Source of the DNA: Kalaharituber pfeilii
Lineage: Eukaryota > Ascomycota > Pezizomycetes > Pezizales > Pezizaceae
Direction: 5' to 3'
DNA: 64,000 nucleotides
NCBI GenBank assembly: GCA_015179045.1
Contig: WHUZ01000117.1
Span: 62,001 to 126,000, forward strand
The notes under the pieces are model-generated. The model was not told where the DNA came from. It saw only the letters and a program-made list of their open reading frames with translations, and did not search any database. The position numbers and the translations under genes are program-made. This document shows positions 1 through 64,000 of this stretch, in pieces; the first letter of the stretch is position 1, and every line of letters starts with the position of its first letter.

Positions 1-1359
1 CCAGACCCTGATCATTCACAACTCCTACCCGTGCACCATGGGCAAGATCAGGTCACGGACTTTGACAGGGTCCATGTTGAGGGTGAAACGTGTGAGTTCA
101 TAGCACCACGGAGTAGGGTTATGTGCCATGCCAATGAACATGTTGGTTCGTATCCAGGGCACTTTGACAGAAGCCATGCCCGTACGAATCGACGACAGAC
201 CTACTCAGGCCCAACACTTGTTGGAATCTGGGGGGGCGATGTGATTCCCGGGGCGAATGAGCATGCAAACGCGGGTATTCAGAGAACGTGCAACTGCATG
301 CATACTGCACTTATGCCTTCCAGTTGTCGCAGTAACCCCTGCAAGTATGGACATGTACGTGCTTTCAACCAGGGCCCCCTGCAGTCTCATGAAAATTCCT
401 CCGCCCATCCTGAGTGTTTAGGGAGCGGAAGGGATAACAGTATCGTTACGGTTGAAGCGCCTGATCAACATCGGCGTGGTCGGCCGCGTGCCTTAACTGA
501 CTCTGCGTCAGGGTGTCCCCGACCGGGAGCAGCAATTTGCTTTCACTGTGGACGTCAGCAAGTTGGTTTCACATTGAGAGACAGCCATGGAGTTTCCATG
601 CCCAAAGTCCCAAGCGAACTTGAAGGGCTATCCTCGCTTCCAACGTCCCCCTACGTATACAATCACGATCAGGAAGGCATCACCCTTATGCAGATTCACC
701 ATGAGCTGCCCACTGCAGAACATTTGGATGGTCCCAATACGCAGGTTTATCATTATCCTAAACCTTGTGTAACTGTCAACTGGCGCCCTGCTACCTCTCG
801 GAGCGAGACAGATACATATTCTCGCCCTGACTGGGACGGTATTTCACCAACAGTGTCCAGGCCTCTCACCACAGCAAACGCGATATACCACGAACTTCCT
901 TCGACACCCTCCGCGCATGAACTTCCTTCGACACTCCCCATCCAGGAGCTTCCAGCAGTCGACTATCCCGTACGTCATGAGTTGGAAGCAACAACAGCAT
1001 TGCATGAGGTCGACGGCTCGACGCTCGCCCCGTCAAGACCCTATACGTCCCATGTGGCGGAGCCATCCTTTGATGCAATGGTGGGCAAGATCAGTGGCCA
1101 TGAGTTTGGGAATATACAGAATCGATGCCCACATGCTCATGGGCGGGCATCTACAGCTCCAGCAAGGACGCAATCTGCATTTGTTGCTCATCACCTTGGT
1201 GATCATGGCCCAGGAGCTGCGAATCCGCCGAAAAAGGTAAAAGGCATGGTAAGGAAGGTGCGGCGAAGGCTAAGCGAGTGTTTAGGTCTAGTCGCGGTAG
1301 CGAATGTTGTTAAGAGTGTTGTACGGGGTATCAAGAAGCTCGTTGGGAGAGGGGACTAA
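1..1359 (+). CDS. Orphan ORF, 5' end outside the window; basic C-terminal tail
   Basis: The frame is open from base 1 to a TAA/TAG-type stop at 1357-1359, 452 codons, so the gene probably starts upstream; the first in-window ATG in this frame is at 121. I do not recognise the family. The middle is rich in His, Pro, Ser and Thr and carries a short imperfect repeat: HELPT, HELPST (twice), QELPA and HELEA between about 690 and 1000. The last 45 residues are strongly basic, with PPKKVKGMVRKVRRRL followed by a short hydrophobic stretch and GIKKLVGRGD. No zinc-finger, signal peptide or long membrane span is visible. Long uninterrupted coding of this size is unlikely by chance, but the absence of a known domain leaves an element-derived or lineage-specific gene possible. 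Confidence 0.5.
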   Translation, partial: PDPDHSQLLPVHHGQDQVTDFDRVHVEGETCEFIAPRSRVMCHANEHVGSYPGHFDRSHARTNRRQTYSGPTLVGIWGGDVIPGANEHANAGIQRTCNCMHTALMPSSCRSNPCKYGHVRAFNQGPLQSHENSSAHPECLGSGRDNSIVTVEAPDQHRRGRPRALTDSASGCPRPGAAICFHCGRQQVGFTLRDSHGVSMPKVPSELEGLSSLPTSPYVYNHDQEGITLMQIHHELPTAEHLDGPNTQVYHYPKPCVTVNWRPATSRSETDTYSRPDWDGISPTVSRPLTTANAIYHELPSTPSAHELPSTLPIQELPAVDYPVRHELEATTALHEVDGSTLAPSRPYTSHVAEPSFDAMVGKISGHEFGNIQNRCPHAHGRASTAPARTQSAFVAHHLGDHGPGAANPPKKVKGMVRKVRRRLSECLGLVAVANVVKSVVRGIKKLVGRGD

Positions 1360-1905
1360 GGAAAAACAGGAGAGGTAGGAGAGAAAGAGACCTTGGTCAA
1401 CAAGGCTACTGCAAAAACACACTACAACACGACAGAAGTTAGACTTGGATCTACAAACATTTACCTCATATGCATTCTTTGCTGGTACGTCTGTCGGTCT
1501 TTCTAAAAATTTCCATTAGTTTCTTATGCTTCGAAAGCCAGATACATGACTTTCCAAGTTGATGCTTTCTCGAAAAAGATTCATGTCTCGAGAAGGAAAC
1601 AGGGAGGATTGTGCTAACTGAGGTGAAGGTCCCTTGAACGTATTCCAGTGAATCGTCACCTTTGTGTCCCTGCACTGTATACGGATTATGGCGGCTTCGG
1701 GGAGGACAGAACATGCGAGGAATTTTGGCCACATGAGCAGGCAACAGGTGGTACAGGGTCAGGTTTAGGGTATAAAGGGTTATGAGTATTTTATTCCGAT
1801 AGGAGCATGCCAAACGTTAAATTTTCTGTTAGATGGAATCTAGGCGAGGAAACAAGGGTTGCATATGGTGTCTACATGGAGATGGATATGCTTTTTTTAT
1901 TAATT
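1360..1905. other. Unassigned sequence downstream of the orphan ORF
   Basis: No homology-like coding signal, TSD-bounded element or repeat was recognised here; short opposite-strand ORFs are not convincing. Confidence 0.4.
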
Positions 1906-2000
1906 TTTTTTTTCTTTATTTTCTTTCCTTTTTTTTTTTTTTTCCCCTATCCCTACATCCTGCTGGACTATGGCGAGGTATGCGAAATTGCATTGCCGGG
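1906..2000 (-). mobile_element. Degenerate LINE-A tail relic, minus orientation
   Basis: A broken poly(T) tract of about 40 bases is followed by a CTATGGCGAGGTA block, the same order seen in intact minus-oriented LINE-A tails (poly(T), hairpin, CTATGGCGAGGTA). The hairpin itself is degraded and I found no TSD. Confidence 0.35.
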
Positions 2001-2022
2001 CTCAGATGTTCCAGAGTATGAT

Positions 2023-2061
2023 GGGATGGATGTATGGATGGATGTATGAATGGATGTATAG
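2023..2061. repeat. GGATGTAT-type microsatellite
   Basis: About four to five imperfect copies of an 8-12 bp GGATGGATGTAT unit in a row. Confidence 0.75.
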
Positions 2062-2089
2062 AAGAATGGAGATAATGTGGGAAGTATGG

Positions 2090-2421
2090 TGCGTTGGGAG
2101 GCTTGCAGGTTGGTAAGGGACTGAGGGGACTAGAGGCTGGAAATTGGAAGTCTGGACAGTCCGGATTGCGGGTGATGCGGAAAGGCCGAGGAAACCAACG
2201 AGCGCATATGGGAAAAGTGCAAGGTGCGGAAGGAGAGGTGGCCAGAAAAGCTCTGGGCAAACGGAAAGCCACCAGCAGAAAGGAGGATGGACCGGATCAA
2301 TCGGTGGATCTGTTAAGATGGGGTGGAACAGTGTTGAGAGCGGGTATTGATAAGGGTTCATTGGGTCCATGCGCTGTATTAATGCATTTTTTTTTAATCT
2401 CATTTGTTTATATTCCCGTCA
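2090..2421 (+). pseudogene. LINE-A ORF2 C-terminal relic
   Basis: Reading from about 2136, the frame gives RLEIGSLDSPDCG, a stop, then CGKAEETNERIWEKCKVRKE. This matches the Cys/His-rich end of ORF2 seen in the other LINE-A copies (SPECRWCGRALENLKHITDE at 48600-48660). The stop replaces the conserved Trp between the two Cys pairs, so the copy is dead. It lies directly upstream of a separate TSD-bounded LINE-A tail at 2435. Confidence 0.6.
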
Positions 2422-2434
2422 TAGCTCCGAAAAC

Positions 2435-2635
2435 CCAAGGACGGAGACAGAGACACTAGCGGAATTATTGGAATGGGCGGGCCGAGACTAGAGACAGGGT
2501 ACATGGGTTTATTACTATTATTATTTGTTCTTTGTTATTATTATTTTCTCTTTCTTTACTTCACCTGATATGTAACTAAACATCGCCATAGCCCATAGGG
2601 CGGGACGCGATTAATGATATTAAAAAAAAAAAAAG
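2435..2635 (+). mobile_element. 5'-truncated LINE-A insertion with 13-bp TSD
   Basis: TAGCTCCGAAAAC occurs at 2422-2434 and again at 2636-2648, directly flanking the element. The body begins within the degraded ORF2 end (GACACTAGCGGAATTATTGG aligns with the ..NLAEILEWA.. coding end of the 48-kb copy), continues through the 3' UTR and the hairpin at 2583-2612, and ends in poly(A). Confidence 0.85.
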
Positions 2636-2648
2636 TAGCTCCGAAAAC

Positions 2649-3589
2649 GGTACGCGGGTGTTAATATTGAGGAAAAAATGTAAAATGTGAAAAGTATGGA
2701 AGAAGGGACCCAGGAATATCATGGACACGATTTCGGATATCGGGTGAGGCTGACCCTCTGGATTTTTCAAGAGTTTCGTTTTTCCTTTTAAGCTTGCACA
2801 TTTTTAGATGCTTTCTTTATCTTCCATTGGTTATTTTATACCATTTACAGTAGACTCTCGATATAAGAATGTCATCGGGCGGGGGGGGGGGGCGGGAGGG
2901 GTTTCTTATATCAAATATAGAACTAAGTATAGGAAAGGATGTAGGAGATACGGGAAAGATGTGTAATATAAAGAGGTACAAAACAGGCTCAAGGAAGTAC
3001 AGGAAACAGAGAAGATATCTAGAACTAAAGAGAATAAACTATTTGGACAGCTGACATAATGAATTTGCACTTTTACACCTATTCTTTACCGCCAAGCATA
3101 CGAAAATATGCTACTTTCTGCCGAACACCACATAGCGTATAGTATGCATTTATCGCCCTGTCCCAATACTTATTATTCTGTCTAGTAAAAGCTGGTCGAG
3201 TAATTGTTACTGTAGCAACGAAGTGTTTGTGGCGCAGTTAACAGCATATATACAGGTTAATTAACAGCAAGTATACCGCTTAAACTCCTTTTCTTGGAAC
3301 AACTTGGAATTCATACCAAATCAGTTTTTTTATGTTGCGCTTCAGTTTATAGCTTCTTCAGACACTGTTCTATCTCAGGAACTATGTAGGGCCTCTTAAG
3401 CGTATTCCAAACTCAAGTAAGTCACGCTTTCGGGCGGAAAGAATTAATTAATTGCAGAAGTAATCTCTAGTATGTACAGGACCCGTGACTTATATGTCCC
3501 TCGCAGCGGCCTTCACAATTGCCATAGTAAAACTTTTCAAAATGCCACAGTCAACCATCAGTCAAACCGTTGGCCTATAATTCCTCCGT
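2649..3589. other. Mixed decayed repeats, no gene seen
   Basis: 2848-2875 reads TACAGTAGACTCTCGATATA, like one end of a pogo/Fot1-type element, but its partner end was not found. 3040-3190 (GGACAGCTGACATAATGAAT; AAGCATACGAAAATATGCTA) is a diverged piece of the hairpin-tipped DNA element described at 14603-15918. No coding region is supported. Confidence 0.45.
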
Positions 3590-5620
3590 GTCGGTGCTAG
3601 GATTACGCCGTCGGTTCAACACCCCCTCTTAATCTAGCACCCATTGAAAGTCAAGACCCATCCATTATTGCCAGCCACGGTCCACCAGCCCCACATGAAC
3701 GCTCCCAACATTATGTCTCCTTCCAGATCTTGGCCCCATCTTTTCAATATTTCCTCCCAATCATCATCCCTAGGTACTCCTTGAACTTCGTGAATTTCTG
3801 TCCTATTAATACCTTAGTTAGTCCATCAGCTGGATTCCCCTTCCCTGATATCCATGAAACAAGAAGCTCTCTATTCTCCACATATTCCCTGACAAAGTGA
3901 TGGTGCTACCTGATATGCTTAGTCTGCTGGTGGAATTCTGGGTTGTCTGACAGTTTGTAGGCCCCAGTACTGTCTGAAAACACATGTGGGGCAAATGTAT
4001 CTCTGCTGTCCAGGTCCTTCAATATTTTTCCCCACCATAAGGCCTCTTGTGCAGCCTCCTCCAGAGCTATATATTCTGCTTCAGTAGACGAAAGGGTCAC
4101 CACATCCTGCTTCCTACTCTACCATCCCAGGAGTACGTCTCCCATTATTACCAGAATACCTGTAGTCGCTTTTGCCTCCAATTGTTCCTTACTTGCATCA
4201 GTTATTGTTCTGAGATCTTGTCCAAGTTCCTTACCTAACTCTATCCCTTCATTTGTAGTCCTAAGAAGGTAAGCTGCCACCCGCCTTGCTGCTTGCAGAT
4301 TTGATTCTGATAGTGATGCTGTTCTCCTGGATAACCTACTGACTACACACCTAATATCAGGGCAACACATGCAAGCTATGAAGAGTAGTGCCCCTATAAG
4401 AGACTGAAAGGGTTTTGAATTCGGCAGTAGTATCCCATTTATTTCTAGGTCCTGGTATGGGTGAGATGCATGCTAAATGATTCCATGTTGCTGGCAAACC
4501 TCTCGAGTTACTATTGCTATTGAAAGCATGACTGTTTCTGAGCTCCAGCTAAGATGCACTACTAGGAATAGACTGGGCTTGCCTTTTTGTTCGACCATGA
4601 TATATATTGATAGATATTTGATGAGCTGTTCATATTGGTCTTGCGAGGCAAACGTTCCAAGCAGATTATCAACATGGACAGTTATAACAATTGTGTTACT
4701 GACGTATAGGCCTAAATCATCCTTACTGTTACGGCTAAGGTGAGACTTACCCGACAAGGGGAACACTTACCCTGAACCCTTAATAAGACCAAGGCTGTTT
4801 GACCGGACTGATCACCCGTTAGGCTTGGCAGAAGGTTCTTTGTCTTCCGAATAGGGAAGTGCTAAGGAAGTGTGTGTCATTGTTGATTGTAAGGTCTTTA
4901 TACCTACAGTAGCACTCGGTTTACGAAGCTAATATGTGCACATGCATTAGTACATGTTATTATCTTGCGTCTGTACTACTTTTGCATGTTTCTTTGTTAC
5001 GTTTATTGGCATTGATAAGGGATTGTCATTTCTTTATTTGCTTGACTAGTCATATATGCTGCGCTCAGTCTATTTAAGCACAGGCGATAGCACAGTTGAA
5101 AGAATCAAGACACAAGCGGTGTTCTAAGTTCTCTATAACTCTGAAACCTATCGTTTCCTTATTACGCCCGTGAATCGCTCCGCTCCGCTGCGCGCTCCAC
5201 GCCAAACAGCTGCCCTTCCGGCCCGCAGCATATACACCTCCGTAGCCATTCCGGCCCGCCGTATACACACCTCCGTAGCCGTAACATCCAGTACCTTCCA
5301 GCGCCCACCGGAGCCTAGCCCCTCACGCCCGTAACACTTACATTGGGAGAGGCCGGCTGAAAGTAGTAAGCCATAGAGGATGGTATTCCAATTTTATGCC
5401 GCTTGCTTTAATCTGTAGAGGGCCTTCTTGAGTTTCTAGATCTAAGTACTAGTGAAATGTGAGTCTTTAATGTAGAGTTTTTCAGTAACTAGTGAGTTCA
5501 AGTATGCAGCTTCTATATCAAATTGCTCAACTACCTAGTTCCTTTGTATAGCTTGATGAAGTGCGAGTCACCAGGATTTGGCCCTACAGACTAGTACAAA
5601 TATCTCATGATAATTGATTC
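3590..5620 (-). pseudogene. Ty1/Copia polymerase relic (reverse transcriptase and RNase H)
   Basis: On the minus strand, from high to low coordinates, I see an RT piece with IVITVHVDNLLGTF (position of the usual YVDD, here altered, about 4670), the ..SHPDIRCVVSRLSR.. type connection region (ACMCCPDIRCVVSRLS, about 4330-4370), the RNase H core LSSTEAEYIALEEAAQE (about 4060-4090), the H-QTKHIR motif (3906) and a trailing ..VLIGQKFTKF.. like C-terminus toward 3750. Several frameshifts and stops separate the pieces. RT coding resumes at 5342 after a solo LTR splits the gene at 4727-5336. The element's own LTRs were not identified. Confidence 0.8.
4727..5336 (+). mobile_element. Solo LTR inside the Copia relic, 5-bp TSD
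   Basis: Begins TGTTACGGCTAAGG, ends GCCCGTAACA, and is flanked by CTTAC at 4722-4726 and 5337-5341. The length is 610 bp. Removing it joins the two halves of the Copia reverse transcriptase. Orientation is taken from the TG..CA reading and is not certain. Confidence 0.88.
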
Positions 5621-5646
5621 CGGGTCATTAAGTAAATTCTCTGGTT

Positions 5647-5945
5647 GTAAGCTGTTACGGGTTCACCGCGACCGTAGTGTGGGCGGCCGGTGGAGCGCGT
5701 GAAAAGCGAAAAATGCAAGCGCATATGAAATGCGCATATGCGACGTAGGCGATATGCGACAGCCGAGAGGCGCCGCAGTCGCATAAATGATTTTTTTTTT
5801 TTTAAAAAAAAAAAATCACGTAACCCCACTTGCAGCGCCAAGCCATGGCAGGGTCCCTGGGCAAGCCCTCAAAGCCCGGAGACAGGCTTAACAAAGAACG
5901 CATAAATGAGTGCTATATGAGCTACGCAGAGGACTAGCGAGTATC
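5647..5945 (+). mobile_element. LTR-like fragment (TGTTACGGGTTCACCGC family)
   Basis: The sequence starting TGTTACGGGTTCACCGCGAC and running to AGCTACGCAGAGGACTAGC is repeated at 46835-46955 and, inverted, at 61025-61119. The TG start and repeat behaviour suggest an LTR fragment. It is interrupted by a LINE-B tail insertion at 5791-5898. Confidence 0.55.
5791..5898 (-). mobile_element. Short LINE-B 3'-end insertion, 11-bp TSD
   Basis: CGCATAAATGA flanks it at 5780-5790 and 5899-5909. The insert is poly(T), then the reverse complement of the LINE-B tail (CTTAACAAAGAA at its 5' end through the CCATGGCAGGGTCC block), 108 bp in all. Confidence 0.85.
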
Positions 5946-6087
5946 GCTAGTCAAGTGTCTTTTGACCTGGCGGACGGTAATTCTCTGCGTTTACCACCTC
6001 CATAACATAAGCCTTACTTTGTACCTCTTGGGATTTGTAGGATCTAGCTCTGACTTGATTTGGAGTACTACCTTTGTATCCACTGTT

Positions 6088-6235
6088 TAGTGAGTGGCAT
6101 GAGCCAAGCCAGCTCGAGCTTAAGACAGCCAAGATCATGCTAGTATTTCTCTTGATAGCTCACTAAAATACTCAGCCAGTGCAGGGTTTCATAAACTGTA
6201 AATATCTAATATAGTAATAAATTAGAGCCAACAAA
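6088..6235 (+). mobile_element. Terminal fragment of the hAT family
   Basis: TAGTGAGTGGCATGAGCC followed by the subterminal block GGGTTTCATAAACTGTAAAT is the same left end seen at 39719 and 41549. It stops at about 6235 where a LINE derivative begins, so only the end survives. Confidence 0.7.
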
Positions 6236-6237
6236 GA

Positions 6238-6658
6238 ACTGGGAAAAATCACTGGGATCCGATGGTTGAGGAAAAAGGAGATTCTCGTCGAGGAGGGGAA
6301 GCTTACCAGCTCGGTGGCAGTGTACCTGAAGGAACGAATCGAACCAACACTGAGCAGGGTGAGACTGGGAGGGAAATGGCTAAAGTCGTGTGAGTACGAA
6401 TGGCACAGGAGACGGACTTGAGCCTTTATTCTTTCCTTAAGCATGTAACACAGAAACAATTACGGGCAACACAGGAGACGGAATTTATTCTCTCTTTCTT
6501 TGGTTACGTGGTAACTTGTTACTTCCCCTTCTCACAGGAGGATCCGGGGATCTCTACTTAAATTCTTCCTTTTTTCAATTTCATATGTAACTAAATATCG
6601 CCATAGCCCTCAGGGCGGCACGCGATTACTGAGGTAAAAAAGAAAAAAAAAAAAAAAA
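6238..6658 (+). mobile_element. ORF1-end plus LINE-A tail element (5'-truncated, non-autonomous)
   Basis: 6242-6421 codes GIRWLRKKEILVEEGKLTSS.. ending ..SCEYEWHRRRT and a TGA. This is the C-terminal domain of a fungal LINE ORF1 protein and aligns with the protein at 57442-58095. It is followed by a 3' UTR with a short internal duplication (ACACAGGAGACGGA at about 6405 and 6471), then the LINE-A hairpin at 6598-6630 and poly(A). No ORF2 sequence lies between ORF1 and the tail. No clear TSD was found. Confidence 0.7.
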
Positions 6659-6764
6659 TTTATATTTGATAATATATTTAAATAACTCTCTTATTCCCAG
6701 ACTTAGCTTTCTATTACTTAACTCACTTATAAGAAGTAACTTTCTCATTTACTTTCTTACTAGC

Positions 6765-7504
6765 TGTTACGGCCCGTGTCCTACAGACCGCCGGCAAGCC
6801 ACGACCGCCTCCTGCTGACAGCCGGTAAGCTCATAGAACCGGCTAGCTATTGGTAGCTAGCCAGCCGTTACTTACAGCCCTCCCGCCGACAGCCGGCAAA
6901 CTCATAGAACTAGCTAGCTATAGGTAGCTAGCCAGCTGCCAGTATAGCCGCCGGCCTACCAAAGTAGGCTTATGGCTTATCATAGTTGTTACAGTGAAAA
7001 CTCTGCCTTCGCCACTGCACTGCCCCCGCCATGACCCTCATTTGTCCTGCCATGGCGAAGAGCCGCATGCGGGGTCATGTGACAAAAAAAAAAAAAAATG
7101 ACCCTCATTTCTGGCTCTTGCTACTGCCCTCGTCGCCGCTCCTACTTTTGTAGAATATTTCTTGGCTAATGGGCCTATCATGTATATAAAGGCCCCATCT
7201 GGCCCTCATGTAAATAGCTTTTTCTCTCCTTGTCTGTTGACTTGTCTTCTTAATAGACCAAGATGGTTCCTCGCAGTCCATATGTTCTTGTTATTCTTGT
7301 CAATCTCTAAATCTTATCCAGTATCTGATCTTCCTCTCTGCCTTTTCAACATAGCCTGCCATCACCGCTGAACTGGAGCTGCTGAGCCGCCACTCACGAG
7401 CCTCTCCTGTCGAGCCTCTCCTGTCAAGTTTATCAAGCCACTGCCGTTCAGCGCCTGCAGAACCATTGTTACCCTGAATCGGTCGTATCCCTTAGCACGC
7501 GACA
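6765..7504 (+). mobile_element. LTR of a TGTTACGGCCCGT family (probable solo LTR)
   Basis: A second, inverted copy lies at 45929-46826, where both ends and a TSD are clear. Matching blocks include the CCGGTAAGCTCATAGAACCG block, GTATATAAAGGCCCCATCTG and the terminal TATCCCTTAGCACGCGACA. A promoter-like TATATAAAG at about 7174 fits an LTR. The flanking 5-mers do not match here, so one end may have eroded. Confidence 0.65.
7044..7097 (+). mobile_element. Ultra-short LINE-B tail insertion (54 bp), 13-bp TSD
   Basis: ATGACCCTCATTT occurs at 7031-7043 and 7098-7110. The insert is GTCCTGCCATGGCGAAGAGC through GGGGTCATGTGAC and poly(A), with nothing upstream of the hairpin base. Confidence 0.9.
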
Positions 7505-8195
7505 TTAAAAGGAGAAAAAAAAAAAATACTGCTGACTAAGTGTCAAGCGAAATGTTACATTTAAGGTGTACCATACTTCCCTTCGGCGCTAACCATAATG
7601 GTTATAGACTTGTGGCTAGATCCTGAGCCTGGCGAAAAATGCAATTGGGATTTTGCTCCATCGGTGATACTGTTGATTTTACGTTTCTTATGAGTAAGTG
7701 ATGGGATTTAGTGTGGGTGTAGGTACTGTGGGAATCTTGGCGCAGGATGATGCAACGGTGGATGATAACTCAAGATGGAAGGGGGGACCATGAAGGCCTA
7801 GATGAGACTACCCAAGGGGGAAAGGGAAACCATGACAGCCTGGGTGAGACTACCCGAGAGGGAAGGAGGGCCCTGAGGGACTGAGGAGCGGCGATTACCA
7901 CAAGGGGGGAGGGGACCAGAGGGTGATGGGTATATAAGGAGGGGGAGAAGGAGGGTTTCTATCATCATCATCATCGTCGAGGGTGATCACAGTATAACTG
8001 GGTGGTTGTTCTGTCCGTCTTGCAGTGTTTCATAGTCCTCTTCAATACAGTGAACCGGTCTTTGTCTTGTGCCTCGCAGTTATCTCTAGCTCTTTACTAT
8101 TGTGTGTTCTCGTTCCCCTCCTCAGAACTTCCGTCTGTTCCCTCCCACAGTACGGGTTTAGCGAGGCTTGGCATGAGACTCCTAGTGTAGTCGCA
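7505..8195. other. Purine-rich unassigned sequence
   Basis: Contains two imperfect copies of a GATGAGACTACCC block (about 7802 and 7842), a TATATAAGGAGG box at 7931 and an ATC microsatellite at 7961. It may be part of an LTR, but I could not bound it. No coding evidence. Confidence 0.35.
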
Positions 8196-8420
8196 GCTTT
8201 TACACGGGGTCCCCTTACCCGTGGCACGTGTCCTGTATATCGCCTCCAACCCCCCTGGCCATCTCCTCCTCCACACCTCGCACCTGTCCCAATATATGTG
8301 TCACTGTCTCTTCCGCCTCCCCGCAACATCTGCATCCCGTACTGTCCGTCTGCCCCACCTTGTGCCTCCAGGTCCTCAGGTCTTTCCCGCCTATTGGGCC
8401 CGCCAGTGTTTGCACCATGC
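8196..8420 (-). pseudogene. LINE-A ORF2 C-terminal fragment
   Basis: The minus-strand frame from 8418 gives TLAGPIGGKDLRTWRHKVGQ then TDSTGCRCCGEAEETVTHIL, matching the RNase H-distal C..C..H zinc-knuckle end of the 48-kb LINE-A (STLAGILGNKGLKEWRY; CRWCGRALENLKHI). No tail or TSD is seen with it, so it is an old or internally truncated copy. Confidence 0.65.
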
Positions 8421-9775
8421 ATCCAATTATTACATTGAAACAAATTCAACATTAACCAAGAGAAAGAATGCGATTGGTCTTGTCGCATAATATGGCATGC
8501 AACTGCCGTAGCCAATTGGAGCAGCACAGTTTGTTATCACAGAACCTTGCGCAAGAAGTTGTAGAGCTTCCAAAATGCCAAGAAACCAGGGTGTCAACAA
8601 TTTTAACCTTCAGCTTTGAAGTGACACGAAGAAAAAAAGGAGGTCTCAGTTATCAATAATCAACTTCACCTTGACAGGAGCGGCTACACACTGCCCCAAA
8701 CTCAGCAATTAATTACTTGGTTTCTAAATCAGGATATCTTCCGCCTTGCTAAAGCTATCGTGGTTGAGCTATTTTTTTTTAGAACTTCTGCTACGCCGCA
8801 CTTCATCACTAGCAAGGCTGTAGCAGGGTCGGGAAACTGTAGAGCCCCTTGCGAAAGGTCTATTGAGGGCAAATTTATTTGAGTTCCCTCAGAGTGTAAG
8901 GCGGATCTTCTCTTGCAACGAACAGTAATTTATCTGCAGCAGATACTTATTAGTTCACTTTAATAATGAACTACTGTAGCAGTCCACTCGAGTAGCTAGC
9001 ACCCACATCAAAGCCGCGCCCACAGCGCAGCATAAGAATAATAAAGGAAAAAAAATTAGAATAAAAAAGCTCTAAGTCGCACCGGGATCTGCAACCAATT
9101 GCAGCTCAAAATCATTCCCCCCCGCATCAGTAGCCATCGCGCCCTAGTGTAGGGATACCAAATGCGAGGTCAGCCCCATATTCTGCACGGAATATGGTGG
9201 ATGCGTAAACAATGCAGTCCAATTTGATACTTGGCTATCTTGCTAGGCCTAAATCGGCCCTTGCGGGGTTTAGTCCAATAGCACGCCACTTTTCATCGGC
9301 AGGTGTAGAGTTCAACCATTGAAAGATAATTCGCAAGCTTTACCATTTTCAGACTAGTAGTAGGGTAGGAATAACGTCAAAGCAAGACATTAAGTGAAAG
9401 GTTATCTAGTCCAACCCCTCTTTTATTTCGTCCAAACACAATGTGTGTCGTAGAAGCATGCCTTACTTCGGTTGAGACCGCTTTCAAGCATCAGTCGCTT
9501 AGCTGGCAGGTCTGTTCATGCTATACCACACCTGATGTCATTTTGACACATTCTACGTAGTCTACTACATAAGGTTTCAGCCGTTCCGGCTTAATATAAG
9601 ATAAATCTCACAAGATAGGTGAGCAGAGTTCGACTCCTGTTCGCTCATACCCCGCACTTGCGATCCTCAATCATCTTGATATCTCGTACGGCACTCTTTA
9701 TACACGGCAACTTGGTTCAATACACGCGACGGTGGATAACCACTAAGCTAATTTAAACTCCAGAATAGGTTCAAC
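8421..9775. other. Unassigned intergenic sequence upstream of the DUF4419 gene
   Basis: No repeat, element or gene was recognised. A small inverted repeat (TGAGCAG..CGCTCA, about 9620-9648) is present. No convincing TATA box stands before the 9776 start. Confidence 0.4.
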
Positions 9776-11614
9776 ATGCATGGAATTACCTTCCGTGTTG
9801 CGGATGTCGAGCCTGAAGACTACTATTTTCGCAACAGTTATGCTCACAAAAACCACATTCAAACCCCCGAACAACTGCTCACTTGGGTCAGTAGACGTGC
9901 TGATGAGGAATGCAAAGAACTTATCCAGTCCTCTTTTGCTGCAGAGTCCTCTCGGACCAACCTGAACCCTGCCGAAAACGGCTTCATCAGCGCCGTGCTC
10001 TCCGCCTACCAAGGTCACTATCACCTGACTATCCGCCCAGATGACGTCTGGATTGCAATACTCACCCAATTTTCGCTTTTTGTGAACGCAAATGCAGACA
10101 CGCTGGCGGATAAATTTGTAGGGTTCCCAGAGATGAAGGAATTGAAAGTGGAAATGCTGGGCCCAGGGTATAGGGACGGCTTGAATTATGGATTGCTTGC
10201 ACTGGCTATGAGTGAGGAGATCGACAAAAACATTGTGGATCCGGAACTGAAGGAGTGGATTCTGCCTCGCTTTAGTACCACTACACTGGACGACAAAATT
10301 ACAAGCTCACTGGTGATGATGTCGACACTGAAACAGTACTTCAGGTACGCCATGGTGGTGACTATGTGTGGGATTCCCAGTGTAACCTTGCAAGGGGATA
10401 AGGCGGACTGGGCAACCCTACTGGCGAAGATTGAGAAATTGAGAGGGTACAACGCAGAGACTGTGATGTGGTATCATATGCTGGAGCCAGTGCTGAGCAG
10501 GTTCGTGCGTGCATTCGATGACCCAGATGGAGAATGGAATAGAGAGTTTTGGAACAGAGCAGCGACAACAGAGACACCACGTCCGGGATCCGGTGCGACA
10601 ACTTACTTGACTGGGTGGCTGACGGCATTTATCCCCTTTGATAATGAGGGAAAGTGGCAACTAGTTTCGTGTTTCGAGGATGTGATCCAGGTGAGTGCAT
10701 GTCTTCAGTTAACTTGAGTTTGAATGGCATGTAAATACTGACTCTGTGTGAAACCGAATCTCAGCCAATCCCTCAAAGTGAATACTCTCAGCTTGGTAGG
10801 GCCGAGTTTATAGCCAAATATAATGCTAAGGCGAGGGCCTATTATCACCAGAACCAACAGGTTGAGAGTGACCAAAATCCCGGCATTAGTGATGCCAGTT
10901 CTACCAAGGCACCTAAAAGACTCGATGTCAAATACGACTCATTCGGTATTCAAGCTCTCGGATCCAAAGGCGAAACCACAACCTGGTACTACGACACAGG
11001 CAGAGGCACCAGGGAAGAACGAGTGGAAGAACGGCAGGGCTCACAACTTGTGATAGACGGCACGTGGTATCCACGACATTCGAAACGGGAGGTAACCAGA
11101 GCGGTGGTGGATGTGGATGTAGCCTTTACTGAGTATGAGACAAAGATGGAGGCGGTGTGGGTTGTGGGTTTGATGGGGTACCAAGTGCAGCAGCGGGAGA
11201 GCGACAAGGAGGGAGAGAAGAAGTTGAAGGGCGAAGCAAATAAAGATTGGACCGATTCATCAATGACCAGTAAGTCTAGAGGAGTGGTAAGTGAAGTTCC
11301 CCCCTCAAACTGCATGTCATAAAAGTCTGCACAATTGCTGCTCATATGCAGGGTGTCCACTAACCTTATTTCGTGCACTATGAACATTATGTTGAATTCA
11401 AGCCCAGCACGAATGCTTCAAAGTCACCCTATGAAAGCGTGATAAGTCCCAAAGTTGGCTGGTGGATGTACGAAAAACATCCTGCAGACGTGTGAGTACC
11501 AACCTTCCTTCCTAGCTCTAATTTGGACTTCTGGTTTCCATGTGGCCTGTTTCTGACCTGAACTATCTACACAGGCTTGCAAAAAGAAAAAAAGATCGTT
11601 TGAGGTTCTACTAG
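9776..11614 (+). CDS. DUF4419 family protein, four exons
   Basis: Exons are 9776-10690, 10765-11286, 11403-11491 and 11575-11614; total 521 residues. Introns of 74, 116 and 83 bp all have GT..AG ends (donors GTGAGT, GTAAGT, GTGAGT) and keep the frame. The family signature is clear: NGFISAVLSAYQGHYHLTIR followed by PDDVWIAILTQFSLFVNANA at residues about 68-107, and KVGWWM near the C-terminus. DUF4419 proteins are common and expanded in filamentous fungi; their biochemical role is not established, so none is claimed. The start is the first ATG before the conserved ITFRVADVEP. Without splicing the last intron the protein would stop one codon after the exon 3 donor, so the extreme C-terminus is uncertain. 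No flanking partner gene is apparent. Confidence 0.87.
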
Positions 11615-11907
11615 TTCTGAGTAGGACTTATTCTGTCAATGAATACAAGATGCAATAGCAGGTGTTACTGGCATATGTTCAGATGATGTTACTCATGCAA
11701 GCTTACAGGTCTTCAAGCTAGCACTCATGAATAATCATATGAGCTGCAAATAGGATTGTGGGAATTTGCAATGCTAAATGCTGTAAGTGGGAACCGTCTG
11801 TGCTAACGTGACCTTCGTCTTGTTTGGTTTTTATTTCCGTCCACTCTACTAGCGACGCTCGTGGGCTATGTGGATTCTCATTTTTTAATTGTCAATTTAT
11901 TTCCTGT

Positions 11908-12020
11908 TTTTTTATTTATTATCATTAGTCGCGTGCCGCCCTGTGGGTTATGGCGATGTTAGGTACAGGAAAAAGAGGAAGAAAATAAGAGAAAACGAAA
12001 GAGAAACTTTCTCATTGTTC
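11908..12020 (-). mobile_element. LINE-A tail insertion (113 bp), 15-bp TSD
   Basis: CAATTTATTTCCTGT flanks it at 11893-11907 and 12021-12035. Body: short poly(T), hairpin in minus sense (GCGTGCCGCCCTGTGGGTTA), and about 50 bp of 3' UTR. It lies inside the 3' UTR of an older plus-oriented LINE-A tail. Confidence 0.85.
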
Positions 12021-12045
12021 CAATTTATTTCCTGTGTATGTAGCT

Positions 12046-12086
12046 CTGGCCTCGCCATAGCCCTCGGGGCTGTATGCGAGCAATCA
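12046..12086 (+). mobile_element. Older, decayed LINE-A tail
   Basis: CCTCGCCATAGCCCTCGGGGCTGTATGCGAG keeps the hairpin pairing (CTCGC with GCGAG) but has lost the poly(A). It is the host of the insertion at 11908-12020. Confidence 0.6.
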
Positions 12087-12090
12087 TTTT

Positions 12091-12700
12091 TTTTCATCTT
12101 TTTCTCAAATACAAGTCTATAAGATTCATGATCAAAAAATAGTACGTGATTTTTCTGAAGAAAGCAGAATTTGTTGTTTTGTTGATTTTTGTTGAAGATT
12201 ATGCGACACACAAGAACCGAGACTATGAACCGAGATTATGAACCGAGATTATGGTATAAGGTTATTCCATGAGATGAGGAATCTACGTTGTGGATACGTG
12301 TTGTGATAATGAGCAACCTTAATACTCGCACAATGTGCTAGCAGCTCATGTCTATAAATAGGTGGATGTTAGGAGCACATATCGCACATTGAATACATAA
12401 GACATAAGAGTGAACAATACTATACAATCCCTGTGCATCTTTTTCCGCATATGTTGCTACAATTTTGTTTCCGAAAAGATATTGAAGATGTGAACGGTTT
12501 ACGTTAAATACGTGTTCATAGAAACCATACCAACCTAGCTTAAACTACAAAAATCATCTATATGCATAAAATGGTATGTCAGTGGCTGCGTACTAACAGA
12601 CGTAACTCCTGTGATCACGTGCATGCTGTAATTTTTTGCACAATTAGCTTTTGCACCCGAAATTCCTCCAAGGGAGCGTGGCATGCACTCGTGCATGCAG
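12091..12700. other. Unassigned, AT-rich
   Basis: 12215-12255 holds three copies of CCGAGATTATG-like 15-mers. 12352 has a TCTATAAATAGG box. The tract could be a decayed LTR but has no recognised boundary. Confidence 0.35.
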
Positions 12701-12703
12701 GAA

Positions 12704-12760
12704 ATTTTTTTTTGGTCGCGTAACCCCGCATACAGGCTACCAGCCTATGGCAGGGACCCA
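12704..12760 (-). mobile_element. Diverged LINE-B tail
   Basis: Poly(T) followed by GGTCGCGTAACCCCGCATAC and CCTATGGCAGGGACCC, the minus sense of the LINE-B tail with a changed internal loop. A matching TSD was not found. Confidence 0.55.
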
Positions 12761-12863
12761 TATACCCGGGTCAGGTTGAAGCAACTGCCTAAATATCCTA
12801 CGTACATACACAAATGGGTATCCAACGTACCCTCCGACCTCTGGCTAGTCCAGCTCGAGGCTT

Positions 12864-13255
12864 TCTTTTTTTTTAATATCACATAACCCCGCTTATCGCT
12901 ACTCGCTATGGCAGGGCCCTTGGGTCGAGACCCTCAATGCTCGGAGGCAAACATGTAAGAAAATGGAAACTCTGCTATCTACATGACATCTGCCCTGCCT
13001 CCTCACCCTTCCCCGGCTCTTCTACGCCTTCAGTGAGTGGAACAGCTGCTCGAGGATGTCCACCTCTTCGCCATTCTCCTGCCTCTCTGCCCAGTTCCCT
13101 TGCTCCATGGCCTCCCACTTTTCCTACCCTTCCGGGTACTATGCCACCTCTTCACATCTGAAAGCCAGACGGTCTGCCGTTTGTCTCTCCCCACACCCAC
13201 CCCAGCTTGAGGCCGGCGAACCATACCTCCACCGAGTTGCCCTCCACCCCTCCTT
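12864..13255 (-). mobile_element. LINE-B 3' fragment with end of ORF2 and tail
   Basis: From the right, the minus strand carries coding remnants ending NGEEVDILEQLFHSLKA and a stop (about 13025). The end resembles the KEWDELERFF end of the LINE-B RNase H protein at 36030. A 3' UTR, the tail (GCCCTGCCATAGCGAGTAGC..GCGGGGTTATGTGATATT) and poly(T) at 12865-12874 follow. Several frameshifts are present and no TSD was found. Confidence 0.55.
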
Positions 13256-13578
13256 CTGTAATGAAGGCTCAACAGCATCCACTGTCTTGCACAGGGTACT
13301 GGTGTCTAGAGGTGGCGGAACGAGGTCTCAATGGCAGTTTCAATAGTCAAGCGTCAAGAAAGATATCATATATGTAGCCGATAGTCTTGTCTGCGATGTC
13401 TGGTCGATCTCTCCGTATCCATGTCCGTCTCCGCTGTCTCTGCTGTCTGGTGTCGCTTCTTAAATGTAAACCCGCTTCCTCAATATATGTATGCATCATC
13501 ATATGGCCTTACCGATGAGTACCGCTCCGGGCCGCGTTTGGCCTGATTCTTCCCATCGGTACTGTGGTCACCACCACA
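13256..13578 (-). mobile_element. LTR plus start of internal region of an LTR retrotransposon
   Basis: On the minus strand 13578-13303 reads TGTGGTGGTGACCACAGTAC to CCTCTAGACA, then an internal stretch CCAGTACCCTGTGCAAGACA down to about 13256. The copy at 45268-45650 has the same LTR ends and the same downstream internal sequence (GTGGATGCTGTTGAGCC), which sets the LTR boundary. Confidence 0.65.
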
Positions 13579-13779
13579 ACGAAACTCCGCATACAGGCGC
13601 TCAGCTGGCAGGACCGCTTTATTACCTGGAAATAGGTCTATGACACTGGATTGTAGGCCGCATCACCCATGCTACCTAATATCTGTCTACACGACTTCAC
13701 TGCAGCTGCAGGTGACCAAATACAGATAGTGAATCAAGTGCAGCAATATACACAATGGGTTGTTAATTAGTCTCCATTA

Positions 13780-14330
13780 CGTCTCCCAGCCCTACCCACC
13801 TGCTTTCCTTTGTCTTCTGTACTTCTTACCACCGATGCGTAAAGCCTCTGGCATTTGACTAATCCTACCGGCCCCTCCGGGTAAACAACAACCAAACTAG
13901 CTGCCTTTCCCTCCTTCCTATCTTGCTTCAATAGCCATTAAGCCCCAGCGATCTTTATGCCCAGTTCATTATGCACCTCCAACAACTTCTGAAGATTCCC
14001 CAGTCTCTTAGGCTCTACTCTCCTATGAACTACTATTGCTGAACTGGCGGATTGTAGCTCCAGCTTTTTTTGGTAAAAGGAGCTTGCTCTTTGCGGTAGA
14101 AGTGGCTCTGGAGGTGGTGGTCGGTGGTGGTCTTTCCTTTGGCACAGGCAGGTTGGTCTTTCTTCTTGACACTGGGTGCGGTGGGAGGGGCTAGCCTCGT
14201 CTTCGGGGGAGGAGGCTGAGCTGTAGAGGTTTGGGTAGCCGCTTCTGTATATGATGGTCCCTCTGTTTGTATATCCATATTACGCATTGTAGAGGTTTGA
14301 GCGGCTGCTTTTGCGTATAATAGTCAATCT
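13780..14330 (-). pseudogene. LINE ORF1-like (gag-like) relic
   Basis: An 84-residue open stretch (14287-14033) rich in Gln, Thr, Pro and Lys is followed, after stops, by LQKLLEVHNELGIKIAGA and QDRKEGKAASLVVVYPEGPV. The latter has the spacing and character of the fungal LINE ORF1 C-terminal domain (WLRKKEILVEEGKLTSSVAV at 6260). A QTSTAQP-type block is duplicated near 14250-14330. Confidence 0.5.
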
Positions 14331-14602
14331 CTTTGCATACCCACATTATGCGTTAGCAGAGTAGGCTTTTTTGCTTCAGTAAAGTCTGGTCCTCATCTCC
14401 ATAGTAGTAGTTGTCACTGAACAACTGGAATGGCTACCAGAAAGTACCACTACTAATGAGGCGCTTTTAGTACCTTGGCCCCTTCGGTTATTGGCCTATT
14501 GGCTTATAACGTCCAGTACCAACGTAACGCCTGTTACCAGAGAAATTTGACTGGTAACGAGATCTGCTGGCTAGTAGCGCTCAGTTAGTAGCCTACTTTG
14601 CT

Positions 14603-15918
14603 GCGGGACCTCTCCGGACAGGCCAGTCTGGCCTGCCCGCATGCAGGGGTATCGACAGGGGACTGTAGACTAGCCTGCCAAAATAGATATAAGTCCTCTG
14701 CTAGGAATATAAAAATGGCACTGTAGGCAACCATGATAAGCACAGGTTCAGGCATTATAATGATCAAAACTTACTATTCTGGTTCCTAAGATTTCGAGAC
14801 TGCTCTTCAGGGCTTTTCTAGAAGCTTTTCCAAGGCTATTCCAAGAGCTGTTCCAGGGGCTGCTCCAGAGGCCATTGAAATACTGTTTGAGAGGCTGTTA
14901 GAGCTCAAACGGCCTCCGAAACGGCCTCCGAAACGGCCTCCGAAGTAGCCTCCGGAACAACCTCTGGAACGACCTCCGGAACAGCCTCAGAACAGCCTCA
15001 GAACAGCCTCTGAACAGCCTCCGGGACACCTTAAACAGCTGCTCGAACAGCTGCTTGTAGCATGTCAACAGCTACTCAAATAGCCTCCGGAACAGTCTCC
15101 ACAAAAGCTTCCAAAAAAGCCTCTGGAACAGGCTACAGAAGAGCACTGCAATAGCAGTGAAAACAAGCAGTAGTGACCTACCTCCAGTAGCAGTACTCTC
15201 ATCTGCACTTTATCACAACTTCAAGATTTGTAGGTGATGCATATGTGAAGCTCTTAAAACTGCATTCTCAATGATGTCAGTGCATGTTGATTTCAGTATC
15301 TTCATTGTTGTAGATATTGTTTTTATTGATAAAAGCAATATTGGGCTATTTGGTATGCGAATATCTCAATATAGGCCCCAATAGCTGCTCTTTTCTAGGG
15401 GGTTATTTCAGCACCTATGAGAATATTATTATCTTACTAAGTATGATACTTGAGTTTTCACGTAGACCTTTTTTGCCTGCTATCCTTGTATCTACTACCT
15501 TATTCTTGTGTTTATTCTACTGCTGTATGAGAGGCCCAAATTCATTATATCAGCTGTCCGGATTCATTATGTCAGCTGTCCAGATACTTCTGACATTAAA
15601 ATTTGGACAATCTATTACGAAATTGAACTACCAGCTAGTAAAATGTGTATTCGGACATAGTACATAATGTGCATTAGTACCCCTGTCCGAATACATATTT
15701 TACTGGCTAGTAGTCTCATGGATAGCCACGGCCAAGCATACGAACATATGCTAGTTTAGAGCAAATGCTGCATAGCGCATAATATGCATTTATCCCCTGT
15801 CCAGATACTTATTTTTTCAATTAGTAGATACCTCTGCAACCGGGCAGGCTAGTCTACAGTCCCTTGTCAATACCCCTGCATGCGGGCAGGCCAGACCGGC
15901 CTGCCCGGAGTGGTCCCG
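14603..15918 (+). mobile_element. Hairpin-tipped DNA element X1, 8-bp TSD
   Basis: ACTTTGCT occurs at 14595-14602 and 15919-15926. The ends are inverted repeats of about 75 bp starting GCGGGACCTCTCCGGACAGG, and each tip contains the palindrome GGCCAGTCTGGCC inside GGGCAGGCC..GGCCTGCCC. Inside are a degenerate 12-bp tandem array (14805-15150) and a smaller inverted repeat (about 15635-15715, CAGCTAGTAAAATGTGTATT). No transposase was recognised. A composite relative sits at 49284-52530. Confidence 0.8.
14805..15150. repeat. Degenerate 12-bp tandem array (CCTCCGGAACAG type)
   Basis: Runs of CGGCCTCCGAAA and CCTCCGGAACAG-like units, best preserved at 14910-15030. The same array occurs inverted at 51500-51770 in the related element. 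Confidence 0.7.
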
Positions 15919-16371
15919 ACTTTGCTGCATACACCCGCATTCTCTCGCACCATATACAGCACCTACGTATTCACATCCCGCTTCACGTCAAACATTCAGC
16001 GGGTATCTACAAACACAAATTATGCACACATATCCTATTGATATTTATGTCTTTGTCACACATCAATTTTCTTCAAATCTGAATTGGAGCCTGAGTCTGA
16101 ATTAAGAATCGTAAGTGTCATGACAGCTTTTATGTCAATCCTAAGCACCTGTTGTATTACAGCTCATTGATTTAGAGAGGGTACTGTATGTTGGACGTAA
16201 AGTTGATATGTATATGTAGGGACATATTCGTGGTAATTCAGATTAGTTACCAATAAATTTTGCAACGGTAGAAGGAGTACCGACTGTACCTCACGACACC
16301 TGCCCAGTTTTGCTAGCGTATCTTCTCTGATACCTCCTGGTAACCATTCCAGTTGTTCAGTGACAGCCACT

Positions 16372-16746
16372 AGTACTTTTTGTGAATAATGCTTGTAAAA
16401 AGTTAGATATTCTTAAGGTGCTGATTCATCAGACCATATTCACACTCAAGGTCTACTCTTTCTGCCTTCACGATCTTATGCAAAAGGTCATGTGTCATAT
16501 CTAAAACAAAAGTTGATGGTGGCTTTTGGAGTTGGGCCACCCATTCATTGGCTAAAGAGTTGAAGTTCAGTTGTAGGCAAGCATGTGGCAGTATTGATTG
16601 GTCTGGTGGTAGCAAAGGTGGGGTTGTAGGTGCTGATGGCTGTGGAGTAACTGGTACAAAATGGTTTCCTTGGTGGCAACCCCTTGAGCCTCTATAGAAG
16701 CTCGGGGTATGTGTTTGAGCGATCAGTGAGTGGTTGTGGGTAAGTC
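16372..16746. other. Unassigned sequence between elements
   Basis: No gene or bounded repeat recognised. Sequence up to 16746 is the target of the LINE-B micro-insertion at 16760. Confidence 0.35.
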
Positions 16747-16759
16747 AGGTTGTGCGTGG

Positions 16760-16820
16760 TGCCCTGCCTTGGCGAGCAGCTGCGCGCGGGGTCACGTGAC
16801 ACACACAAAAAAAAAAAAAA
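16760..16820 (+). mobile_element. Ultra-short LINE-B tail insertion (61 bp), 13-bp TSD
   Basis: AGGTTGTGCGTGG lies at 16747-16759 and 16821-16833. The insert starts TGCCCTGCCTTGGCGAGCAG and ends GGGGTCACGTGACACACAC plus poly(A). Confidence 0.9.
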
Positions 16821-17047
16821 AGGTTGTGCGTGGAGAAGATACGTTGTGTGTGGCCGACATGGCGAAAAGTCGATATTTCAAAATATGGATTAGATCAACA
16901 GGATCAGGACACTAAAATTTATTGATCCAGGTAGGTATCGCAAGTAATCCTCTCGTGGTTGCGAAGTCTCTCCAAAAACTCGTTCCGTGGAGGTTGTTGT
17001 CGGTGACTAGGAGTGGCTTGCCGTTAGGCCGTGGATGACAGTAAGTA

Positions 17048-17125
17048 CTCGCTCATTCAGAAAGTATTGGAACGACTGACTAATTATGCGCTAGTCAGCC
17101 GTTCCAATATTTTTAAACGAGCGAG
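17048..17125. mobile_element. 78-bp palindromic MITE with TA duplication
   Basis: Two inverted arms of about 35 bp (CTCGCTCATTCAGAAAGTAT and CTCGCTCGTTTAAAAATATT as starts; both end TTGGAACGNCTGACTA) meet almost directly at a spacer of under 10 bp, and TA flanks both ends. Related arms occur at 25893-25968, 26280-26306 and 27724-27746. Confidence 0.7.
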
Positions 17126-17127
17126 TA

Positions 17128-17778
17128 GTTTGAAGTCGGTATCGCAACAGCGAGAATGTGGCTTAAGTGAGGCTCTGGAGCACAGATCTTCAGCTCGACA
17201 AGCTGGTCTTTGCGACCACCTAACTCACCATTCAGCAAACTCTGCGGATAGGGAAGCCGCCTTGCCAGTGACTGGTGGGCACGTCACAGGGGCTGCAAGC
17301 TTACCAATAGCCACTGATAACCTCCCAGGCTATGCAAAACACATTCATGCATTCTACGTCATAATTCAGGCTGACTGGAAGGCAGGGTACCGACCGCAGC
17401 GGAGTCTGGGGAACCCTTGGCAGCCTTGTTTACTACAGAGCAACTAGCTTTCGCTCGCCATGTGTCTCCTTGGCCTTTTGCATTTCGGATCTCCGTAATT
17501 TTAAAATGTTTTATTACCTACTGCAAGGGTGGGTATAGTTCACCGTACCACACTTTTGCCTGGTTCTCAAATTCATGTCGTTACCCGAGATACTACACAG
17601 TATTTTTTCTTATCGCTTATCGTCAAACGGACTTGGCAACCCGCGATACTATGATAGTATGCCTATCGGCTCATTGTGGCTTGGCACGTGCATCTGCGAC
17701 CAGCCGATGTATTTTATTTAACGTCGCGGTCACGCGGACCAAGGATTACAGACGTCCCCGACCGGTTTGGAGGAAGGC
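17128..17778. other. Unassigned sequence
   Basis: A 139-codon open frame runs through 17031-17447 but includes the MITE and shows no recognisable domain, so it is not called a gene. Confidence 0.35.
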
Positions 17779-17780
17779 TA

Positions 17781-18799
17781 TGGTTGGGGACATCTGTATG
17801 CGGAGGAGGGCGGACATTTGCTTCGATGATGACTAAGCACTATAAGCACTAGTTATGTAGTCGTTACATGCACTGATGCCCCGCGATTTTCTTCCTACCG
17901 CCCTACAGCACCAATCCACTGTCCACCGCTGGTTGACCCCTATACTTGCATACTTGATACCTGTTGCATCGGTCGCACATATCGGCCTGTTCAGTCACCC
18001 TGTCGCTTGAATCAAAGAATTAAATTGGTAAATACGTTCCTATGCTTGAGTTAATTAATTAGTCTGGCTCACTTAATGTTAATACAGATTCACAAAAATG
18101 TTGCGCACGAACTTTACTCTCTCAGCAACCTGATTTTATACAGCAAAAAGGCGGGCTAGAAGAAGAATTAGAAGCTGCTGGTCAACAGGTAATTTTTTAT
18201 CCTAAGTTTCATTGTGAACTTAATTTTATTGAGCGTTATTGGTGTTCTGTTAAGTATTATTTACGAGAAAACTGTTCTTATTCATTTGATGGTTTACAAG
18301 ATACTCTTCCTCTGGCATTACATTCTGTTTCTTTTGCATCTATTAATCGTTTTTATTATCATTGTTTACGGTCTATTGATGCATATAGTGAAGGATTAAC
18401 TTATGGTACGAAGGAGTTTCATTCATATATATATAAAGGTCATAGACAAGTACCAGATAAAACGAAGTGATAGAAGGGATATGTATAGGGTATATGTATA
18501 TACTATTCTATTTTAGGTTAGCGTACTTCCTTTTCTGGTTAGGTTGGTTTATACTATACTATATTTAGTAGTTACTAAAGGTGGACAATTTGACCGATTC
18601 CCATATAAAACTGCTCATCTTTGACTGTCAAATCACCAGTACAAAAAATTAATTAAATAGATATCGCTCTATAGAATTATTTTTCATTCACTAATTTATC
18701 ATCGTATAGCATGAAACTAATTTTATCTATTTATTTTAGTTGTGATTTGAGTGTTGAAGTTGATGCGAAATTTGATCCGAGTACACATGTCCCCAACCA
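17781..18799 (+). mobile_element. Degenerate Tc1/IS630-like DNA transposon
   Basis: Perfect 13-bp ends TGGTTGGGGACAT in inverted orientation, with TA on each side (17779-17780, 18800-18801). It encloses the DDE transposase remnant at 18099-18470. Length 1019 bp; the 5' half of the transposase is missing or unreadable. Confidence 0.72.
18099..18470 (+). pseudogene. DDE superfamily endonuclease (transposase) C-terminal relic
   Basis: A 123-residue frame, ending in TGA, reads CCARTLLSQQPDF, then VIFYPKFHCELNFIERYWC, then ARENC-type YLRENCSYSFDGL, then INRFYYHCLRSIDAYSEGL. The PKFHCELNFIE block with its catalytic Glu is characteristic of fungal DDE_3-type transposases of the Tc1/mariner-IS630 group. 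The frame is intact over this part, but no N-terminal half or start was found, so the gene is partial. Confidence 0.78.
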
Positions 18800-18801
18800 T
18801 A

Positions 18802-19498
18802 GCGGTTCAGCCCAGCTTGTGTGCTGCTCTGCGCATGCGTAAATTCAAATATGGGATGATACTGGTGGACCCATTCGGAAGAGCGTGAGCTCTATGTGCT
18901 GGGTGCAATTGACATCAGTACAAGCATGCAGTTAAATACGAAGAGCGCAGGACCATCCGCCAGATCCAGTGCAGCGCGGCAAATTTGTGGCGCGGGAAAA
19001 TTATAATTCTCTTCGTAGTGGAGGAGATCTGGTGGTAAGATATAACTGATGGAGTTACCCGTACGCAGGAACCATTATGCGATCCCTGCTGATGCCTGCT
19101 CGACGGTCCCCCCACCAAAACTTGATATCTGATCCCTGCTTTTAGCCTGCATTATGCATGCATCCATCCAATTCGAAAACCTACTACATCGTAGACCAAC
19201 CTATAGCTGCACGCATGATCAAATTGACGGTCGTTGCACAGCAGCGCTTTGCCGTGCGCCTTGCCAAAACAATATCATTATGATGAGCCGAATGACTGGT
19301 TAGGAAGTTGGCATGTACTGCTGAAAGAAGAGGACAAGGCAGTGCGGGCTATCAAGCCACGCACGGATCGATAGGATTGCTCCCAAGGTCATCAGAAGCC
19401 TCATTATCCCTATTGTATGTATTGAATTGGTTTAGGCCTTGAGTTTTACCAAACCTTTTCTGAATTAAATGTAAACATCAAGACTGGTCAGTTTACGT
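18802..19498. other. Unassigned sequence upstream of the zinc-finger gene
   Basis: No element boundary or gene recognised. Confidence 0.35.
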
Positions 19499-19504
19499 TA
19501 TATA
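19499..19504 (+). promoter_or_regulatory. Candidate TATA box of the zinc-finger gene
   Basis: TATATA about 120 bp before the ATG at 19624, with no other TATA-like site closer. Confidence 0.4.
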
Positions 19505-19623
19505 TACTGACAGCTGGATCCAGCATCCGGATAAATAACCAGCAAGGCCGCCGGAATTCAGACACCAAAGAGTGATCACCTCTCACTGCCTTTCTGACGG
19601 ATCAATATACTGAACTCATTACC

Positions 19624-20470
19624 ATGGACCTAGGCGTGAACCACTTCCTCCAGCAATCCAAGTTCGAGATGACGACGATCAGTGCGCATGTTGAGAAGAC
19701 CAAGCAACTGATTTACTGGCAGCTGGCCACCAACATCAAATCGCAATCTTCCTGCCTTGATATATATGAGTGTTTAACACAATGGGAATGTCTTGAAAAA
19801 GAAGTTCAGCAGTTGTCGCTGTTTCTTTGGAAAATGGTGGGCCTCAGCGAAGCCCATGTTGTTGACATGGACCCAATTAAGCCCAAGGTGAGACCTGTCA
19901 GGGACGGCTGCATTCTATGTATTGTGCAGCTAACAGAAACTGAAGAGCACTGTTCAGCATAATTTCACCTTACCTGGTGATCCATCACTTGGGCCTATGA
20001 CGAGTAGCTCATGGGTCCCCATGTGCTATGAACAGGGCAACACTACGACACACCCTGCACTTGAGCCAATTCAAGGTCTATATTTACCAGGTCTTCCACC
20101 AGTGCTGGAGAGCACCCGTACCAACATATCGAACATAATGTTGCATTCCAACGACTCAAAAATTGGCATTCCACCCAATCTGCAAGCACAAGACATGGAA
20201 GCCCAATGCCAACAAAACTTTGTCGAGAGTTTCAACGGGGATATGTTCATGAACAATTGGGAGCGATCTCCCTCTGCCAGCGCCCGAGAGCCAGTAAATT
20301 CCCGGCAGTACAAATACTACAATTGTCCTTTTCCGGAATGCACCTCGAGTGGCCAAAAGCGTTCTGACAATCTCAGAGAACATGTACGCAGGGTCCACGG
20401 GCTTCAAATCCCAACAGGACTAACAGTCCGAGAGTGGCTAGCGGAATTGAATGGCGGTTGTGACGAATGA
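19624..20470 (+). CDS. C2H2 zinc-finger protein, two exons
   Basis: Exon 1 is 19624-19887 and exon 2 is 19937-20470, joined across a 49-bp GT..AG intron (donor GTGAGA, acceptor CTAACAG); both edges are in phase 0 and the product is 265 residues. The single finger is at residues about 218-242: C-x4-C (CPFPEC) then 12-plus residues and H-x4-H (HVRRVH), preceded by YKYYN. The C-terminus is TVREWLAELNGG. Such single-finger proteins in fungi are usually taken to bind nucleic acid, but no specific role can be given. Exon 1 codes a Gln/Glu/Leu-rich helical stretch (LTQWECLEKEVQQLSLFLWK). Without splicing, exon 1 stops at 19960 and the finger lacks an upstream half; the exact intron is my inference from frame and splice consensus. 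Confidence 0.68.
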
Positions 20471-21784
20471 TTAATAACATTACAGTATAAGACCAGCCGT
20501 TCACGTGCAGCTCTAGCCAACGGGATAATAATGGACTACCTTCCACTTCTGTCAGGGTATACATACGCACTCGCCCAGCAGCAAGCTCTGCACGAATCCT
20601 ATGGGCAGGCTTCAATCGTGATGCCCAGTTTTCATTCTGCTTATTACTACCTCTACACCGGCGGAAGTCTACTAGTATATCCACAATTCGAATCACGGGT
20701 CGAAATACCCCTTGCACGAGTTTATCGTATGAACTGAGGTCAGGCATGCGCGGTCTCGAATGGGTCTTTTCGCTTAGTTGACTCCGCCAAGAAGTCTCCG
20801 CGCAGGGCGAGGTAGCTTCTGATTCGGACTGGAGTCAGAGGTTATGGTTAGATCTTGAGATTAATTAGAATAAATTGTGTACTCTCTTAGCTTTTAGAGC
20901 TGTTATAATTACAATTCCGCGCAAACCACCCCACCTGGCAGCAACCACTTCATCTACGGTACCTTCCTCTCTGAGATATCATTTACCAGTAATTTCCCAC
21001 GTCTAAACCTGATTCTCAACGTCACCGGTTAGAAAATTCATTGGTGGAATGAAGTTTAACGCCAGAACAAGACCTGCCACTATCCTTCCATTTCATTTGT
21101 TCTGCCTTTGTACGGAGTCCATCAATCCTGCTCGGCTCCTTCACAACGAAAGCCACCGAATGTAGATGGCACAGCCACCATTACAGGAATGAATTGAGTT
21201 CAACAGAGCCTAGTGTACATAGCCGAGACTAGCGCAAGATTAGACATCAGCGTACGTAGCTATAGAATTTGCAACTAAGTATTTAACATTCAACACCCAC
21301 TAGTTTGGCGACTATGCCAGCTACCCTCCACATATTGATTTTGGTCGCATTTGGCTGGAGCTAGTTTCGGATCATTTGGTCTCAAACTCAGCTGAGAGAG
21401 CGAAATACCCTTTTTGAAAATCAAGTGACGCAGAAAAAGGAGAGAATATAACAGTTGTCGACAAAGCAGTAACTGGGAATAATGTAAAAAACGAGGCCAG
21501 TTAAGAGAGAAATAGCCGAATGCATTTTGGCATAATACCGTAAAGCTGTGCGATCAGGGCTTTTCTATTTTTATAATAATTGTTTATTAGCATGACTGAT
21601 ACATGGTCCAGTGGGCTATGCCAATGGCTGAATCAATAAGGAAATAGTACTGTTACTTAGTACCACGGAATATCGAATGACTCCTCAAGTGAGCCCCTTG
21701 GTACATTTGATGTGGTCAACAATTTAGAGCTCCAGATAAGTCACTTGCGATTTTACTGCATGGCAGGACCACAAGGGAACGAAA
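20471..21784. other. Unassigned intergenic sequence
   Basis: No bounded element or coding region was recognised on either strand. Confidence 0.4.
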
Positions 21785-21948
21785 CAGTCACATGGCAAAA
21801 GAAAACGCCCACCTTTGCATAATCTTTGGGCCTGTGTGCATAATCTTTGGGCCCTGTGCTTAATTAAGACATACACGCGGGTGTCTTAGACATAAAGGCG
21901 CTTAGCTAGGTCTCACAACATTGCGCTAAATTGGGAATTCTGAGCCAG

Positions 21949-21952
<4 letters not shown>

Positions 21953-21985
<33 letters not shown>

Positions 21986-22025
21986 TCATGTGACCCCACT
22001 TGCAGCTGTTCGCCATGGCAGGGCC
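21953..22025 (-). mobile_element. Ultra-short LINE-B tail insertion (73 bp), 12-bp TSD
   Basis: TGAGCCAGAGAT at 21941-21952 and 22026-22037 flanks poly(T) of about 32 bases and the tail in minus sense; the sense 5' end is GGCCCTGCCATGGCGAACAG. Confidence 0.92.
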
Positions 22026-22158
22026 TGAGCCAGAGATGATTCTCAAGATTAGAGGATAGAAAAATATAAAGTTGACTCCTAAAGGGGACCGGAAGTCAAG
22101 AAAAAATCTACAGCCACCTACAGGTAACTGACAGCCGAATTTACAAAATCCTGCAATA

Positions 22159-22477
22159 ATGTCAACTCAAACTGCTGACTCCTCAGCCAATACTGCCAGC
22201 ACTTCTGCCTCCAGTGCCGCCTCTTCTACCTCCAGTGCTGCCTCTTCTACCATCACTGCTGCTCCTAAGAAGCAGATGACCGACTTTGAAAAAGGTCAAA
22301 TTGTCCTTCTGGACCAAGAAGAGTTACCGTATTAACTCACTTAAGAGGTAAACACAAACGCGCGCTATGGTGGTCTTGGCAAGTCTCTTAGCGCCCAGTG
22401 CGCATGTATTACGCACGAGCACGCCGAATTACCGCGATGCTAACCTCAACACCACGGAGACTGATAGTTACGTGACT

Positions 22478-22524
<47 letters not shown>

Positions 22525-23145
22525 CAATATTGTACAAAAGCGCGCGCTAGTGCGCCTGAAGTTCTGCCAAGACCATACTAGCGTGCGTTTGTGTTTTACC
22601 TCTTAAGTGAGTTAATACGGTATCATTTCAACAGATTACAAATCAAATAGGTTGGCCTAAGAGTACTATTCGAGATTTTCTTAAGTGTTACAAGGAGTGA
22701 GGCACTGCTGAAATGTGCCTAAGAGTGGAAGACCAAAAAAGCTAAATGAGAATGTTATGGACTCTATCACTGCTTTACTTGATAGTGACCCTCTCTCTCA
22801 AAGCTCTCTGACCCATCTCTATCAAAGCTCTCTCTACAGGAACATTTAAAGGAAATCTAGACATCAAAATTGACTCCTGAACCCTCGATCAGAACCTCCG
22901 GCTTAAGGGCTGTCGGAAGTGGAGAGCTAGAAAGAGACCTAAATTAACTCCTATCCATGCTGCAGCGAGGTTAGCTGGGGCCCTGGAAAGAAAGGATTGG
23001 GCGGAAGAAACCTGGGCAAAGTATGTTTGGTCTGATGAATGCAATGTTGAGAGAAGTAATGGTGGTGCGAAGTGGATATGGAGGAAGAATGGAGCGGAGC
23101 GATATGCAGTGGATCCTAGCCTTATTGGCGTTAGTGGTGGCAATA
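22159..23145 (+). pseudogene. Tc1/mariner transposase, interrupted and frameshifted
   Basis: ATG at 22159 opens a Ser/Ala/Thr-rich leader and the helix-turn-helix region (MTDFEKGQIVLLDQEE). The frame is broken by a MITE at 22327 and resumes at 22622 with SFQQITNQIGWPKSTIRDFL. After stops and frameshifts the DDE part reads KLTPIHAARLAGALERKDWA and KYVWSDECNVERSNGGAKWI (about 22940-23090). Counting one copy of the duplicated TA, the frame on both sides of the MITE is continuous, so the MITE entered an intact reading frame. Confidence 0.82.
22327..22620. mobile_element. 294-bp MITE with long inverted repeats and central poly(A)
   Basis: Arms of about 57 bp start CCGTATTAACTCACTTAAGA on both strands and differ at a few sites; TA lies at 22325-22326 and 22621-22622. 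The middle holds an uninterrupted run of about 41 A. Confidence 0.88.
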
Positions 23146-23216
23146 CCGCGTATGTAGGTCTAAGACATCAAATTATACAAATTTAGGTGGGCGTTTTCCT
23201 TTGCCATGTGACTGTA

Positions 23217-23562
23217 CACGCTAAGTTAACAAATACATCATTGGTCATACAATTCCGATTTGAGGATCACAGCATGATATGGGCGATTTCCAAGTGAAGG
23301 AGGTGTCAGATACGTGTCCTTGCATCTCCTGGGGCCTAAATGTTCCCAGCGAGGAAGCCGGGCACAAATATATCATCAAAGCAGTGGTCATGGGCGAGGA
23401 CATAGGATAATACCATGCCGTGGTTCTTCTGGAGGACGACTGTAATTGGTTGAGCCGGGGACTCCAATGATGTTTAAGTTCGTAGGTAAGACTGCTTCAA
23501 CGAAGGGAGTTTCACTTTCCCGTATAATACTTTATACGAGCAAGTATCAAATTGAATGTTAC
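23217..23562. other. Unassigned sequence
   Basis: Lies between the Tc1 relic and the hAT copy; nothing recognised. Confidence 0.35.
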
Positions 23563-23828
23563 ATGAACGTTAGTGAGCGGCACGAGCTAGCCCGAGCCGA
23601 GCTGGAGGGTTTAGATACATGAAGGATAATAAACGGAAAGATAGATAACGGATAAAGAAATAAAATGGAGAGCTGGCCAGCCTTGATTACATGATATTGA
23701 TAACTAATCTAAGCTATTCTACAGCTTTATCCTCCTCACCGCTATCTGTGAAATTCAGTATTTCCGTCTAAAAAGTTGAATGACACCTTCATGAGTTTCG
23801 TTATAGTGTTTCAGAATATCTCTATATA

Positions 23829-24125
23829 CTTGTATACCAGCATAAATACCGGAACACCAGGGGGGTGCCGACAGGGGTATGGGCTAGGGAACAACGCCAG
23901 TTTTTGAATTGAATGTTCAGGAGGTAAATATATGAATTACTGTGACTCCATTTGTATGTCCTCCATTAGCAACAATTTCGGCAGCCATACGTCTAGGCAT
24001 GCTTTCTAGAAGATAAAGAAAACTATCTGCACTCAGCGAGTCCCACAGCTTCCTACAACACACAGACCACTTCTCCACCCCTGCCGACAACCCCTGGTGT
24101 TCCGGTATTTATGCTGGTATACAAG
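23829..24125 (-). mobile_element. 297-bp Tc1/mariner deletion derivative
   Basis: Near-identical 50-bp inverted ends beginning CTTGTATACCAGCATAAATA, TA on both sides (23827-23828, 24126-24127). The minus strand still reads LWDSLSADSFLYLLESMPRR then MAAEIVANGGHTNGV, the C-terminal end of a Tc1 transposase. Confidence 0.87.
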
Positions 24126-24376
24126 TAGTACGAGCTGAGATTTTCTGAGCTTTGGGGTTGCAATATTGGAGGAGCTCTAGAAATGATGTCTTTTTACTAG
24201 TTTGATTGGTGAATTTGTTGAGATAAGAAAGCGGCAAAGGAGTTCACGATACTGTGTTTCAGAAAAGCCCTCTCACTTTGTTGGAACCATCATGTCAGAT
24301 GGTATTTGTCGCTTCAATTCTGTGGCGTGGCTAGTGGGCGCCACAAGTTCTGACAGGTGAGTATTTTCCTCAGCTG

Positions 24377-24628
24377 TCACTTCCGAAAATGGTGAAGTAA
24401 CATGGATGTGGTTGTTGTACAGCTTTTGACTTGCCAAGTCTTGGAACAATGCATACATAAAATTTCGTGCTCATTGTCTAATATTTTTCGCCGCACAATC
24501 ATACATCTTTCATACAGGTAACTATGATGATGAGAGTTCAAAACAGTATGCTGATCTTTAATTGAAGAATATAGACCAGCTGGCCTGGCAAGAAAGGCAT
24601 CACGAATTGATGTAGAATTGGTTGTCAT
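24377..24628 (-). pseudogene. hAT transposase N-terminus with BED-type zinc finger
   Basis: 83 residues from MTTNSTSIRDAFLARPAGLY with a finger ILCMHCSKTWQVKSCTTTTS then MLLHHFRK: C-x2-C and a His pair, as in BED fingers of hAT transposases. The copy at 41976 has the same start. The frame ends at a stop soon after the finger and the DDE/hATC parts are absent. Confidence 0.75.
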
Positions 24629-24724
24629 ATTGATAAATTGCTAATATAGGATAAGGAACAAGAATCTTAAAGTGTCTCGAAGCATAGTATGAGACTAACT
24701 ATGAGTCTCAAAGTCTTAATATTT

Positions 24725-24786
24725 GCCCTGCCTTGGCGAACAGCTGCACGCAGGGTCATGTGATATAAAAAAAAAAAAAAAAAAAA
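24725..24786 (+). mobile_element. Ultra-short LINE-B tail insertion (62 bp), 14-bp TSD
   Basis: AAGTCTTAATATTT at 24711-24724 and 24787-24800. Insert: GCCCTGCCTTGGCGAACAGC to GGGTCATGTGATAT plus poly(A). Confidence 0.92.
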
Positions 24787-25100
24787 AAGTCTTAATATTT
24801 GGGTAGTAGTAAAGAGAAAAGATAGAATAGAGAGGACTATATATACACTCTTAAAATGCGCAACTTACCTTCTAGAGACCTTGGAGATATTAAATTTAAA
24901 AGACTTGATATACATCTATTATAATTGAACCACTTTTGATATTTATAGAAGTTGTTGGCAGGTTGGAATGAGCTCTGAGTCTCTAATTTAGTGCCATATT
25001 AGGTATTTACAGTTTATGAAACCCTGCACTGACTGAGCATTTTAGCGAACTGTCAAGAGAAACACTAGCGTAATCTTGGCTGTCTCAAGCTCGACCCAGA

Positions 25101-25171
25101 TTAGCCTGTCTCCGGGCTATGAGGGCTTGCCCAGGGACCCTGCCATGGCCAAGTGCTACAAGCGGGGTTAT

Positions 25172-25200
<29 letters not shown>
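25101..25200 (+). mobile_element. Short LINE-B 3'-end insertion (100 bp), 14-bp TSD
   Basis: AAGCTCGACCCAGA at 25087-25100 and 25201-25214. Starts TTAGCCTGTCTCCGGGCTAT, about 45 bp upstream of the hairpin start used by the shorter copies. Confidence 0.92.
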
Positions 25201-25202
<2 letters not shown>

Positions 25203-25332
25203 GCTCGACCCAGAGCTCGAGCTCATTTTAGGCCAGCTCGAGCTGGTTCGGCTCGTGCCGCTCACTAATGAACGTCAAACGAATACTCGTGATACTGTAG
25301 CTTCTATTGCGCTGTAAGATAGACAGAAAGTA

Positions 25333-25879
25333 GTGGTTGTCACTGAACAACTGGGAATGAGTACCAGAAGGTACCAGAGAAAATACGCCAACCAAACTAG
25401 GCAGGTGTCGTGAGGTACCCCTCTTACCCTTGCGAAATTTATTGGTAAGTAATCTGAATTACCACGAATATGTCACAGAACATTGCATACGCATATCAGC
25501 TTTACGTGCAAACATGCCCTCTCCAAGTCAACGAACAGTAATACAACAGGCGCTTACGAGTGACATAAATGCTATCATGACACTTATGATTTTTAATTCA
25601 GATTCAGACTCCAATTTATATTTGAAGAAAATTGATGTGTGATGAAGACATAAATGTGAATAGGATATGTGTACTGTACGTTATTTGTGTTTGTACATAC
25701 GCACTGAATGTTTGACGTGAAGCGGGAGCAGGTGCTGCATATGGTGCAAAATAATGCGGGTGTATACAGAAAGTACCAGAGAAAATACGCCGGCAGGTGT
25801 CGTGAGGCACCCTTGTGAAATTATTAGTAAGCTAAGAGCGCCTCAGTTAGTAGTGGTAGTTGTTCGTCGACAACTCACC
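25333..25879. mobile_element. Tc1/mariner-like non-autonomous element Y2
   Basis: Begins GTGGTTGTCACTGAACAACT, ends in the degraded inverse (GTTGTTCGTCGACAACTCACC), TA on both sides (25331-25332, 25880-25881). Inverted relative of the element at 14407-16370 but without the insertion that splits that copy. Confidence 0.62.
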
Positions 25880-26004
25880 TAAGATAGTGCATGGAAGCGA
25901 AAGTATTGGAACAGCTGACTAATGCGCTAGTCAGCCGTTCTAATACTTTCTGAACGAGCGCGTACTTGGCATGGCAAAACATAATTTTAGAGACTTAAGG
26001 AATT

Positions 26005-26059
26005 TTTTTTTTTTTTTTTTATATCATTAATCGCTTGCCGCCCTGTGGGCTATGGCGAT
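26005..26059 (-). mobile_element. Ultra-short LINE-A tail insertion (55 bp), 14-bp TSD
   Basis: AGACTTAAGGAATT at 25991-26004 and 26060-26073. The insert is poly(T), TATCATTAATCGCTTGCCGC, CCTGTGGGCTATGGCGAT and nothing more, so its sense 5' end is exactly the first base of the outer stem (ATCGCC). Confidence 0.92.
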
Positions 26060-26073
26060 AGACTTAAGGAATT

Positions 26074-27160
26074 GCAGAGGCATGAAAAATGAACTTGAAA
26101 AAATGATCATTGTGATGTGTACATTTTCACCATTGTAGAAGGTGCTACAGGTCTATGGTAAGCCATATTGTCATAAGGCAATGACTGCTGGCACGAAATG
26201 AGGGGGTTATATCCTCAGACTGCGGGTTATATTGTACAGCATCATGATGTATGCATTGCATAATTTTTACACGTGAGTCAACCGTTCCCATACTTTTTGA
26301 ACGAGCCGAAGCTCCATAACTGCCTGTTGATTCCACCAGTAATTTTAGATGATATTTACTTTATCTGGGGGCACAGGAATATGTCGTCCTATCACAATGT
26401 GAATGTGTTAATGATAGAAACATGAGCGGCGAAACAGAACATGGCAATATTGACTGTAGGGGAGATATTGTCACTATCACCATGACTTTGTAACTTGTAT
26501 GCCCTGAACCATCTGCCTATCCTAATTTGAACCTCCAGGCTCTCAGTCCTTTTCCACCAAATAAAAGCTGCCTGTCATCCTGCCCAGCCTCCAGCCTCTC
26601 TGTCATTCAAACTCAGTCTGTTCCTCTCCTCTGCCCGCTGCCTCTTCGCATTCTCATCCCTATCTCCGTCATCACTTCACCCTGGTATGGAAGTTGAGTC
26701 CATATTCTTGCTGTCTTATCCGCCTCCTCAACCCCCTTTCTGTCTATCTACCCACAATCACTACTACGTCTAACAGATCTCGACTCTCCCTCTTCTCACA
26801 GGCCTCCCGGCACATTGTTCTTGCCCTCAGCAAACATGTCTCGTGCAGCAGCTCCTATTTTCAGCCAAGGAGCTGTGGACTACGTTTGCCACGTTATCTA
26901 TTGGATGTCCAATGAGATACAAGATGTGATCTGATTTGCAATGGTTAGATGGTAAATACTGGATATTCTGCTTGCGGCATGTCTCTGGATTTGACACTTG
27001 ATGGAGACTAAATGGATGGGTAAATAATTCAGGAAATACTCTAAGACCATTCAATTCGCACTGTGCCAATACAAACCCAACAATGGTCTCAAACCCATGT
27101 ACTCTCGTAACTACGTCCTCCTAGTGCAGTTTGCTGATGAACTGTTCTGGTCCGCTTGCA
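26074..27160. other. Unassigned sequence
   Basis: 26540-26830 is pyrimidine-rich on the plus strand. A half arm of the 17048 MITE family lies at 26280-26306. No gene recognised. Confidence 0.35.
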
Positions 27161-27164
27161 AATC

Positions 27165-27680
27165 ACAGCGTTGATGATGAAATTTCTATTTTTTCTTTCT
27201 TCAACTGCACATCCGCAATGTTCCAAAAGGCGAACAGCACATACTTTATGCAGCGTTCCAATACCTTACGGCCAGCGAGTATTGAAATGTCTTAACTCAG
27301 CTACCTTTCTGCTTGTCCTCTCGCAAATCTCAGCTGAATTTCTATTTTTTCTTTCTTCCAGTGTTCCAATACTTTGCGGCCAGCGAGTATTGAAATGTCT
27401 TGGCTAAGCTACCTCTCTGCTTGTCTTTCCGCAGATCTCAGCGTTGATCATGAACTTTCTATTTTTTCTTCCTTCAACTGCACATCCGCACTGTTCCAAA
27501 AGGCGAATAGCACACATGATTTATGCAGCGTTCCAATACTTTGCAGCCAGCGAGTATCGAAATGTCTTAGCTCAGCTACCTTTCTGCTTGTCCTCGCAAC
27601 GCACAGCGTTGATGATGAAATTTCTATTTTTTCTTTCTTCAATCGCAGTATTGAAATGACGTAACTCAGCTACCTTTATG
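27165..27680. repeat. Imperfect tandem repeat, unit about 165-270 bp
   Basis: The block GTTGATGATGAAATTTCTAT with TTTTTTCTTTCTTC recurs at about 27170, 27335 (partial), 27442 and 27607. Between copies the segment GTTCCAATACTTTGCGGCCA and GCGAGTATTGAAATGTCTT recurs three times and is itself a weak palindrome. It does not have CRISPR-like spacing. Confidence 0.72.
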
Positions 27681-27989
27681 TTTGTGACAACGTCATAGTT
27701 GACATTTTGTATGTCCTCATTAGTTCAAAAAGTATTCTAACACATAATGTATATGCAATATGCGCCTTTTGGAATGGTGCAGTAGCCAATGATCATGTTG
27801 TACTAAGGAATAGTCGTGCCACTCCAACCCTGTGAGATAGGTACTCGTACTCGCATACAGCACGAATAATCGCTGCGTCGCCTTGTATCGCTCCATAGTC
27901 TCGTATCGCTACGATGTGTGTTTCGCTTTCACTCAAACCAAGGTCTTGGCATGCGCTAGAGTATGGGGGCATTGCAAATGACATTGGGA

Positions 27990-27996
27990 TATAAAA
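27990..27996 (+). promoter_or_regulatory. Candidate TATA box of the two-CxxC gene
   Basis: TATAAAA about 130 bp before the ATG at 28122. Confidence 0.45.
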
Positions 27997-28121
27997 CGGA
28001 CAAGTTGCCCCCAGCCCGCACTTCTCGTCAGTAACAAACCCAGGACGCCTCAATCCGCACCCTGAAAGCCCTACAACGGTATCACAATTACGAACTTCAC
28101 TAAATCTACAGCCTGAACGAC

Positions 28122-28569
28122 ATGGAACACACCGACGCTAGCTCAACTGCACTTGGTCTTTCTGTACCTGTGTTTGACGGAGCGTATCACAAATGGCTCC
28201 TGACCGGTGAGGAACTAGCACATATCGCTGAATTGCTGAACGTCGATTGTAAGCCATTTATTCCTTTTCCTTCATTCGCATGCTTATTCACAAAGTACTA
28301 ATCGACCCTCACTCTCAGCATCGGCCCTCAATATCAATGAGGGCAACATTATGAACCGCGAGCGCGCTGCATGCAACTCGTGTGGTAAATTCTCCGGATT
28401 GGACGACTTGGTGCACAATGCCCTTGCGAGAGGAATTCACACCCCTAATTTTATCATCGATGTTCTCCAGAATGGGCCTCAAAATCAGAGTCCTGGGCAT
28501 GAGATTCAGTGCTCCAAGTGTGGTGAGATGTTTTATGGGTCGTTCCGTTGGGCCGGCCGTTGGATGTAA
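28122..28569 (+). CDS. Small protein with two CxxC pairs (zinc-ribbon-like), two exons
   Basis: Exon 1 is 28122-28248, exon 2 is 28319-28569, split by a 70-bp intron (donor GTAAGC, acceptor CTCAG) inside a Ser codon; product 125 residues. I do not recognise the family. Two Cys pairs, CNSC at residues 61-64 and CSKC at 107-110, are each followed by Gly and an aromatic within three residues, suggesting a four-Cys metal site with a 42-residue loop. The C-terminus is aromatic and basic (FYGSFRWAGRWM). No signal peptide or membrane segment. A TATA box stands about 130 bp upstream. Without the intron the second exon would begin at an internal Met (28351) just before the first Cys pair, so a shorter single-exon protein is possible. 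Confidence 0.6.
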
Positions 28570-29542
28570 CAATCATTCGGCAGAGTAAGGTGGCTCGGGT
28601 TGTTTGGCTCGGATGGATAAAGGTTGGGTATTAATATGGGAACTGCCTCGTGGAAGTTTGCTCTTGTAGCAAACAGTTAGTTTCATGCCAGCAAACAATT
28701 TCTTTTTGTTAGTTTTGGTTCATTACTTGTGTGTAACCCTACTGGAATATGATCTCTATGCGGGGCTTGATTCCGTCCTCCTGAGACACCTTCCGTACAG
28801 AATACTAGCGAGTTCTTCATTTATTCTCTAACTACTGATGACATTGACCGTCAGCGGTAACTCGCATGTAACATGACGTTGAAGTTCATCCCCAGCTCAC
28901 CTCACATGTGCATATGCATGGGGATCTATGTGAATCCTATGTCCTTGCCAATCATGCTGAACTCTTGTGCTATCCATCCGTAACCAATTGCATTGTAGAA
29001 ACTTAACAATTGATCGTTCTTTGGGTAGGTTTTACCAGTATGTCATGATGACCCTCCCTGGTATTTGAGACATCGCACTAGTAACTAAAGAGGGCAAGTG
29101 GACTAGAGAATCCTTCCGTTTTGCGGGTGTTCTCTTGAGTGGACACATAGAGGAGGTAGCACAAACTGCATCGGCACCCAGAGGCATGCGCCCTCGTGCC
29201 AACGCTACAGTCTTGCTGTGGATGACAAGAGACAGCTCTCGCACATGGTATTTTAATAGATCTTATTATTGGATATACCAGCCAGTGTTGGCATGTACGG
29301 AAATCCGAAAATCTACTGCACTATGACATATCGCATGCTTTGTCGAATTCACTTGTGCGCGACTTGTCAGGAGTGGAACTATCGTATTGTGGTTTCTGGC
29401 TAAGATTCAACTTATCACTAAATCACAACCCACCTAGTAGCACGAAGCTCTCCATAAATCTTCACATTCTCACCCTGCTACGCCATTGTCACTCCTGCCC
29501 TATTTGTATGAGCCTCACTGCATTTCCCCCAACTCACCAGAA
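28570..29542. other. Unassigned intergenic sequence
   Basis: Between two convergent genes; nothing recognised. Confidence 0.4.
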
Positions 29543-31359
29543 TCATCCCTCACATTTTTCAGGAATTGCGAGGCGATTTCTCCAATATGGTGTCACGAAT
29601 ACCTATAAATTTGGAACTTAAAGTTAGTAGCCTGGTCTCACAAAATTGCACCCAACTTGACATTCTGAAGCATACTACATTTGGGACTAAAAATACCTAC
29701 CTGATGTGGGTCCATCTTTGCCCTAACTTCCATCCACGCATCATATTTGCTATACAGTTTCTTGACTTTTGTCCCATAATCATCTGGTGTATATTTGCCC
29801 CAATGGCACCTATATTCTCTCGGCGCAAGCTTCTCCCAATACGGCTGGTAGAACTCCCTCGCTGATCCTCTTTCGTTTGCTGTAAACCATGTTACATCCA
29901 CGCGTATCATATTTCCATCAAATGAGGGACTCATCCAGAAGGGGCTCTTCTTCGCTGCATAAAGTTCGGTGAAGAAGTTACCTATCGCACTGAAATCCGT
30001 GTTGAACAAGGTGTTCAAATCGTTCATCACCGCTTTCGTTTTGTCAATCGGAAACCACAGCTCGGTGAAGGAGACTGGCAAAATTGTGTCAGATATCTCG
30101 TTGTCCATCGGCAGCCCTCTCCACCACCAATCACAAAACGATTGAGCACCCGGAACGGGAGTGAACAACCCGAGCAATTTTGCGGCAAGTTTCCTGTACA
30201 ATTCATTGTTGGATTCCAGGAGATTCAGGGCAATAAGGACAACACGTGCAGCAGATTGAGCAAGTATGCTGCTCCCACCGATCCTTGGTAACTCCTCGTA
30301 TTCCTTGATTTCCCGCTGTTGATGGGTGTCGGGATCAATCACAGAGACACTCTTCGCCTTCCAAACGGTAATCCTGTTAAGGTCTCTTTGTGGCCACCAC
30401 AACAGGCGGGTATATTGGGTTTTCTCGAGATGCTCTTTTAGACTTGGGATGTCGGTAGAACCGTCGCCCAGAATGTCAACAGGGCAACCGAGAGCGGGAT
30501 TTGTAGAAGTCGGGTGGATGGGAGATGTTGTTTGGGTTCCTTGAATGAAGAAGTTTGGCATTAAGGTAAAGGTCGCACTAGTTAAAATTCCGAACAATCC
30601 CATGGACACTCCTGCAGCGTAGAATTCGGGATCATTAGAGTCCTTGGTGTACTCCTTGATGTCTCCCAGCCCATTAACGAATCGAAGTCCGACCACACAG
30701 TCATGGAGACCATCCTCAAGTGATCCCCCAGCGGAGCTGGTCATAAGGAAGCCTGCAACAGTCTGGTGCGATATACCCCCTAGATCTGGGAGTGCATATC
30801 CCGCTGCATTGATAGTATGAAGGAGGGAGTTCTCTAATGTTGATGAGGAGTCTTGGGGGTCCTTCCCGAGGTGGCAGCCACCACCAACTGTCACGCGCGC
30901 AGGAGCGTTGCTAGTTGGAGGGGTGATATGAATACTCCGCAATTTCTTGATGCTCAGGAGGACGGATGATGTAGAGTCATCGATTGAAGCTGCAACAGAG
31001 TGGCGCGAGCCGACTACACGGACGATTTTGTTGGTCTTAAGAGCCTTCTTCACAATATCCTGGACTTCCTGTTCGTTTTCTGGCTCAAGAATGCATGGCT
31101 TCGCCGTAGAATGACGTAGGAGCCGTTCATGTGTGAGTTCGGGGTGAAAGGCTCTACTAGTTAGCGTTTCCGAACTAGCAGTATCTGTAACTAGAGGGGT
31201 GAGGAGCTCCTCGATGAGCCTTAGTGATTCGTTTCGCTGCGATTCGGTTTTCTGGGGGAATTCGTCAATGTCCTGCGCAATCACTTCGCATAGGATGGTT
31301 GGGTCACGATCGCAAACGGGGATGTTGTAGAGGGGGTGGTTTTTTGTGAGCGTTGCCAT
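29543..31359 (-). CDS. FAD-linked sugar-1,4-lactone oxidase (D-arabinono-1,4-lactone oxidase family)
   Basis: Exon 1 is 31359-29701 and exon 2 is 29602-29543; the 98-bp intron has GTAGGT donor, CTAAC branch motif and TAG acceptor. The spliced product is 572 residues and ends ..DPHQVFVTPYWRNRLAIPEK. Residues about 82-280 form the FAD-binding PCMH fold: VVGSRHSVAASI holds the His (120) that in this family can carry the flavin covalently, and VTVGGGCHLG and GISHQTVAGFLMTSSAGGSL are the expected loops. The C-terminal ALO domain shows RCHWGKYTP near residue 517 and DPHQVFV near the end. Such enzymes oxidise aldono-lactones, for D-erythroascorbate synthesis in fungi; the exact substrate is not readable here. 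If the intron is retained, translation stops after QVGIFSPKCSMLQNVKLGAI. Confidence 0.88.
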
Positions 31360-33934
31360 GATTGTTCACGCAGTGGCCGATTTTTCCTGGGGTCAACTGT
31401 GATTTCAGCTGGAACTCAGTTCACAAAACGTCATCACTCGTTTTCCGGAGAAGAGGGCTAGGGACCCCTATATGTGTGGATTACGGAGCCGGTGCGCATA
31501 TTCCTGTGTGTAGTGGGCACATATCTGGTGACCCACCATGGAAAGCAGCTGAACCTCATCCTGAATGCCATGATGGTCGACAGCGATTGGACTTCAGCTG
31601 AGAGTATGGCACCAGGTGATCACGTTGCAGCTTAATTCTGATTCAAAAGTCACCCCACGTTTTGTTCTTCGATCGCTTACTACAGTAGTACGTAACTTAC
31701 CTGCTGTGGCCCTCTTCTGTGTGGGCATGCGGTCGAGCAATTCAGCTGAACCTGCAGCCATGCGGGGTAATACGAGGAATTCTCAGATCCGCATAACGGA
31801 AGCTAACCCGCTTTGGAAATATTCCGTAGAACCTTGCTATACCTCAAATCTCACTGCCCCATCATCCCACTCACACTCAATTACCTCTTGCTATCACGAA
31901 AATCCACCAACTAACGAAACGAAATTTTTTCTTGCTATAACCAAATGGCGAATGAAATATAAGACTAATGGATGAATACCCAGTCGCACCTAGAAATCCC
32001 CTAAGTTACGATGTCAGTTTTGGTCCCAATATTCCCTGCGGAGTCTCAAAAGTATGTGTGCTCGGCTTTGTATTTCTGACCCATTGCTGCTGACATCATG
32101 ATTTGCATCAGCTCGCGCTTCGAACTAGCTAACAAGTTTTGCTGCTTGCGTGTCTTGTGTTGGTATGATTGCAGGCTTAGTACCTTATTCTAAGACATTG
32201 ACAAGCGGATGTAGAGGAGCATGGTATAAGGTCGATATAGAAATTCCTTCAATATGACAAAAGAATTAAGAGACCGAACCGCCTCTGCAGTTGTAATGCA
32301 AAGGCGGTTCTACCGGTGATTTGGTAGTTGGATGAGTATCTTGAATGTCCTCTGAGTTTTGCTTTTCTGATGCATTGCGGAACTCTCTGCAGCATCCTCA
32401 TCATGTAAGAGATATTGCATGGTACTTAATCAATACTTCACTGAGAACACTCGATTTTATGCTCTCTTTATTTTTAACTCCAGTTATTTCTGCAAGGGGA
32501 AATATCACGGAGTTAAATCTATAAAATCTGATCAGAGTTTAGCCTCTAAATTCAGCTGCGAAGCATATGACCAATTTTTCCAGCTATATTCTATAACGAA
32601 GCCTTGCTATCGCGGGGAAAAGTGCCATAGACTGTACTACAGTAAGATCGGTAAACCGTAGAGGTGCATGCAGGTATATGTCAGCAAACTGCAGATCCTC
32701 TGACCTTGCATTATAACAAACTGCAACCTCGCTGACGGGATGTGGAGATCTTTCCCTGCCATGGGCTGGTAGCATGTATCCGGAATTATGAGGCCCCCCC
32801 ACCCCCACCCCCAAAAAAGGAGATCTAGATCTACAAAGAGAGACACGAGAACCCGGAGGATCTCTAAATGGGAAAGCATAACGAGTAATGTGGCAAACTT
32901 ATGCAGATGAAGAGCAAGTGAGATCGTTGGAGGTTTTGGATTTTTCGTTGGGGGTGGCCATGGGCACGGAGATGGCACGCTTCTCCGATAATGTTTTTGA
33001 GGAATTATGGCCATACAAAATTTTTGGTCATATATTTGCATTGCACAAACTCCTCGAAATTGCATATTGTTGCATGGACCAGGGATTTAACAAGAGTAAG
33101 CCGGATAAAGAATTATAAGCTGAGAGACCTATCGAGAAGACGCTGTTGCCACAATTCTGTTTTGTCAAGGAACGTTGGAGAGAAGCAGAGCATTCCGTAG
33201 AGCAATTTTGAGGAGCAATTTTCAGGGGCCATTTAGTATGGGGAATTCCAAAGAAAATTTATGCCAAGAGATCATACACAAATGTCCCTTGTAACCAACG
33301 TTAATATTTTCGAGAAATATCAGATGCGAAAAGTAATCCTTTGATTGATCCGGCTTAAAAAGCGCATACAAAGGTGCTGTGGTGGTTGTTGAGATGAAGG
33401 CTCTCTCGGGTTATCTGCCTTGGTCGGGAACATGTGTCGTTCCTTGGCTTGTGATGAAATAAAGTACGGTATCCCTCCAAACGATGGAACAGTTCTGTTC
33501 TTTTTTTGTTTTTTTTAAATCCATAGGGAGTATTTGAACCTCAGACATGCCAGCCAAACTACTTAGTGTGAACGATCCCGGACCAAATAACAGTAATTGA
33601 AACAAGAGTCATCATAAATGTTGGACCTTTTTGCTAACCAAAGCGTCCTCCATGTTTTGAATGGAATCGATATTCGCCTACGGGGCTCATTCCCACCATA
33701 TTGGAAGCCCTGGGGAATTACTTTTGCATGATCTGGTGACTTGCGACGATTTTTGTATTAGGGTAACAAGATAAGGTTCTACATAAAGTTATATACCACC
33801 CGTTCTCCCAGTCCCAAAAAAAATCCAACCGCAACGAAAAATAGTGCCAGCATTTCCCATACCTTCATCCTTCTCGCGGACTGCAAGGGCCTCAAGTGAG
33901 AACATCTTATGCGACTCCTTCCCCTGTATCCCCC
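31360..33934. other. Long unassigned intergenic region
   Basis: No element with ends, no LINE tail and no convincing ORF. Short poly(T) at 33498-33515 lacks an adjacent hairpin. This is the longest repeat-free stretch and includes the upstream region of the oxidase gene. Confidence 0.4.
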
Positions 33935-34436
33935 TTATATCTTATCCATCGGAAGCACCTGACTGCTCCCCCGGTCGAAAAACTCAGCCCCTTTTTCACT
34001 CCCACCATCGCTCTCACTCTCAGTCTCACTACCACTCAAACTCCTCACAGAGACTGTCGTCGTCCTTGTCCCTTCCGATGCCGACTTTCCTTCTGATGCT
34101 GACGTCGTTGTGGTGATTCCCGACTCAACATCACTATCCGTACTCCCTCCCCGTTTTCCCCCGCCCTTGATTTTTATTCGTTTTCGTACGCGGGTTTCGT
34201 GCTCGGTTTGCACGACGCGAGGAATGCGAACCCGGGCTATGCGGAACCAGAAGAAAATGAGGAAGATAGCTAGGACGCCGGCGGGGATGAGGAGGCCGAG
34301 AAGCAGGGCTTGGCTCTGTGCGGGGAAGTCAAGGCGGGGGTTAGCAACTTTTGAAGCTCACCAGTTGATATTCGAGGAAGAAAGAACGAAAAAACTGTAC
34401 CGCTCCAGGACCGAGTGTAGCGACGGAACCAGTCAT
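33935..34436 (-). CDS. Small single-pass membrane protein, two exons
   Basis: Exon 1 34436-34362 and exon 2 34315-33935 are separated by a 46-bp intron (donor GTGAGC, CTAAC branch motif, acceptor CACAG), both in phase 0; product 151 residues. Residues 26-48 (SQALLLGLLIPAGVLAIFLI then FFW) form one clear membrane segment, followed at once by a basic cluster (RIARVRIPR and RVRKRIKIKGGGKRGG) and a long acidic, Ser/Thr-rich tail (SGSETESESDGGSEKGAEFF). By the positive-inside rule the C-terminal tail should be cytosolic. No family recognised. The splice restores a continuous frame through the membrane span, which supports the gene model. Confidence 0.68.
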
Positions 34437-35744
34437 TGTGAGAATTAGGGGGCGAACAACAATCTAACCGGATCCAAATACTGGAATAAAAATTCGAAAT
34501 CGCCGACAAAAATTTCCAAGAGAAATATAAAAAATGCGAACGCTTCTAACAAGAACAAAAGAAGTTTCCGAGTTTCCAGCACAGCGGTCTAGGATTGAGA
34601 AAAAAGATTGAGAAAAAAAAAAAACGTAGAGAAACGAAATCATCTTCCCCCCCGCATTGTTTATATGTTGTCTTCCGCAACAGTGGACAGCCGAACGTCG
34701 TGGCAGTTTTGCAGCTGTATGATGTGCGTTTCATTTTCTCCCCCATCTGGTCCCAAGAACGGACGCCAGTGGCCCGATTGTGGGACCATGTAGAGAACGT
34801 GCAGCAACGCCCCACTTGCGTGATGCAGGGGGTTGGCTCTGTGTTGTGTTTGGCGGGGTGCGCAGCGTTGCAGGATGCAGGGTGCGGCGACGGCCAATGC
34901 TTCGCAAAGCGGGCGTTAGAACGGGAGTGGCGTTTGGCCTGTCACGGCCCATCACATGGCAAACGTAAAACATTTGAGCTCGATTGTTTCGCCGGATTGA
35001 TAGGAATCTCTGCTATCGCGTGCTCCCGATTCGTTACTCCAGTATGTTGTTTCTGGTCGTTCTGGGTTTTGGTGTTCCCTGAAGCCTGCCGGAATTCCTC
35101 TTTTGGTATAGTGGTAATAAGGCCATGTAAAGTTTGTTATGGGCTGACCTTGCTCCTCCGGAGGTCACTCTACGGAGTAGTCACAAGCTGTGCAATAATT
35201 CTATCCTTATAGGTTTTTTTTTTACCTTGAAGTGCAAGAGATTACAGCTGCGAACGGATTGGCAAATTTGAGGACAGGATGCAACGAGTCACTGCTTATT
35301 ATCAACTCGGATATTTTACCTACTAATCTACAGTACTTAGGACGTGAGTACATAATTAAATTAGAAAACATTTTGATAATGCAGAATTCATGAGCCAGCG
35401 AACAAGCTGTCAATCTCTGTGCAAAGACAACATGAGCTCTCAAGCACCAAGAGAGAGCACTTGGTTTCAAAGAAACAGCAGTCAAGTCCCTCTGGCAAGC
35501 ACTAGGTAGCAGTCAGATGTCAGTATCTAACGAGCGAAAGCGTAAAGGTGGCTAAGACAGACCTTCAAGGTGCATAATTTTCCACTGCAAGAATGCACTA
35601 GCAGATATTACATATGTAAGCACAAATAGGCACAGATGATGCAACTGTATAGTTGATGAATTTGGATGTCCTCAATATATGGTATAGTTGTTATAAGCTA
35701 TTTTACTTCAGCAGTACTTGGAAATTTCTATATACACGTCCCCA
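34437..35744. other. Unassigned sequence
   Basis: A 205-codon open frame at 34595-35212 begins in a lysine run and has no domain, so it is not called. Nothing else recognised. Confidence 0.35.
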
Positions 35745-37260
35745 TTCCACCCCCTTCTAAAAACATGCTTCCAGAAACTTCCGGACGGTTCCTCTGGTTT
35801 CTGCATCAGGGAGTCTCCCCTATATCTCTCCACCCCTCCCCCCTCCCCTCTCCTCTCCTTCCTCCCCACCTTCGCACCCTCTGGATGAGACTACCTTCGC
35901 ATCCCGGAACGAAAGCGCGCGCTTCTAAAACTCCACCTCCACCTCTCCCCCCTCCCCTCTTCTCCACACCTTCGCAGCCCGGAACGAAAATTTTTACCGA
36001 CCCGGGTCGGTAAATCGCGCGGCGCGCTCCTAAAACCTGATCCCGGGAAAGAACCTTTCCAACTCATCCCACTCCTTCCCATTCTCCGCCGTCCTTTTCC
36101 AGTTCTTCTCCATGTCCCCCCATTCTCTGAAGCCTTCTGGACGAAACCTCCGCTGACTGCACTGGAAGGCTAGGTGCTCCCCCGTCTGGACCTCCCCGCA
36201 GCTGCACTTCTCCGATTCCGCCGCTCCTATCCTCTTCAACCACACCCCACATCTTCCTCTCTCCAGGCGCATGGCAGTGAAGTTGGACACCGCTGTCCTA
36301 TTCCACTCCATAACCTTCCCCTTTCCAGAGCCCTCCACTTCTCTCCTCTCCTTCCTCCACGCTTTTACCCTCTGGCGCACCCCACTTCCGGTGGCCACCT
36401 CCTTCCCCTGCATCACCGTCCCCTTCTTTGCCCACTCATCCGCCTTCTTATTTCCTGCGATTCCAATGTGAGCCTTGACCCACATCAGTTTCGCATCCCC
36501 TCCCTTCTTCTTCCTCCTCGCTACCGCATCCACCACCCTTCTCACATCCTCAATCTTCCCCTTTCCCTCCTTGCTTGCCGTCTGAATCGCCATGACAGCA
36601 GCTTCAGAATCTGAGCAAACCAGGACCGGTACCTCCTCCGACACATTCTCCAGCGCCCTTTTCACCCCCCTCACCTCCCCATCAAACACCGTCGCTGTTC
36701 TCCCTACTACCTCCGCCACCACCGCTGATCTCCCCCACACCCCAGCCCCTACCTTGCTGTCCTCGACCTTACTGCCGTCAGAGAAGAGAACCGCTCTCCC
36801 TCTTCCGTCCTCCTCAATCGAGGTCTCCCACTCCTCTCTCCTCTCCTTCTTTCGCCCCAGCCTCTCTGCACACTCTACTTCCACCTTCTCGCACTCTCCT
36901 CCCCACGAGATCTCTTCCTCCTCCTCCGAGAATCTTGCCCACTGGCCCTGCCAGCGGTCTAGCACCGCCTCGTACCCGTCTTCTTTCCCCAGTGCCCACT
37001 GCACCCCCAGTCCTTCCAACCTCTCGCCTCTTCCTCCCCTTCCTCATTCCCTGGTCTGAAGTCCATCGTGCATAGCTCAGCTAATTCCGATGGTGCTTCC
37101 ACCTCCCGGACAATCGCTCTTGCTTGCGCCCCATCCAAGACCGTCTCCACCTCCTCCACTCCACACACCGCATTTACCCCTTCTACCCCTACCCCCCTCC
37201 CCCCTCCGACCGTCAAAACATGCGAGACACGCCTCTCCTCAACCCAAATAACTTCCTTGG
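35745..37260 (-). pseudogene. LINE-B ORF2 end with RNase H domain, 3' UTR, tail missing
   Basis: 37019-36030 is open for 329 residues. The RNase H core has all four acidic residues: FSDGSKV (Asp81), FDGEVRGVKRA, VCSDSEAAVMA and GIAGNKKADEWAKK. It ends with a zinc-knuckle-like CSCGEVQTGEHLAFQC and WDELERFFPGIRF. The preceding coding part (RARAIVREVEAPSELAELCT etc.) is in another frame above 37010, so the copy is frameshifted. Downstream, 3' UTR sequence to about 35745 (CTCCCTGATGCAGAAACCAG to GGTTTCTGG-like) matches the longer LINE-B insertion at 43859-44043, which ties this RNase H to the LINE-B tail. The tail itself is absent here. Confidence 0.8.
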
Positions 37261-38372
37261 TCTGGCGGTTTACTGAGGAATACCAAACGCTGCTTGTATC
37301 GAAATATATGTTCCAAGATAATGGTCCCGGATATTTCCATCATGGCCGGCCCGAGAGGTTGATCAATGTCCACCGGTGACTGACTGATTGATAACTGGCC
37401 TGGGCCATAGAAATCTAGGCCGGCCGTGAGGCCCGCCCGCGCTGGTCTAGGCCGGTCTACGCCATTCAGGCTGCAGTGTGAGTTAAACTATACTGTAGCT
37501 ATAGATAGAACCTACTCTAACTTCTACGTATACCTCATTCTATAACGTTTGGGATTTTGCTTAAAGATTTTACACTGCCAGTATCGCTTTTCATTATCAT
37601 GCACACCTTCTCTATACTGTCAAATCCAACTTTGCTGCACCAGATTTTTTGTAACCTAAATTCCAGAAGACTCGATTTCTGCATCACATTTGACTGCAGG
37701 GAATCATCGATGCAAGATCAAAACTTGAACTGCACTATGGAGAGTGAAGAAAGATTACTGAAGGAATCATCATCTCCAGTACCGGTGGTTGGAATGTCTG
37801 TCTCCATGCAGCACTAATAAAAGAAATTAGTATACAGTCAAATGAGAGTCAAAAAGGATTAGTTACCTGAATACCTGCAAATAGCGCTGCTCAATAAAAA
37901 AGTGTAGATAGCTATCTTCGGATATAGAAAGGTTTATATTGAATACGGTCCAAGAAACCTGAAGTGGCCCCTGAATAGCCTCGTAACCAGCCCTTCTACC
38001 CCTGAATCGCTTGAACGGCCTGAATGACCTGGACGGCCTGGACGGGGGCCTCTGCGGTGGGGAACACTGGGTCCCCTCGTGCCGCTTAAATGGAAATGAG
38101 CAGAGATGTGAGATTATTGACAAGCTATGTACATGATTCCACTTGAGAAAGTACGTACATGGATGGAAGTACCTTTTTAAACCTCGGTGTCGTACTCTAG
38201 CCTTTGGGAATGTTGAGACAGTGATTTGATGAAGGTAGAGCATGTATCTCGCCTTTGTCGATGGCTGTGAATTGAACACAGTTTACAGTATCAACCCAGC
38301 CCGTACAACTACAACGTATGGTGAGCAAACAGGTTGAAGTGGAGGCCTATTTGTGCCTTGAACCTCCTTCTC
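37261..38372. other. Unassigned, with GGCC-rich islands
   Basis: 37395-37470 and 37985-38060 are rich in GGCCTG-type motifs like those at 58723-59482, but no ends or TSD were found. No gene recognised. Confidence 0.35.
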
Positions 38373-38386
38373 AGAGCCTTTAGAAC

Positions 38387-38430
38387 CCCATAGCCCACAG
38401 GGCGGCATGCGAGTAATGATATATAAAAAT
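38387..38430 (+). mobile_element. Ultra-short LINE-A tail insertion (44 bp), 14-bp TSD
   Basis: AGAGCCTTTAGAAC at 38373-38386 and 38431-38444. Insert: CCCATAGCCCACAGGGCGGC ATGCGAGTAATGATATAT and a few A. This is the smallest bounded insertion in the window. Confidence 0.92.
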
Positions 38431-38444
38431 AGAGCCTTTAGAAC

Positions 38445-39148
38445 GAGTGGCCCGGAAGTCGGGGACTCGGAGTGCTCAGTCCCAAGCGAAAAAGATTCAA
38501 AAAAAATTTTCCAGTGCCAAATAGCCCTGGCCACTCAATCTAAGTGGGGAGGATCCATTCCGCTGGGGTAATCATGATAGAAACTTCCGGAAGGAGCGGT
38601 GCGCAGCATGTACTACCAGCGGATGATGGTTTCATTACACGCATCTGATAGATATGCGGAGGAATTGCAAAGCACTGCATCTCTCACAAAATTCCGTACA
38701 AAGAAACCAGCATAGAGCATGCAGCGGAAAGAGTTCGAGTACATTGCATATAACGTAAAGAAATAAGAGGCGATCCCTCAAACCGCAAACTTCGGCAATA
38801 ATACCCGCAACGAACCCTTCCAAGCCCCCCTTCGGCTGTTTACCTAATCCCATTTTCCTTCTTCCAACACTTTATTGTAGTTGTCTGCGATGGTTTATGG
38901 GCAATTGCAAGTCGAACAAGCAATATATGTCCCCTGGGTGCATTGGGGGCTCGCTGACAACGTGCACGTGGGGGTAGGCGGCGGTGACTAACTGCTATAA
39001 CCGCGCTGGCGCTGGGCTCTCAAGGAAGTCACAGGTCACGTGGGTTATACGGTAAAGTGAATACTGGGAATGAGGGTAAGGCTGGAAGAAAGTGTGATTT
39101 AAAAATGGGTATTTGGTCAGTCAGCAGTATAAGAGGCGGTGATTCTGT
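38445..39148. other. Unassigned sequence
   Basis: No recognisable gene or bounded element. Confidence 0.35.
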
Positions 39149-39161
39149 ACAGCTCTTCGTT

Positions 39162-39474
39162 TTTTTTTTTGTTTTTTTTTTTAATATCATTTACTCGCGT
39201 GCCACCCTGTGGGCTATGGAGAGGTTAAATACATAGCAGAAAATAAAAGAAAAGAAAAAGAAAAGGAGATAATGGATGTCGGAAGTGTAGGATGAAAAAG
39301 GAAAGTAGAAACTGTTATGTCCCTGCCCATAATAACATGTCCACTAGCGGGTCTTCCCCCTCAACGTGCTTCCCCTTGGGTTCTCTTGTCTCCGCCTGTC
39401 CCCCCCGGCCACCTTTTTTTTTCCATACCCTACATCTGTCCCAGATGTGGGATGTCGTCTCTTCTTCTTCTCCG
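39162..39474 (-). mobile_element. 5'-truncated LINE-A insertion (313 bp), 13-bp TSD
   Basis: ACAGCTCTTCGTT at 39149-39161 and 39475-39487. Minus sense runs from the ORF2 end (TSHIWDRCRVWK-like at 39470-39430) through 3' UTR and hairpin to poly(T) at 39162-39182. Confidence 0.87.
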
Positions 39475-39718
39475 ACAGCTCTTCGTTCTCAACATTCAGT
39501 TCTTTCCTACACATCTATTCATTTCTTCTATTCAACATCATTCTTTATTCCTGTCTTCAGCTCTCCTTTACTTTTGCCTATTCTCTACATAGCTTGCCTT
39601 TATGTTCTTACCAATTATCTTCTACTAGATTTAATACATTCTTCAGCTGTTCTCGTCTTGCTTGTACATTTGCACCTACACATACACTCAGTACGACACC
39701 GCACAGTACAACTCGAAG

Positions 39719-40038
39719 TAGTGAGCGGCACGAGCCAAGATCATGCTTGTGTTTTTCTTGACAGCTCGCTAAAATGCTTAGCCAGTGCAAGGTTTCATAA
39801 ACTGTAAATACCTAATATAGTAAAAATTAGAGACTTGGAGCTCATTCTGACCTACCAACAACTTCGAAATGCACAATTTAGCTGATAGTAGTGAGAAAGA
39901 TGAAAATTTAGCTTAGTTTAGTTTAGTTTGTCAATATTATGTATATAATCAATCCAGGCTCGAGCCGAGCTCACTTACTCACGAGCTGGCTCGAGCTCAC
40001 CCTCCAGCTCGGCTCGAGCTAGCTCGTGCCGCTCACTA
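39719..40038. mobile_element. 320-bp hAT MITE, 8-bp TSD
   Basis: ACTCGAAG at 39711-39718 and 40039-40046. Both ends carry TAGTGAGCGGCACGAGC, and the left and right subterminal blocks match those of the larger hAT copies; the transposase is wholly deleted. Confidence 0.92.
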
Positions 40039-40143
40039 ACTCGAAGTATCCTCGAGGTGGAATGCCCAGTGACCTCCCAGCAGAGGACCCACGGCTGGTG
40101 AGCAAAGGTCGGCTGTACCCCCTGACCCGTTCATAACGTGATA

Positions 40144-40275
40144 TTAGGATTGCCAGTGGCATCTGCCGACGTTGGTACATGCGATAGCGTTCACTGTAAC
40201 GGGGCATGTCATGGCCGACGCAAAGCTCGGGAGGAGGAGACTAAGGAGGGCAGCTGACAGTGTATAGGAACGCAT
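40144..40275 (-). CDS. Possible small secreted peptide (43 residues)
   Basis: ATG at 40275 opens MRSYTLSAALLSLLLPSFAS, a textbook signal peptide with an Ala-Ser-Ala cleavage site, followed by 22 residues with three Cys (TCPVTVNAIACTNVGRCHW) and a stop. An upstream in-frame Met would add 21 residues but would bury the signal. The mature part is very short, so either this is the first exon of a longer gene, or a gene cut short, possibly linked to the hAT MITE that ends 105 bp downstream. No second exon was identified with confidence. Confidence 0.32.
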   Translation of the reverse strand: MRSYTLSAALLSLLLPSFASAMTCPVTVNAIACTNVGRCHWQS

Positions 40276-40339
40276 TCTGAAGGTAGTATGTGTGCGCACG
40301 CCTTGGGGGTACTGTACAGGGAAGTCGATCCGTATCACT

Positions 40340-41483
40340 AATCGAGTGAGAAGATGCTGGTCAACGTGGGTTCTGCAAATAAGGGACCTGAGATAGTCTT
40401 ACCTGAGAGGGGGGTGCTGAGGGTGGCTCTGCTTTGGAGGTTCAAGGGGTTAAGTGAGAACCTTCTGCTTGTATGGCAGGAGACATCCAGCAGGTGGGTC
40501 ATAGGCCTATTTATGTCCACCTTCAAAACATAGAACCTGCTCTCGCGCTCCATAGAACCGTGTTACTGCTCTACCAAAATAGCCTACAAAATAATTCCTG
40601 TTATTTAACTTGTATGACAGTATCCAGGTTATCTGTACTACTTCACCAACACAGGAGTGAATGTCAAGTTCATTCGTGGGCTCCTTCTTGCGCGCCAATT
40701 GATCTCGAACAATGTAGGACATCGTCCTAATTACGAACCACATACAATACAATACCTCAGAGAAAAATATCGGCCATGTTGTCCAGGAGTTTTCAGGCCT
40801 CATCGAAATACAGGAAGATCATCGCCGATGCAATGATATTCACAGTAGATATATTGCATTAAACAATTCGGCGTTCAAGCGATACCGTGCCCTGAAGCCA
40901 TTTAAGACCATGTAGTTGAACTGCTTGGGCGGTGTAGGTCATATCTCAGGTTCTGTCTTATCTCCCTATCTGGCCCACGACTGGAATACATGTAGCAGTC
41001 ACCTGTAACCATCAACTACAGCTTGCTTTATCCCATGGCTACATTCAGACAACACGCGATCGGCACGCCTGTATGTCCCATTCAGGAGAGCTCATGTAAC
41101 ATTGTACCACCATGAGGTTGGGCCATGTCGGAAGACCCGGGTGATTAACACCGTTTAGACGAGGTTTGTGATACGCATTCACTTGATTGTACGACAGCGC
41201 CGGTATGCTGGTGCTGAATGGATGTCACGATGGTCCGGTAAACGTTTGTGTTGGATCATTTGCTTTTCTTTAAGATTCCAAATCCGCCTGTTCCATGTTA
41301 TCTTATGGGCACTTGGACGACTTATAATTGAGAAACTTTTCATAAGCACACATTTGAAGGGCAACAATCAAGGGTAGTATTATTGCAACTGTTGACGTAT
41401 AAAAAGGAATGCAATCGCAGCAGAAAGAAACCCTGTCTAGGACACAAGCTCTGCCAGCACGACGTCCATGTGCCTAGCGAGAC
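40340..41483. other. Unassigned sequence
   Basis: No bounded element or gene recognised. Confidence 0.35.
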
Positions 41484-42475
41484 ACTTGTGTTGAAAATGG
41501 TATAGTGCAACGTCCAGTCTTTCCACCACGTTCTGTTCTCCTTTCTATTAGTGAGCGGCACGAGCCGTCCCAGCTCGAGCTTAAGACAGCCAGGATCACG
41601 CTAGTGTTTCTCTTGACAGCCCGCTAAAATGCTCAGCCAGCACAGGGTTTCATAAACTGTAAATACCTAATAGGGTAATAAATTAGAGACTCGGAGACCT
41701 GCCAACAACTTCTATAAATGTCAAAAGTGGTTCAATCACATAGACCTATATCAAGTCTTTTATGTTTAATATCTCTCAAGGTCTTTAGGAGGTAAGTTGC
41801 ACATTTTAAGAGTGTATATTAGGCCTCTCTATTCTCTCTATTCTCTTGAAATTCTTTTCTCTTTACTACTACCCAATATCAAGACTTCGAAACTCATACT
41901 ACGCTTCGAGACCCTTAATCCTCATACTACACTTCAAGATTCTTCTTCCTTATACCATATTAGCAATTTATTAATATGACAACCAATTCTACATCAATCC
42001 GTGATGCCTTTCTTGCCAGCCTAGCTGGCCGATATTCTTCAGTAAAAGATCAGCATACTATTTTAAACTCTCATCATCATAGTTATCTGTATGAAAGATG
42101 TATGATTTTGTGACAAAAAATATCAGATAATGAGCATGAAATTTTATGTGTGCATTGTTCCAAGACTTGGCAAGTCAAAAGCTGTACAACAAGCACATCC
42201 ATGTTACTTCACCATTTTCAGAAGTCACATGCATCAGTTCCACTTTCGCATCAGCTAGTAACGCCACAGAATTAAAGCGATGAATACCATTTGACATGAT
42301 GGTTCCAACAAAGTGAGCTAAACCAGAGGGCTTTTCCAAAACATGTATCGTGAACTCCTTTGCCGATTTCTTATCTCAACAAATTCACTAATCAAACTAG
42401 CAGAAAAGGCATCATTTCTAGAGCTCCTCCAATATTGCAACCCCAAAGTTTAGAAAAGGCGAAGTTCTCAACAAG

Positions 42476-43728
42476 CGGAACCTCTCCGGACAGGCAGATT
42501 CTGCCTGCCGCTCCCGGACCTCATCAGACGATAACTTTACGCCATGACTCTGTGACACAGGTACCAACATTGTGGGGTAGGTATGATCAGTTGTTGGTAC
42601 AGGCATATGGCAAGGCAAGTTTTAAAGTGGACTAGTGACGTAAGTGAGTACCGTGCCCACTGGCTACCAAATGTCGGCCCATGCTGTGATCTACTAGTTT
42701 GAATGCATGATTACTCAATTAAGTAAAAAATGAAAAATGGAAAAATAGATCTGAATTAATGAGCAGATGAAGAAACAAAAATGAAATTTTGGGTTTCCTG
42801 TAGTACCTCACCCTGTCATATTACTTGCTCATCAGTTCCGGTCACTGCTGGTAGGCTTCGTCTTGCGCTGTCTCATGCTCGTAGGATGTTACATTTGGAG
42901 TACACTACTCCAGATGCACAAGAGCTTATTCATTTGCAGTGCAGAGCATTTTGAGGGTGTGCAATTGAAGTGCAGGTGTATGTAGTAAAAGGTTCAGGAT
43001 ATTCTGCAAAGCCTGACAATTTTGAAACTGCTGGATGAGCTACGCTGCTTTACAGGTTTGAATTCTTCGCTAGCAAGATTGGCATGACATTGCTCTGTTT
43101 AAATAATTTTGTTCCGCATACAAGCTACAATCCTATCGCAGAGACAAAAAAAAAATAGGTTACCTCACTACAATATGTGAAGTTGAGAATCCAGCTGGCC
43201 GTTTGGCCATGAGTCAATATTCAATGATCACAATCCGGCAGCTTGAGACATTGACGCTGTAGGTTCGGTTGATGTAGTTAATAGCCATCTAGGATGAATT
43301 AAAGTGATTGGAATTGGTGTCTGCAATTCAAACAATGGTCCAAGCTTGTTGTGACATGGAAGCGTGTATTGGTACAGTAAGTAATACTACTCATTACCAG
43401 CATTTGTTGCTGTAATAGCATGCGTTGGTTGAAAGGCTGTAGCTACATTGCTATTTACCAAGGCCCCCAAGAGAAACGCTGCTGTTTTCCCTACAAAACT
43501 GTCCTCTCAACAGAGAAGATACCCTGTTGCCACACCAGGTCACTGACCTCTCGCACGGACTATGCCCAGCCTCTATTTTGCATCACTAAATGCTGGTAAC
43601 AAGTATCAACATTTGATCTACCTACCCCACAATGTTGGTACCTGTGTCACAGTGTCATGGCGTAAAGTTTATCGTCTGATGAGGTCCGGGAGCGGCAGGC
43701 AGAATCTGCCTGTCCGGAGAGGTTCCGA
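42476..43728. mobile_element. Hairpin-tipped DNA element with long inverted repeats, 8-bp TSD
   Basis: TCAACAAG at 42468-42475 and 43729-43736. Inverted repeats of more than 100 bp start CGGAACCTCTCCGGACAGGC and contain a tip palindrome GGCAGATTCTGCC. The interior has no recognisable transposase; a decayed coding-like piece near 42850-43050 could not be assigned. Confidence 0.82.
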
Positions 43729-43855
43729 TCAACAAGCGCCGAAACGGAATGGAAGGTGAGACTATTGTGTGCTTGAAGTCCTGGCTGAATGTTGATGAGC
43801 TGAAGGAAGCAGTGGAGGAACTTGCAGCAGGGGTAAATGTAGAAGAAATACTGAA

Positions 43856-43858
<3 letters not shown>

Positions 43859-43887
<29 letters not shown>

Positions 43888-44043
43888 CACATAACCCCGC
43901 TTGCAGCGCCAAGCCATGGCAGGGTCCCTGGGCAAGCCCTCGAAGCCCGGAGACAGGCTTAACAAACAAAGAAATTTCTATCTACTTCTACCCCCTGATT
44001 CCAGAAACCTCCAGACGGACCTTCCGGTTTCTGCCTCAGGGAG
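43859..44043 (-). mobile_element. LINE-B 3'-end insertion (185 bp), 14-bp TSD
   Basis: GAAATACTGAATTT at 43845-43858 and 44044-44057. Carries tail, the TTAACAAACAAAGAAATTTC block and the CTCCCTGAGGCAGAAACCGG block of the LINE-B 3' UTR, which links the tail to the RNase H copy at 36 kb. Confidence 0.9.
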
Positions 44044-44591
44044 GAAATACTGAATTTAGCGGATAGCGGCGAGGAGGATGAAGCTGTAGAGTAGTTTGGA
44101 TTAGTTATCAATATCATGTAATCAAGCTCAAGCTCACCTTCTATTTGACGAGCTCGGCTCGAGCCGAGCTCACTTACCTACGAGCTGGCTCGAGCTCACC
44201 CTCCAGCTCGTGCCGCTCACTACAAGTTTCTATATCATTCTGTGATGTTCTACCACTCTCTACTATTTTCTAGTTCTCTCATACGTCATGTATTCATTTG
44301 TCATACATCATGTTTTCTAGATGTTCCTGTCTCTACGTTCTTTTACTCTTGATATTTCAAGATATTTCTCAAGTCATGTGAGCATCACGTGCATACACAT
44401 GACTCACAGTTTCCATTCCTTATTTTGGAAATATCTACATTCTCTTTGTTCTCGAGATCCTAGGTCTCGAACTTCCTCCTGCACGTAGGTTGAACCTCAA
44501 TTAAGACTCCGTTCTTCCTTCAACAACTTGTTCCTCCTAAAACGTTGTAATCGTTTGTTCTCCAGTTCAGTAAGTCTTGTCATGCGAGCAA

Positions 44592-44862
44592 TTTTTTTTT
44601 TTTTTTTTTAAATTTCATTAATCGTATGCTGCCCTATGGGCTATGACGATGTTTAAGTACATAGAATAGGAAAGTAGAAAATGTATGTAGAAACCCTTAC
44701 TCCTTTCTTGCCCACTCGAGAATCTCCGCCAAGTTTTTTCCCTTGTCTAACTGTCTTATACCTTCCGCTCCCCCCATTTTTTCCCCCAAATGGTGCAATC
44801 TTTCCGTAAGTGTTCCCAATTTTCCAGGGCTCTTCCGCACCATCAGCATTCTGGCGACTCGG
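44592..44862 (-). mobile_element. 5'-truncated LINE-A insertion (271 bp), 15-bp TSD
   Basis: TTGTCATGCGAGCAA at 44577-44591 and 44863-44877. The minus sense codes LMVRKSPGKLGTLTERLHHL..NLAEILEWARKE and a stop, the C-terminus of LINE-A ORF2, then 3' UTR, hairpin and poly(T). Confidence 0.9.
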
Positions 44863-44879
44863 TTGTCATGCGAGCAAGG

Positions 44880-45267
44880 CATTACAGGAGAAGGACTTCC
44901 AGTGCAATCATACAGGCTTCGCAACTCTAAAGCCACCTTAGATATATGTAGGTACTAGTGTGACTATTGTAGTTAGTGCATTAAAAATATATATTATAGC
45001 ATTAGAATTATTAGGTATCTTTCCTCAATAATAGAGGTACAGAAACAGCTTTGATTCTTAATGCGCACTGGCAATTGCATCAATATTATATACCTAATAT
45101 ACTAGCAATTAATACCTTTATATATAGTATATCAACTGCTAATATTTGAATGGAATTATTGTAGGCTCAACTTACTAAGGGACTAGGAAATGAATGGTGC
45201 ATATGTACGCTTTAACTATATTCTATAAATATACTATTGAGTTAACTAATATTAAAGTATTAGGCAT
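44880..45267. other. AT-rich unassigned sequence
   Basis: Nothing recognised. Confidence 0.35.
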
Positions 45268-45650
45268 TGTGGTGGTAACCACGGTACCGATGGAAAGAAT
45301 AAGGCCATACGCGGGGCGGAGCGGTCCTCAGCGGTAGGGCCACATAATGACACATGCATGGGATGAGGAAGAAAATTATGATTAAGAAGCGAGATATGTA
45401 TGTATAGGCTCAGTTGGAAGGCGAAGGTGGTCTATAGATTGTATGTAGATAGGACTGTGTGGAGGGATATGGATACATACAGACATACACAGAGATATAC
45501 AGACATGGACAGATATGGACACGCACAGACAAGACAATTGAAGACCCTTTCGTTAGCATTTGATTATTGAGGCCGCCTGTGAGGCTTCATTCGGTCAACT
45601 CTAGACACCGGTACCCGTGCGAAACAGTGGATGCTGTTGAGCCGTCATCA
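45268..45650 (+). mobile_element. LTR and start of internal region (same family as 13.3 kb)
   Basis: LTR 45268-45607 reads TGTGGTGGTAACCACGGTAC to CTCTAGACA, followed by CCGGTACCCGTGCGAAACAG and GTGGATGCTGTTGAGCC, as in the inverted copy at 13256-13578. The rest of the element is missing. Confidence 0.65.
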
Positions 45651-46123
45651 CAGCATATTTTAGTAAACACTGGAACTCAAGGCTATTTCCTGCTAATGAA
45701 CTTGATATTTTTTTGTATTTAACGCTATCTATTTGCCTTGGATCTGCTCTGAAATCTTTAATTTTGCTGATTCTTAGAACAATCACTATATCTGATATTA
45801 AAGAAGCAAACCTAACCAGTCTGTTGGTCAACCATGAATAATGTTTTACCCGAATGAATATATATTAAGCTATGTGTATACCATCAATCAGGAACAGTTA
45901 TCTCATTTGCAGTATCATACAGCAAAGCCGTCACGCGCGGCGGGGGGCGTTGCTAAGGGATACGACCAGTTCAGGGTAACAGTAGTCTCTCAAGCACAAT
46001 ACCAGAAGCTTGATAAACTTGACAGAAGAAGGCTTGACAGGAGAGGCTCGTGAGTGGCGGTTCAGCGGTTCCAGTTCAGCCGGTTCAACGGTGCCGGTTC
46101 AGCGGCGATGGTAGGCTTGGTGA

Positions 46124-46181
46124 TTTTTTTTTTTTTTTTTTTTTTTCATTAATCGCATGCCGCCCTATGGGCTATGGTGAT
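46124..46181 (-). mobile_element. Ultra-short LINE-A tail insertion (58 bp), 13-bp TSD
   Basis: GTAGGCTTGGTGA at 46111-46123 and 46182-46194. Poly(T), TTCATTAATCGCATGCCGCC, CTATGGGCTATGGTGAT. Confidence 0.92.
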
Positions 46182-46572
46182 GTAGGCTTGGTGAAAAAGG
46201 CAGAGAGGAAGGATCAGATATTGAATAAGATCTAGAGGTTGGCAAGAATAACAAGAACATATGGACTGCGAGGAGCCATATGGGTCTATTAAGAAGGCAA
46301 CAGACAAGGAGAGGAAGAACTATTTACATGAGGGCCAGATGGGGCCTTTATATACATGATAGGCCCATTAGCCAAGAAACATAATACAAACATAGGCCTA
46401 CTTTGGCAGGTAGGCGGGCTGTACTGGCAGCTGGCTAGCTACCTATGGCTGGCCGGTTCCAATGAGCTTGCTGGCTGTCGGCAGGAGGACTGTAACTGAT
46501 GGCTGGCTAGCTACCTATAGCTAGTTGGTTCTATGAGCTCGGCTGTCTGCAGGAGGGCTGTAAGGTACGGGC

Positions 46573-46808
46573 CCGGGGGGAGGAGGAAATACGGAAACCC
46601 CCCAAAGACGGAGACAGAGACAGGGATACACTGGCAGAACTACTTGAATGGGTTGAATGGTCATAGGCGCGCGTGACACTGATTTTCCTGTTTACATTTC
46701 TTTATGTATCTAAACCTCCTTTACATTTCTTTCACATCTTATGTACCTAAACCTCGCCATAGCCCATAAAGCGGCACGCGAATAATGATATATAAAAAAA
46801 AAAAAAAA
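46573..46808 (+). mobile_element. 5'-truncated LINE-A insertion (236 bp), 11-bp TSD
   Basis: AAGGTACGGGC at 46562-46572 and 46809-46819. Contains the ORF2 end (GACAGGGATACACTGGCAGA ~ DTLAELLEWV), 3' UTR, hairpin and poly(A). Confidence 0.87.
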
Positions 46809-48024
46809 AAGGTACGGGCTGTGACAAAAGCTTTGTTACGGGTTCACCGCAACCGTAGGGCGGGCGGTCGATGGATATACATATGCAAGCGATATGCGAC
46901 GGAATTGCAGTCACATAAATGTGCTATATAAGCTACGCAGAGGACTAGCAAGGATCGGCACGCGATTAATGAAATAAACAAAAAAAAAATTACGAAAATT
47001 GTATGTTGCCTCTAGTGACATTCCTAGGAGCGGTGCCGTCGGTAATGTCATAATATGCATGTTGGCGCGCCGGAGTAGAGGTGCATGTGACAGTGGTGTC
47101 CCCTTAGTCCCGTGGAATTCAACTTCACTCGTGGCCATTATCTGACATTCATCATATCTTCTGCACTGTTCGTCAGATCAAATACACCGCCTTGAGTGCT
47201 AGCCGAACTTACCATGAACCCACCACCCACACAATTGGGCAATTGCCATATCAATTTCCAATGTGAGTCCAGATTGCAGTTGCAACCCTGTTCGCGCTTA
47301 TTGTCCTTATATATGCGAGTCACCTCAGTTCCAACATTACAGAGACGTATCGCCACCACTCCCTGTAGCATGCCCAGAGTAAGAAAAGTCATTAGTATCG
47401 TCCCCTGTTCCTCGCTGATTCCTCTATTGGATCAAATGTGCCCCAACTGGCTGGGAGCATGCAAAGATACCAAGTGAAAATACCCAAGGAAACAAACATA
47501 AATTGATCGCACAAAATATATATATATTTCCCTCCCTTCTTTCGACCGCGGCAAATGATTGGCGGACTGTCGATATCAGGTCCGTTCTGGCCACTACACC
47601 CAAAGGATACGATTGGCCAATATGGTAAGCTGACACTAGACCTATATACCGGATTGAGTAATAATTAGATCCCGGAAGTGAATTGTCATGATCTCTATGT
47701 CACTACTCATGTACGCATTCTCAAGTCGCCTCTTTGTTGTAGTAAAAAGCGAAAGCAGATTTATCTTCAATCGAGTTCAAATGGTCTATGTATGCTAAAC
47801 GGACCTCAGGTGCAAGGTCTATCGATTTCTTAGCACTTCCTGCACTTTCAAATTTCGGTGACTGCTTTTGAGGCTACAGAAATCCACACCAACTTTATTC
47901 CTGTTGGAAGAACCAAGTTGATTGATTAAAGTTCAACCTACGTACAGGAGGAAATTCGAGACCTATTTATAATGGAGGTCTCGAGTACAAAGAAAATGTA
48001 GATATTTCCAAATAAGGAATGAAG

Positions 48025-48767
48025 GGATGGAAGAGCACATACACAGACGGAAGTCGGGTGAACAATCTCACTGGAGCGGGAACACACTGCCGAGGCCAAG
48101 ACGACCACATATACCTGGGAAGGGGATGCACGGTCAATGACGGAGAGATGATCGCCATCAGCCACGCACTCAACCACGAGGGAGAATTACTACTCATCAC
48201 CGACTCACGTACGGCCATCGCCAGACTACAAAGGATAGAAATGGCGACCCAAACGTCGAAGGCACATCCATGGAAGTCAGGAGACAATGGGAGAAGCGAT
48301 TCAACCGGGGAGATCTAGACACAGCGGTAATGTGGGTCAAAGGCCACAAAGGCGTGGAAGGGAACACCAGGGCGGACACGGCAGCCAAGATAGGCACAGC
48401 CATACAGTACGAAGACGACACGGTCACGGAGGCAGGGTTAAGACAGGAAGCCAAAAGCCTCAGGGCCGAGGAACGGAATCGACTGGGGCTATCCTACAGA
48501 CCCCTCCAGAGAATAGACAATCGAAGAAGAATCTCCACACTAGCGGGGATCCTCGGCAACAAGGGCCTCAAAGAGTGGAGATACAGCATAGGGAAAGCCG
48601 ACTCACCGGAGTGCCGATGGTGCGGCAGAGCGCTGGAAAACCTAAAGCACATAACGGACGAATGCCAGGTATGGAAAGGAAAACTCAAAGACGGAGCCAA
48701 AGGTCTCAGACATCCAGACAAAGACACGAATCTGGCGGAAATTCTGGAATGGGCGACGGAGGAGTAG
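48025..48767 (+). pseudogene. LINE-A RNase H domain and zinc-knuckle end, one frameshift
   Basis: Frame 1 reads STYTDGSRVNNLTGAGTHCR, then GEMIAISHALNHEGELLLIT and DSRTAIARLQ. At about 48270 the reading shifts to MEVRRQWEKRF, AVMWVKGHKGVEGNTRADTA, LKEWRYSIGKADSPECRWCG, and ends NLAEILEWATEE. Across both frames the D-E-D-D RNase H residues are present (TDGS, GEM, TDSR, RAD). A single base change in length would explain the break. The upstream reverse transcriptase was lost by 5' truncation. Confidence 0.85.
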
Positions 48768-48894
48768 GGAAGCGGAGGAGGGAGTTCTTTATTTACTGTC
48801 CTATTTCTCTTATTTTTCATATTTCCCACATGTAACTAAATATCGCCATAGCCCACAGGGCGGCATGCGATTAATGAAATAAAAAAATAAAATA
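48025..48894 (+). mobile_element. 5'-truncated LINE-A (870 bp), 15-bp TSD
   Basis: AAATAAGGAATGAAG at 48010-48024 and 48895-48909. The empty site is preserved in the inverted duplicate near 59960, which proves the insertion. Contains RNase H coding, 3' UTR, hairpin at 48843-48874 and an A-rich tail (AAATAAAATAAAATAA). Confidence 0.95.
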
Positions 48895-49379
48895 AAATAA
48901 GGAATGAAGAAGCAAGTCACGTGTATGTAACGTGACGCTCACATGACTTTAGAAATATCTAGAAGTGTCAAGAGTAAAGAAAGAAGAGACAGAAATATCT
49001 AGAAGTGTCAAGAGTAAAGAACGCAGAGACAGAAATATCTAGAATGCATGATGCATGACAAATGAATACATGACGTATAAGAGAAAACTAGAAAGTAGTA
49101 GAATATTAGAGAATGATATAGAAGAACAGAACCGGGTGGAAAGACTGAACGTTGTCCTATACCATTTCAACAATTCCGTCACCATTTAACTTAGCTACCT
49201 TTTTCTATATTCATTTAAGAGTGCAAAGGGCTTAGTCTCATACCAAAGGGCTATAGTTGAGGATAGTGATATAGTACTATATTTACGGGACCTCTCCGGG
49301 CAGGCCAGTCTCGCCTGCCCGGATGCAGGGGTATCGACAGGGGACTGTAGACTAGTCTGCCCGGTTGCAGAGGTATCTA

Positions 49380-50208
49380 CAGGGGGACGGCACAGGTCTT
49401 CAAATCGCATGCCACGCTTATACATATGCGTGAGAGGCGAGGTACAGTCTACCCTTGCTATAACGAAAACCAAAAATCTGGCACTTTTTTTTCGTTATAG
49501 CAAGGTTTCGTTATAGAATATTGTGGCAAGATTAGTCATGTCCTTGGCAGCTGAATTTAGAAGCCCGAGTACCTAAGGAATTTATGGCAACAGATTTTAA
49601 ACTCTGTGATTTTCCTCCTTATGGAAATAACCGGAGAAGGAAAAAATCGAGAGTACAGAAGTATTGATCAGGTACTATGCAGATGCAAAAATCAATCAAG
49701 TCTTTGAAGCAAAATTACCTACAAAGCCGAACCTCAGGTTAGAAAAGCAGCAACTATGCAAAAAGAAGACTGGAGCTGAAAAAACAAAAAGAAACCCTAC
49801 ACGCAGTTCGAACGCATTTCACAATGAATCCGGTACAATCCCCCTTTTTGTAGAATTGGGCCAAAACTAACTAGAGAGTTTCTAGTTGTGCAATTGGGTG
49901 GTTCTTGATTAGTCATGCATTCCACTAGCCATTTTTCGTTATAGCAAGAATTATTTGTATGTAGACAGAAATAACTTTCACTCAATCTAATTTTCCTTTC
50001 GTTATTTGGTGGATTTTCGTTATAGCAAGAGGTGTTTGAGTGTGAACGGAATAATGGCTCAGTTCAATTTTCGGTATAGCAAGGTTTTCGCTATAGCGAG
50101 TTTCGTTATAGCAAGGGTAGACTGTATGTATACAGTATATTGGCTCTATAGTAAGCATACATACACCTTGAGTCTAGTATGCAATCTGAAGACCTGTGCC
50201 GTCCCCTG
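49380..50208. mobile_element. 147-bp MITE (outer), split by another MITE
   Basis: Inverted ends CAGGGGGACGGCACAGGTCT at the left and CAGGGGACGGCACAGGTCTT read inward from the right, with TA on both sides (49378-49379, 50209-50210). Almost all of its length is taken by the nested 49445-50124 element. Confidence 0.75.
49445..50124. mobile_element. 680-bp pogo/Fot1-like MITE with repeated end motif
   Basis: Ends CAGTCTACCCTTGCTATAAC inverted, TA on both sides (49443-49444, 50125-50126). The motif TTCGTTATAGCAAG recurs internally at about 49490, 49927, 50018 and 50103. No transposase; a 68-codon Lys-rich frame (49664-49870) is not informative. Confidence 0.85.
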
Positions 50209-50592
50209 TACTAGCCGAAAAAACCAGTATCCGGACAGGGGATAAATGCATATTATGCGATAAGCAGCATTTGGTCTAAACAAGCATATGTTAGTATGCT
50301 TGGCTATGGATATCTATGAGACTAGTCCAATTCGTGATAGATTGTCCAAATTGTATTATGTTAGAAGTATCTGGACAGCTGACATAATGAATTTGGGCCT
50401 ATTATACAGCAGCAGAATGAACACAAGAACAAGGTAGTATATATACGGACGGCAGGCAAAAAAGGTCAGGTAAAAACTCAAGTATCATACTTAGTAAGAT
50501 AATAATATTCTCATAGGTGCTGAAATAACCCCCCAGAAAAGAGTAGCTATTGGGGCCTACATTGAGATATTCGCATACCAAATAGCCCAATA

Positions 50593-51418
50593 CTGTGTTT
50601 CACCACATCTCGACGCACACCACAATTCGACGCACTTTCCCACCAAAACTAGCCGCGCAGAAGAGCGTGTACCTCAACCACTAGAGCAGAATTTTGTAAG
50701 AACTATTTAGAGAAACTAAACAAATAGTTGTTCTTCATGTTTAGCACCTCTGCCTGCTGAAATAAAGCATTCTCAAGGAATTATGGCACAGTGAAATTTG
50801 TAACAATGTCTTGGCATCTATTTGTATGGGAATCTCATACAATATTTCAGCGGACTGAACATACTACTCTTTTCGGCACTATCTTACCAATGGCAATTGT
50901 CTTGTGATTAAAGGGCCTCCCCTAGCTATATATTGATTCAGTTGATTTTATTCAGTCCATTTTGATATATTGCATAGTTCGCATGCTGATATATATTTTC
51001 AGATGCTCTTCCGATACTATTCATATGCAATATTTCTATGAGAATGAAAATATTTTGAACAACTCAATGATTACTTCAAGGATTATGTTGATACCATACA
51101 TGTATATCTCCATAGGGATAGGTTACCCAAATGAAGTGTTTAAAAATTTTTAATGAATTAATTACAGGCGCAGTGGGTAGATTTCCATATCTACAATTTT
51201 ACTGCGAAAATATATGCCAAGACTGAAGTGAAAATGTGCAGAGATATAATTTTTCAAGTAGAGATGCAGGATCTGAAGAATGATGCTTGCTTTAAGCCTC
51301 CTAAAAGGCGCATAGAAAAGTAGGTTCTGTGCGTGGGGATATAAATGTTTGCATTCGCTCAGTTTTGGTGGGAAAGTGCGTCGAATTGTGGTGTGCGTCG
51401 AGATGTGGTGAAACACAG
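50593..51418. mobile_element. 826-bp MITE with perfect 58-bp inverted repeats
   Basis: CTGTGTTTCACCACATCTCG and 38 further bases are identical at both ends; TA at 50591-50592 and 51419-51420. The related X1 element at about 15340 preserves the empty TA site. No transposase coding seen. Confidence 0.93.
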
Positions 51419-51953
51419 TATTGCTTTTATCAATAAAAATAATATCTACAACAATGAAGGTATTTGTTTTCACTGCTATTGCAGTGCTCTTCTGTAGCCT
51501 GTTCCGGGGGCTTTTCTGGAAGCTTTTGCGGAGGCTGTTTCGGAGGCTGTTTGAGTAGCTGTTGACATGCTACGAGCAGCTGTTCGAGCAGCTGTTTAAG
51601 AGGGTGTCCCAGAGGCTGTTCAGAGGCTGTTCAGAGGCTGTTCCGGTGGTCGTTCTTCCGGAGGCTACTTCGGAGGCCGTTTCGGAGGCCGTTTGAGCTC
51701 TAACAGCCTCTCAAACAGTATTTCAATGGCCTCTGGAACAGCCCCTGGAACAGCTCTTGGAATAGCCTTGGAAAAGCTTCTAGAAAAGCCCTGAAGAGCA
51801 GTCTCGAAATCTTAGGACCTATCAGAAGAGTAAGTTTTGATTATAATGCCTGAACCTGTGCTTATCAAGGTTACCTGCAGTGCCATTTTTATATTCCTAG
51901 TAGAGGACTTATATCTATTTTCCTTGTCCTGATATGTAGGTATAGGACTGTTG

Positions 51954-52173
51954 TGTTACGGATTGCAACCGACCGTTTGCAAACCGTTGCACCAAAAGGT
52001 AGAACTACCGGTACCACCCGGTAGTGCGGTCGGTATATATAGGAGTATCCGTACGGGCCGGTCAGCGACTCGCCTACGTTTGCGCACGTGGTCAAGGATC
52101 TTGGCTCCCTTAGACGTCCACACGTACTAGTAATCAGCTTCCCTCTGCCGCCATGGCACGCCAAGCCGTGACA
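51954..52173 (+). mobile_element. 220-bp solo LTR, 5-bp TSD
   Basis: TGTTACGGATTGCAACCGAC to GCCAAGCCGTGACA; TGTTG at 51949-51953 and 52174-52178. Contains TATATATAGGAG at about 52033. Inverted relative at 61120-61680. Confidence 0.9.
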
Positions 52174-52222
52174 TGTTGGTGTTGCAAGTCCCAAATTCAT
52201 TATGCCAGCAGTCCGGATACTT

Positions 52223-52280
52223 TTTTTTTTTTTTAATATCATTAATCGCGTGCCGCCCTATGGGCTATGGCGATCCAACT
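52223..52280 (-). mobile_element. Ultra-short LINE-A tail insertion (about 58 bp)
   Basis: GTCCGGATACTT at 52211-52222 and 52281-52292. Poly(T), ATCATTAATCGCGTGCCGCC, CTATGGGCTATGGCGATCC. The exact right edge is uncertain by a few bases. Confidence 0.88.
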
Positions 52281-52619
52281 GTCCGGATACTTCTGACATA
52301 ATAAAATTGGACACTATCCACGAAATTTGGACTGGTCTCATAAACATCCACAGCCAAGCATACGAAAATATGGTAGTTTATGCCAACTACTGCATAGCGC
52401 ATGGTATGCATTTATTCCCTGTCCGGATACTTATTTTTCGGCTAGTAGAACCTCTGCAACCGGGCAGGCTAAGTAGTCTACATTCCCCTGTCGATACCCC
52501 TGCATGCGGGCAGGCCAGACTGGCCTGCCCGGAGAGGTCCCGTCTACCTTTTCATGACCAATCCATAACGTATTGTGACAAACAGGCTGTTCTCACGTTC
52601 CTGCTCCTAGAACAACACA

Positions 52620-54196
52620 TCAAAACAAACTGACCCCTGCCTGTGTCATCCAGTCATAATCATCCTTCTCAACAAACGAACAATACCAGTTACGGTGCTG
52701 GTATGTGCATGCATACTGCACAACCACTCCCGTCTCATTTGCCACCCTCGGGATGTCCTTTGACGGGTCCACGCAGTACCATGTCGGAACATCTGGGTCC
52801 TGCCCGCTCTCCCAATCCGATACAAACACCACCTTCTCAAGCCTGCCCTTGCCACCGAACGTCCCCTTGCCCCTCTCCCGCATGTACTGTCCCACGATGT
52901 TCGCAGCCTGCTCTAGCTCCCACCAACACCCATCCAGCGGCTGGAGCTCGTCAACAAGTCTCAGAACCTCTAGCCCCTCCGGGAGCGCCTGGGATAAACT
53001 CATTCCGCTCTCATTATTGACGCCCAGCAAAAGACTCAAGTTGGTGGTCAGGTCCCGCAGCTTGGTGAATCCCGACAGCGAGAGAGCCCGAGCATCGCCC
53101 CTGAAGCCACATCCAATCCCTAGCATCATCGTGCTTAGGTCCAATGAGCCGAACATGAAAGTGTGGAGGGTAAGCGTTGTCAAGGTATCCTTGACGTGAC
53201 TGAGTGCGGAGCCGAGAACGAAGTAATCAACCCACCGGTGCTCAGGGAAAATGATGTTTCGGAGGTGAGTGTAACAGAGTGTGGATAGGTTTGGTGTGCA
53301 GGCTAGCAATGATTTCAGGGTTGGAAGGTGCGCATTGGTAAGTGATAAATGCTTAACGGTTTCTGAGTTTGGGATAGTGTAGAGTGCCTCGTCCCAAATG
53401 AGAGGGCCTTTATCTAAGGCCGACAGTTCTAGGTCTTCTAGGCCAGAATGGAAAAGGAATGGGACTGCAAAATCTTTCAGGTCGCAGTCATAATCCTGCA
53501 ATTGCCTTGGGTTCGGGTACCGGGTTGCCTTTATCACGGCCTTCTTCAGGAACGGGAATGCTTGGCCGTGCACTTGGATGTCCGATAAACTTAGGGAGCA
53601 GGATCCCTGAGAAGGCTCAAGAAGATGCGAGAGCATCTTCCACATACATTCAGGCTGCGTCCGCCCACCCCATAGTTCAGCGTCACATGGTCCAGCGTCA
53701 ACCTGAGCTCGCGAAGACCGCCGCCGGCTTGTGCACCCTCCCTATTCGAAATCGCCACAAGAAGCAATATCACCGCGGCGCTCGCGTCCAGTGACCCCTT
53801 TCTCAGTTTCTCAATCCACCACTCGGCATCTAATCCCTCCTTCACTAGCAACCTCCGCAATCTTTTGACTTCGGACTTGATGAATATCTTGGACTCTCCC
53901 GCTGTGATCCCAGCGCCTGGATCCTCTAGGTTCCATCGCACTAGCTCGAGATGACGTATGTACCGGGCTAGAGAGGGACAGTTGACAAGAGAACGGAGAA
54001 GATAATTCAGCGGACGGTGGAAGTGGTCGAGCCGCGGGTCAGACCAGGTGAAGGAGATGGTATGGTAGAGATGCGGGAGCGCAAGGCTGCGGAGGAACTT
54101 GTTGGTGTTGCAGACAGCGAGCAGGGTACTGCAGGGGAGGGGAGGGGTCGAGCTAAGGATTTCTGAGATGAGTTCGGGTGGGAGAAAAGGGGCCAT
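52620..54196 (-). CDS. F-box protein with leucine-rich C-terminal region, two exons
   Basis: Exon 1 is 54196-53648 and exon 2 is 53606-52620; the 41-bp intron (donor GTATGT, acceptor CTCAG) is short but restores the frame; product 511 residues. The N-terminus MAPFLPPELISEILSSTPPL with CNTNKFLRSLALPHLYHTIS is an F-box of the fungal type. The rest contains Leu-rich blocks (LEDLELSAL, VKHLSLTNAHLPTLKSLLAC, LTTLTLHTFMFGSLDLST) as in substrate-binding regions of SCF ubiquitin ligase adaptors. A role as SCF substrate receptor is inferred from the family; the substrate is unknown. The gene lies between an X element and a LINE-A with no shared regulation visible. If the 41-bp stretch is not spliced, the gene is frameshifted. 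Confidence 0.8.
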
Positions 54197-54937
54197 GGTG
54201 TATTTGTAGGGTGAGCGCTGGGAGGAAATGCCGTTATAGCGGGAGGAGAATGGGGATGAGGTTGTGGGGAAGTATGTGTCAAGGCGAGATAGACCGTAGG
54301 CCTTCCTGCTGCCGATTCCGATGTCGAGATGCTATTTGACCGGCTGGAGAAAGGCAAAGCTTGCATTGAAATCAGTATTCTAGTGACATTTCTCCGCAGC
54401 CAAGTTTGCCGACTCACCACGTTGCTTCTTGGGTGAATTGAATTTTTCTCCCACTCTAAACGAAAATCAATAAACCTCCGAGTATCCGTGGGAATTGGAG
54501 TTGCAAATGGTCGTCGCAGGTGACGTGAAAGCTCAATTGGTCCGTAATACCAATAGCGGCGAAAAGCGCACTGTTTTCCTTCGAATTTTCTTGCTGTCTC
54601 TTTTGGCTGGTGGAGCGAATCCGAATTATGGTATTTGTTGATGTAGTACGTGGAGGGGTTTCTTGGACGTGGTAGTCGGATATATAATTTGAGCGTCAGC
54701 AATCAACGCTTGCGAGACTAGACCCCTTATGACTATGTTTATTTATAGTGTTGCAGGGAAAGGGTGGCAGCATGACTAAGCTCCTAACCTAGCCGCTATG
54801 CAGGGGCAATCTCATGCCAAGTCCTGCGTCATGCTCAGCGCCTGCCTCAGACAAATGCAGGGAATGTTTTTTTTTGCTGACAATCGAATAGGCATCGCTA
54901 GCTGACCTGCATGTCAGACCCGCGTCTATGAATACGG
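54197..54937. other. Upstream region of the F-box gene
   Basis: An open frame at 54702-54007 overlaps the F-box coding region in another frame and is not supported. Nothing else recognised. Confidence 0.35.
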
Positions 54938-54950
54938 TTCATCGCTAATC

Positions 54951-56107
54951 TTTTTTTTTTTTTTTTTTATATCATTACTCGCTTGCCGCCTGTCAGGCTA
55001 TGGCGAGGTATTGGGATAAGTACATGGATGAGATATAGAGGTGTAGGGAAAAGGAAAAGGAAATACAGTCACTGGTCAAAAGTCTTGGTGACGCCACTTT
55101 TCTTGGCACCTCAAAATGCTTGCTTGCACAACTTCAAACGCTCATATCTCCATGATCCATAGCTCAATTTCAGAAGTTGTACCTGCAATTGATAGCACCG
55201 TGTCTATAGTCTTGCATATCACATGCAGCAATCATGAGAATAGTAGTAGTCAATTATATGGACCAATAAATCAGGAGCAAATTCTAGCATTTTTTACCTA
55301 AATTCTCTCTGCATAATAGTGTAGTTCCATACAAGGAGAATATTTTTGGGGCTAGTAAATTTTGCTATGAAAATACATATTGAGTCCATCTTATTTCATA
55401 TTTTTGATATTTTTTATGTTGTGTTGCGGGTTCTGTGTGGAGCTATTTATTTCCAGACACCGATATTTGACCCTAAAATGACAGTTTTGTATGGGAATTT
55501 GGCAATCTTGGCGTTCTTTGAAGTTTGCGATTTTATCTCGGCAGCCACATGACCCCAACATCTGTTCTACAACCGGAACCATGAAGTTTCAGGTAGTACC
55601 GATCATAGAAAAAATCCTGTTTGTCTATCTAGTTGTGGTGCTAAAGATACATCACATTTCAAAAAGTCACAGTTTTTGTATGGAATACCTAGTCATCAAT
55701 AACTTTTTGTAGATATTACACTGCAATCAGTGTGCTATAAGTATATCCTGTGCTGTAGCATAAACCATACTGCTTACACTATCACCAGTTCAAGTTGTAG
55801 GTTAATTGGGTCACTTCTTGTGGAGATATCTCAATTTTTGTTCATATGGACATTGTCGCCGCTTGGTGCTCAGATCGCTTTCACCAAGACTTTTGACCAG
55901 TGACTGTAAGAAATATGACTAAGATAAAAGCTACCGCTGCATCCTCCCTCCGTCCTCCCCATTAGACTCTGGAGTTGATCTCCCTCTCCTTCTCTTGGTT
56001 TTGGGGGCTGCCGGATAGCTGCCATACCCCCAGGCCATCTCTTCTTCCATACCCTGCACTCCTCCAGTAGGTGTGTGGTCGTCTCCTCCGCCTCCCCACA
56101 CCACCTA
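54951..56107 (-). mobile_element. 5'-truncated LINE-A insertion, 13-bp TSD, carrying a MITE
   Basis: TTCATCGCTAATC at 54938-54950 and 56108-56120. Minus sense begins with ORF2-end coding (NRWCGEAEETTTHLLEECRV, 56107-56040), continues through 3' UTR split by the MITE at 55066-55906, and ends in a hairpin with changed pairs (CTCGCC..GCCTGACAGGC..GCGAG) and poly(T). Confidence 0.9.
55066..55906. mobile_element. 841-bp Tc1/mariner-type MITE with 26-bp inverted repeats
   Basis: CAGTCACTGGTCAAAAGTCT plus six more bases are identical at both ends; TA at 55064-55065 and 55907-55908. Internal short ORFs have no transposase motif. Confidence 0.93.
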
Positions 56108-56251
56108 TTCATCGCTAATCGGTCAACCTATTCCACTGATATTGGCGAATCGTTCGTGATTCGAATTACGATGTAGATGCTCACCGAAACCATACAGCCT
56201 TATGGAATGGGTTGACAGCAGTCTTGTAACCAGACGTTGACTAGGTTGACA

Positions 56252-58304
56252 CAGCTCAACAACCACCTCAGGACGAGCGTTTGGAAGCGACTCCACAACC
56301 AACACGTCCCCCACAGCGAAAATTATATAGATCAAAAGCCCTCAGCGAGCTGAGTCTTTTGATCCGAATTTTATTCCCAAAGACCTAAAGAGACGTTTTT
56401 CCCCCGAGGGGGAATTTTCGAGGGAATCTGTCGCTCACCACCTCCGTTGCCAACACATCGACGCGCCAAGACCATCTGATTGACCAGAGGATGCGATTCA
56501 AAGCCAGCTTGACTCCAAACCTTCTGACCAAGCTCAAATTGGCAAAGCAGGTAAAATATAGAGCTGGCTCTGTGAATTCAGGATGCGATTTCACTGGGGT
56601 GCCTGGACAATAAGGACAGGGGGATTAGCAGGGGTTCCGTCTGGCTCTATTGATGTGAAAAATATTTGTTTACTTTTAACACATATCAATCATACGTGCC
56701 TTTATACCGATTATACTTATCTTTATACCTGTTCTCGCACTCCTACACATCCACAATGCTATCTGAACATTTGCTAATAATGCATCAGAGAGTCCTTAAT
56801 ATCCGCATAGCACAATTTAGATTACTGCAGCAAGAAAGAGCTCGCATTGCTGGCAAAAGAGGGGATTCTCCTATGGGTGGGCGATTAGACCTTAATGCAC
56901 TTGCTGATGTGTTCTCGTATGGCATAGAGTTCTCGTGTGGTATAGAGTTTGTATGTGCATACAATTGATTTTTTTTCAGCCAATTTCTACGTACGTACAA
57001 TTGATTTTTTCTATGAATTTGTTAAAGCCACGTTAACTGAAAAAAACACAATTTTCTCAGCCAGTCTGGCTGGCTTTTGACCCATGCTGGCTTTATCGCA
57101 AGGGTGTTGATCCGGGGTCCTGGTCGTCGTGCCAGGGCCCCTGCAAATAGAGCCAGTTGACTTCGCATCCTCTCTAATATGTCGAGGGAATGGTCTGTAG
57201 CTTGGGCGAGGATGGGGGGGAAGTTGAGGGACGCGGGCACGGGAGGGATCGGGGCGGTGCTCACCGCTTACTGGAAATACGTGAACGCGACAAACGAGAG
57301 ACCGGGGGACGGCTAGGGGCTTGGTATGAGACTAGGGGGACGGGACGATAATGTCTTTCGAGTTCGACGGTTACAAAGTTCCAACACTCACCACCTCCAC
57401 CACCACCACCGCCACCACAGACACTGGGGTTCAGCCCCATCATGTCGGTGGAGACGCCTCCAGTGGAGCCAACGCCACCACCACCACCACCACCACCACC
57501 ACCGCCACCACCGCCACCGCCGCCACCACCACAGACTCCCGTCGGAGGTAAGGAGAAGCGGGCGGCATCACCGCCGATTTCGACCAGGACAAGGAAGAGA
57601 AAGGCACCCCGCCTTGGCGAAGGCCCACCGACACCACCTGCATCAGCGCAGCCACCATCGCCACCACAGCCACCACCACCACAGTCACGGGAGGCACCAC
57701 CTGCGCCACCACCACCACCACCATCACCACCATCGCCGCCGAAGAGACAACCGCTGCCGACTCAAGAGGAGGCGTTTCGCGGTCGATCCAAGGGGAAAAG
57801 GCGGACACCTCCACCGAAGCCGAGGGACAAGGTCAAGACCGGGATCGTTGTACACGGGGTTGCGTTGAGAAGGGACTTGGGGAAGGTACAACGATGGCTG
57901 GGCGAAGACAATAAGGACCTAAAGAAGATTGTTGGGGTTCGCTGGTTGCGAAGGAAGGACATACTGTTGGGGGAAGGGAAGAAGACGAGCTCGATAGTGG
58001 TTTTTCTGGAGGACCAGCAGGACGTTGACAAGGTTAGGCTCGGAGGAAGATGGTTGAGGGCGTGCCAGTACGAGGCCGAAAGGGGACGGAGGTGAGGCAG
58101 ACGGCTGGCCGCTTTTCCCCCGCAACACAAATGGTAACAGCGGGAAATACATGTATTTAGGTCAGGGTTAGGATTGGTGTTTTTTTAGGCGGGAATGTTT
58201 CTGTCGCTGTTTTTAACCTTCTTTTTACTTATTTAGCTAAACATCGCCATAGCCCTTAGGGCGGCCTGCGATAAATGATATAAAAAAAAAAAAAAAAAAA
58301 AAAA
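56252..58304 (+). mobile_element. ORF1-only non-LTR element with LINE-A tail (2.05 kb), 13-bp TSD
   Basis: GACTAGGTTGACA at 56239-56251 and 58305-58317. Carries about 1.2 kb of leader sequence, one intact ORF1-like gene (57442-58095), a 3' UTR, the LINE-A hairpin at 58244-58274 and poly(A). No reverse transcriptase or RNase H is present, so mobilisation must come from a LINE-A ORF2 in trans. The truncated 6238-6658 copy has the same ORF1-to-tail order. Confidence 0.85.
57442..58095 (+). CDS. LINE ORF1-like (gag-like) protein
   Basis: 217 residues, uninterrupted. N-terminal third is proline-rich, built on CCACCA microsatellite DNA (57475-57535), with two basic nuclear-signal-like clusters (STRTRKRKAPR; RGRSKGKRRTPPPKPRDK). 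The C-terminal domain reads GIVVHGVALRRDLGKVQRWL, VGVRWLRRKDILLGEGKKTS, SIVVFLEDQQDVDKVRLGGR, WLRACQYEAERGRR. This RWLRRK..GKKTSS..RLGGRW pattern is the conserved end of ORF1 proteins of fungal LINEs, thought to bind the element RNA. Start chosen at the first Met; a frame in another phase (57326) is a His-rich shadow. It may be the only intact ORF1 in the window. Confidence 0.75.
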   Translation: MSVETPPVEPTPPPPPPPPPPPPPPPPPPPQTPVGGKEKRAASPPISTRTRKRKAPRLGEGPPTPPASAQPPSPPQPPPPQSREAPPAPPPPPPSPPSPPKRQPLPTQEEAFRGRSKGKRRTPPPKPRDKVKTGIVVHGVALRRDLGKVQRWLGEDNKDLKKIVGVRWLRRKDILLGEGKKTSSIVVFLEDQQDVDKVRLGGRWLRACQYEAERGRR

Positions 58305-58367
58305 GACTAGGTTGACAGCTAATACAGCAACAACAAAAAAGCAAAATTTACTATCACCAGATTCATA

Positions 58368-58424
58368 ATTTTTTTTTTTTTTTTATATCATTAATCGCTT
58401 GCCGCCCTGTGGGCTATAGCGATC
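58368..58424 (-). mobile_element. Ultra-short LINE-A tail insertion (57 bp), 11-bp TSD
   Basis: CCAGATTCATA at 58357-58367 and 58425-58435. Poly(T), TATCATTAATCGCTTGCCGC, CCTGTGGGCTATAGCGATC. Confidence 0.92.
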
Positions 58425-58722
58425 CCAGATTCATACGCGCTTCAGATTTTTACTCACTCGCTGTAGGAAAAAAAGAAAGAAATGGGAAGCAAGAATTGAC
58501 ACAGGGTTGGCACTATTGTCGCTTACCTGTTAGTGACCGATCTCTTGGCACTCCTCCTGCAACTTCCACATGCAATATCTTCGGCGTCAGGCATGCTAGC
58601 AACATGAGGTAAGTTGCGAAATATACAGCAGATGTGCTTGAATATTTAGAGAATATTTGATGGCTACACCGTTTTCAATGATATGTAGGGAAAGTATAGC
58701 ATTCAATCCCCCTCTTACATAG

Positions 58723-59482
58723 CTAATGAATCCAACAGGCCAGGCCGGTTCAGGCCAATCAGGCCGGTTCAGGCCATTCAGGCCGGTTCAGGCGCCCTGC
58801 CATGGCGAACAGCTACAAGCGGGGTCATGTGATATATAAAAAAAAAAAAAAAAAGGCCGGTTCAGGCCAATTAAACGAATCACTCCACAGCTATCCAGCT
58901 GAATTGAGGCCAGTATTTACCAGATTGTTTGAGTATTTAGATGAGTAGAATCTCCCGTATGTCTAGAATTTCAAACAGCAGCGGTCTACGACTTTTGTCA
59001 AGTATGTATCACACTTTGTATTCAAGTATATATACTAAAAAATAATTTAGAAATGATGGACCTTCCAGATAATACAACAGACTGGACCCAATTCTTCGAT
59101 GATGATACCTGATGCGCAACTGTCAATTACTGATAGTGGAAATATCCAGGATTATTAAAATCTAATTCACCTGGGTTAAATTCCAAAATCGCTTGAATTT
59201 ACGTGAATGGCCTGGTCGGCCTGGACTGGCCTGAATGGCCTGAACCTGCCTGATTGGCCTGGACCGGCCTGAATGGCCTGAACCGGCCTGAATGGCCTGA
59301 ACCGGCCTGAATGGCCTGGACCGGCCTGATTGGCCTGATTGTTTCAGGCCGCCTGGGCCGGTCCAGGCGGCCCTCACGGCCTGGCCTGATTGTTCAGGCC
59401 AGGCCAGGCCCAGAATTTCACGGTCCAGGCCAGTCCAGGCCTCCGGTTGGCCTGGCCTGGCCTGGCCTGTTGGATTCATTGG
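58723..59482. mobile_element. DNA element made largely of GGCCTGAA minisatellite, 8-bp TSD
   Basis: TTACATAG at 58715-58722 and 59483-59490. Inverted ends C(T/C)AATGAATCCAACAGGCC. Both subterminal regions (58740-58870 and 59205-59470) are arrays of GGCCTGAATGGCCTGAACC-like units in opposite orientation; the centre is about 330 bp of AT-rich sequence with no transposase recognised. The TSD length fits hAT-like elements. Confidence 0.8.
58795..58853 (+). mobile_element. Ultra-short LINE-B tail insertion (59 bp), 14-bp TSD
   Basis: AGGCCGGTTCAGGC at 58781-58794 and 58854-58867, inside the minisatellite arm. Insert starts GCCCTGCCATGGCGAACAGC. Because the target is repetitive, the TSD alone is weaker evidence here. 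Confidence 0.87.
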
Positions 59483-59512
59483 TTACATAGCGAAGGATCA
59501 CATACACTAAAC

Positions 59513-59570
59513 GCCCTGCCATGGCGAACAGCTGCAAGCGGGGTCACGTGAAATAAAAAAAAAAAAAAAA
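59513..59570 (+). mobile_element. Ultra-short LINE-B tail insertion (58 bp), 13-bp TSD
   Basis: ACATACACTAAAC at 59500-59512 and 59571-59583. Insert GCCCTGCCATGGCGAACAGC to GGGGTCACGTGAAAT plus poly(A). Confidence 0.93.
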
Positions 59571-59585
59571 ACATACACTAAACAC

Positions 59586-61119
59586 TACATCACTATCCTC
59601 AACTATAGCCCTTTGGTATGAGACTAAGCCCTTTGCACTCTCAAATGAATATAGAAAAAGGTAGCTAAGTTAAATGGTGACGGAATTGTTGAAAATGGTA
59701 TAGTACAACGTTCAGTCTTTCCACCCGGTTCTGTTCTTCTATATCATTCTCTAATATTCTACTACTTTCTAGTTTTCTCTTATACGTCATGTATTCATTT
59801 GTCATGCATCATGCATTCTAGATATTTCTGTCTCTGCGTTCTTTACTCTTGACACTTCTAGATATTTCTGTCTCTTCTTTCTTTACTCTTGACACTTCTA
59901 GATATTTCTAAAGTCATGTGAGCATCACGTTACATACACGTGACTTGCTTCTTCATTCCTTATTTGGAAATATCTACATTTTCTTTGTACTCGAGAGCTC
60001 AGTTATAAATAGGTCTCGAATTTCCTCCTGTACGTAGGTTGAACTTTAATGAATCAACTTGGTTCTTCCAACAGGAATAAAGTTGGTGTGGATTTCTGTA
60101 GCCTCAAAAGCAGTCACCGAAATTTGAAAGTGCAGGAAGTGCTAAGAAATCGATAGACCTTGCACCTGAGGTCCGTTTAGCATACATAGACCATTTGAAC
60201 TCGATTGAAGATAAATCTGCTTTCGCTTTTTACTACAACAAAGAGGCGACTTGAGAATGCGTACATGAGTAGTGACATAGAGATCATGACAATTCACTTC
60301 CGGGATCTAATTATTACTCAATCCGGTATATAGGTCTAGTGTCAGCTTACCATATTGGCCAATCGTATCCTTTGGGTGTAGTGGCCAGAACGGACCTGAT
60401 ATCGACAGTCCGCCAATCATTTGCCGCGGTCGAAAGAAGGGAGGGAAATATATATATATTTTGTGCGATCAATTTATGTTTGTTTCCTTGGGTATTTTCA
60501 CTTGGTATCTTTGCATGCTCCCAGCCAGTTGGGGCACATTTGATCCAATAGAGGAATCAGCGAGGAACAGGGGACGATACTAACGACTTTTCTTAATCTG
60601 GGCATGCTACAGGGAGTGGTGGCGATACGTCTCTGTAATGTTGGAACTGAGGTGACTCGCATATATAAGGACCATAAGCGCGAACAGGGTTTCGACTACA
60701 ATCTGGACTCACGTTGGATATTGATATGGCAATTGCCCAATTGTGTGGGTGGTGGGTTCATGGTAAGTTCGGCTAGCACTCAAGGCGGTGTATTTGATCT
60801 GACGAACAGTTCAGAAGATATGATGAATGTCAGATAATGGCCACGAGTGAAGTTGAATTCTACGGGACTAAGGGGACACCACTGTCACATGCACCTCTAC
60901 TCCGGCGCGCCAACATGCATATTATGACATTACCGACGGCACCGCTCCTAGGAATGTCACTAGAGGCAACATACGATTTTCGTAATTTTTTTTTTTTTTA
61001 TTTCATTAATCGCGTGCCGATCCTTGCTAGTCCTCTGCGTAGCTTATATAGCACATTTATGTGACTGCAATTCCGTCGCATATCGCTTGCATATGTATAT
61101 CCACCGACCGCCCGCCCTA
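59586..61119 (+). repeat. Inverted segmental duplication, right copy
   Basis: Partner of 46840-49263 in opposite orientation. Contains a solo LTR at 59687-60073, the shared 70-codon ORF (60339-60551), two further short shared ORFs (60604-60837, 60837-61064) and a minus-sense LINE-A-like tail remnant at 60988-61020. It lacks the LINE-A present in the left copy. Confidence 0.88.
59687..60073 (+). mobile_element. Solo LTR (LTR-Z copy 3), 387 bp, 5-bp TSD
   Basis: TGTTGAAAATGGTATAGTAC to CTTGGTTCTTCCAACA; GGAAT at 59682-59686 and 60074-60078. Contains a TATAAATAGG box at about 60004. Empty of the LINE found in copy 2. Confidence 0.92.
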
Positions 61120-61680
61120 TGTCACGGCTTGGCGTGCCATGGCGGCAGAGGGAAGCTGATTACTGTTGAAGAATATGCAGAGCTGAAGTGAAACATCGTG
61201 CACAGTGGTTGGGTGTGCTGAAACATATGCAACCTGAGCTGTGGCCATGATTCAGACTGACGTTTCATGATTCTATGGTCTTCTATTTCCTATACCAATT
61301 ATATCCTCTTTGTAGTCTGAATCCGCTGCTATGCGCAACCTCATTCCGCACCAATGATTGTTTAGTTGGGTACGAAGGTACTTCCTGAATTTTGCTGTAT
61401 AAATAGGGCCGTTTTGGGACGCATATTTGGGGTTATTCTATAGGAATTAATAAACAGTATCCCACCGCACTTTAGCTCGTAATCTGTAGTTTTACCACAA
61501 TTACTAGTACGTGTGGACGTCTAAGGGAGCCAAGATCCTTGACCACGTGCGCAAACGTAAGCGAGTCGCTGACCGGCCCGTACGGATACTCCTATATATA
61601 CCGACCGCACTACCGGGTGGTACCGGTAGTTCTACCTTTCGGTGCAACGGTTTGCAAACGGTCGGTTGCAATCCGTAACA
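61120..61680 (-). mobile_element. LTR split by another LTR
   Basis: Minus sense TGTTACGGATTGCAACCGAC (61680) to GCCAAGCCGTGACA (61120), near-identical to the solo LTR at 51954-52173 apart from the insertion at 61164-61499. Flanking 5-mers do not match, so recombination may have created the present edges; the left edge coincides with the end of the segmental duplication. Confidence 0.78.
61164..61499 (+). mobile_element. 336-bp solo LTR nested in an LTR, 5-bp TSD
   Basis: TGTTGAAGAATATGCAGAGC to TGTAGTTTTACCACA; ATTAC at 61159-61163 and 61500-61504. A TGTATAAATAGG box (about 61399) and AATAAACAG (about 61447) give the orientation. The uninterrupted copy at 52125-52150 confirms the junction. 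Confidence 0.9.
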
Positions 61681-62018
61681 GGTCGCGACTGAAAGGCGGT
61701 CGGCGGAGTGGTGGTGTGAGATGCTGCAGCAGCGGCTCGAAGGGGCTAAGACTAAGAGGTGGTGGGGGCGGGGCGGTCGGTTCATGAGGTGTAAGTTTTG
61801 TCAACTTTCCTATGACCTTGTAATTAGTTGAACTAGAATGCTGTTGTTTCCATATGGAGGTAACACCAAGCGCCATGGATAGGGGCAGAATTGCGACCCG
61901 GGGAATACCGGTAAGGCTGATCACCATCTTGTTCAATAAGATAAACTGTACTGCATCAGCAAAAACGGAAAATCGCCCTGAAGCACCCGGGGGGCTGAAT
62001 ACCCCCCAAGCGCCTTGA

Positions 62019-62230
62019 GCGCCCTGGATGCACGTCATCTACTCATTGTAATCTGGCGCACTAAACAAGGCTCTGTGCGCCCTGGATGCACGTCATCTAT
62101 TCATTGCACCCTGGCGCAGTAACTAAGGCTCTGTGCGCCCTGAATGCACCTCATCTATTCATTGTAACGTCCTATGCACCCCGGATGCATGTTACCTGTT
62201 GATCATAACTAGACGCACTAACTAAGGCTG
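62019..62230. repeat. 58-bp minisatellite, about 3.5 copies
   Basis: GCGCCCTGGATGCACGTCAT starts at 62019 and 62077, with diverged copies at 62135 and about 62172. Confidence 0.82.
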
Positions 62231-62480
62231 TTTACACCCAGACAGTTTCCAGATGCCTCTATTACGTCTCTGCGCAACTGATAAGTGTGCCATGTACTTT
62301 CACGGTATTAACCACTTATAGACACTGAAGAAGCTTTTTTACAATAGCAAGTACTGCAGATAGAACGCCTTGTTTGACAACTGATTATGTATATCTAGCT
62401 ATTGTGATCTATATCCAGGTGCCCCTTCATCATCCTATCATGCCATACCATTATCAGTCACCCTACCGCTCCTGCTTCAT

Positions 62481-62536
62481 CTTGCTGTAGCCTGATAGGC
62501 GGTATGCGAGTAATAAAATAAAAATAAAAAAAAAAA
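62481..62536 (+). mobile_element. Ultra-short LINE-A tail insertion (56 bp), 11-bp TSD
   Basis: TCCTGCTTCAT at 62470-62480 and 62537-62547. Insert CTTGCTGTAGCCTGATAGGC then GGTATGCGAGTAATAAAATA and A-rich tail; the hairpin pairs are changed but complementary (GCCT-GAT-AGGC). Confidence 0.9.
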
Positions 62537-62625
62537 TCCTGCTTCATGTAATATAGTCCATTTTGCCACTCTCGCTGCAATAGAGAATTCGGCTCATTGT
62601 GGTGCATCGAGGAGCATTGAGGAGA

Positions 62626-62826
62626 ATTTTTTTTTTTTTTTTTTTTTTATTTCATTACTCGCGTGCCGCCCTATGGGCTATGGCGAGGTATATATAAACT
62701 AGAACTAACACAAAAGACTGACTAAAAACTAAATACAAGTATTGCCCGCTTGTCCTCCGTGATGCGGGTAGAACAACACCCAACGTCTATTTCCTTCCCC
62801 TGTCTGTCTCATACACGCACGACTTT
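62626..62826 (-). mobile_element. 5'-truncated LINE-A insertion (201 bp), 13-bp TSD
   Basis: AGCATTGAGGAGA at 62613-62625 and 62827-62839. Poly(T), minus-sense hairpin (CTCGCGTGCCGCCCTATGGG), then 3' UTR. Confidence 0.9.
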
Positions 62827-62839
62827 AGCATTGAGGAGA

Positions 62840-63279
62840 GCTGCCCTACCTGTCAATAGCTTTTTCTGCCAAATGTCATGCTGTTAAGAGGGGCCTGCCA
62901 TACCTGTAAATATGTGCTGCAACAGTCGCGTCAACAAACATAAACAAACATGTTCTGAGCGCGTCGGCACGTTGTATCACCAACCTAGTCAACACTGAAC
63001 TTGACGTCAGAATGAGGGGTAATTCCTGCAGTATTAACCGGCAACCTGGAAGTGTACTGAGCAACAGCCTATCATCCTATATTGGGTTGCCAGCCGACCC
63101 ATGTGAGTAACAACCAGCGGCTGTAGTGGCCGACCCAATGAGCAGCCCGATAAGCAGTCCAATAAGCAGCCGAGTAAGTGACTCTGCGAGTAGCCCAGGT
63201 TCTAAAGCTCCCTTTGCAACAGTTAAAGTTTATTTCAATTGAGTAGTGGGCATCCATGACCAAAACAAAGGTTGCGTTC
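62840..63279. other. Unassigned sequence
   Basis: A short array of GAGCAGCCCGATAAGCAGTC-like 12-mers at 63137-63180; otherwise nothing recognised. Confidence 0.35.
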
Positions 63280-63293
63280 AGGCGTATCTACTC

Positions 63294-63354
63294 GTCCTGC
63301 CATGCGAAGAGCCGCATGCGGGTCATGTGACAAAAAAAAAAAAAAAAAAAAAAA
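63294..63354 (+). mobile_element. Ultra-short LINE-B tail insertion (61 bp), 14-bp TSD with one mismatch
   Basis: AGGCGTATCTACTC at 63280-63293 and AGGCGTACCTACTC at 63355-63368. Insert GTCCTGCCATGCGAAGAGCC to GGGTCATGTGAC plus poly(A). Confidence 0.88.
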
Positions 63355-63589
63355 AGGCGTACCTACTCAGCGCCCTGATGCAACCCACCTTTCGTATTGC
63401 GCCCTGTGCGCCCCAGCGTTCTGACGCTAGATCTTACACCCTGTCGCATCCTGATGCCACAAGTGAACCTTTGATCAATGATTATTGCATTTGGGTATCC
63501 ACAATGCAATTACAATAATTGACCTGCAGCCCGACGCTGGCTGTCGGCGTGAGGCCCTTAATTTGTATATATCGCCTTCAGCATGCCGA

Positions 63590-63960
63590 TTCCATTTCCT
63601 CTCAATATCTCATGCGCGCAGTAAATACTCAATATACTTAACATGTTCAATATCTCATGCGTGCGCTCAATATACTCAATACTCTCTATACCTCATGTGT
63701 GCAGTCAATATGCTTAATATTCTCTGCAACTCATGGCATGCTCAATGTGCTTAATACTCTCTACATCTCATTTGCACTGCGAAAGTGGCCAATTCCTAGC
63801 CCGGGTCGGGAATTCATGCCCAATATGCTGAACAGGCTCAATATGCCCAATATTCTCTACTCTCTATATCTCATACCCGCACTCCATATGCTCGATACGC
63901 TCAACTGGTCCAATCTGCTCAATATCTTCAGGGCAGTCAATTATCTCAATCTGGCAAGTA
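63590..63960. repeat. Degenerate short tandem array (CTCAATATGCT type)
   Basis: Many imperfect 10-13 bp units around CTCAATATNCT, with a longer 45-bp periodicity between 63640 and 63760 (CTCATGYGYGC..CTCTCTA). Confidence 0.65.
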
Positions 63961-64000
63961 TGCCTGAGCTGCCCTGTTAGGACATTGCTAATTTGGGACG

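Follow-up and report, generated by a model that had tools for sequence, protein, structure and literature searches.

When a LINE copy lacks its 5' part, did the enzyme fall off, or was the RNA already short? This old question is raised in a compact form by the window studied here, a stretch of 64,000 nucleotides. A preliminary description had listed 13 insertions in it that contain only the terminal hairpin of one of two LINE families, LINE-A or LINE-B, and poly(A), and had proposed either that reverse transcription stops at one structure or that a discrete tail RNA is mobilised. We found that the junctions in both families point to one place, so that mapping of RNA 5' ends can test the question directly. 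They also suggest that a mobile retroposon can be very small, at about 40 nt plus poly(A).

Results

Ultra-short insertions and their parent LINEs

All 13 insertions proved to be real, each with the hairpin of the tail, an A-rich stretch and a duplication at its flanks. The inserts are 44 to 72 bp long, and the duplications span 11 to 16 bp, with 12 perfect and one carrying a single mismatch. The clustering of 5' ends was likewise borne out. All seven LINE-B copies start no more than 1 nt from the stem foot (offset −1, 0 or +1). Six lie on the plus strand: 7044–7097 (feature 7031–7110; hairpin P3 and A run, 13-bp target-site duplication [TSD] ATGACCCTCATTT, start offset 0), 16760–16820 (16747–16833; 13-bp TSD AGGTTGTGCGTGG, with one additional T ahead of GCCCTGCC), about 24725–24785 (24710–24801; TSD AAAGTCTTAATATTTG, whose final G is common to TSD and element), 58794–58853 (58780–58867; TSD AGGCCGGTTCAGGC), 59513–59570 (59500–59583; TSD ACATACACTAAAC), and 63294–63354 (63280–63368; 14-bp TSD, the one with a mismatch). 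The seventh, at 21953 (21940–22037), is on the minus strand, with a 13-bp TSD that reads CTGAGCCAGAGAT in plus-strand letters. The duplication at 58795 is less certain, as the site lies in a GGCCGGTTCA tandem repeat, and its start can be placed either at 0 or 34 nt upstream.

The six LINE-A copies start at 0, 0, +1, +1, −3 and +6. The −3 copy, 38387–38430 (38373–38444, plus strand; TSD AGAGCCTTTAGAAC), begins about 3 nt within the outer stem, and the +6 copy, 52223–52280 (52211–52292, minus strand; TSD GTCCGGATACTT), carries 6 additional nt past the stem foot. The others are 26005–26059 (25991–26073, minus; 14-bp TSD AGACTTAAGGAATT), 46124–46181 (46111–46194, minus; TSD GTAGGCTTGGTGA), 58368–58424 (58357–58435, minus; TSD CCAGATTCATA), and 62481–62536 (62470–62547, plus; TSD TCCTGCTTCAT). 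A segment with the same duplications as 62481 and 63294 is present in two sampled loci, L028 and L030, so these window copies are not independent of those. A LINE-B3 copy at 25102–25176 (plus; 14-bp TSD AAGCTCGACCCAGA) represents a second start class, its start lying 36 nt upstream of P3 and close to the P1 foot. Tails of longer copies served for comparison: a LINE-B3 tail at 43886–43924 (minus), with no trusted TSD, and LINE-A tails at 62649–62687 (minus) and 2583–2621 (plus), with TSDs 139 and 147 nt upstream, respectively.

Both ultra-short kinds are members of large families in the 78-Mb genome. The whole genome holds 2,116 exact LINE-B tails, with upstream LINE bases present in 412 of them, and about 3,700 exact LINE-A cores, whereas the start positions given below come from a sample of 361,297 bases. 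Standard repeat annotation probably misses such tiny copies. The tails share their 3' ends with LINEs of the same genome. A LINE-A copy in L050 encodes endonuclease, RT and RNase H domains over two overlapping frames (Pfam domain scan); for LINE-B, L005 and L008 have an RNase H frame that lies 180 bp ahead of the tail, and in L034 an RT plus RNase H frame lies 394 bp ahead of a B3 tail. The closest known elements are APE-type LINEs with RNase H, putatively the Tad1-like fungal LINEs. Within the window, a LINE-A 3' part (48141–48864, plus) has a 208-aa reading frame followed by the A tail hairpin (48847–48864); the RNase H match of this frame is weak, at 22.9 bits against a curated cut-off of 25.8 (E = 1.1e-4).

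Target-site duplications

Flank matches scoring at least 6 were found for 91/143 LINE-B tails and 39/127 LINE-A tails, compared to 5.5% and 4.8%, respectively, when flanks were exchanged between copies. Chance duplications, one outcome that would have undermined the preliminary description, were thereby rejected. The TSD length had a median of 13 (range, 9 to 16; n = 63) in LINE-B short copies and of 12 (9 to 17; n = 24) in LINE-A short copies. Variable-length TSDs and an A-rich 3' end are both hallmarks of LINE-mobilised (TPRT) insertions. TSD length did not differ between LINE-A and LINE-B over all copies (P = 0.80), while LINE-A short copies had slightly shorter TSDs than long ones (P = 0.03); the long group for LINE-B in this comparison comprised nine copies, longer copies having been merged by a duplicate filter keyed to the final 14 upstream bases.

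A start-position spike followed by a gap

Among TSD-supported LINE-B copies, 62/93 start at −2 to +2 of the terminal stem foot and none at +7 to +33 upstream of it, a spike share that is an overestimate because distant TSDs are harder to call. Another 7/93 start at +34 to +38, near the P1 foot, including the doubtful copy at 58794, which starts at 0 within a tandem repeat. For LINE-A, 23/69 start at −2 to +2 and 1/69 at +7 to +33; the spike is sharper in LINE-B, and LINE-A has a scattered part beside it. No starts at the foot of hairpin P2 were found among TSD-supported copies. These counts exclude, of 148 LINE-B rows, 42 without a TSD, 9 implausible and 4 duplicates, and, of 129 LINE-A rows, 54, 4 and 2, respectively.

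The sampling bears on these figures. L001 to L030 were fetched with a query beginning at the short copies' first base, and most of L031 to L050 and all of L051 to L070 were picked around exact CCTGCCATGGCGAANAGC matches, so that starts within the first stem were disfavoured. Without L001 to L030, LINE-B gave 37/59 starts at −2 to +2 and 0/59 at +7 to +33, and LINE-A gave 18/52 and 1/52.

Thus, the sample showed a stem-foot spike and then a gap in place of the smooth distribution that would have spoken against a defined product, and smooth truncation as the sole cause was rejected. Starts were not scattered as in an ordinary 5'-truncated LINE, the scattered LINE-A part aside. Six LINE-A copies start inside the hairpin, four of them on or next to the AGGGC immediately behind the loop; these AGGGC-proximal starts are compatible with RNA breakage.

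The spike coincides with the base of a conserved stem in LINE-A. Of 72 distinct LINE-A tails, 67 retain the outermost pair, 1-30, mostly through C-G/A-T exchange, compared to a mean of 35.3 and a maximum of 49 in a shuffle control, which places the stem foot at the start position. Compensatory change was almost absent from the LINE-B stem pairs. For the LINE-B tail haplotype H1, the stem is predicted to pair only from position 3, and the predicted minimum-energy fold differs from the three-hairpin fold, which is the predicted centroid.

Junction bases and tail lineages

Of the 86 LINE-B copies left after de-duplication, 20 carry one to six additional bases at the junction. Base −1 in these 20 is T in 10, C in 9 and G in 1, whereas in longer LINE-B copies it is G in 37/37 (Fisher P = 3e-14). 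With 19 of 20 differing from the G of the longer copies, the extras are untemplated, as expected at a template end. R2 RT adds untemplated bases upon finishing a template, according to passages of PMC8857657; end joining could also account for the extras. Junction overlaps of 1 to 2 nt were seen in 20/86 LINE-B copies, no more than chance, and microhomology-guided joining was therefore rejected as what sets the start point. The overlap with the target is 8 nt in L055 and 3 nt in two other copies, lengths beyond the reach of the overlap test.

Tail haplotypes H1, H2 and H3 each include short and longer copies having an identical first base, and H1 yields short, +38 and longer copies. Of the H1 short copies, which have 23 distinct flanks, 20/26 start at 0 and the other six within −2 to +4, although most of their loci came from a query starting at that very base. 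Tails without upstream bases make up 49/62 in H1, 348/389 in H2 and 173/331 in H3, and this dependence on lineage means that a single decay process is by itself no explanation. In the GAAnAGC/GGGTTA group, the first base is G in 7/8 short copies and A in 11/14 longer ones; the short copies may have different source lineages, or they may begin with an untemplated or cap-derived G. Such an origin of the G at position 1 was partly rejected, as short B3 copies have A as their first base, just as longer B3 copies do; the GGGTTA group is compatible with it.

Discussion

What these junctions suggest, at close to even confidence, is that the insertions are TPRT products made by LINE machinery from LINE RNA already shortened to its last hairpin and poly(A). 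LINE mRNA would undergo 5'-to-3' decay by an Xrn1-like exonuclease, which would stall at the 5' stem foot or at RT bound to the stem and leave RNAs of 35 to 40 nt plus poly(A). RT would then recognise the hairpin and tail, copy the leftover RNA through to its 5' end and add 0 to 6 untemplated bases before the cDNA is joined to the target. Such runoff at the end of a pre-shortened template is favoured by starts on the 5' side of the stem, by untemplated extras and by the lack of a microhomology excess. The short template RNA itself we infer from the insertions, and an identical start would arise from cleavage of the cDNA by a nuclease at the hairpin foot or from release of RT once it has passed the hairpin. 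A broader proposal, which we advance with more reserve, is that the stem-loops at LINE 3' ends serve as modules that halt exonucleases; decay of LINE mRNA would then yield a defined 40-nt poly(A) RNA as a favoured template and would steadily supply thousands of insertions.

Of the two origins first proposed, a stop of reverse transcription at one structure fits poorly, since the start is the 5' foot, reached after the whole hairpin has been copied, and the extras are untemplated. RT copies 3' to 5' and meets the 3' stem foot first, so a structural block would not yield starts at the 5' foot. We consider it rather unlikely that RT on full-length LINE RNA disengages, or starts the second strand, just past the terminal hairpin, for example while holding the hairpin as its recognition site. 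This would require no new RNA and would suit the single haplotype H1 giving short, +38 and longer copies. However, the template past position 1 would still be there, yet 19/20 extras are not G; starts again fall on the side opposite to that of a structural block; and the second start class near the P1 foot would need the same coincidence twice. Trimming of cDNA in place of RNA is improbable: the single-stranded cDNA hairpin would be cut at its stem foot before joining by a 3'-flap nuclease, such as those of the XPF/Rad1 type. This would place starts at the 5' base of strong stems and allow untemplated bases at joining, but a long cDNA would be made and then discarded, which no feature of the data calls for. 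Chance clustering among ordinary 5'-truncated LINE copies has very little probability; the longer LINE-A and LINE-B copies are indeed scattered in length, as the preliminary description had stated for some insertions, but in LINE-B no start falls at +7 to +33, and 62 lie no more than 2 nt from the stem foot.

The second proposed origin, mobilisation of a discrete tail RNA, fits better than an RT stop, but its source is less likely to be one free-standing SINE-like gene than fragments of LINE RNA from several lineages. Short copies come from several LINE-B lineages and from LINE-A, so a single short-RNA gene fits poorly. That dedicated genes, perhaps of several lineages, make free 40-nt RNAs that LINEs mobilise as ultra-short SINEs appears unlikely to us. 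The dominance of upstream-less tails in some haplotypes, H2 above all, the exact 5' end of H1 short copies and the differing first base of short and longer copies in the GGGTTA group all agree with such genes. On the other hand, longer LINE copies of H1, H2 and H3 share both tail and first base with the short ones, LINE-A behaves alike with another tail, a pol III promoter would hardly fit into 40 nt, and the copies contain nothing except the LINE tail. ARAGORN detected no tRNA genes in the 64-kb window, and no Rfam family matched there at gathering score.

SINEs with LINE-derived 3' tails resemble these copies in being short and non-autonomous and in having the LINE's 3' stem-loop. tRNA-, 5S- and 7SL-headed SINEs are longer than the copies described here, which match the 3' tail of their partner LINE but consist of that 39- to 40-nt tail only, with no pol III-transcribed head and no body. 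SIDER and RIME, the short retroposons of trypanosomatids, are LINE derivatives of hundreds of bases with a 5' 79-bp signature, whereas the copies here keep only the 3' end. According to passages of PMC3747384, stringent LINEs and SINEs commonly have a 3' stem-loop.

5'-Truncated APE-type LINEs with RNase H are alike in TSDs, poly(A) and the LINE 3' end. In ordinary LINEs, however, truncation falls at various positions and gives members of 100 to 1,000 bp (passages of PMC3747384), while most TSD-supported LINE-B products here begin at one place. Tailless retropseudogenes and snoRNA-derived short retroposons, the latter without an internal promoter, are also short RNA fragments copied by LINE RT (same passages), but here two LINE families supply the fragment, which is their own tail with poly(A). 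In the portion of the open-access literature covered, no earlier report of hairpin-only LINE insertions was found. Orphan transductions likewise hold only the 3' end of a source RNA, but they contain flanking DNA past the element; in the excerpted text of PMC12593883, they and SVA truncations are ascribed to a premature end of reverse transcription. The SVA hotspots described in that excerpt are non-canonical termination sites in SINE-R, linked to cryptic polyadenylation signals and not to hairpin feet.

Hairpin-only insertions and their start positions

Kalaharituber pfeilii is a desert truffle of the Pezizales, and in its assembly of 78,031,657 bases and 360 contigs the window is G000:C21:62001-126000. 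The 13 insertions that the preliminary description had listed as consisting of a LINE tail hairpin and poly(A) proved real: on re-reading, 13/13 combined a tail hairpin with an A-rich run between duplications of 11-16 bp, the duplication at 21953 being 13 bp long. One LINE-A and one LINE-B ultra-short insertion lie within 62470-63368, and the same duplications occur in two other loci, L028 (C14) and L030 (C168); this segment is duplicated together with its two insertions. A tail of the LINE-B3 type at 5791-5815 (minus strand) carries an oddly mirrored run of 12 T followed by 13 A, and a reading frame at 29638-31365 (minus strand) has 100% identity over 97% to a K. pfeilii protein.

A sharp spike of 5' ends at the stem base, followed by a gap, had been proposed as the mark of a defined product, and we plotted starts in 361,297 bases composed of the window, 30 loci of ~3 kb, 20 of 10 kb, and 20 of 321 bases. 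Both tails were sought by profile search, and duplications were then sought up to 7 kb upstream. Duplications flanked 91/143 LINE-B and 39/127 LINE-A tails, well above the chance levels of 5.5% and 4.8% obtained with exchanged flanks. LINE-B yielded 148 tails, 93 of which were kept for start counts. Relative to the first base of the terminal stem (position 1; plus, upstream; minus, inside the hairpin), 62 started at −2 to +2, 4 at +3 to +6, 2 at −6 to −3, 2 at −20 to −7, 0 at +7 to +33, 7 at +34 to +38, 1 at +39 to +99, and 15 beyond; one of the seven, at 58794 in the window, really starts at 0, in a tandem repeat. Spike and gap are thus both present in LINE-B. For LINE-A (129 tails, 69 kept), the corresponding counts were 23, 1, 2, 6, 1, 1, 5, and 30. 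With the 30 loci that had been retrieved through a short-copy query left out, −2 to +2 starts made up 37/59 in LINE-B and 18/52 in LINE-A. Classification of 145 LINE-B tails (3/148 omitted) by upstream similarity and a nearby duplication gave 80 short, 37 long, and 28 in neither class, a good part of which seem short by eye.

Genome-wide, the LINE-B tail 18-mer CCTGCCATGGCGAANAGC had 2,116 exact matches (reversed-pattern control, 0), versus 412 when extended by eight upstream places (CCAGGGRY, six of them outside the hairpin), leaving ~1,700 exact tails without upstream LINE bases, which will include some longer copies with a mutated prefix. The LINE-A core AGCCCNNAGGGCGGCANGCGA had 3,717 matches; if one third are hairpin-only, as among duplication-supported copies, these would number ~1,200. 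Passages of PMC3747384 already describe truncation of LINEs, recognition of their tails, and short retroposons. In excerpts of the open-access literature searched, no sharply delimited product consisting of the hairpin alone was found for two LINE families. The genome's own paper (PMC7550596) names the species in connection with plant-cell-wall enzymes, and the word SINE is absent from it.

Structure of the tail hairpins

RNA folding predicts a terminal LINE-B hairpin, P3 (RYCCUGC...GCGGGGU with an inner GGC...GCY stem), preceded by P2 and P1; for haplotype H1, the three hairpins are the centroid, not the minimum-energy fold. In H1, predicted P3 pairing starts at position 3, whereas in haplotypes H2 and H3 it starts at position 1; in two forms it starts one base earlier when more upstream sequence is folded. 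The LINE-A hairpin is AUCGC/GCGAU or CUCGC/GCGAG plus an inner GCCC/GGGC stem. Compared with shuffled sequence, only H2 (z −2.65) and the LINE-A CUCGC form (z −2.45) fold much better. Of 72 distinct LINE-A tails, 67 retain the outermost base pair (C-G, 37; A-T, 29), compared to a mean of 35.3 and a maximum of 49 in shuffles, which take no account of relatedness; pairs of the LINE-B stem show hardly any variation and therefore say little.

In three H1 copies (L004, L012, and L041), starts of a second LINE-B class lie at AAAGCC; this sequence can pair with GGCUUU of P1, which would place the class at a stem foot as well. Six LINE-A starts fall at −16 to −10, four of them touching or adjoining AGGGC, behind the loop; LINE-A inserts of ~24 nt plus poly(A) in L024, L031, L032, and L040, shorter still and flanked by duplications, begin at this place. 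Two short elements of another sequence, at 61019 (minus) and 46956 (plus) in the window, end in the LINE-A 3' half (GGCACGCGATTAATGAAAT + A) and would be either chimeric or a second family using the LINE-A end.

Junction bases and origin of the short copies

In 20/86 de-duplicated LINE-B copies, 1-6 bases separate duplication and hairpin. The extra base adjoining the hairpin is T in 10, C in 9, and G in 1, whereas longer LINE-B copies, recognized via similarity to modules ending in AGGG, have G there in 37/37 (P = 3e-14 versus short-copy extras), so the LINE was not the template for the extras, which would be purines in the cDNA strand. According to passages of PMC8857657, R2 RT adds ≤3 untemplated bases to cDNA once the template is copied through. 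Overlaps of 1-2 nt between duplication and LINE-B element were at chance level in a test blind to deeper overlaps, three of which were listed (3, 3, and 8 nt). LINE-A extras end in C in 7/11 and are uninformative because LINE-A itself often has C there.

The preliminary description had offered either arrest of reverse transcription at one structure or mobilization of a short tail RNA, and only the second gained ground: starts at the 5' foot, in two hairpins, together with untemplated extras make RNA ends likelier than RT stops. Release of the RT would be a less likely source of the stem-foot starts, and trimming of the cDNA an improbable one. Derivation of the short copies from pre-shortened LINE RNA is our tentative reading, with a chance we put at nearly even. 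Such ends would arise most simply if 5'-to-3' decay halted at the stem or at an RT attached to it. In human L1, XRN1 depletion reduces reporter retrotransposition roughly threefold, in passages silent on 5' truncation (PMC11014359).

Separate short-RNA genes would be a rather improbable source of the ultra-short copies. Position 1 is G in 26 short and 6 longer H1 copies and in 11 short and 1 longer H2 copies, and A in 1 short and 4 longer H3 copies. Among GAAnAGC tails with GGGTTA, by contrast, short copies have G (7) or A (1) and longer ones A (11), G (2), or C (1), a split that favors either separate source lineages there or an untemplated first G. GGGTTA-type tails with differing first bases include L043, L049, L051, L058, and L066. 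Exact haplotypes without versus with upstream bases numbered 49/13 (H1), 348/41 (H2), and 173/158 (H3) genome-wide, the former being upper bounds because the prefixed patterns allowed one base at position 1 and zero mismatches; the share without upstream bases differs strongly among them (49/62, 348/389, and 173/331; chi-square P = 3e-28).

Coding LINEs and a possible LINE-B relative

LINE-A in L050 encodes endonuclease, RT, and RNase H across two overlapping frames. In L005 and L008, LINE-B encodes RNase H 180 bp upstream of its tail, and in L034 it encodes RT together with RNase H; the C-terminal parts of the two LINEs match at 36% over 159 aligned residues. Six copies of a ~1.35-kb element end at LINE-B tails (L032, L033, L034, L037, L042, and L048). 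They share a 5' region (about CAGCGACAACCACTTCGACAGG) and contain a 238-322-aa frame as well as the LINE-B 3' module. The 322-aa frame of L042, the sole frame scanned, gave no Pfam match; the element is possibly a full-length non-autonomous relative of LINE-B.
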